32,322 nucleotides of DNA. Source: Terramyces sp. JEL0728. Taxonomy: Eukaryota > Chytridiomycota > Chytridiomycetes > Rhizophydiales > Terramycetaceae. Of the stretch, positions 1 to 32,322 are shown piece after piece (positions within the stretch are counted from its first letter, which is position 1; each line of letters begins with the position of its first letter). The stretch is from assembly GCA_027603945.1 (NCBI GenBank), contig JADIIU010000139.1:1-32322 (forward strand), in the 5' to 3' direction. The translations under genes and the position numbers were made by a program. The notes under the pieces are model-generated. The model saw only the letters and a list, made by a program, of their open reading frames with translations, did no database searches and had not been told where the DNA came from.

Positions 1-130
1 TTTACTGGTACATTTTTTTTACAATTTAATATTTGTGAAACTTTGAAACCCCCCAGTTGAAAAAATATGGAAATTTTAGTAAATTAGAATAATAGTAGAA
101 ATCTTCAATATGCGAGGAAACAAAGGCATG

Positions 131-682
131 CTACTGCAATAATTTGAGGTTATTCTTGTACTCTTTCAAGACCGCACACCAATGCTTGTGACTAAACAAA
201 TCAAATCCATCTTCTCCTCGCAAACAAACAAAACAATAATCGCAATACAACAAATCTCCATCTTTCTTCCAATTAAGTAAATTCAAACAGTGATCATCAT
301 CCAATCCCAAGTCGTTTTCCTTTACTCTAATTCCAAAGGAAACAAAATTATCGCTGTATTCTTTCTTTGAAAAGGAATAAATTTCGTTTTCCACTACAAT
401 ATTGTTCCAGATGCAATCTGGTTTATGCAAAGGTAAAGGGATCGAATCGAATGGATTCCTTGACTCTACCAATACTGTGGTATCGCAATTTACACACTTG
501 ATTTCATCTACATTGGTGTTGATCCATCCTCGTTTTGCAAGTTCGACACTTGAAAGAGGTTTGCTGAACCATGTAAGTGTCGAAAAAGTCTTTATTCTCT
601 CTATTGTTTCGGGTGATTTCGCTGTTTTTGTAAACTTGAATTTAGAAAATATTTGGTCCAGCTGAGATTTGGTGATTGACAT
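131..682 (-). CDS. ZC3HC1/NIPA-like zinc-binding protein (short form)
   Basis: This single-exon protein of 183 aa carries two zinc-binding motifs in tandem. The first has the C3HC pattern: an RGW, then KCVNC, then HKPDCIW. The second repeats it with NW, YCDYC and FSHKHWC. This is the arrangement of ZC3HC1/NIPA and its fungal relatives Rsm1/Pml39, which act at the nuclear-pore basket in animals and yeast. The animal protein is around 500 aa, so this is a minimal version made of little beyond the two zinc modules. I place the start at the ATG at 682; the frame stays open upstream only from a GTG at 712. It is transcribed divergently from exportin-7. The family call rests on motif pattern and is fairly secure; the function is inferred. 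Confidence 0.75.
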   Translation of the reverse strand: MSITKSQLDQIFSKFKFTKTAKSPETIERIKTFSTLTWFSKPLSSVELAKRGWINTNVDEIKCVNCDTTVLVESRNPFDSIPLPLHKPDCIWNNIVVENEIYSFSKKEYSDNFVSFGIRVKENDLGLDDDHCLNLLNWKKDGDLLYCDYCFVCLRGEDGFDLFSHKHWCAVLKEYKNNLKLLQ

Positions 683-712
683 TTCAGAAACTTTTGCAAC
701 TGAATATTCCAC

Positions 713-983
713 TACCTTTGAAACTTTCTACCTCTGGTTTCTAAATGCTTGCGAGTATTGGGTTTACGCGGTTTAAATCAGATTCATTCACATCCGAGGA
801 TACCGCTGCAAACGTGAAGATCGTAGGTGGAATTCATCAAGAGGCTTTAATGCTCGTGAAATTTCAAATACAAATGGCTGCTGCAAGAATTTGTGCACTA
901 CCATATTTCAAAGTTGAAACAATTTTTTTACAGTACAATTTAATATTTTGAAACCCCATTAAAATTTTGCCAAATCTAAAAAG
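713..983. other. divergent intergenic region with unresolved small ORFs
   Basis: This region separates the ZC3HC1-like gene from exportin-7. A plus-strand ORF at 745-951 (68 codons) and a minus-strand ORF of about 38 codons are both open over part of it. Neither resembles a family I know, and neither has a convincing splice partner. It probably holds both promoters. Confidence 0.4.
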
Positions 984-3900
984 ATGAATTACATGTTCAA
1001 CAACCTATCTCTGAACAATCAAGGCGAAATCGCAGAAATACAACAGCTACTAATCAAATACAAGGAAGGAACGCTAACCAGTACGTATAATTAACCTAGA
1101 TCAAGGTAATTTCCTTTAAAACAGATAAACTGCTTCAATTCTTTAACATTAACATTGAAAAACAATATTTGAATTTACAGCTTCAGAAATATATTGCTCT
1201 GCTGGATAGTTCAGAAGAAATCGTCCATTTTATTACAATCAATCATATCAAACAATTACTCATCTTGCATAATGAAAAATTCATTTTACAAGACTACATT
1301 TTATTGTTTAATCAAATACCGAATGATACCGTCAAAGCTATTATTGTTGTACTGGCTTATCTGACAGATCCCAGGTAATTTAATCTAAATTCAGATTTTC
1401 GGCTGATATTCTAACCAGCTCACCAACATTAATCCTTGATATCATCAGAGAAATGAACCCGGAAACGAGTCAGATTAAGCACTTTTTTGCCCACCGAAAG
1501 ACTGGTAAAAGTTGTTAACTGGAGCGATTCAGTTTAGAGACAATCACTTGAAGGATTTATTTATCTCATCATACAATCAGTTTAAACAAACTGTACCGCA
1601 AAAAGTATCAGAGACGTGGCTACAAGTATTGTCAGTGTGTTTATCATTTGATTTCCTTGGGACAGTCGGCGATCAAGGTATTTAAAAAGTAACAAGATAA
1701 CCATGGTATGAACTCGGCGATTCAAATTCCCACCAGTTGGAGAGACTTGGTATTCAACAATGAAATGATGGATTTCCTATATTACACCTTTGAAAATTAC
1801 AAAGAATTAGCTTCGCCAGTACTGGAATGCATAGAGTACCTGATGGGATGCAGAAGATCGTTATTTGTTGAAACAGAAAGAATAGAGTACTTGAAACATT
1901 CTTTAGGAATTGCAGTTAAAATACTGCGTTCAACTAATTTAGCTCCATCTTTTTACAACCAAGGTACCTTTTCCTGAATTAGAATTGCTCAAGATGTGCT
2001 TGCGGTTCTCTACGGTTTATTGTATAGACATGAAGAAATTGGACGAAAGCGAGATTTACATGAATGAATTCTTGCAGTACTGTCTGAAATATTTCAACTT
2101 TGTATCCAGTACTAACTGTAGGCAACTATCACCGAGTTGGTGTTTATAATTCAGATATGGGTTCAGTTGAGGGAAACAGAACACTTGTTCTTTGTCACCA
2201 ACTTATCATCTGTGCAGCAAGTAATCTTAAACTCAAATAGTTTCTACTAATGTTCATCAATCTGCCTGTTGCTACGTTAGAACTGTTTTATTTTGATGAT
2301 GCACATGCGGTTGAACAGTTATTGCCATGTTTGGGTAAATTAGTTAGAACTTCAAACTACCCATTCATGGCTAATGGAATGATGTCAAGATTTAATGAAG
2401 ACGGCAAAAGAGCTGAATACCTTGGTACTTGCTGGATCATAGGATTAGCAAACGCTTGTTTATCGCATAGGTAATGGCTGATTAATCCCAGGTACCTTTC
2501 GTATTTTTAATTTAATTAGAATTGCGTATCAAGCTACAGAAGAAGAGGATAAAGTTGATGGATTTATAATTGGAACTATTTTCCAGTACTTGGATTTCAA
2601 ACCGATACAAACTGTTCCAAATCAAAATGAGCAGTTGGTTGAATGTGCAGTGTTTTCACTCATGGAGCAATTTAAACAGGTTTATTTAGTGGGCGATGGT
2701 TCAACATGCCCGCAAATGTGGCAAGCTGTAGCAAGTCAAGCTCAAATCACATCGCAACACCAAATTCTACTGAAAATTATTCCAAGAATGTACTTGAATG
2801 TTGATTTAGTGTTCACCATATTAAACAGGCAGTGTCAGAGCAGCTCGTAACAGCGGCAATCTCACTGTTTAAGGAACTTGTGAATGGGTAACCATTTTTA
2901 ACTCAGCGTGCATACTTGCAAATTACTCCAATCAAAAGAACTCAAACAGTTTGTAAGAGAATGTGGGATCTTTGAAATCTCTGTTACAGTTACTACACAG
3001 CAATCAAAGTCGATAATGATACTATACGAGTGTATAAGTAAGCTTTATTTATCAGATCACTACAATGAATCAACAGACACCAATTTGCAACAAATATTAT
3101 CGTCACTTGCACGGTTCATTGACAGCAACTCTTTTGATATTACACAGATCCACTTATTGATAAGAAAATTGCGCGGAATATCAATGTCTGTCTTTACAAC
3201 CAAGCTATACAAGATCTTGTTTGACTGGCTATTGCCCAGGTTCCCAAAGATTAAGGAATATTTGCAACTTGGTAATCTGGAGCTGGGAAACAATATTTTG
3301 AAATTCATGAAGGAGCTTACGCGCAATAAGGCAAACAGACTTAATTTTGAAACCTGTGGAGAATATGGGTAATTGTTGCTTGACAAAGTGTATTATTGTT
3401 TAGGGAAACTGTGTCGCTTATAATTACAATATTCACACAGCTAGAGCCAGAGATTTCCAATGCAAACGATCCTTCGCCTTATTTGAAGCCTATTTACATT
3501 ACTTTTGAAATCCTCAAGAACCTTATCAGTAGTAAAGCAACACCGTTTGGTATTTTGAAGTTCTATCGCGAAGAATGTTTACCACAGATGGTTCAAATTG
3601 TATTTACACTCTCTTCACGGCTCTCGCCGCCGTTGTTACTTGTAATTGTTGATAACCCTAGGAATATAACAAGCTTGGGTTTGCCTATTTCTCTGTCTGG
3701 GTTTGTATGACTGGAGAGTACATGCCATATCTGCTCCCAGATATCACTGAAACGGTATTGAACCAGCTGTTGATGAATTGCTTTAAAGTGATTGAAAATC
3801 ACGATAATTCAACTTCGACACAAGCAGCAGTCATAGTCAATCAAATCTTTTCCAAAGTTCACAGCGACGCGACGCACACATTCTTTTCGCTCAATGTTGA

Positions 3901-4234
3901 ATCGCATGCACACAATTTTTGCCAGCTCTTGTTCTATCGGCTGTTCAATTTTGAACTGGATACCCAATGGTCACTAACTCGTCCATTCTTGCCTGTCATA
4001 TTATTCAATGTAGACTATTTTCATGCATATACTAGTAAAATTATTTCAATCCAAACCGATAGACTCCCATCGGAAACCAGTTGGGCACAAGTGCTATATG
4101 GAATTATGAAAGAGCTGGAGTACGATTTAAATGTACGAACCCGAGACAAGTTTACGAATAATGTTGATAATGTCAGGCGCAGTCTTAAAAGCCTTGGAGT
4201 TTCACTCATATTTGACGATTTCGAATATAATTAA
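984..4234 (+). CDS. XPO7: exportin-7 (RanBP16 family) nuclear transport receptor
   Basis: Exportin-7 is an importin-beta superfamily HEAT-repeat receptor that carries cargo across nuclear pores with Ran. The spliced protein is about 986 aa, close to the roughly 1087 aa of the animal protein. Landmarks I recognise are HRKTAIQFRD, IQIPTSWRD, RRSLF, FRETVSLIIT and a C-terminus with TRDKFTNNV. Introns removed: 1081-1124 (or 1081-1099 plus 1106-1124), 1375-1394, 1505-1524, 1678-1696, 1964-1982, 2102-2121, 2221-2240, 2471-2519 (or 2471-2491 plus 2501-2519), 2809-2828, 2888-2906, 3369-3388 and 3642-3661. Each restores the frame across a shift or stop and rejoins XPO7-like sequence. The start is the ATG at 984. 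The N-terminus is shorter and more divergent than in animals. It converges on the SRR1-like gene with 6 bp between stops. Confidence 0.92.
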
Positions 4235-4240
4235 TTGCGT

Positions 4241-4894
4241 TTATTCCAATTTTAGGCTGGTGAGGTCTAATTGCAGTTTATCTACTTGATTAAAACTATG
4301 CCAAGAGAAATTATTGAACGCTGTGCCAATATTGATTTCCACTTTAGTTTCCGCTACTTTATCGAATGAAGCTCTAAGGTGCCTGTACGGTAGCTCAGTC
4401 AGCATGTCTTTATAAGTTTGAAATGAATTTCCCAAGATATTAATAAGTTGTAAATGGCCAGCGTTTGCTTCCAACACCGCGTCATACAAAAAGTTATCAC
4501 AGTGGGGCATATAAAATACCGTCGTGGTCTGTACTTTATATTTACCGCCATGGTTAGTATCCAGTACTGCCAATCCCAATTCTTTGTAAAGCTTGATTTC
4601 ATTGGCTGTCATTATTGGATCAAAAATATAAACGTTGTTCATGTATGGCTTGAGTAATAATAATAATGCAAGCTGATATTGCGATGGTTTTTGTGATATA
4701 TTGCCTATTCCAAAACAGACACACTCTGGCTTGGTGGTGGGTATCAGACTTACAATTTGGTCCATGTAAGGTTTTACCACTGGGAGTTTCTCTTGGATTT
4801 CTTTCTGTTGTATAACTTTATTCTCTGGCTTCGGAGAAAGTTTAAATGGCTTTATCTTGCTCTTTTTTGTAACCACTGTCCATTCATCGGCCAT
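4241..4894 (-). CDS. SRR1-like domain protein
   Basis: This single-exon protein of 217 aa has the SRR1-like domain. Visible blocks are CFGIGNIS, QYQLALLLLL, YIFDPIM, GKYKV and FYMPHCDNFLYD, in the family's order. Family members are linked to circadian input in plants, to heme metabolism in yeast (Ber1) and to transcriptional roles in mammals (SRRD). The molecular activity is not settled, so no reaction is claimed. The N-terminal 50 residues are lysine-rich and probably disordered. The ATG at 4894 follows a T-rich stretch shared with the divergent MAK16 promoter. Confidence 0.85.
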   Translation of the reverse strand: MADEWTVVTKKSKIKPFKLSPKPENKVIQQKEIQEKLPVVKPYMDQIVSLIPTTKPECVCFGIGNISQKPSQYQLALLLLLKPYMNNVYIFDPIMTANEIKLYKELGLAVLDTNHGGKYKVQTTTVFYMPHCDNFLYDAVLEANAGHLQLINILGNSFQTYKDMLTELPYRHLRASFDKVAETKVEINIGTAFNNFSWHSFNQVDKLQLDLTSLKLE

Positions 4895-5071
4895 TTATTT
4901 TAAGGAAAAAGATTTTGCAACAAAAAATTAGACAATCCGCCCGCTGCTCTCAGCAATAATATTATGTGCCAGTCAATGCAACTTGAATGTGCAAAGTTTA
5001 TCTGTTTCCCATTGCTCACTGGTGTGAAACTTTTTTTTCTTTTTTTTCTGACAAAAAAGTTGTAGGATAAA

Positions 5072-5975
5072 ATGCAAGCAGACGAAGTACGTATTGATTA
5101 ATTCTTTAGCTGATTTGGAAGACCATAGCTTTCAACTTTTGCGCATTCAAAGTCAAAACTGAAACCCAAAACTTTTGTAGAAACGAATATAATGTAACTG
5201 GACTGTGCAGTAGAATGTCCTGTCCTTTGGCAAACAGTCGATATGCAACCGTAAAGGAAATCGAGGGGCAACTATATTTATTTGTAAAGACAATTGAAAG
5301 AGCCCATACACCAAAACGAATGTGGGAAAAAATTAAGTTATCAAAGAATTATACTCTAGCATTGAAACAAATCGACGATGAATTAATATACTGGCCTGAA
5401 TTCATGATTCACAAAAACAAACAGCGCCTAACCAAACTAACTCAAATGTTGATTCGCACCAGAAGATTGGAACTTAAAACAAAACCAAAGTTGATTGGAA
5501 TAAACAAGAAGGTTGAAAGAAGAGAAGCCAAGCGAGAAATGAAGGCCGAAAAGGCTGCGAAATTGGAGCTTACTATTGAAAAAGAACTGCTTGAGCGATT
5601 GAGAAAAGGTGTATATGGAGATGGCATTGTCAATGAAAGCACCCAAGCCTTTGAAAAGGCATTAGATGAAATCGAAGAAATGCACGAACAAGATTATGAA
5701 GAAGAATACGAAGAAGAGGAAGACTTTGACTCTGTAATTTTATTTAATGATAGTTGGAAAGAGAATTTGTTTCGGATATCAGCGACGAAGAAATTTCAGA
5801 CATTGAAGATCAGGGTGAAGACCAATCTGAATCCGGCGAATCCGATGATGACGAAGAAGAACAGCCAGCAAAGAAGAAAACTAAACGTAAATCGATTTTA
5901 ATTATAGGCGGCAAATTCATTAATGTTGAATATGAACATGAGCAGGAACCACAGCAACAAATTCATAATTGGTAA
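5072..5975 (+). CDS. MAK16: MAK16 ribosome biogenesis factor
   Basis: MAK16 is a nucleolar factor needed for 60S subunit assembly. The spliced protein is 286 aa. A tiny first exon codes MQADE, then a 23-nt intron (5087-5109) leads into [14 protein letters not shown]. The family's cysteine-rich core follows ([19 protein letters not shown], with ANSRYATV next), then [33 protein letters not shown] second intron at 5734-5753 (20 nt, gtaattttatttaatgatag) joins the acidic region to [13 protein letters not shown]. The acidic tail and the KKKTKRK basic cluster are typical of nucleolar proteins. A TAATAAA overlaps the stop codon and may serve as the polyadenylation signal. The first intron is needed to reach the conserved N-terminus, which makes this one of the clearest ultrashort-intron cases here. 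Confidence 0.95.
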
Positions 5976-5993
5976 TAAAAGTATTAAAAATAT

Positions 5994-8972
5994 TTATAAA
6001 GATCCCAGCAGCTCATTACGCTGCTGTTCGATTAGAGTTTCAAGGTGTGTAGCACGCTGTATTGTCTCGTCCAGCTGGCCCTTTAGCTTCATGATGTAGT
6101 CATCTTTGGCTTTCAAGGTTTGCACAATTTGTTTTTCAACATGGCTAATGGTTTGATCCTACGCTTAGAGCAACTTACTTTATCATTTTCAATCTTTTGC
6201 AGTCTCTCATTGTAATTTTTGTTTGCAGCTTCCAGTTTAACTTCTGCTGAACTCAGCAATTGTTTCGATTGGCTAATTTCCTGCAATTTAGCTTGAATTT
6301 CTCCTTTGTGTTCCGCCTTTAATTGCGCAATCACACTGGTTTCGTCACCATTCAGTCTGTCTAGTTCCTGCTTTTGTTTCTTTAGTAGTCCATCTTTAGA
6401 AATATTGGAATGCTGCAGTTGAAGAATTTCCTTTTGCGTATCTCTTAAACTGGTCTGTAACTCTGCTACTTGCTGTTGTGATAGTAACAGCTTGTCCAGT
6501 GCCATGCTGTGTTGATCTCGCAGCTGTTTTATTTCTTCGGCTGTTTCTGATTTGATACGTTCAATATCCATTCTATAGCGTCTAGTGGCATCGCTGTTAT
6601 TTGAACCTGTTTCGGATTCTAATCTTTGAATAACCATTTCGATTTCTGCATCTCTTTGTTGGATGAGCTGATCCTTAAATTGTTTCTGGATTAGAATCTA
6701 GTTACTTCTCTGGCCCGAACTGACACTTCTACTTTTTTCATGTAGTTTGCCTGCCATTCCTCTTTTTCAATTTGGAATTTCTCCCTCAGCTGGTTCATGT
6801 CCACCATATGCTTCTTGTTTTGCTCATTCAACATATTATCGCGATCCGTTCGCTCTTGCTCCATTTCTCTCCGTAAAGATTCCAACGCTCTCTTCCTCGA
6901 TGCTTCTTCATTTTTGAGGTTATCCTTGGCAGCTTCGTTCATCCGTGCTCGCTCATCAGAAAATTCTGCTTGCAATTTCCTTTTTTGTTGTTGAAACTGA
7001 ATTAAACATTAATTTACTTCCATTTCTTCTCTCTCTAACTGCTTCATATACCGCTGTCTGGAGAATTCTCGCTCTTCTTCACACGCTTTTTGCCGTTCCG
7101 AAATATATTTATCGCGCATCTGTTCTAATTGTCGTTGGTGCTGCTCAATGAGACTGGCTTTTTCCTTTGCTAGCGACTCTCTATACCCTTCTTCACTTTG
7201 GCGTAGCTGGACCTTGTGCTGGGCAATCAATTTCTGTATTTCAGGCTCAAGCCCTAAAACAGTTTGATCTTTAATAGACTTTGTTTTTTCTTGGATCCAT
7301 TTGTCCCTCTTTATCTTTTCTGCTGCTTGCCACATTTCTCTGTGTTGTTTCAGCTCTCTCTGCTGACTCTCTTCCATGGTTTTCAGCTTTTCTTGGTACA
7401 TGGCATCCAGATTTTTCACTTGTTCGGTCAACTCGACACTCTTTTTTGATATTTCTTCTTTTTCCACTAATACTTTATCAATAAATGTCAGGTGTCTCTT
7501 GACTATAGTTTCATATTCTTTTCTTTGTAGCGACAATTGCGATTTTAATGACTTTTGGTGTTGAAGCATTTCTTCTTTGGCTATTTCTTTATTCCTTTGC
7601 AATTCTTGCTTCAGTGCCTCGATAGTTTTCCTTTTGGAGTCTATCTCCATTTGCAATTGCATCATTTTCGTCTTGACCCCTTCAAATACAGCTGCTTGTG
7701 TTACAAAATAGTACCTGAGGTTTCTGGAACTCCTGTTGGCTGTTCTTTCAACAATTCTGCAAAATTGGCTTGCTTTACAGGCACTGCTGGAGAAGAGTCT
7801 TCTTCAACAGACTTTAAAAAGTCCAAAATTCTAGAAACACGATCTCCAACTTGATCGAAAGTATTATTTGTGTTATTGCGAGCTAAATGCTCATTTTGGT
7901 TAAATTCATCCTTGTTCTTTTCATCCAAACATGCAGCACTGGAAGCGTTTTTCTCTTCTGTCTTTGTATGGCGAGCGTTCTTTTTATTGACTATACTTTT
8001 GCTCTGCAGACTGGTTTTAGACTTGTTTGCCGATTCTTGCCTCTTTTGTGGTGCATATTCCTGTTTTTCAGACAGAGTATTTTCATTCTGTTTTTCCGGG
8101 TTGTTTGCCTCGCGAACAGCTGCAGGCACAGATAAACTCATCGGAATGATAGACATACTATGCTTCATTTGAGCCTTTGCTGCTTTGTCTGACAGAGCTT
8201 CCGCACTTTCTACGTCCTCACAGTCTTTCGCATTCTTGTCTACTGACTCTTGCATCTGTTCAATATATTCTTCAATCCCATCAATATCTATACACCATGA
8301 AGGGAACGCTTCGATTTCCTCTATGGAATCAATCACACTCTGTGGTGGCAAAGGAGACTCTTCTTCAAACGAATCATAAGGATCGAAATCGTCTTCGTAT
8401 TTGAATTCAACGACAGGGAAATGAGGGATTTCGGCACTGTAATACGAATTGACTGCTTCAACTGTTTGGGTTAAATCTTCCTCCTTTGGCAGCTGATTTT
8501 GTGCTACAGTGTTTTGGTCATTGTTCAGCTGTATATCATTTGTAGATATTCCTCTTTTATTTTCAACAGTTTGCGCCAACATTTCTTTTAAAATATCTGC
8601 CTTTGCCTGCTCTGCCAGCTTCTTTCTCCTTTCCAATTTCCTTTTTTCTTCAGGATCCATTGCTGCTATCTCATCTGGTATCTCATCTGGTGCGACATGG
8701 ACTTTCTCTGACACGAATACAGGTTCTGAAATTGATTCAGACGCGTTGACATTCCTAGATTTCTTCTTGATGTTTCTGTACCATATCTGTATAATACTTG
8801 CGTTTTCATTCAGTAGTTTCATAAAAGAATTGCCAGGTCGTGTATTAGAATCCGCGACCAGAGTGTCTGCAGACCCGCTTTTCAATATTTTCTTCTTTGG
8901 AGTATTTGCCTTTGTCTTTGCTGTAATTTTTGACTTGGAAGTTAAATGAGTGGCTGGCAGCCTTTTGAACAT
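5994..8972 (-). CDS. CEP131: CEP131/AZI1-like centrosomal and basal-body coiled-coil protein
   Basis: CEP131 is a centriolar-satellite and basal-body protein needed for cilium formation in animals. The spliced protein is 965 aa against about 1080 in human. The N-terminal third is low-complexity and acidic, with an IQ-like motif near residues 58-71 (ASIIQIWYRNIKKK). The remainder is almost continuous coiled coil and includes the recognisable FEGVKTKMM and EIEMVIQRLE blocks. Introns are at 7695-7714, 6997-7017, 6686-6705 and 6159-6178 (gtaagttgctctaagcgtag). The last one is required to reach the conserved C-terminus HVEKQIVQTLKAKDDYI. The start is the ATG at 8972; the TTG at 8984 only extends the frame. 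It is strong evidence for a flagellated stage. Its start lies 32 bp from LCB1. Confidence 0.85.
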
Positions 8973-9004
8973 ACTTTTTGTCAAGTTGAAATCAATTCAA
9001 AAAA

Positions 9005-10645
9005 ATGGAGACGTTGTTTGAAAAAAGTATACTCGTCAACGACGCTGCAAAGGAACTGGCAACGCACATCGTAATCGCAGTCAACACCACTTTTACAGTT
9101 GCTAACGATATTTACAGAAAAGTTCCAGGAAGCAGTTTTTTTTACAAATATGTTCATAATTCCTACCAAAATGATCCGTTTAGACTCTTCTTGGAACTAC
9201 TCTTGGTTGCATTTATGATCTGGTATTTTGTCGCAAAGCGCTATAATCCTGCAAATCCAGAAATTAAACTAACTGAAAAAGTAGGGTGTAATTTTACCTT
9301 AGGAAATCCAAGATTTGATTACTGAGTGGGAACCAGAACCGCTTGTCCCTGTATTGACTGACTTTCAGAAACAAGAATTGGAACGAACCCCAATTACAAT
9401 GGGACAGGCTGGTTTGAAGTCTAAAACCATTGATGGAAGAGAAAGATTGAATTTTTCAAGCTACAACTTCTTGGGTATTATGAATCAGGAAAGCACTAAA
9501 GAAAAGGCTATCGAGGCACTTAGAAAGTACGGTGTTGGCACTTGTGGGTAAGCTGTAAATTAATAAGTCCTCCTGGGTTCTATGGAACTTTGGATGTTCA
9601 CTTGGAGTTGGAAGAAACCATCGCAAAGTTTTTGGGGACTGAAGCTGCAATTATCTATTCCCAGGGGTTTTCTTGTATTTCCTCTGTTATTCCAGCTTTC
9701 TCCAAAAGGGGAGATATCATTGTAGCGTAGTTATATCATTAACCTAGTGACGAAGGCGTTAATTTCGCTGTGCAAAAGGGTATCCAGATCAGTAGAAGTC
9801 ATATCAAGTGGTTCAAGCACAACGACATGGATGATTTAGAGAGAGTTTTAAAGGAAGTACAGATCGAACGTAAAAAAAAGAAACTTCCGTTGACTAGACA
9901 GTTTATTATTGTTGAAGGTGTCTATGCCAACACTGGCAGCATTTGCAATCTCCCCAGATTGTTGGAATTGAAGAATGAATACAAGTATCGTTTGATGGTT
10001 GAAGAAAGTATGTCGGTTGGCGTACTAGGTGCAAACGGGAGAGGCATCTCTGAGCATTATGGGATTGATGCTTCTGAAATTGATATGATCATTTCCACCA
10101 TGAGCAATGCACTTGCTTCATCTGGAGGATTCTGTGCTGGATCCAAAGAAATTTGCGAACATCAACGACTGTCTGGATTAGCATACACATTCTCTGCAGC
10201 ACTTCCAGCAATGCTGGCTGTTGCCGCCATCGAAGGAGTTAAATACGCCGAAAGTAATCCTCAAGCCTTTAGCCAACTATCGCAAAACTCCAAATCTATG
10301 CACAGTGCCCTAGTGAAAGGTATCTCAGGGCTACCGTTGAGGATCGATGGGGAACCAGGGTCGCCAATCTTCCACGTACGTTTAACCAAGCCATCCGAAT
10401 ACCGCGACGACGATGAACGTTTATTGCAAGAAGTTGTTGATTGGGTGATTCTGAATTAATATTAGGCTGCTAAAGACGGAATCTTGCTAACCAGAGCCAA
10501 ATATGTTATTAATCAAGAACATATGCCATGCGATCCAAGCATTAGAGTGTCCATCTCGTCTGGGTTCATCAAGAGGGACATTGAAAGAGCGGCCAACGTG
10601 CTACGCGATGGTGCTCGCAAAGCATTCAAGAATCGTCGATTATAA
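9005..10645 (+). CDS. LCB1: serine palmitoyltransferase subunit 1 (LCB1)
   Basis: LCB1 is the non-catalytic partner of LCB2 in the ER enzyme that condenses serine with palmitoyl-CoA, the first step of sphingolipid synthesis. The spliced protein is 518 aa. An N-terminal membrane segment lies around residues 61-77. The fold-type I aminotransferase blocks follow: [45 protein letters not shown] and EHYGI. At the place where LCB2 has its PLP lysine, this protein reads [11 protein letters not shown], which fits LCB1. Introns are at 9281-9302, 9548-9567, 9727-9747 and 10445-10465; each restores a conserved block (for example TCG joined to PPGFYG). The stop is at 10643-10645, beyond the last splice. 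Confidence 0.95.
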
Positions 10646-10647
10646 AC

Positions 10648-10989
10648 CTAATTTACTTTTTGGCATTGACTCTTGTATCCAGAGATCTTTTTTCTCTTAA
10701 ATAACAGTTCAGCAGAATAATCATCCGTCAGAAAGGCGTAGTTGTGGGATTCTTGCTCATGTGGCAGGTTGGAAAAGGAAAGCTGTTCCCATTCGGCTAG
10801 TACCAAAATATGAAACCTAGTAGACACACCTACGGCATTTCCAGATTGCATTTCGGCATCGCTCCAGCCCAGCTTTTTATTCAAACTCGTCCACTATATT
10901 GATGCCAATCCCCACAAACTCGATGCCAGCACAGCGTCGCACAGAAAAAAAGAACCCAAATAGGACGCTCCATACGACTCTAGTTTCAT
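10648..10989 (-). CDS. possible small gene of unknown function, structure unresolved
   Basis: Between LCB1 and the first seven-TM gene, the minus strand is open in two stretches. One starts at ATG 10989 (MKLESYGASYLGSFFLCD) and the other ends at 10648 with a charged tail (LLFKRKKISGYKSQCQ). They can be joined by introns of 22 nt starting with gtggac and 17 nt (gtaggtgtgtctactag), but neither matches the local consensus well. A second reading of the same DNA (RRCAGIEFVGIGINIVDEF) is equally protein-like and needs a one-base shift to join the tail. No family is recognised. It could be a real small gene, a decaying one or chance. Confidence 0.25.
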
Positions 10990-11011
10990 TGAGAAACCTC
11001 CACTTTTACTA

Positions 11012-12157
11012 ATGAACCTGGTGGTGGCGATTATATCCGCTCTAATATGCTTCTTTGGGTTGGTATGCTCGATAGTTCTGATAAAAGTACTGCCAATTTG
11101 ACAATAGAATCGAAGGAGGTATTCCATAAACAACAGCGGCTTTGGATTAGCAATTACTATTATTGCCATACTAGATTTGCTAAGTGAAGGTGTTTCTTTG
11201 GCTAATCTAGCGTTCTTGATGCTGACAATGATTTATTTGATAATTACTGGAACTGATGATACTCAAAACAAGAGCGGCTCGAACGATGATCAGGCACAGT
11301 TGACTACAGGAACAATGGCAATGTACGGAGTCTATGATGGACTACTATTCTTTTCATACAACATGTCTTTGGCAATCGCACTAATTTCACTTTATATTGT
11401 CAGGTTTCAAGGAAGCTCCATCAGAGTGTCTTGGGAGTTTGCAATTGCAGTTAGCTTTGTTTTGTCGATTGTATTTGCGCTGATTAACGTTGCTCCGCGA
11501 GATAAAGTCTTTCGGGGGATGGACCAACCGCAAAGGTATAAAGATGCTAATTACAGAGTTGCATTTATAATTCTGTTCGTTTTTATGGTTGTATCGTTCA
11601 TGGCGATGGTAGCGTGCTATGTAATGACGTTCAAGATGCTGGAAGCGATAAAGTCAAAAAAGAAGCATCCGCAGCGATCTGCATCCTTATTGATGGTTTG
11701 CTTTATCCAATCTCTCACTATTGCCAACTTTGTTTCTTGGTTTCCCTTCCTTTTGATATTTGTTGGGCAGTTGCTAGTTCCTGACGCAAGCAAATACAAA
11801 GATCTATGGAAGTTCCTCTCTGTGATGATCATTGGGCCGAAAGGTGCTGTGCATTTACTTGCTCTGGCAATCACATTCGCAAACAACAGCTACCCGCTTC
11901 AAGAGACCATCATTGATTCAGAGATGGATTTGGTAAAGATAGACAACAGCCATTTTACCGTGGAATCATTTTTAATTATACCATACACTGAAAATGCCAC
12001 TGTCGGAAAGCCAAACGTCGAAAAGTTTGAGTTAATGAATGCGGGAAAGAGGATTAAAAAGAAATTTACATTCCAAAGTCCTAATGCACCACTGAATCCC
12101 CTTTCACAAGCCGGAGTGGAGGTACAACGGCCGCAGCCTTCTTTGGACCGCAATTAG
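11012..12157 (+). CDS. seven-transmembrane receptor-like protein 1
   Basis: The spliced protein is 374 aa with seven hydrophobic helices, a very short extracellular N-terminus and a cytoplasmic tail of about 90 residues. The first exon (from the ATG at 11012) codes TM1 and ends in SIVLIK. A 21-nt intron (11087-11107) joins it to NRRYSINNSGFG, and without it TM1 would be lost. Family marks shared with four other genes here are a Trp starting TM4 (VSWEFAIA), QSLTIANF in TM6 and PKGAVHLLAL in TM7. It looks like a G-protein-coupled receptor of the cAMP-receptor or class-B-like type rather than rhodopsin class, since no DRY or NPxxY motif is seen. The ligand is unknown. Confidence 0.7.
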
Positions 12158-12365
12158 CACGACAGTTAATTGTTGATAGCATTACATCTAATAAGAATAA
12201 ATTATACTAGACATATCCCGTCCGTTTTGATTCTTTTATACCGCCGGCTGGACTAGTAATGCAATCCGGTGGAGATATTATCCGTAGACAGGTTGGCGTA
12301 CAGTTGCACCATTGGTGGGATCCCGAGAATCATAGTTGGCAGATTTTCCCCAATTTTTTGTGAAT

Positions 12366-13288
12366 ATGGACTATTTGAACTGGATTTTCTTTATAATAGC
12401 AGTATTTGGACTAGTAGGATCTATTCTAGTGATTGCTCTACGGCACCGATATTCTTCACATGCCGGGTTCAAAAAATTGATAATTTCAATTGCAATTGTT
12501 GACATGCTGGCTGCAGGTTTAGGTTTCTAATTGTAGGTCAGGTTGTGTTTAGTATAATATTTTCGCTTTCAACGAATGTCGAGCTGGACACCTTGTCAAA
12601 TGCTTCATTTCCATTGCTACTGGCCTTCTTATTGGCTTCCATCTTCTTGGCGATAACCATTGGTGTAATCTCCTATTACATAACCTACATGAACGGCTCT
12701 CTGGGAAAAGTCTGGTGGAATTCGGCGATTTTTGCGTCAATCTTAATCTCGCTGGTAATAGCTGGCGTATATGTGATAAATGTGGATATAGATCAAGTGC
12801 AGGTCACCAAGAGCACGTTTCTATCCATCGTGGTGCTGTTTTACGACGCATTCTTTTTATTCCTGATGACACTGTACGCTGTCAACTTGTATAGACTGCG
12901 GCAATTCGACAGAAAAGCTTCCATTGAAGGCGAGATGAAGCCTGCTATTACCATGATGATACTACTAATGCAATCTCTCACTTTACTGAACCTGGCTTGC
13001 TACCTTCCATTTGGACTCTACATCAATTTGGTAGCGTTTGGAAAAGGAGGTTCGATTATAACCCGCACAATGCAGTACGCACTAGTCACTCATCCATTTG
13101 TAACCTCCAAAGGCTTGGGACACTTTATCGCACTTGAATATGTCTACCACTGCAAAAACCCGTTCAAGCTGGAAGATACTATCTGCGAAAGTAGTTTTAA
13201 TATGCAGCCAATTTTTGTGCCGTATCCGGAACCAAATGTAGAGATGGAAGGAGAAACGCCAGTAGATAACCGTGGATACACCTTTTAA
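12366..13288 (+). CDS. seven-transmembrane receptor-like protein 2
   Basis: The spliced protein is 300 aa with seven predicted membrane helices. The ATG at 12366 opens TM1 (WIFFIIAVFGLVGSILVI). A 20-nt intron at 12517-12536 (gtttaggtttctaattgtag) interrupts TM2, five residues after its Asp, and restores the frame into GQVVFSIIFS. Family marks are WWNSAIF at TM4, QSLTLLNL in TM6 and SKGLGHFIALEY in TM7. It follows receptor 1 on the same strand 208 bp downstream, which suggests an old tandem duplication. The intervening DNA holds an AATAAA at about 12197 and no other gene. The cytoplasmic tail is short and acidic. Confidence 0.7.
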
Positions 13289-13396
13289 TATATATTCGCT
13301 TTCTCTATCACAACCAGTATCTTTGGGTTGGTTCGAATAAGAGCCAAATAAACAGATTCAACTATTGGCATCTGCAAATTTTTTTTCTAAATCAGA

Positions 13397-14329
13397 ATGG
13401 CAGATTTTGCAAAGCTGTTTAGAAATTCAGCATTTGTTTCCACGCATCAGAATCAACTAATTAAATCAACTGGAACTGCGCAGAGTGCTGGAGAATGGGG
13501 GTTGAAGCACACAGTTAAAGTCCCGTTCAAAGCAATCAAAGTCTCAGAATTCGATCAAAAACTGTTCAAGCGACCGCACATTAAATCAGGGAACAAGATG
13601 ATTTATAACCTAAAGAGATTCCAAGAAATAATGCCACATCCTACAGAAATCAGAGAAAAGGAAATCAACTTGACTGCAACATATGGATTTGAATCAGATG
13701 TACTTTTTAATTAACTTTAGGAATTACCAATCAAACCGCTAGCTGAATTGGCTCCTGCAGAGTGGAAAAAGTGGGTAGATTACACAAAAGCGCAAAGAGA
13801 AACTTACTTGGAAGAAATTAAGAGTGGAACAATGAGCGAATTGGATTGGAAGAGATATCTAGGATTAGATAAAATAACTGAATTGCCAAGGCCAATACAT
13901 CCGCCATTTTACTCTACAAGAAAAACAAACCAGGAAATATTGCCAGTGAAAGGACGTATTCTTAATGTTGCTGAAAACAGATCCCTTATCGTTGGCATTG
14001 CCGGCTACACTTGCAAATTGGAATATCGAGATATTCTGCCTGGATTACAAATCATCAAGCAATTGCAATCCAGCCGCTACTTTACTGTAGATCGCGAAGT
14101 TGAATATGATTTCTATATCCTCTCGGTTGATTTTGACAAGGATGGCAATGCAGATATCAAAGTGTCAATGAGGAAACCAGACGGTGAATTGCCAAAGAAG
14201 CCAACAGTATTAAAGAGTACAATGGACCAATACGGAAGGCGAAATCAATTAAAAATGGAAAGCCTCACTCAAGATGAAGCTGCTCAAGCAATTTTAAGAG
14301 AGTTTGCCAATCTCTCAAAGAGACATTAA
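13397..14329 (+). CDS. MRP51-like mitochondrial small-subunit ribosomal protein
   Basis: The spliced protein is 303 aa. Near the N-terminus it has GEWGLKHTVKVPFKAIKVSEFD, which matches the WGLKRPLP-like block of the fungal mitochondrial ribosomal protein Mrp51 family, as I know it. The first residues (MADFAKLFRNSAF) could form a mitochondrial targeting helix. A 21-nt intron at 13700-13720 joins FESD to ELPIKPLAELAPAEWKKW. The C-terminal half fits no other motif I recognise. TAATAAA overlaps the stop codon. The identification depends on one short block, so it is probable rather than certain. If correct, it points to a fungal affinity. Confidence 0.6.
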
Positions 14330-14453
14330 TAAATATTCAATTTGGTCTAAATATGTTGATTGGCTGCTTAGTTTACTTATCCACGGCTGTCCTGCATAAA
14401 TCTATTTCCATGTTATTTTTGTCTGTAATAGATACCTACAAACTTTCCGAAAA

Positions 14454-15150
14454 ATGAAGCAGCAGAAACTGAATTTCCCTGTTAAACGAAAAGCAGAAGG
14501 AGAAGACCAACCAAAGAAGCTTCAGAAACAAGATCCAGATATCGTATTCTTGTTCACTCACGGTGCCGGGGGAGGATTGGGAACCAAACCCAGTCAAACC
14601 TGGATAGAGCTACTCGGAACAATAGGTACACACAATTAATGCAGGAACCGTACATCCTTTGGAGTACGCCTACGTTGCGAAAAAGAAACCGCCGTCGAAA
14701 ATGCCTGTATTAGTTGAAGAACAAATTGCAGAGTATCTGAAAATCAAGGAAAAGCACCCGGGAAAACGAATTGTTATGGCCGGCAGATCCATGGGCAGTC
14801 GAGTAGCTTGTCATGCGTCAGTAGATGAACGTGTAGATCCACTAGCGATAGTTTGCTTGTCCTACCCGCTGATTGGAAACAATAAATCGGTGCGAGATGA
14901 AATACTAAAAGAAATGGACTGTCCAACCCTCTTTGTGCAAGGCACCAGAGACAAAATGTGTCCTATAGATCAACTTGAAAAAGTAATCAACGGTAAAGAT
15001 TCCTGCGAAATATTTGTCTTTGAAGGCGGTGATCATTCGTTGAATGTGCTGAAGAGGCAGCCAAAGAGTCTTGACACGGTACAAAAAGAATGTCTCGAGA
15101 AAATCACTGAATTCTGCAGCAAACTATCCAATAATGCAAAACAGATGTAA
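14454..15150 (+). CDS. TEX30/KANL3-like alpha/beta hydrolase
   Basis: The spliced protein is 225 aa with an alpha/beta-hydrolase fold. Visible parts are FTHGAGGG (oxyanion region), the nucleophile elbow GRSMGSR, the acid-bearing loop GTRDKMCPID and the histidine loop GGDHSLNV, so a full catalytic triad is present. The order and spacing match the TEX30/KANSL3-like family, whose substrates are unknown. A 19-nt intron at 14626-14644 (gtacacacaattaatgcag) joins LLGTIG to TVHPLEYAYV and removes a stop. The first 30 residues are basic and lysine-rich, including QQKLNFPVKRKAE, and look like a nuclear-localisation segment. Confidence 0.75.
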
Positions 15151-15185
15151 TACATTAAAATAAAGATACAGACAGTTATATTAAT

Positions 15186-16172
15186 TTATACAGTGTCGCC
15201 AGCTAGGCTTACGGAAGAGTTTTTCCAATCAATCGTTAGCAAAGTCGGATCCATCTCTTTGAGCTTTGGTGTAATATTGGATTGCAGTTTTCCTCCAACA
15301 AAAGAGTACTCTGAAACCAATAACGCTATTGCATGCAAGAACCCTTTTGATCCAGCAGCAATGCAGTAATAGTAATTCACAATTGTCCATCCAATCGACA
15401 GCGGCTCCTTGATATACAAGGCAGAGTAGTTTTCAAGCACGTAGGAAAACAATTGCACCAAATTGGCGACAGTTAGAGCCTGGACCATGTTTAGCATGAG
15501 TACCACACTTGGATTATGTTGATCCGACGCTCCAACTTGTTTGCGCAATGTATACACAGTAATTCCAAACAGCACCAGCATTACCACAAAGGCTGATAGA
15601 GATTGGGCCACCTGTGACCACTGGTAGTATGTGTTCCAAGTGCTAAACTGGCTGTCGTCAAAGAAAATAATATTGTAGTAGATCAGGAACGTTGTGGTGA
15701 TCGTAAATGGTATAGCAACGCATACAAAACTGGCAAACTTCCATTTGTACTGTTGAAAGTTTTGATTTCGGCATATTATTCCGTGGGCAGCAATTGCAAT
15801 GAATACACCAAAATTTGCGGAGCCATAGTGAAAGATATTATTTAGTAGGAAAAAGATTTTCCTTGTCCGATGCACTCCCCACCATACCGGATCAGAGTAC
15901 TTTGTGTTTATCCAATTGTCGTAAAACCCAGTTTGACAGTTCTCGTAGTACTCCAGTTCTTGTAAAACCATCCCAACGAGGTAGTTAATTGCAGCGAATA
16001 AATCAAAGTATGCTGTGATTGAAATGAGCATTCCAAAACTGGATTCTTTCTTAAAGTACTTTGTTCTCGTCCGCAGTATGTAAAGCGCACCAACAATTCC
16101 AAAAAATGAGAAAACTATTGCTGTCACATCTGGTGGTAGCATGAATTTGCAGTTTGTTTGATATACAGTCAT
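15186..16172 (-). CDS. seven-transmembrane receptor-like protein 3 (intronless)
   Basis: This 328-aa protein with seven predicted membrane helices is coded by one exon. The best start is the ATG at 16172 (MTVYQTNCKFMLPPD); the open frame reaches 16286 but the extra residues are not family-like. It has a longer first extracellular loop with Cys and aromatic residues. Family marks are YKWKFASF at TM4, QALTVANL in TM6 and SKGFLHAIALLVSEY in TM7. It is the closest relative of the neighbouring receptor 4: both end TM7 in SEY and continue with GKL.SN. It lacks the intron that receptor 4 has after TM1, presumably by intron loss. Confidence 0.7.
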   Translation of the reverse strand: MTVYQTNCKFMLPPDVTAIVFSFFGIVGALYILRTRTKYFKKESSFGMLISITAYFDLFAAINYLVGMVLQELEYYENCQTGFYDNWINTKYSDPVWWGVHRTRKIFFLLNNIFHYGSANFGVFIAIAAHGIICRNQNFQQYKWKFASFVCVAIPFTITTTFLIYYNIIFFDDSQFSTWNTYYQWSQVAQSLSAFVVMLVLFGITVYTLRKQVGASDQHNPSVVLMLNMVQALTVANLVQLFSYVLENYSALYIKEPLSIGWTIVNYYYCIAAGSKGFLHAIALLVSEYSFVGGKLQSNITPKLKEMDPTLLTIDWKNSSVSLAGDTV

Positions 16173-16258
16173 TCTAATTTTTGAAAAATCAGACCCATTT
16201 AAGCGGTGCGGGAGTAGAGTCCTGCCCCGAGTCCCGATTAAAAAGGAAGCGAAATGAC

Positions 16259-17269
16259 CTAAACAGACAGAGTGTTCAAGGTCCATTCAATAGTGGGTAT
16301 AGAAGGCTCCGTGCTTGAAGTTGATAAGTTGGAATGAAGCTTCCCCTCTTTGATTTTGTATTCAGACATCCATAGTGCAATCATATGGTAAAACCCTTTG
16401 GAAGAGACAGTGATGGAATATAAATAGGAATAGATCATTGAATCCGATTGGATGATCTGGGCATCTTGGAATATATATAAATATGATATTGAGCAAATGA
16501 TATTTGAAAGAGTGAGGGCTTGAATCATATTCATCATTATCCGGAGCGGTCTCGAATCTGCATTGATATTTGTCTTGTAAGAAGGGGTATCTCTGGTCCA
16601 CAGCTTGTACAAAGTGAACGTGAAAAACACAATCATCGGAATTAAAAGTGCAAATGAATAGACCAGAAATGCGATATCGTAGTTGTAATTCCTAATATAA
16701 ACCAAAGAATACCATTTAGCCCATAGCGTCAAGTATTTTACATCGTTGAAATAGCAGATCAAACTGCCTACACATAATATCAGCGGCGGCATCATTGCAG
16801 CTTTCAGCAGTCGTTTCCACCTTATGTTTTGTGAGGAACCATCAAGACAAACTACCGAAAAGGCAATGTAGGCAATTATCAACCCGATATCTCCAGATGA
16901 CAGCAGGAAAAAGTCCTGTACCTGCAGTGCTACTCGTTGCAGTTTAAACATGAGCCAAAATTCCGGATACTCTTCAAAAGATGTGCGAACGTTAAAGTTT
17001 GGATCGTAGAATTCTATTCCCAACCGGCATTGTTTGTACTCGACAGCTGAAAATAGCATCGTGCCAATCAACCACATTATTGATGACAGCAAATCAAAGA
17101 TTGCCATTGCGGCAATAAGGTATCCAAACCCATTTGGATTCTTGAAATATCTCTTGCGATTCTAGTTCAATTAATATGTTACATATAGGATTATCACTGA
17201 TCCTACTACTCCGAGTATTGAAAAGACGATTGTTGGCCAGTTCAAATACGTTTCAATACTACAATCCAT
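16259..17269 (-). CDS. seven-transmembrane receptor-like protein 4
   Basis: The spliced protein is 329 aa with seven predicted membrane helices. The first exon from the ATG at 17269 codes TM1 (WPTIVFSILGVVGSVIILY). A 21-nt intron at 17162-17182 joins it to NRKRYFKNPNGFG. This position and phase match the introns of receptors 1 and 5. Marks are IRWKRLLKA at TM4, QALTLSNI in TM6 and SKGFYHMIALWMSEY in TM7. It lies head-to-tail with receptor 3, 86 bp upstream of that start, so the pair is a tandem duplication. The tail is Ser/Thr-rich, as in many receptors regulated by phosphorylation; that role is inferred. Confidence 0.7.
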
Positions 17270-17314
17270 TTTGCTAGCTGGTATCCTTTTAAAAATGAAA
17301 ACCACTCTCTTTCA

Positions 17315-17559
17315 GGTTGGGTTGCGCTCCCAGCTCAGTCTGGAACCCACCTTGATGAACTCGGGGAACTGGAGAAGACACTCGACACAAAGCCGGAACA
17401 GTAGACACACTGCGAGAATATTTGGAGAAATCCATTGCTCGCATAGATTGGGTAAGTGCGGAACCCACAGGTTGCGGTGCAATCCGCATCAATTTGAGCA
17501 ATGTTCTAATAGCTGCAATAAAATATACATTAGACCACTTACGCCATGGAAATATTTAA
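17315..17559 (+). pseudogene. possible frame-broken small coding region
   Basis: Two protein-like stretches lie in different frames with no usable intron between them. The first (17315-17401) contains HLDELGELEKTLDTKPEQ and ends in TAG. The second (17401-17559) continues with VDTLREYLEKSIARIDW and NLSNVLIAAIKYTLDHL. A shift of one base at about 17400 would make them a single helical protein. The minus strand is also open at 17489-17650 (MVNGKTIEKFHTQVRINQDI). I recognise no family in either reading. It could be a decayed gene, an assembly indel or a real gene on the other strand. The rest of 17270-17694 shows nothing else. Confidence 0.3.
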
Positions 17560-17694
17560 ACCCAGAGCAAGGTTTAATGAAACCCTGTAATATATCTTGG
17601 TTGATCCGAACTTGCGTGTGAAATTTCTCAATAGTTTTTCCATTCACCATTTTCGTAGTGGTTACACATGCACTTTGCTTTCTGATTCCATTCA

Positions 17695-18734
17695 ATGACT
17701 GAAATACAGTTTGAACCTCGTAAAATCGCACCTCAGGATGGATGGCAAGCAGCAGCAATAATATTTTGGATCCTAATGTATCCATTATTAATGTCGCTAT
17801 ACTTTTCATTATACAAGTTTGAAACTCTAGTTCCATTCCTGTTGGCGTATCTCATTTACTTGTATCTCGACCCAGCACCGGAAATGGCCGGCAGAACGAG
17901 CAAGGTGTTTAGGAGTCTATCTTTGTGGAAGAGCATGCGAGGTATTTTAGGCTAATGCAGACTATTTCCCTGCAAGGCTTGTCAAAACTGCAGAGTTAGA
18001 TCCAAGCAAGAACTATATATTTGGATATCACCCCCATGGTGTTATCGGACTAGGTAATCATCCAATTGATGGCAGGTGCATTTATCAACTTTGGCACTGA
18101 TGCAAATTCATTCAGCGATATGTTTAAAGGAATCGAGCTTCATTTAATTACCTTGGACGTCAACTTTTTTATGCCCATAGCTAGGGAAGTATTGCTATTC
18201 CTTGGGATCTGTGCTTCATCTGAAAAATCTTGCAACAATATCGTAACTAAGAAACCAGGAAGCTCGCTCATGCTTGTATTAGGTGGTGCCCAGGAGTCTA
18301 CTCTTGCATTTCCTAATACCAACGGTTTAATCTTGAAAAAACGTTTTGGATTCGTTAAAATCGCCCTAAAGAATGGTGCTTCTCTAGTCCCAGTATTTAG
18401 TTTTGGTGAAAATGATATCTGGGATCAATTACCTAATCCTAAAGGCTCGTTATTGCACAAATTCCAAGACTTTTCTCGTAAAACCCTAACATTCGTACCA
18501 CCAGCTATCTACGGCCGCGGTTTATTTAGTGAAGGATTTGGCCTAATGCCTCATAGAAGACCTATAACTTCAGTTGTCGGTGCCCCAATTGATTGTCCAA
18601 AGGTAGAGCGTCCATCCAGGGGATTGATATTGGAATACCAACTCAAGTATATTCAAGCTCTTGAAGACTTGTACCACACGCATAAACACAAATACTTGCC
18701 AAACAGACAGGAAGAATTAAAGTTTGTTGAATAA
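17695..18734 (+). CDS. DGAT2: diacylglycerol O-acyltransferase 2 (DGAT2 family)
   Basis: DGAT2 transfers an acyl group from acyl-CoA to diacylglycerol in the ER to form storage triacylglycerol. The spliced protein is 332 aa. An N-terminal hydrophobic hairpin (residues about 20-60) is followed by [12 protein letters not shown]. The family signature [15 protein letters not shown] carries the catalytic HPHG at residues 106-109. Later blocks are [30 protein letters not shown] and GRGLF. Introns are at 17942-17960 (gtattttaggctaatgcag) and 18054-18075 (22 nt); both are needed to assemble the signature. The stop codon lies inside a GAATAAA, so stop and polyadenylation signal appear to overlap. It could equally be a monoacylglycerol acyltransferase of the same family. 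Confidence 0.9.
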
Positions 18735-18764
18735 AGACCTCATAATTTAATTCCGGCATCCCGT

Positions 18765-19389
18765 TTATTCATAATCAATGGAAATGTATATACCCTCTCT
18801 TGCAATCCATAATTCATTTTCTCCTCTGGAATTCCTACCGCTGATTTCTAATTGTCCGTTGATTGGATTTCCATAAGTATATCTAGTATTTGAAGACAAA
18901 TATGCTCCAGTATCCGCATGTTCTATGTTAACAAAAGGTACTCAAAGCGACAGCTTCTTCCCTCTTCCACACTTTTCCTTTGCACTCAACAATCCAATTA
19001 TCACCGGTATCTGCTACATCATACGCAGACACTTCCTGCTGTTGCGACAAAGGACTTGCAATCTTGTGAGAGTGTAAGAGTTTTTTAGTGTTTGAATGTT
19101 TCAGTCTGATAGTTGAACCACAAGATATAGAAACTCCACGGGTACAATATTGGCCGTATTCTCCAAACACCGCAAAGTAAGAATTGGGGTCGTTTGCACT
19201 TTGGAATCCAGTAACTGATTGCTGTCCTGAACCGCTTCCGTAATTAACTTCATGCGAGTGCAGAAAGTATCCTGATGGTTTATGAGCCAGCTTTATTATC
19301 GAGCCGCAAGTAACTGTAGCAAACTCTTTTTCCAATACAAAATCTGCTGCTATTATCGAAGTTATTAAGATTGCAAGCTTTGAAAGCAT
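18765..19389 (-). CDS. SDF2: SDF2-like ER protein with MIR domain
   Basis: SDF2/SDF2L1 are small ER-lumen MIR-domain proteins that work with Hsp40/BiP in quality control of secreted proteins. The spliced protein is 201 aa. A signal peptide (MLSKLAILITSIIAA) is followed by three MIR repeats: VTCGSIIKLAHKPSGYFLHS, GSGSGQQSVTGF and RLKHSNTKKLLHSHKIASPL. A 19-nt intron at 18923-18941 (gtaccttttgttaacatag) joins EEAVAL to KHADTGAYLSS in the third repeat. No KDEL-like signal is present at the C-terminus (ISIDYE). The start is placed at ATG 19389 because the signal peptide begins there, although the frame stays open upstream. It converges on DGAT2 with 30 bp between stops. Confidence 0.9.
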
Positions 19390-19628
19390 CTGAGATTGCT
19401 GAAAAATTGGAGAAATTATTGCAATACCTCCAACGACCTTGCCCATATTAATAGAACTGAATGCTAATTTAGTGGTATCGTGAGTGCAGACTATAATTTC
19501 GACACTGTCGATAGCATAAGAGGATAGCGAAATGCTCTGAAATGCAGTGCTAGAGCTAGCTTTATGTAAATGCAAGCCTATTGGAGTGATAGATTTGACA
19601 GTTCGCGCGGTGACATCACTTTACTTTG
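19390..19628. other. divergent promoter region SDF2/BBOF1
   Basis: The SDF2 frame remains open through this 239-bp stretch on the minus strand. The conceptual translation is plausible but has no good start and would bury the signal peptide. I read it as a shared promoter region with no gene. Confidence 0.4.
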
Positions 19629-21709
19629 ATGTCTGCAAAGGGTAAAAAGAAGGGAAAGAAAGAAAAGGCTCCAAAGGAAATCAGTCCAGGTATTTCATTA
19701 ATAAAAAAGAAAAGCTTGCAGAGCAGCAAGAGCAGCGCACATTGGAATATTATCAAGTAAAAGTGTCTGATTTGATGGACAAGTTGGAACGAATGTAAGA
19801 TTAAATTTATCAAAGGAAATCCAAAAATGAGACTCTTCAAAAGGAAAATACCACTCTTGCGCGGACTCAAGCTAAATTCTATAGCGATAAGCAAGATATT
19901 GTGGAATTTTTGAACATCAAGGTTGGAGAGCATGAGAGAATGATTGCCAATTTGGAAAATAAAAATCGAACTTTGGATCAGGAGAAAAGGGATATGGAGT
20001 TGCATTATCAAACGCAAATAGCTAATCTTGAAAAGTCGTCGCAATTGGAACAGGAGAATCTGAATCAGCAATGTCAAAAATTTAAAACAGAGTTGGTCGA
20101 GCTGTCTTCATTTTCAGCTCAGAAAGATGATATGGAAGAGCAACTGAAGCAATTCAAAATATTATTAGAAAAGAAAGAGAATGATTATCGCGAGACAATA
20201 CATAATTTGGAACGAAAAGTTCTCCAGGATAAAGTATTTAAAATCTTATGCCTAGAGCCAAATGAAACGAGAAATGCTGCAAAAAGTAAACGAGGCAGTT
20301 GCAAATTTCCGTCGAGTAGCTGACCAGCAAATGGCAGAGGTAATCAGCAATTAATCAGACAACCAAAAGAGCAATCAGGGAAAACATGTCAATCACTGCT
20401 CAGCTGAAAAAAATGAGCTTGAAAACAGTCGAGTTTATTTCTGAAAATGAAGCTTTGAACGAAAAAATGAAGAACCTGAAAACGACAAACAGCCTGTTGA
20501 TGGAGAGTGAAAGAGAGTTGGCGAAAAGGAATCACGCCAACCAAAAAGTAATTAAAATGCTGGTTGAAAAGCTGAAAGGTAATTGGATTTCATTGCTAGA
20601 AAGCGATCAAATGCTAGAAATTGCTTTTGATGATCCAAACTACGATCCATTCCAACCACCAAGAGAATTTTTGACAGAGGAAATGATAGAAGTGCCTAAA
20701 ATCTAAAATTAGGAAATCAGAGAGCTCCAGGACGATTATAATATCCTTGCAGACAGGCTAGGTACACTTCCTGATGTGGAAAGCGATCTGAGATTAATTA
20801 TTGAAGAAGCAGAGACAGCGATTGAATCAGATACAGCAACCCAGGAAGTACTAGATTATATTCAATCTAATTTGCAAATTATTGCAGACAGGTTCTTTGC
20901 TTTAACGTAGACTGAACGAAATGACGCTGTTTGATGACAACCAAGCACCTGAGGAAGATAGTCAGGATTCTCAATCAGAACAAGAATATTATGAAGAGTA
21001 TGACCAGGAATCAAATATCGCACAGTCTACTTCCGCTTCAAACAAATCACTTGAGGAAATAAAGAGCGACGAGGAGTCTGTAAGCAATTTGGAACAGAAT
21101 TCAATTGCACAATCTCAAGAACAACTAGACAGTGTCACTCACTCCTTGAAAGAATCCCAATTCCCTTCAAAAGAAGATTTTAGCTCTGAAGATTTAGAAT
21201 TCCCAGAAGGTTATGAGGAAGAACCATTCGAAATTGATGAATCTGCGTATTCGGAAGCATCTACGCCAACAATATCGTCAAAATCAACCAAAAATGCAAA
21301 AGAAAAGATACAGGCGATCACATTAAGTCCAAGGAAACCGGGTCAAGGGCCCAATCAGTATCAAAGAAAGATTGAACTAAACTTTTTGAAAATGATCGAG
21401 CCAACGAAAAGGATTACGTACAATAATGAAGTCCAGCCAGATATTCTTACATTTGGAACCCAAAGAACAATTGGAATTCAAACCAATCCATTCAAATTCG
21501 GCCCGTCTGTCAACACCGATTATCTACTAGGCGATGTTCGACCGTGGGGCAACAAAGCTGAATGCTTACCGCAAAAAGGACTTGGGATGTATGTATCACG
21601 AAGCCATCAAACACAAATGACCAAAATCTTGACTAGCGCTCATCAAAAAGTAAAGAATGAGACTAAACTACCACCTGTCGTTTCCAGCTTGAAAGCCAAT
21701 CGAATGTAG
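19629..21709 (+). CDS. BBOF1: BBOF1/CCDC176-like basal body-orientation factor
   Basis: BBOF1 is a coiled-coil protein of motile cilia and basal bodies. The spliced protein is about 645-652 aa. It starts with a basic segment (MSAKGKKKGKKEKAPKE) like that of the family, then long coiled coil. The strongest block is NLERKVLQDK joined to MKREMLQKVNEAV, then ADQQMAETTKRAIREN and KVIKMLVEKLK, which matches animal BBOF1 closely. Introns: 19690-19709, 19795-19815, 20234-20255, 20340-20358, possibly 20579-20599, 20692-20712 and 20892-20910 (gttctttgctttaacgtag). The last one removes a TAG and joins IIADR to LNEMTLFDDNQ in frame. The acidic reading frame that begins 10 bp later at 20921 is therefore its C-terminal part and not a separate gene. 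That tail is Glu/Ser-rich and disordered, ending in an ordered, unrecognised segment (RTIGIQTNPFKFGPS). Confidence 0.8.
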
Positions 21710-21751
21710 TTAATACACATTACCGTATTATAATAAAAATTCAAAATTTAT

Positions 21752-22356
21752 TTAATTTGGCTTCAAAGTTGCAGTCAAGAACTTTTTACCCAAATTACCC
21801 ATAATTTCGTGTCTCTTTTCATGGGATAATTTGGTATACGCTTCATAAACACTGACGCCTTTCATGTCTCTAACCTTTCCGGCTTTGTTTCCATAGTACC
21901 CTCCAATAACCGCTCCAGGAACATTCAAAACAATAAATCCAAGCATCACACCGGCGACGGATCCAATTGGCTGCCAGAAATAGCTAGGTCAATAAAGATA
22001 TACGATGGGTTTGGTACTTCTGGGACCATTAGATCATTGAACATTTCAGAGAATATTTGAATTGGATTGACACTTGAAGTAAAGTTAAAGTGGTTTTCCT
22101 CATCATATTGCAATCGTCTTTCCTTATCACTAGGATTAGCTTAGGCTACCTCAAGACAAAGTATGCATTGGCGATTTCCTGGAATCTGACAGTAGCGTCT
22201 TCAGAAGAGTTTCTATCTGGATGGTATGTCAACTATTATTAGCCCCGTTCACAAATCAAAACCAAAAGCACTTACCGATTCTCTGATGTAGGCTTCTCTG
22301 ATTTGAGCTTCAGTTGCATTTTTCGGGATTCCTAGAACTTGGTAATAATCAGACAT
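21752..22356 (-). CDS. J-domain protein with C-terminal glycine-zipper membrane segment
   Basis: The spliced protein is 173 aa. The N-terminal J domain reads MSDYYQVLGIPKNATEAQIR, followed by the HPD motif at residues 31-33 (LTYHPDRN), so it can stimulate an Hsp70. The C-terminal half has NPSYFWQPIGSVAGVMLG and PGAVIGGYYGNKAG, a glycine-zipper membrane hairpin, then KGVSVYEAYTKLS. Introns are at 22233-22275 (43 nt, one of the rare longer ones), 22130-22149 (gtagcctaagctaatcctag) and 21984-22003 (gtatatctttattgacctag). The first separates RES from LTYHPD, so the J domain itself proves it. The zipper suggests anchoring in the ER or mitochondrial membrane; which one cannot be read here. Confidence 0.85.
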
Positions 22357-22572
22357 TTGAACTTGGATGGAAACTTGTCCAAGCCATCTCGGTTCTTTTG
22401 TTTCACCGCTAATTTTTCATATGGGATTCCTAGAGATACACTAAATCAAATATACAATTAATCAAGCTGCAATATCTCACCATTGTTCTACCTACTGGCG
22501 ATAAGTCATGTCAATTTGGAAGTGCTTTATTTAAAACTACAGAGGAGATATTTCATCGCATCTACAGTTAGT

Positions 22573-23653
22573 TTATTCATACTGTCTGATTATCCTTTCT
22601 ATCGTATCAAATGTATTGCTGAAGTTTAGAAACATTTCAAAAACCTCTTTTGCGTGTTCTTCAACATTATCGCCAATGAGTTTGAGATTCCTTATACCAG
22701 TACGCTCCAGTTGATCATACAGCAAGCTAGAGCTTTCATATGGCACAACCGCATCCCTTTTCGTGTGTATCAATATCCAGCTGACCGGCAAATACTCTGG
22801 ATTGATTTGGTTAGATCCAAGCAGAATTGTTGGAGAGTGTGCATCCGTTGGTTGAAATAATCGTTTCATGCAACTCAATTCTTCTACCCCTCTTTTGGAT
22901 TCCCATTTAAAGTGCTCGCAGATATCATAAGGTCCGTTCATCAGGAACAGTCCCTTTACTTTGTGTAGATTTAGCTTCGCTGATCCATTCATCATGTCCA
23001 TTGCATGCCTGACTATGGATAGACATACTGAATGAGCACCTGCTGAATGACCCATCACAAAGATATCAGATGGCGAGCCTCCATAATCGGATATATTGTT
23101 TATCGTCCACTCTATTGCCTGTTGTATGTCATCAATCATAATCTCTGCAGTTCCTTCCGGCCACAAAGTGTAATCTGGCATGACCACTACGTATCCTCTT
23201 TTGTGAAAATTGTCTGCTATCGGAGAGTATAATCGTTTGCTACCAGAATTCCACGATCCGCTAACGTTAATCTGATCAAATTAAAGAAATTGCCGGTGCA
23301 CTTACCCATAAAAGAACACTATCACTGGATTATCCCTACTATTCTGCGGATAGACGTCCAGCTTTGTCTTGAAACTTTTACTGCCAAAATTGATATTCAA
23401 TCTACATTAACCCGGATTACTTTGCTATTGATTTCTCATTCCTGTACCATTTCATAAAATGAATCTTTCCAACTTGTAATGACGGGCCAAAAATGTATCC
23501 ATAAATGATGGTCAAAAATACATGTGTAATTTTTGCAATTCGGACTGGGTTAATTGGTATATTTGGATGAGGTTTGTGATCTGCCATTGAATAATAGAGC
23601 CACCAGGTTATTGCATATGATGATAAGATAAATAAGAGGATGTAATGTAACAT
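22573..23653 (-). CDS. isoprenylcysteine methylesterase-like alpha/beta hydrolase
   Basis: The spliced protein is 338 aa. An N-terminal membrane helix (LLFISSYAITWWLYYS-like, residues about 1-20) and a second hydrophobic stretch precede an alpha/beta-hydrolase domain. The oxyanion segment FFYGGSWNSGSKRLY is made only after removing a 45-nt intron at 23261-23305. The other intron is at 23402-23420 (gtaatccgggttaatgtag). The domain continues with VVVMPDYTLWPEG, nucleophile elbow GHSAGAHS, acid loop HTKRDAVVPY and EEHAKEVFE. The architecture resembles ICME-type prenylcysteine alpha-carboxyl methylesterases and related carboxylesterases. The substrate is inferred from family resemblance only. A Ser-Asp-His triad looks complete. 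Confidence 0.75.
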
Positions 23654-23775
23654 TGAGATGCAAAATGAAAGTTAAAAAATTAATTGGAATGAAACCAACG
23701 GAGGACGACAATCTCTTACAGGGTAGTTCCAATGCTATTGGCTATCAATAAAATCGAAATTTGCCTCCATTAATA

Positions 23776-24030
23776 CTAATTCTTTATTAACAAAGCTTTA
23801 ATTGTTTGATTTAGTGCCAACGCATTCTCTTTGAAGGCTTGTTCAGCTGCTGCTTTATCCAAATCAAATTCGTTCATGACAAGCTCAAGCTCTTTCTTGT
23901 CCACAACTACTTTTTGTGCTGGCTTTGGTTTGCGCAAGCTTAGACATTTGATTTTCCCCCCTTCCTGGCTAGACTGTGAGATTTCTTCCAGGTATTGAGA
24001 TACAAACGCAAGATCTTTCTGGTTTGACAT
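23776..24030 (-). CDS. HYPK-like NatA-associated UBA protein
   Basis: This single-exon protein is 84 aa. Its C-terminal half, VVDKKELELVMNEFDLDKAA followed by AEQAFKENA and IKALL, has the UBA-like three-helix pattern of HYPK (DLELIM.E..I....AE..L....G....AL). HYPK binds the NatA N-terminal acetyltransferase on ribosomes and limits its activity. The N-terminal half is charged and without motifs. A NAC-alpha UBA tail is the alternative, but no NAC domain is attached. The downstream region contains no other gene. Confidence 0.6.
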   Translation of the reverse strand: MSNQKDLAFVSQYLEEISQSSQEGGKIKCLSLRKPKPAQKVVVDKKELELVMNEFDLDKAAAEQAFKENALALNQTIKALLIKN

Positions 24031-24060
24031 TATTTGTGTGAAAAGGATTTAGAAAAGTTT

Positions 24061-24500
24061 TCAAAATGAAAAATCCAGAACCAAGTGAAAATGGAAATCT
24101 GTATATTTAAAACAACGGTTTGATGTTGATTGGCTCCTTGGTTTTACAGCGTGTACTTGTGGTTTGAACTTTATGTTGGTAGCGTCTTGCACAAGAGCAT
24201 TTGCGCTGATAGCGGGAGTATCAGATTCCTTCAAGATACAGCCCTGTTTGTCTGCAGACCACATAGATTGGATCAAGAATTTACCGTTGGAACCAAAGTC
24301 TACATTGAAAGCAGCGTTGTATGGAGAAGTAGAGCCAATTCCTTGCACATTGAGGTAGTAAGAAGCACATTTGTCACCATCTTCGTAACCAGTGCTGTCT
24401 CTCCAGGCGTTATCATAATCAGTAGCAGTTTCAGAGATTTCGTGGGCAAGAACACCAATCAGAATGTTGACAGAGTAGGTTGGGTCGGTTTGATTTCCAG
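24061..24500 (-). pseudogene. 5'-truncated EXORDIUM/PHI-1-like copy
   Basis: Read on the minus strand from about 24500, this segment codes NQTDPTYSVN, GVLAHEISETATDYDNAW, GYEDGDKCASYYLN and FLIQSMWSADKQGC. That is the C-terminal third of an EXORDIUM-type protein. The first part is nearly identical at DNA level to the intact gene at 32240-32320, apart from short deletions totalling 18 nt. Upstream, a TAG lies only a few codons before the start of similarity and no signal peptide or N-terminal domain exists. Past QGC the frame runs on into unrelated sequence until 24061, so the normal stop is missing. It is most likely a fragment copied in inverted orientation. Confidence 0.75.
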
Positions 24501-24616
24501 CGTGCTAAACTGTTCCATGAAACCACGCACGGTTGTGTATGCCAAACTAGCATTTTCGGTCAAATTAAAAACTGTATGCAGTCATAAAAACCAATCTATG
24601 CTAAAACAGAAATTTA

Positions 24617-25528
24617 TTAAAGGAATGAGGCAGTTAAGGTTTCCGAGTCTTTCCAAATGGAATCAGACAAGGGTTTATCCAATGCCTTTTCAGCTCTTTC
24701 TTCTTCCCAGTCAACAGAGTAGTACTTTCCAGATTCAGTGACTTGCGATCCAAGGTAAGCCAAGTACTTTCCACTTCTGTGAATGTTACTTACTTTTTTC
24801 CAAACCAACTTCATCGCTACAGGGCCAACCGTGTTGATCATGAAATTCTTGAAAGCACCGTGGGCCTTCAGAATATCTGTAGGGACATAACCAGGATCGT
24901 AGATTGAAACAATCAGATTCTTGCTTTTTTTGTTGTTTTCTACAAACAGCCCTGTTAAAGCATTCAACAGTTTGGAATTTGTATATGCGAGCTCGATATT
25001 GAATCCGGCAGGCTTGGTTTTCAATTCGCAATCTGACAGTTTTTTAAACTTAGGGAACGGCATAGTCGAAAAGTTCTTTGGATTGGTAGTGAACGAAGAT
25101 ACAATTGCCAAGTGCCGGACTTCTCCATCATCCTTGTCGATATGAGGTAAGAATAATCGAAGCAAGAGGTAGTGACCCAAGTGATTGATGGCAAACGTTT
25201 GTTCGTAACCATCTGCAGAAGTGCGATATTCGGTCAATACAACGCCAGCATTGAGTATCAGTCCTTTCAAGACCGTATTTCCGTATTTCTCTTGAAACTC
25301 GTTAAAGAAAGATTTGACTTTTTCCAAGCTAGTCAAATCCAAGTCCATAGCGTGAATATTCTTGTGGTTGGTTTCTTTCTTTAAGCTTTCAACTGCATCT
25401 AAATTCTTTTGTCTTGAACGAGCGGCAGTTATAATAGTAGCATCTGGATATGTTTTAGCAAGCTCCACGATTGTTCCATAGCCAATTCCTGAGCTGCCGC
25501 CTGTAACTAAATAAATGTGGTTTGACAT
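24617..25528 (-). CDS. short-chain dehydrogenase/reductase (retinol-dehydrogenase-like)
   Basis: This single-exon SDR of 303 aa has the Rossmann cofactor motif TGGSSGIG, a DLDLTSLEKV adenine-site segment typical of NADP-preferring members, NAGVV, an active-site serine in IVSS and the catalytic Y-x-x-x-K as YTNSK. The PGYVPTDI segment after the active site fits the retinol-dehydrogenase/WWOX-like subgroup. The substrate is unknown. A GTAAGT-containing 17-nt candidate intron (24777-24793) was tested and rejected because the frame is open without it. A TATAAA lies 28-33 bp upstream of the ATG. Confidence 0.85.
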   Translation of the reverse strand: MSNHIYLVTGGSSGIGYGTIVELAKTYPDATIITAARSRQKNLDAVESLKKETNHKNIHAMDLDLTSLEKVKSFFNEFQEKYGNTVLKGLILNAGVVLTEYRTSADGYEQTFAINHLGHYLLLRLFLPHIDKDDGEVRHLAIVSSFTTNPKNFSTMPFPKFKKLSDCELKTKPAGFNIELAYTNSKLLNALTGLFVENNKKSKNLIVSIYDPGYVPTDILKAHGAFKNFMINTVGPVAMKLVWKKVSNIHRSGKYLAYLGSQVTESGKYYSVDWEEERAEKALDKPLSDSIWKDSETLTASFL

Positions 25529-25555
25529 TGCTGTAGGAAAAACATCGCGGCCACA

Positions 25556-25561
25556 TTTATA
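25556..25561 (-). promoter_or_regulatory. TATA box of the SDR gene
   Basis: TATAAA on the minus strand begins 33 bp before the start codon at 25528. If transcription begins about 30 bp downstream of TATA, as is usual, the leader would be almost absent. Confidence 0.45.
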
Positions 25562-25724
25562 CTCAGCGAAATTTTTGCGCGGTCCGACATTTCACATGGA
25601 CTTGATGTGCATATTAAGATATATATTTGCAAAGGCGGCCTTTCAACCGAATCAACTTCAACTCCTATGTGGCTGCCAACAAGAAACATTTAGTGGCTGA
25701 AAAAGCTTGGACAAAAACAAGTGC

Positions 25725-26726
25725 ATGAAGACAATATTTGAGGATATTGACTCTCCGCAAATTGGAATCACGACCGCCTTCCTATCCATAGCTTCACTGT
25801 TAGGTGTGTTTGGGTCGCTGCGGATATTATTTGTATTTTTCGATTTATCATAGAACAAAAACCTTCCTCGAAATGCATTTTTAGGGTTAATATGGCTAAT
25901 TGCAATAATTGACTTTTGGATGTCATGTAATATTATTTAACGCAGTTGCCGGACTTGTATATTGTTGTTGTTTACTGTTTGGAATATTTTATAGCGGGAT
26001 TATCTTCAAATCAACTTTTTTCTTGGAATTCACCTTGATAATGCTGAATTCATTCATATTCTTGGGATTTCTCCTCTCCGTAATTCCACTGTACATTGTA
26101 AAATTCGGAGGGTCGGTGGAATCCATTTCTTGGAAATTGATGGGGATTGCATCTTTTATACCTGGGATAGTATTACTATTCATCGCAAAGAAAATGTAAC
26201 TGGAATTAACAGCAGTGATGGCCAGAGTTTCAGCATTTTGTACTACATCCTTGTCCTTATTGTAATTATTAATATGGTCCTTTCGTCGTATATAACATGG
26301 AGAAAGCTAAAAAGCCAGCAATTAGTTAGGAGGCAGCAATTTCACGACACCGCATCGTTTGATCACAGAGAGGAACGGAATCACAAAGCCTCGATTCTCA
26401 TGATGAAGTTTATCATCTATTTCACCTTGTTCAATATTGCGCTTTTATCACCGATTGTCGTAGCTCCAATTGTATATGCTATTATACCAGATATCAAATC
26501 ATTGCTGTTTTTCAAATTCGTAGAGCTAGGCTATGACATTGTATTTTTATCAACTGGACTATTCCATGCATTGGGAGTTGAATATGCATTTAATAGAACA
26601 AGAAAAACACATGTGCAAACTATTTTAGGATTTAACACCTCAGATAGAGCGCAATCGCCGCCAATCCAAGTCCTGTCCCATTCACCAGAACCGGAGCGAT
26701 ATGCTTCTCCCATACCAAACGAGTAA
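25725..26726 (+). CDS. seven-transmembrane receptor-like protein 5
   Basis: The spliced protein is 313 aa with seven predicted membrane helices and a proline/serine-rich tail. Introns are at 25833-25853 (after TM1, before NKNLPRN), 25927-25945 (gtaatattatttaacgcag, inside TM2) and 26196-26215 (gtaactggaattaacagcag; the acceptor could also be 3 nt earlier). The first matches receptors 1 and 4 in place and phase, the second matches receptor 2, so this member keeps both. TM4 starts with ISWKLMG and TM6 carries YFTLFNIAL. TM7 has STGLFHALGVEYAFN, with Thr where the other members have Lys. It is 8 kb from the other four. Confidence 0.65.
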
Positions 26727-26870
26727 TTAATATTAATGTAGAATTGCTGTTGCTGAAAATCAACCAATGTGGATCGCATTTGTATATCTGTACTCTACTA
26801 TTACGTTACTCTTTAGAAAATTTTACCCTACCGATGAAAATAATTAATAAAGCGCATTATGATTATGATT

Positions 26871-29121
26871 TTATTTACATTTACTGGTGTTTAAATTAAT
26901 CATTGGCAGCTTTTTGTACGGTGTTAGTTCAATATCCATCTCTGGCGTACAAGTCATGCAATCTTTGAGACTCAGCACTCTACGCCGATCATCAAAGTGC
27001 TCTGGCTCCTCCTGTTGAAGAACCTTTCTTTCCTTTTTCAATCTCTCGATTTCAGCTTCAATATTTCTAATATACGTATTCTGTCTATTGATTTCGCTTT
27101 TCAATTGAGTATGTTCAAACAAGGCTTGTTTCATTTTCGAATTGATAAAACTTTCAAATTTCTACGTTAGCTAAGACTTACATTTGCTGCTTTTTCAATT
27201 ATCTTTCCTGCTGTTTCTGCAAGCTTGTTATCAACGTCCTCTTGCAGATGATCAAATTGGGCCATGTTGGTTTCCAATTTAGTGTGCAACAGCTTCAAGT
27301 GGTCATTCTTTTTTTCTATTTCAAACTCAATCCTTTTCGCGCTGATTGTTGGATCTTCAAACGTTTCCTTTGCAAATATTCGCAAATCCTCCAAATCGTC
27401 GCATTTTGCTTTGTATACTGAATTCAATTCGTCGATTTTTTTCAAATGTGCTGATTAATTTGGGGAATTACCTTTTTCTTCCTCTTCCCAGGATTTTATA
27501 GTGCCGCCAAAAGTCTTTACAAGGTCTTTTCTTTCTTGCGTATTCTTTTTCTGCAAGCCTTTTATTTGATTGATAAAGTCCGAGTTTTTCTTTAATGTTT
27601 CTGACACTCGCACATTAATATCTGCCAATAAAAAGTTGTATTCTTTTTTTAGTTCCAGATTTTCTGCTTCCCTACCATTACTGTAACTTACAATCTTTTC
27701 AAAAGTGCTTGGAACGATTTAAGACTGTAAAGCGATGTAATGATACTAAGTCAGAAATCAAGGTACTATGCTCTTGTCTCTTCCAACGACCCAACTTTTC
27801 GATCGACTTCGTCACTGACAACCTCCTTGTATCGCTTTCTTAGCCTAGTCAATGCCCGGTAATTCCAAGATGAAGTGTTGAACCTGTTTGCATTTTTGTC
27901 AATTAAAATTTCATCAGCTTTCCCATCATTTATTTCTGTCAATTTCATCGACTTGTACTTTTTGGCTGCAGGTCTGACACTCTTTCCACCCAAAACAAAC
28001 GCAAAATAGGGATCTCCTGGCCCTCTAAATGTTCCAGCTGTGTTACTGAACAAGTTATATTGCGATACACTCATTTTCAGGAGTGGGTTTGGCTTTGGAA
28101 CAATATGTGATTTTCTTTCTGATTTCCTTTTTGTAGTTGATGCAGTATTAACACGTTCTGGCTCGATTGGGGCTGCAGATGAATCTCGGAACTCGATATG
28201 TATCTCATCTTCCTTTTCTGTGGACGATTCATCTGAATCTGCTTCGTCAGACTCAACGGAAGCATCATTCTCTATCCACTTTTTACTATCCTCTGTTGCT
28301 TCTCTGGGTGGTTTTGCCGTTTCTAACAAGTCAGTACTTCCTAGTAATGGACTGTCGGCTTTTTTGGAGGGTATTATCCACCTGGCCTTTGATACCAATT
28401 TTACTGCTGGTCTTGCTCCCCATGCTGGTCTGTTTGTCAAAGCCGAGGTTCGTCTGAACGTTCCTGTACGTAATACGCCAGGAGGTTTTTTTAATGATGG
28501 CAGGACTTTACCCAGATCGCTTCGATTTGGATTTAATATATAGGTAGAAGCCATGCTTCCCCGTTTCTTGGGATACGATTTCAAATCTACTTGGTCGTGT
28601 AAAATATCTGCATTTTCCTTTTCATCTTCTATTGGGGATGCTATTTCTCCTTCTGTAGCTGGCTCTGTATCATTTTGCAGTTCTGCTGGTATCTTTTGGT
28701 CTTGATTATCTTCATTGATAGCATTTCCAGATGGATTTCTCCATAATGAAGATTCGTTTTGTGTCTCTCCGACATTTTCTCTGCTGGTAACTCTAACCTC
28801 CAGGTTTGGCGATTCACCACGATCCAATATCTCGTTGGAATCCTCGCAAATACTAACTTTTTTGGGTGTATTTAGTCTCGAAGATTCAACAGAAGCATTT
28901 CTACTGATTTTTGGCGAAGCAACTCTAATCGGCGATACTAAGAGTAAATCCGTCGCGTCTTCCAAAGGCGAATCTGGTCTTGATTTGATATATGCAGTGG
29001 TTTGTTTCTTTAGTATAGGAGGCTTTTCAGCTTCCTTCTTTTGCGGTGCTGAAGTTGGTCTGTGGGTTCGTAGCGGTGGTTTGGAAGACGATGCCCAATG
29101 TTTGGCAGGTCTATCAGCCAT
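26871..29121 (-). CDS. C20orf96-like (DUF4618-type) coiled-coil protein, probably ciliary
   Basis: The spliced protein is 722 aa. The first 390 residues are disordered, rich in Ser, Pro and charged residues. The rest is coiled coil, starting at SSWNYRALTRLRKRYKEVV and ending with CTPEMDIELTPYKKLPMI. Introns are at 27746-27766, 27672-27691 (gtaagttacagtaatggtag), 27451-27471 and 27162-27181 (gtaagtcttagctaacgtag). The first joins the long N-terminal frame (LEETRA) to YIITSLYSLKSFQALLKRLE in frame, so the whole stretch is one gene. Layout and C-terminal motif resemble the C20orf96/DUF4618 family, which I associate with ciliated organisms. That family call is moderate; the exon joining is strong. 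Confidence 0.6.
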
Positions 29122-29192
29122 GTAAAAAAAGACAATTGTTACATCACATTAACAAAATATCAATGTAAATAATGACCATATACTTTTATTTA

Positions 29193-29852
29193 CTAATGAA
29201 CCAGCAATTTGATTTCCTCTACACTGTCTTGTAAACTGAAATGGAATTTCCTGGCAAAGCTGATTGACAAGGAGTGGAAACCGACAAGACAGATATTCAG
29301 AAACGCAATAAAAGAAAGGTAGTTTATCCAGATCACACTGCCGTCAACATCGGCCAGATGCGATTGCAGCCATTCATAAGGGAATCGTTCGTGGTGTACA
29401 TGGACTCTATACACCAGCTTGACTTCATACCACACAAATATAGCGAGGGGCAGCATTACCTGAGACATTGCCATTCTGTTATATTCCAGATATAAATCAT
29501 AGAATGGAAATGCGAGGTTTACAATGTGGCCAATAATCGAAGTCAGAATATGCGCTAGTGGAGAATTTTGGAATGAAACTACTGTTGAATGAATCGCCCC
29601 CCAGTATAAAGCAAAGCACATCCAGGATATCGTGTGCGTAATACTGTAATTGATTCTGAAGGCGGCCTTGAGAAGGGAATTCTTTGGGAATTTGCACTTC
29701 AAATATCCTGCTATAAAGTAACTGGTATTGAAGAGAATGCAATAAAAGGACATGTACTGGAAGCAATACCCTACTCCGTAGTAGTAGAACATCCAGTATA
29801 CCCATATAACATGAATCAATACCATCCAGAATCTGTACGTTGTTACTTTCAT
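29193..29852 (-). CDS. FAR-17a/AIG1-like multipass membrane protein, copy 1
   Basis: This single-exon protein of 219 aa has about six membrane helices and is very similar to its neighbour at 30025-30681. Conserved stretches include YWMFYYYG, MSFYCILFNT, ITHTISW, HILTSIIGHIVNLAFP and LPLAIFVWYEVKLVYR. Invariant His/Thr residues inside helices and the terminal FPYEWL recall the FAR-17a/AIG1 (ADTRP) family of membrane hydrolases for fatty-acid esters. The match is by pattern only and could be wrong. The start is the ATG at 29852, which aligns with the start of copy 2; the TTG further out is not used. Confidence 0.5.
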   Translation of the reverse strand: MKVTTYRFWMVLIHVIWVYWMFYYYGVGYCFQYMSFYCILFNTSYFIAGYLKCKFPKNSLLKAAFRINYSITHTISWMCFALYWGAIHSTVVSFQNSPLAHILTSIIGHIVNLAFPFYDLYLEYNRMAMSQVMLPLAIFVWYEVKLVYRVHVHHERFPYEWLQSHLADVDGSVIWINYLSFIAFLNICLVGFHSLSISFARKFHFSLQDSVEEIKLLVH

Positions 29853-30024
29853 TCTTAAATTCAAATCCGGATATTATTCAAGATTTGCAGCTTCTGGATT
29901 CCACGGACGCTCGGACCCACATGGTGATTGCCATCGCTGTAAACGAATATTCGGGGTATAAAGCACATGCGCATACTTTCCTCCTTATCAAACGAGAAAG
30001 TCTGGCGATGAAATTTATTAGGTA

Positions 30025-30681
30025 TTAGTTTTTCAAAAGTTTACGGGCTTCTAAACTATCTTGCAGACCATGGTGGAATTTCTTTGACAGATGGATAGTG
30101 ATACAATGGAATGCGATAATCGAGCCATTCAGAAACAGAAGGAATGGGACAACATACAACCAATCAAAATTGCCGTTAAAAGTTAGATTTTGCTGCAGCC
30201 ATTCGTACGGCAGCTGTTGCTTGTTTACTACTACTTGATAAACCAGCTTCACTTCGTACCACACAAATATCGACAGAGGCAGTAGAACTTGGGCAAATGT
30301 CATTCGGTTGTATTCTAAATACAAATCCATTACCGGGAAAGCCAAATTAACAATATGTCCAATAATAGACGTCAGGATATGCGCCATTGGGGAATGCTGA
30401 AGCGAGACTACTGTCGGATATATCGCTCCCCAGTATAACATGAACACAACCCAGGATATCGTGTGGGTGATGGAAAAGTTGATTCTGAATGCGGATCTGA
30501 CATGGTGGTTTTTAGGCATTTTGCACTTCAAATATCCTGTTATAAAGTAAGTAGTGTTGAAGAGAATGCAATAAAAGGACATGAACCTGAAGCAATATTC
30601 AATTCCGTAGTAGTAAAACATCCAGTATACCCATAGAAGGTGAATAATTATCATCCAGAATCGATACCCTGTTGCTGTCAT
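30025..30681 (-). CDS. FAR-17a/AIG1-like multipass membrane protein, copy 2
   Basis: This single-exon protein of 218 aa starts at ATG 30681 with MTATGYRFWMIIIHLLWVYW. By eye roughly 70% of its residues match copy 1 over the whole length, with strongest conservation from helix 1 to helix 5 and divergence in the last 50 residues. The two genes are head-to-tail 172 bp apart, a tandem duplication. Helix count, the in-membrane His pair (SITHT, IIGHIVN) and LPYEWL are the same. The function is as uncertain as for copy 1. Confidence 0.5.
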   Translation of the reverse strand: MTATGYRFWMIIIHLLWVYWMFYYYGIEYCFRFMSFYCILFNTTYFITGYLKCKMPKNHHVRSAFRINFSITHTISWVVFMLYWGAIYPTVVSLQHSPMAHILTSIIGHIVNLAFPVMDLYLEYNRMTFAQVLLPLSIFVWYEVKLVYQVVVNKQQLPYEWLQQNLTFNGNFDWLYVVPFLLFLNGSIIAFHCITIHLSKKFHHGLQDSLEARKLLKN

Positions 30682-31523
30682 GCTAAAAATTCTTTACTTT
30701 GAAATTGTACTATACAGACTCGAAGGTCCCGTTAGTTTCACTAAGAAAGACTTTGGGAACCGCATGACACTTTTGATTTAGAATGTAAGGCGAATAACGA
30801 GAAAATGAACGAGTGGATTCTATTATTGCAATAGGTGGTTTCTAGTTTGCCTATTACAATAACAGTCCAACAAAAAGTAAGAATTTTTCCAATTCTTGGC
30901 TGCCAAACCATCCACAGCAAGTGATATCGCTAATAAACATATTATTGCCGTCCATGTGGACTTGAGACTTTATGACTCACAAAAAGTGCCAGAACTAGTT
31001 TTTCCAGGATTCGCGGTTGATCGTTTCTAAAATGGTAAGTTTACTGGGTCCTCGCATGGTAAGGGCCGGGTGCTATGAAAAAGAGCGATCGACACACTAT
31101 TAAGTTGGTATGCATTCATATAGTAAGAGAATTACATCAGTCTCGTTCTGCCAATTTTACATTGCCAATTTCTTTGAGAACCAGCCAACAATTTCTGAAA
31201 AAATTGGGTTTCTTGAAAATCTCGACAGTCAATGCATAAATCAGTGGACGTACATCATAAACAAATACACCCACACATAATCGGGCATTTCTATTACGTG
31301 GCCAATAATAATCTCATTTTTCATGGACGCTCGCCATCCTACCAGCACTATACAGGTTTTTACTAGAAACCACTAAAAAATTGGTCAATGGCTCAAACTA
31401 ATTTCCGCGTGTTTTCGCGGCAATAAATGAAGGAGAATCATGCAGGAACCGGTTCTGTCCATATCTAGACATGGAGATGGCTATAAATACACTACAGTTG
31501 TTCATGTCCCTAGAAGAAATAAA
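30682..31523. other. 842-bp gene-poor region upstream of the EXORDIUM-like gene
   Basis: No long reading frame is present. At 31032 an ATG is followed at once by gtaagt; joined to an acceptor at 31104 it would continue as a 44-codon frame to 31239, but the 70-nt intron would be unlike all others here. A TATA box lies near the right end. I see no tRNA or recognisable small RNA. Confidence 0.4.
31482..31487 (+). promoter_or_regulatory. TATA box of the EXORDIUM-like gene
   Basis: TATAAA sits 42 bp upstream of the start codon at 31524 in the context ggctataaatac. With the usual 30-bp spacing, the leader would be about 10 nt. The gene's strong codon preference agrees with high expression. Confidence 0.6.
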
Positions 31524-32322
31524 ATGAAATCATTCACTGGATTCTTGGTTTTCGCTGCTGTCCATGCATTTGGTCCAAACCCAACTACCACTCCTGCTGC
31601 CCCAACTAAGCCAGCTACTACTGCTAATGTTCCACCAGTTACCACCAAAGCTCCAACCCAAACTACCACTCAAGGAACTCCAGCAACCGGCACTTACACT
31701 GTCAAGGAACCAGTGCAAACTGCTCAAGGAACCATCAACTTCAATGGCGGAAATGTCATGACAAATGGAGTAAACGTCTATGGTATCTTTTATGGCTCCC
31801 ACTCTGACAAGACCAAACAGCTTATTCAAAACTTTGTTACTGGATTAGGTGGTTCAGATTGGTGGTCTGTTTCTCAGTCCTACACTGGAGACAACGGCGC
31901 AGTTAACTCCCAAGTCGCATGGAAGGGATCTTACACCGACAACTACTCTCTCGGAAAGAACTTGAAGAGCGGTGACTTGGACAAGATTATTGACAATGCT
32001 GTTAAAAATGCTGGCTGGCCAAAAGACGACAGTGGTATTTACTCTGTATTTGTATATAACGACGTTGCTGAAAAGTCTTCCAACGGTGGATTCTGCACTG
32101 ACTATTGCGGATACCACGGAATTACTGGATCTGGATTAAAGTCCAACATGATTGGAGATGCTACTAGATGCCCAGGTACTTTACCACCACCAGGAGGTGC
32201 TACTGGCACTGCTGGATGTATGCCAAGATACTGGAGAAACCAAACCGACCCAACTTACTCTGTCAACGGTGATCAACATTCTGATTCAATGGTTGGTGTT
32301 CTTGCCCACGAAATCTCTGAAA
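31524..32322 (+). CDS. EXORDIUM/PHI-1-like secreted protein (cut by the window end)
   Basis: At least 266 codons are open without an intron to the window edge. A signal peptide (MKSFTGFLVFAAVHAF) is followed by a Thr/Pro-rich linker of about 50 residues that looks O-glycosylated. Then comes the phosphate-induced/EXORDIUM domain: NVYGIFYGSHSDKTKQLIQN, SDWWSVSQSYTG, VFVYNDVA, GFCTDYCGYHG, GCMPRYWRNQTDPTYS and VGVLAHEISE at the edge. The HEISE resembles the HExAE metal-site-like motif of the family. Plant members influence growth at the cell wall; the role here is unknown. Codon use is far more biased than in neighbours (CCA, GGA, AAC, AAG, ACC/ACT), which suggests abundant expression. A truncated relative lies at 24061-24500. 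Confidence 0.85.
   Translation, partial: MKSFTGFLVFAAVHAFGPNPTTTPAAPTKPATTANVPPVTTKAPTQTTTQGTPATGTYTVKEPVQTAQGTINFNGGNVMTNGVNVYGIFYGSHSDKTKQLIQNFVTGLGGSDWWSVSQSYTGDNGAVNSQVAWKGSYTDNYSLGKNLKSGDLDKIIDNAVKNAGWPKDDSGIYSVFVYNDVAEKSSNGGFCTDYCGYHGITGSGLKSNMIGDATRCPGTLPPPGGATGTAGCMPRYWRNQTDPTYSVNGDQHSDSMVGVLAHEISE

Follow-up and report, generated by a model that had tools for sequence, protein, structure and literature searches.

Terramyces sp. JEL0728, a chytrid fungus (Chytridiomycota, Rhizophydiales), appears to carry in its nuclear genome U2-type (major) spliceosomal introns that have mostly shrunk to 19-22 nt, a reading to which we assign a probability of about 0.95 on the sequence evidence. The DNA studied, hereafter the window, is contig JADIIU010000139.1 (positions 1-32,322; 32,322 nt) of a 15.0 Mb assembly, and together with twenty 10-kb pieces from nine other contigs it formed a sample of 232,322 bases, or 1.5% of the assembly. 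In an initial annotation, 16 genes of the window between 984 and 29121 held about 49 introns, four of which lay outside the 19-23 nt range, and these were read as a splicing system built on that size class; our fitted model returns 54 introns in 16 genes, 52 at 19-23 nt and the other two at 43 and 45 nt (Table 1), and the pattern holds in the window and in the sampled pieces of the nine other contigs. The chytrid origin of the genome would also account for the mixture of flagellar and fungal-type genes to which that annotation had drawn attention.

A narrow class of intron lengths

Intron length was assessed with a gene finder that treated all lengths from 10 to 150 nt as equally likely and required only GT..AG ends. 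Across the 232 kb, 115 of its 180 introns fell at 18-24 nt, compared with 11-23 calls out of 136-154 when any of eight other dinucleotide pairs took the place of GT..AG, and a further run without a length prior put 245 of 290 introns in the same range. The motif YTRAY occurs in 86 of the 115 introns, which were called without any branch model, whereas 200 shuffles of their interiors gave 25.3 on average and 35 at most; its A lies at position 14 or 15 in 72 of the 115, against a mean of 4.7 and a maximum of 9 in the shuffles. Judged by these decoys and shuffles, the length pattern is not due to chance.

On the same 232,322 bases the fitted model made 387 intron calls, 374 of them at 19-23 nt, a high density of about 1.7 calls per kb that extrapolates to some 25,000 such introns genome-wide. 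Excluding the window's introns and codons from the final fit returned 53 window introns, all among the 54 and 52 of them 19-23 nt, although this hold-out is not fully clean because the window had been part of the earlier fitting rounds from which the training introns came; by lengths, the one intron missed is that of 45 nt, the loss of which splits its gene to give 17 intron-bearing genes. Decoy motifs with transposed letters drew 23-84 calls at 17-26 nt versus 379 for the real motifs, and because they still draw such calls, the share of individual calls in error could be as high as about one fifth. The decoys, too, must bridge true frame breaks, which tempers this error estimate. For the three weak 21-nt calls in Table 1 the frame is open through the call, so the motif is their sole support.

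Table 1. Introns called in the window, with the evidence at each. Gene spans are given at a row of each gene.
Position	Strand	Length (nt)	Gene	Evidence
1081..1099	+	19	Exportin-7-like (984-4234)	May form one 44-nt composite intron with 1106-1124
1106..1124	+	19	Exportin-7-like	Preceding 6-nt exon aligns gap-free to Kappamyces protein
1375..1394	+	20	Exportin-7-like	Residues identical to public protein P0121
1505..1524	+	20	Exportin-7-like	Fitted model, alignment with relatives
1678..1696	+	19	Exportin-7-like	Retains DQDNHGM of Kappamyces and P0124; public Terramyces model three residues short
1964..1982	+	19	Exportin-7-like	Retains ELLK..RF..VY block of P0123 and P0124
2102..2121	+	20	Exportin-7-like	Fitted model, alignment with relatives
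2221..2240	+	20	Exportin-7-like	Fitted model, alignment with relatives
2471..2491	+	21	Exportin-7-like	Probably first part of 49-nt composite intron 2471-2519
2501..2519	+	19	Exportin-7-like	Weak call
2790..2809	+	20	Exportin-7-like	Next exon found in Boothiomyces, Kappamyces, P0124
2888..2906	+	19	Exportin-7-like	Fitted model, alignment with relatives
3369..3388	+	20	Exportin-7-like	Fitted model, alignment with relatives
3642..3661	+	20	Exportin-7-like	Fitted model, alignment with relatives
5087..5109	+	23	MAK16 (5072-5975)	Fitted model
5734..5753	+	20	MAK16	Within Mak16 C-terminal domain (Pfam)
5887..5907	+	21	MAK16	Fitted model
6159..6178	-	20	Coiled-coil (5994-8972)	Fitted model
6686..6705	-	20	Coiled-coil	Fitted model
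6997..7017	-	21	Coiled-coil	Fitted model
7695..7714	-	20	Coiled-coil	Fitted model
9281..9302	+	22	Serine palmitoyltransferase LCB1 (9005-10645)	Equals public protein; continuous in 5/5 aligned relatives
9548..9567	+	20	LCB1	Equals public protein; continuous in 4/5 relatives
9727..9747	+	21	LCB1	Continuous in 5/5 relatives
10445..10465	+	21	LCB1	Continuous in 5/5 relatives
11536..11556	+	21	Multi-pass membrane protein	Weak call; in frame, no stop, ORF open through
13700..13720	+	21	Mrp51-like (13397-14329)	Mrp51 match weak
14626..14644	+	19	Alpha/beta hydrolase (14454-15150)	Abhydrolase_11 30-215 spans intron
16692..16712	-	21	Multi-pass membrane protein	Weak call; in frame, no stop, ORF open through
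17162..17182	-	21	Multi-pass membrane protein (16259-17269)	Fitted model
17942..17960	+	19	DGAT2-type acyltransferase (17695-18734)	DAGAT 48-329 spans both introns
18054..18075	+	22	DGAT2-type acyltransferase	Within DAGAT 48-329
18923..18941	-	19	MIR-domain, SDF2-like (18765-19446)	MIR 61-180 spans intron
19690..19709	+	20	Coiled-coil (19629-21709)	Fitted model
19795..19815	+	21	Coiled-coil	Fitted model
20234..20255	+	22	Coiled-coil	Fitted model
20340..20358	+	19	Coiled-coil	Fitted model
20579..20599	+	21	Coiled-coil	Weak call; in frame, no stop, ORF open through
20692..20712	+	21	Coiled-coil	Fitted model
20892..20910	+	19	Coiled-coil	Fitted model
21984..22003	-	20	DnaJ (21752-22356)	Fitted model
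22130..22149	-	20	DnaJ	Within J domain (Pfam)
22233..22275	-	43	DnaJ	Within J domain; DnaJ 3-64 spans intron
22562..22582	-	21	BD-FAE-type hydrolase (22537-23587)	Fitted model
23261..23305	-	45	BD-FAE-type hydrolase	BD-FAE 70-272 spans intron; missed in hold-out fit
23402..23420	-	19	BD-FAE-type hydrolase	Fitted model
24505..24526	-	22	Fragmentary gene	Weak call
25927..25945	+	19	Multi-pass membrane protein (25920-26847)	Fitted model
26196..26215	+	20	Multi-pass membrane protein	Fitted model
26723..26741	+	19	Multi-pass membrane protein	Fitted model
27162..27181	-	20	DUF4618-like (26871-29121)	DUF4618 match below its cut-off
27451..27471	-	21	DUF4618-like	Fitted model
27672..27691	-	20	DUF4618-like	Fitted model
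27746..27766	-	21	DUF4618-like	Fitted model

Reading frames and splice signals

Removal of the introns between their GT..AG ends restores conserved reading frames, as seen in relatives and in Pfam. In the three genes aligned with relatives (exportin-7-like, LCB1 and PDS5-like) most junctions fit. Over 518/518 aa the spliced LCB1 product is identical to the public Terramyces protein. Of the five chytrid relatives aligned with it, four run without a break across all of its junctions, and the other, a Kappamyces record, is nine residues short at one. For the PDS5-like gene, whose model has five introns of 19 nt and a sixth of 20 nt, the protein is as long as that of Boothiomyces JEL0866 (1077 aa), and the two align unbroken at 6/6 junctions. 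Public Terramyces models disagree with ours at the first two of these and at several exportin-7-like junctions. At 2471-2519 it is the public model with which the relatives agree and not the fitted one, the 9-nt "exon" ahead of 2501-2519 being absent from the public model and from both relatives covering that place. Ten sampled proteins, chosen because their families were recognisable, contain 45 introns, of which 35 fall within a best Pfam stretch, and the family blocks named in the initial annotation are borne out, Mak16, DAGAT, DnaJ and MIR by Pfam and LCB1 by homology.

These alignments bear on the possibility that many of the short introns are real while splicing fails or is inefficient at a sizeable part of them, giving coding output other than that modelled. 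Such a reading could draw on the 17 of 378 calls at 18-24 nt that are in frame and free of stops, and on public models that are short of residues beside some introns; each of the other 361 would, if retained, shift the frame (its length being no multiple of three) or bring in an in-frame stop, though our calling method favours such introns, and at most of the junctions checked the protein of relatives corresponds to the spliced form. On balance we consider it unlikely.

The introns also share a compact set of signals. Donors mostly start with GTA and show a weak preference for GTAATT (+3 A 0.88, +4 A 0.55, +5 T 0.50), and the best branch A falls at position 14 or 15 in 282 of the 378 introns at 18-24 nt and precedes the last G by 5 or 6 nt in 285 of them. 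An apparent shortage of the branch-AG motif in exons, tried as a splicing footprint, was lost under its control. In introns of the minor (U12-type) spliceosome, too, the branch site lies near the 3' end, and TTAAC near AG resembles theirs, yet the U12 donor is TATCCTT and the Terramyces consensus is GTAATT, making this assignment very improbable. It is more improbable still that the frames are broken by indels from sequencing or assembly and that the "introns" are artefacts of a bridging model, for although a wrong-motif model still bridges some breaks, indels would not yield inserts of 19-22 nt in which GTA, YTRAY and AG keep a fixed spacing throughout the window and the twenty samples from nine other contigs, and once the inserts are removed the proteins align unbroken with relatives at most of the junctions checked.

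Spliceosome components and a possible splicing geometry

The genome encodes U2 snRNA (140 bits, GUGUAGUA intact), U5 snRNA (86 bits), Prp8 (PROCN domain, 774 bits), Slu7, Isy1 and a Cwc25 whose start, MGGGDLNLKKSWHP, keeps the Gly-Gly-Gly motif (MGGG) intact; Prp8, Slu7, Cwc25 and Isy1 were the spliceosome proteins sought. The YTRAY branch site is complementary to the intact GUAGUA of U2. Short DNA inserts are eliminated in some protists, but removal here from the DNA itself, as with ciliate internally eliminated sequences, or by some other route independent of the spliceosome is scarcely credible given the GT/AG ends, the branch site matching U2 and the spliceosomal U2, U5, Prp8, Slu7 and Cwc25, and we know of no such elimination in fungi. 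Searches of the assembly found neither U1 nor, with Rfam and core patterns, U6, but the controls named for these searches were prokaryotic, so they had no positive control. Two sub-threshold Rfam matches and two pattern matches considered for U6 looked, on inspection by eye, like coding sequence, and a second U6 core pattern had no match.

If the introns are U2-type, as we favour, the spliceosome may recognise each whole intron as one unit (intron definition) through fixed local geometry. The donor-binding RNA and the branch-bound U2 would be close neighbours, their footprints separated by some 2-3 free nt. The lariat loop closed in the first step would measure about 14 nt, and the next AG past the branch A would be used with no pyrimidine-tract spacer. 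The narrow length range would arise because the donor-branch and branch-acceptor spacings mostly vary by about one nucleotide each. A bolder and rather doubtful proposal is that Terramyces, perhaps with its family, has a fungal spliceosome whose donor-U6/U1 and U2-branch helices directly adjoin (the branch A lying 14-15 nt from the start of the intron), with donor recognition altered for GUAAUU (U1 diverged or dispensable, U6 changed) and canonical branching and second-step proteins. If true, RNA partners and assembly order, and not the protein losses proposed for Stentor, would set the minimal geometry of splicing.

Comparison with known systems of very short introns

Fungi are a kingdom with well-studied spliceosome structures, and Terramyces offers a test case for the smallest intron that the splicing machinery can handle. 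At a practical level, public gene models of the group drop residues or exons beside some of the tiny introns. Introns of this kind are already known from ciliates, nucleomorphs and mikrocytids, and a fungus would represent a further origin. Ultrashort introns are reported, in the portions of the literature drawn on here, from ciliates, a nucleomorph, mikrocytids, dicyemids and, as a small set, Trichomonas; a partial search of the open-access literature found no report of a fungal case. At about 20 nt the Terramyces introns are shorter than the lengths cited for other fungi in the excerpts considered, where Cryptococcus introns, termed relatively short, average 63 bp (PMC8476143) and those of Encephalitozoon cuniculi 35.8 nt (PMC2483917), although several other fungi and microsporidia share GT-AG ends and CTAAC-like branch sites (PMC2483917). 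Human reporter introns have a productive minimum of about 46 nt from donor to branch (PMC11291888), so Terramyces asks directly what changed.

The initial comparison with chlorarachniophyte nucleomorphs stands for length and fails for sequence. Introns of Bigelowiella natans are 18-21 nt and, as in Terramyces, occupy a narrow range and are numerous in a compact genome (PMC10245619, in part), but they belong to a relict endosymbiont nucleus, with a largely GT(A) donor and no branch-point signature in the sections of PMC2483917 drawn on, whereas the branch site is plain in this fungal nuclear genome. The same sections name three shortest-intron lineages, all lacking a branch-point signature, and state a trend towards degenerate signals in very short introns, from which Terramyces departs. 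That trend is no strict criterion, and mikrocytids depart from it as well. Paramecium (20-33 nt) and Nyctotherus (21-29 nt) introns are similarly short but belong to ciliates, and no branch motif was found in Nyctotherus according to the part of PMC2633312 consulted, where Terramyces has one. Introns of Mikrocytos mackini resemble those of Terramyces in being tiny, uniform and conserved in sequence, at 16-17 nt, but number 224 in a parasite with a reduced spliceosome (PMC10245619, in part), against about 1.7 calls per kb here and, among the few core factors sought, the presence of all except U1 and U6. The heterotrich ciliate Stentor coeruleus shares near-uniform length and a near-fixed branch position (A10 in 15-nt and A11 in 16-nt introns), yet its introns are 15-16 nt without a strong branch consensus, and, in the sections of PMC9505925 considered, Slu7 and Prp18 were not found and Cwc25 lacks the glycine motif. 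Terramyces, with 19-22 nt introns, a branch consensus and a probable lariat loop of about 14 nt, keeps both Slu7 and the MGGG start, and the contrast separates hypotheses.

Length distribution and reliability of the intron calls

The short-intron class is real and, as far as sampled, general in the genome of Terramyces sp. JEL0728. The host is a member of the Chytridiomycota (Rhizophydiales, Terramycetaceae) whose assembly totals 15,016,339 bases over 231 contigs, the window being bases 1-32,322 of contig C139; the protein of one window gene is 100% identical to a public protein of this strain, a second window gene reaches 95%, and a gene on contig C3 likewise retrieves a Terramyces protein. 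That the host is a chytrid fungus would account for flagellar and fungal genes lying side by side. Introns were sampled in the window and in twenty stretches of 10 kb drawn from nine further contigs, together 232,322 bases or 1.5% of the assembly. The two-strand gene finder relied on codon usage plus start and stop codons and gave every intron length from 10 to 150 nt the same prior, with GT and AG as the sole intron requirement. With no length preference this yielded 180 introns over the 232,322 bases, of which 115 measured 18-24 nt, with 5 below and 60 above that range, whereas with eight decoy dinucleotide pairs the totals were 136-154, of which just 11-23 fell at 18-24 nt and 97-122 were longer. 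Because the count at 18-24 nt stands far above the decoys, the short class is real; the 60 longer calls fall under the decoy level and so carry little meaning. Learned donor, branch and acceptor profiles, still without a length prior, gave 290 calls (245 at 18-24 nt), and addition of a learned length prior gave 387, with 87 at 19 nt, 156 at 20 nt, 84 at 21 nt, 39 at 22 nt and 8 at 23 nt, leaving 13 outside this range. The initial annotation had proposed a splicing system built on 19-23 nt introns, and the window and the twenty samples agree with it, 374 of the 387 fitted calls falling in that range. Extrapolated by proportion from the 1.5% sample, the genome would hold ~25,000 such introns. 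Near-identical loci also occur on separate contigs (stretches L038 on C30 and L039 on C33; L009 on C199 and L010 on C111), as if they were uncollapsed haplotypes or recent duplications.

Withholding the window's introns and codons from the final fit left 53 introns called there, all within the full model's 54, a hold-out that is not fully clean, since the preceding rounds, from which the training introns came, had included the window. Judged by its length, the intron it missed is the 45-nt one. Decoy motifs with transposed letters and the same priors produced 23-84 calls at 17-26 nt against 379 for the real motifs, and wrong single calls have an upper bound of roughly 6-22%, given that decoys must bridge true frame breaks too. 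Five window calls are graded weak. An in-frame stop is present in 71 of the 88 calls with a length divisible by three, against 173 of 290 other calls, an excess that is uninformative on mRNA decay because detection favours stops. Intron phases were distributed 160/125/102, figures that are unreliable where sample ends cut genes.

Features of the window and of sampled stretches, with coordinates
Feature	Sequence	Position	Strand	Remark
Exportin-7-like gene	window	984-4234	+	14 intron calls
LCB1	window	9005-10645	+	four introns
43-nt intron	window	22233-22275	-	DnaJ gene
45-nt intron	window	23261-23305	-	BD-FAE-type hydrolase
Weak intron calls	window	2501-2519; 11536-11556; 16692-16712; 20579-20599; 24505-24526		
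Composite introns	window	1081-1124; 2471-2519		
Composite intron	stretch L041	1963-2027		
Multi-pass membrane proteins	window	10894-13288; 15186-17269; 25920-26847		alike by eye; on both strands
Adjacent multi-pass membrane proteins	window	29193-29873; 30025-30693		similar by eye
Thr/Pro-rich protein	window	31440-32322		extends past contig end
Protein fragment	window	24061-24553	-	repeats NQTDPTYSVN..LAHEISE block of the Thr/Pro-rich protein (by eye)
tRNA genes	stretch L012	1901-1982; 2330-2411		identical scores (55.8 bits), shortly downstream of U5 gene

Intron anatomy

The 115 introns called without a motif model share a GT donor followed by A at +3 (0.88), A at +4 (0.55), T at +5 (0.50) and T at +6 (0.59), and an acceptor of the form T/C-AG. 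YTRAY is found in 86 of them, whereas 200 interior shuffles average 25.3 and never exceed 35; in 72 introns its A lies at position 14 or 15, compared with a mean of 4.7 (at most 9) after shuffling. These motif-free introns are the fairer test of the branch site, because a branch profile was used in selecting the fitted set, which holds 378 introns at 18-24 nt (mean 20.3). In that set the best branch A falls on position 14 (144 introns), 15 (138) or 16 (36) and precedes the last G by 5 nt (145) or 6 nt (140), the remainder being scattered in both cases. In YTRAY introns the donor-to-branch and branch-to-end distances are mostly 14+5 at 19 nt, 14+6 or 15+5 at 20 nt, 15+6 at 21 nt and 16+6 at 22 nt; intron length is narrow because both spacings are tight and jointly set it. 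An exact TACTAAC-type pattern was uninformative, with 24 matches, below the 109 of a reversed control. The rarer longer introns, of 43 nt (J domain) and 45 nt (BD-FAE hydrolase), are both spanned by Pfam matches and have a branch-like TAAY near the acceptor.

Three putative composite introns contain two to three intron-like units of 17-21 nt that lie 1-9 nt apart. At 2471-2519, our exportin-7-like model has three extra residues that are absent in both relatives covering the site. The absence of this 9-nt 'exon' suggests tandem units that may be removed together or nested, and the homologues point to what is probably a single 49-nt intron. An apparent avoidance of the intron signal in exons failed its controls and was dropped as evidence. 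In model-derived coding sequence, YTRAY N2-3 AG occurred 195 times in sense against 228.2 (sd 10.6) and 206 times in antisense against 204.0. Raw long ORFs gave no such depletion (114 against 120.7, z -0.67), and controls with the wrong spacing showed a stronger one (z -3.4 and -2.5). Depletion of YTAAY affected sense and antisense alike, and the full intron consensus was commoner than expected in sense (15 against 7.6).

Junctions and public gene models

Homologous proteins bear directly on individual junctions. The LCB1 model, with four introns of 20-22 nt, matches the public Terramyces protein at 518 of 518 residues, and four of five aligned chytrid relatives run through all four junctions without a break; the fifth, the Kappamyces JEL0829 record, is nine residues short precisely at junction two. 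On another contig, a PDS5-like model with five 19-nt introns and one of 20 nt encodes 1077 aa, as does Boothiomyces JEL0866, which is continuous with it at six of six junctions, and the public models of Terramyces and Boothiomyces JEL0838 lose residues around the first two. Our exportin-7-like model has 991 aa against 942 aa for the public Terramyces model, which lacks one exon found in Boothiomyces, Kappamyces and P0124 (another aligned protein), as well as the start of another exon and a DQ, both of which Kappamyces and P0124 have. Judged by protein alignment, the public model reproduces none of this gene's six 19-nt calls as such, which was the basis for supposing a 20-nt minimum in the public annotation pipeline; this is refuted by the public PDS5-like model, which has four of that gene's five 19-nt introns. 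The public chytrid models P0121 (Terramyces exportin-7-like), P0129, P0131 and P0019 lack residues or exons beside tiny introns. Given models that are faulty in this way, the databases contain some damaged proteins for the chytrid group. Public annotation already has a number of these introns, and the gene models are thus not new.

Ten conserved proteins, chosen from the samples because their families could be recognised, have 45 introns, 35 of which fall within a best Pfam stretch by an eye count. For ten window proteins (one in part), Pfam confirmed MAK16, DGAT2, DnaJ and MIR, matched two hydrolases and returned two weak matches and two without match. The family blocks named in the initial annotation find matches, MAK16, DGAT2, the J domain and SDF2 (as MIR) through Pfam and LCB1 through homology. 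One of the several multi-pass membrane proteins that resemble one another on both strands, run against Pfam, had no match.

Splicing machinery and comparison with known ultrashort introns

The introns are most likely spliceosomal, judging from their signals and from the factors encoded in the assembly. U2 snRNA (140.2 bits, GUGUAGUAUCUGUUCU intact), U5 snRNA (85.9 bits) and the PROCN domain of Prp8 (774 bits, within an ORF 1,409 aa long) were recovered. Loss of Slu7, expected given the short branch-to-acceptor distance, is refuted by its presence as two matches (139 and 104 bits) in one stretch of contig C3. Cwc25, at two near-identical loci, begins MGGGDLNLKKSWHPNT; Isy1 has three matches, with an uncertain N-terminal model that crosses a run of tiny intron-like units. 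U1 snRNA was not found in the assembly with Rfam, nor U6 snRNA with Rfam and two core patterns (the second without match), the control genomes named for both searches being prokaryotes and thus no positive control; two sub-threshold and two pattern candidates for U6 read as coding sequence by eye. When 256 kb of DNA was run against Rfam, the regions 5' of the U2 and U5 genes among it, solely U2, U5 and two tRNAs came back. Failure to find U1 and U6 may stem from a gap in the assembly, from divergence, from interruption or from the limits of the search. Signals and spacings suggest intron definition, in which the whole intron would be recognized: U2 would lie over nt 9-16 or so and the donor partner over nt 1-6, with two or three nt free between them, the lariat loop would be ~14 nt, and the acceptor would be the first AG 3' of the branch.

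The published extremes of intron shortness are those of heterotrich ciliates (15-16 nt), mikrocytids (16-17 nt) and chlorarachniophyte nucleomorphs (18-21 nt) (PMC10245619), with Paramecium at 20-33 nt and Nyctotherus at 21-29 nt (PMC2633312) and a shortest Trichomonas intron of 23 nt (PMC12316389). Among fungi and their relatives, Cryptococcus introns with a mean of 63 bp are called relatively short (PMC8476143), and those of Encephalitozoon average 35.8 nt (PMC2483917); in human reporter introns the minimal productive donor-to-branch length is 46 nt (PMC11291888). Among the open-access papers listed, we found no printed report of an ultrashort-intron pattern in chytrids, Terramyces, Rhizophydiales, aphelids or Rozella. 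In Stentor, where the turn is 10 nt, the Cwc25 glycine motif is described as missing, the Isy1 N-terminus as non-conserved, and Slu7 and Prp18 as undetected (PMC9505925). In contrast, Terramyces retains Slu7 and the Cwc25 glycine motif, so those losses are not required at 20 nt; its factors bear on the steric-clash idea and leave 15-nt introns undecided. Very short introns are said to tend towards degenerate signals, Paramecium, nucleomorph and dicyemid introns being without a branch-point signature (PMC2483917), a trend from which Terramyces departs, as do the conserved mikrocytid introns. Judged from its genome sequence, Terramyces most likely adds a fungus to the ultrashort-intron group, and it is unusual in that its introns are so short while the branch site and core factors have been kept.
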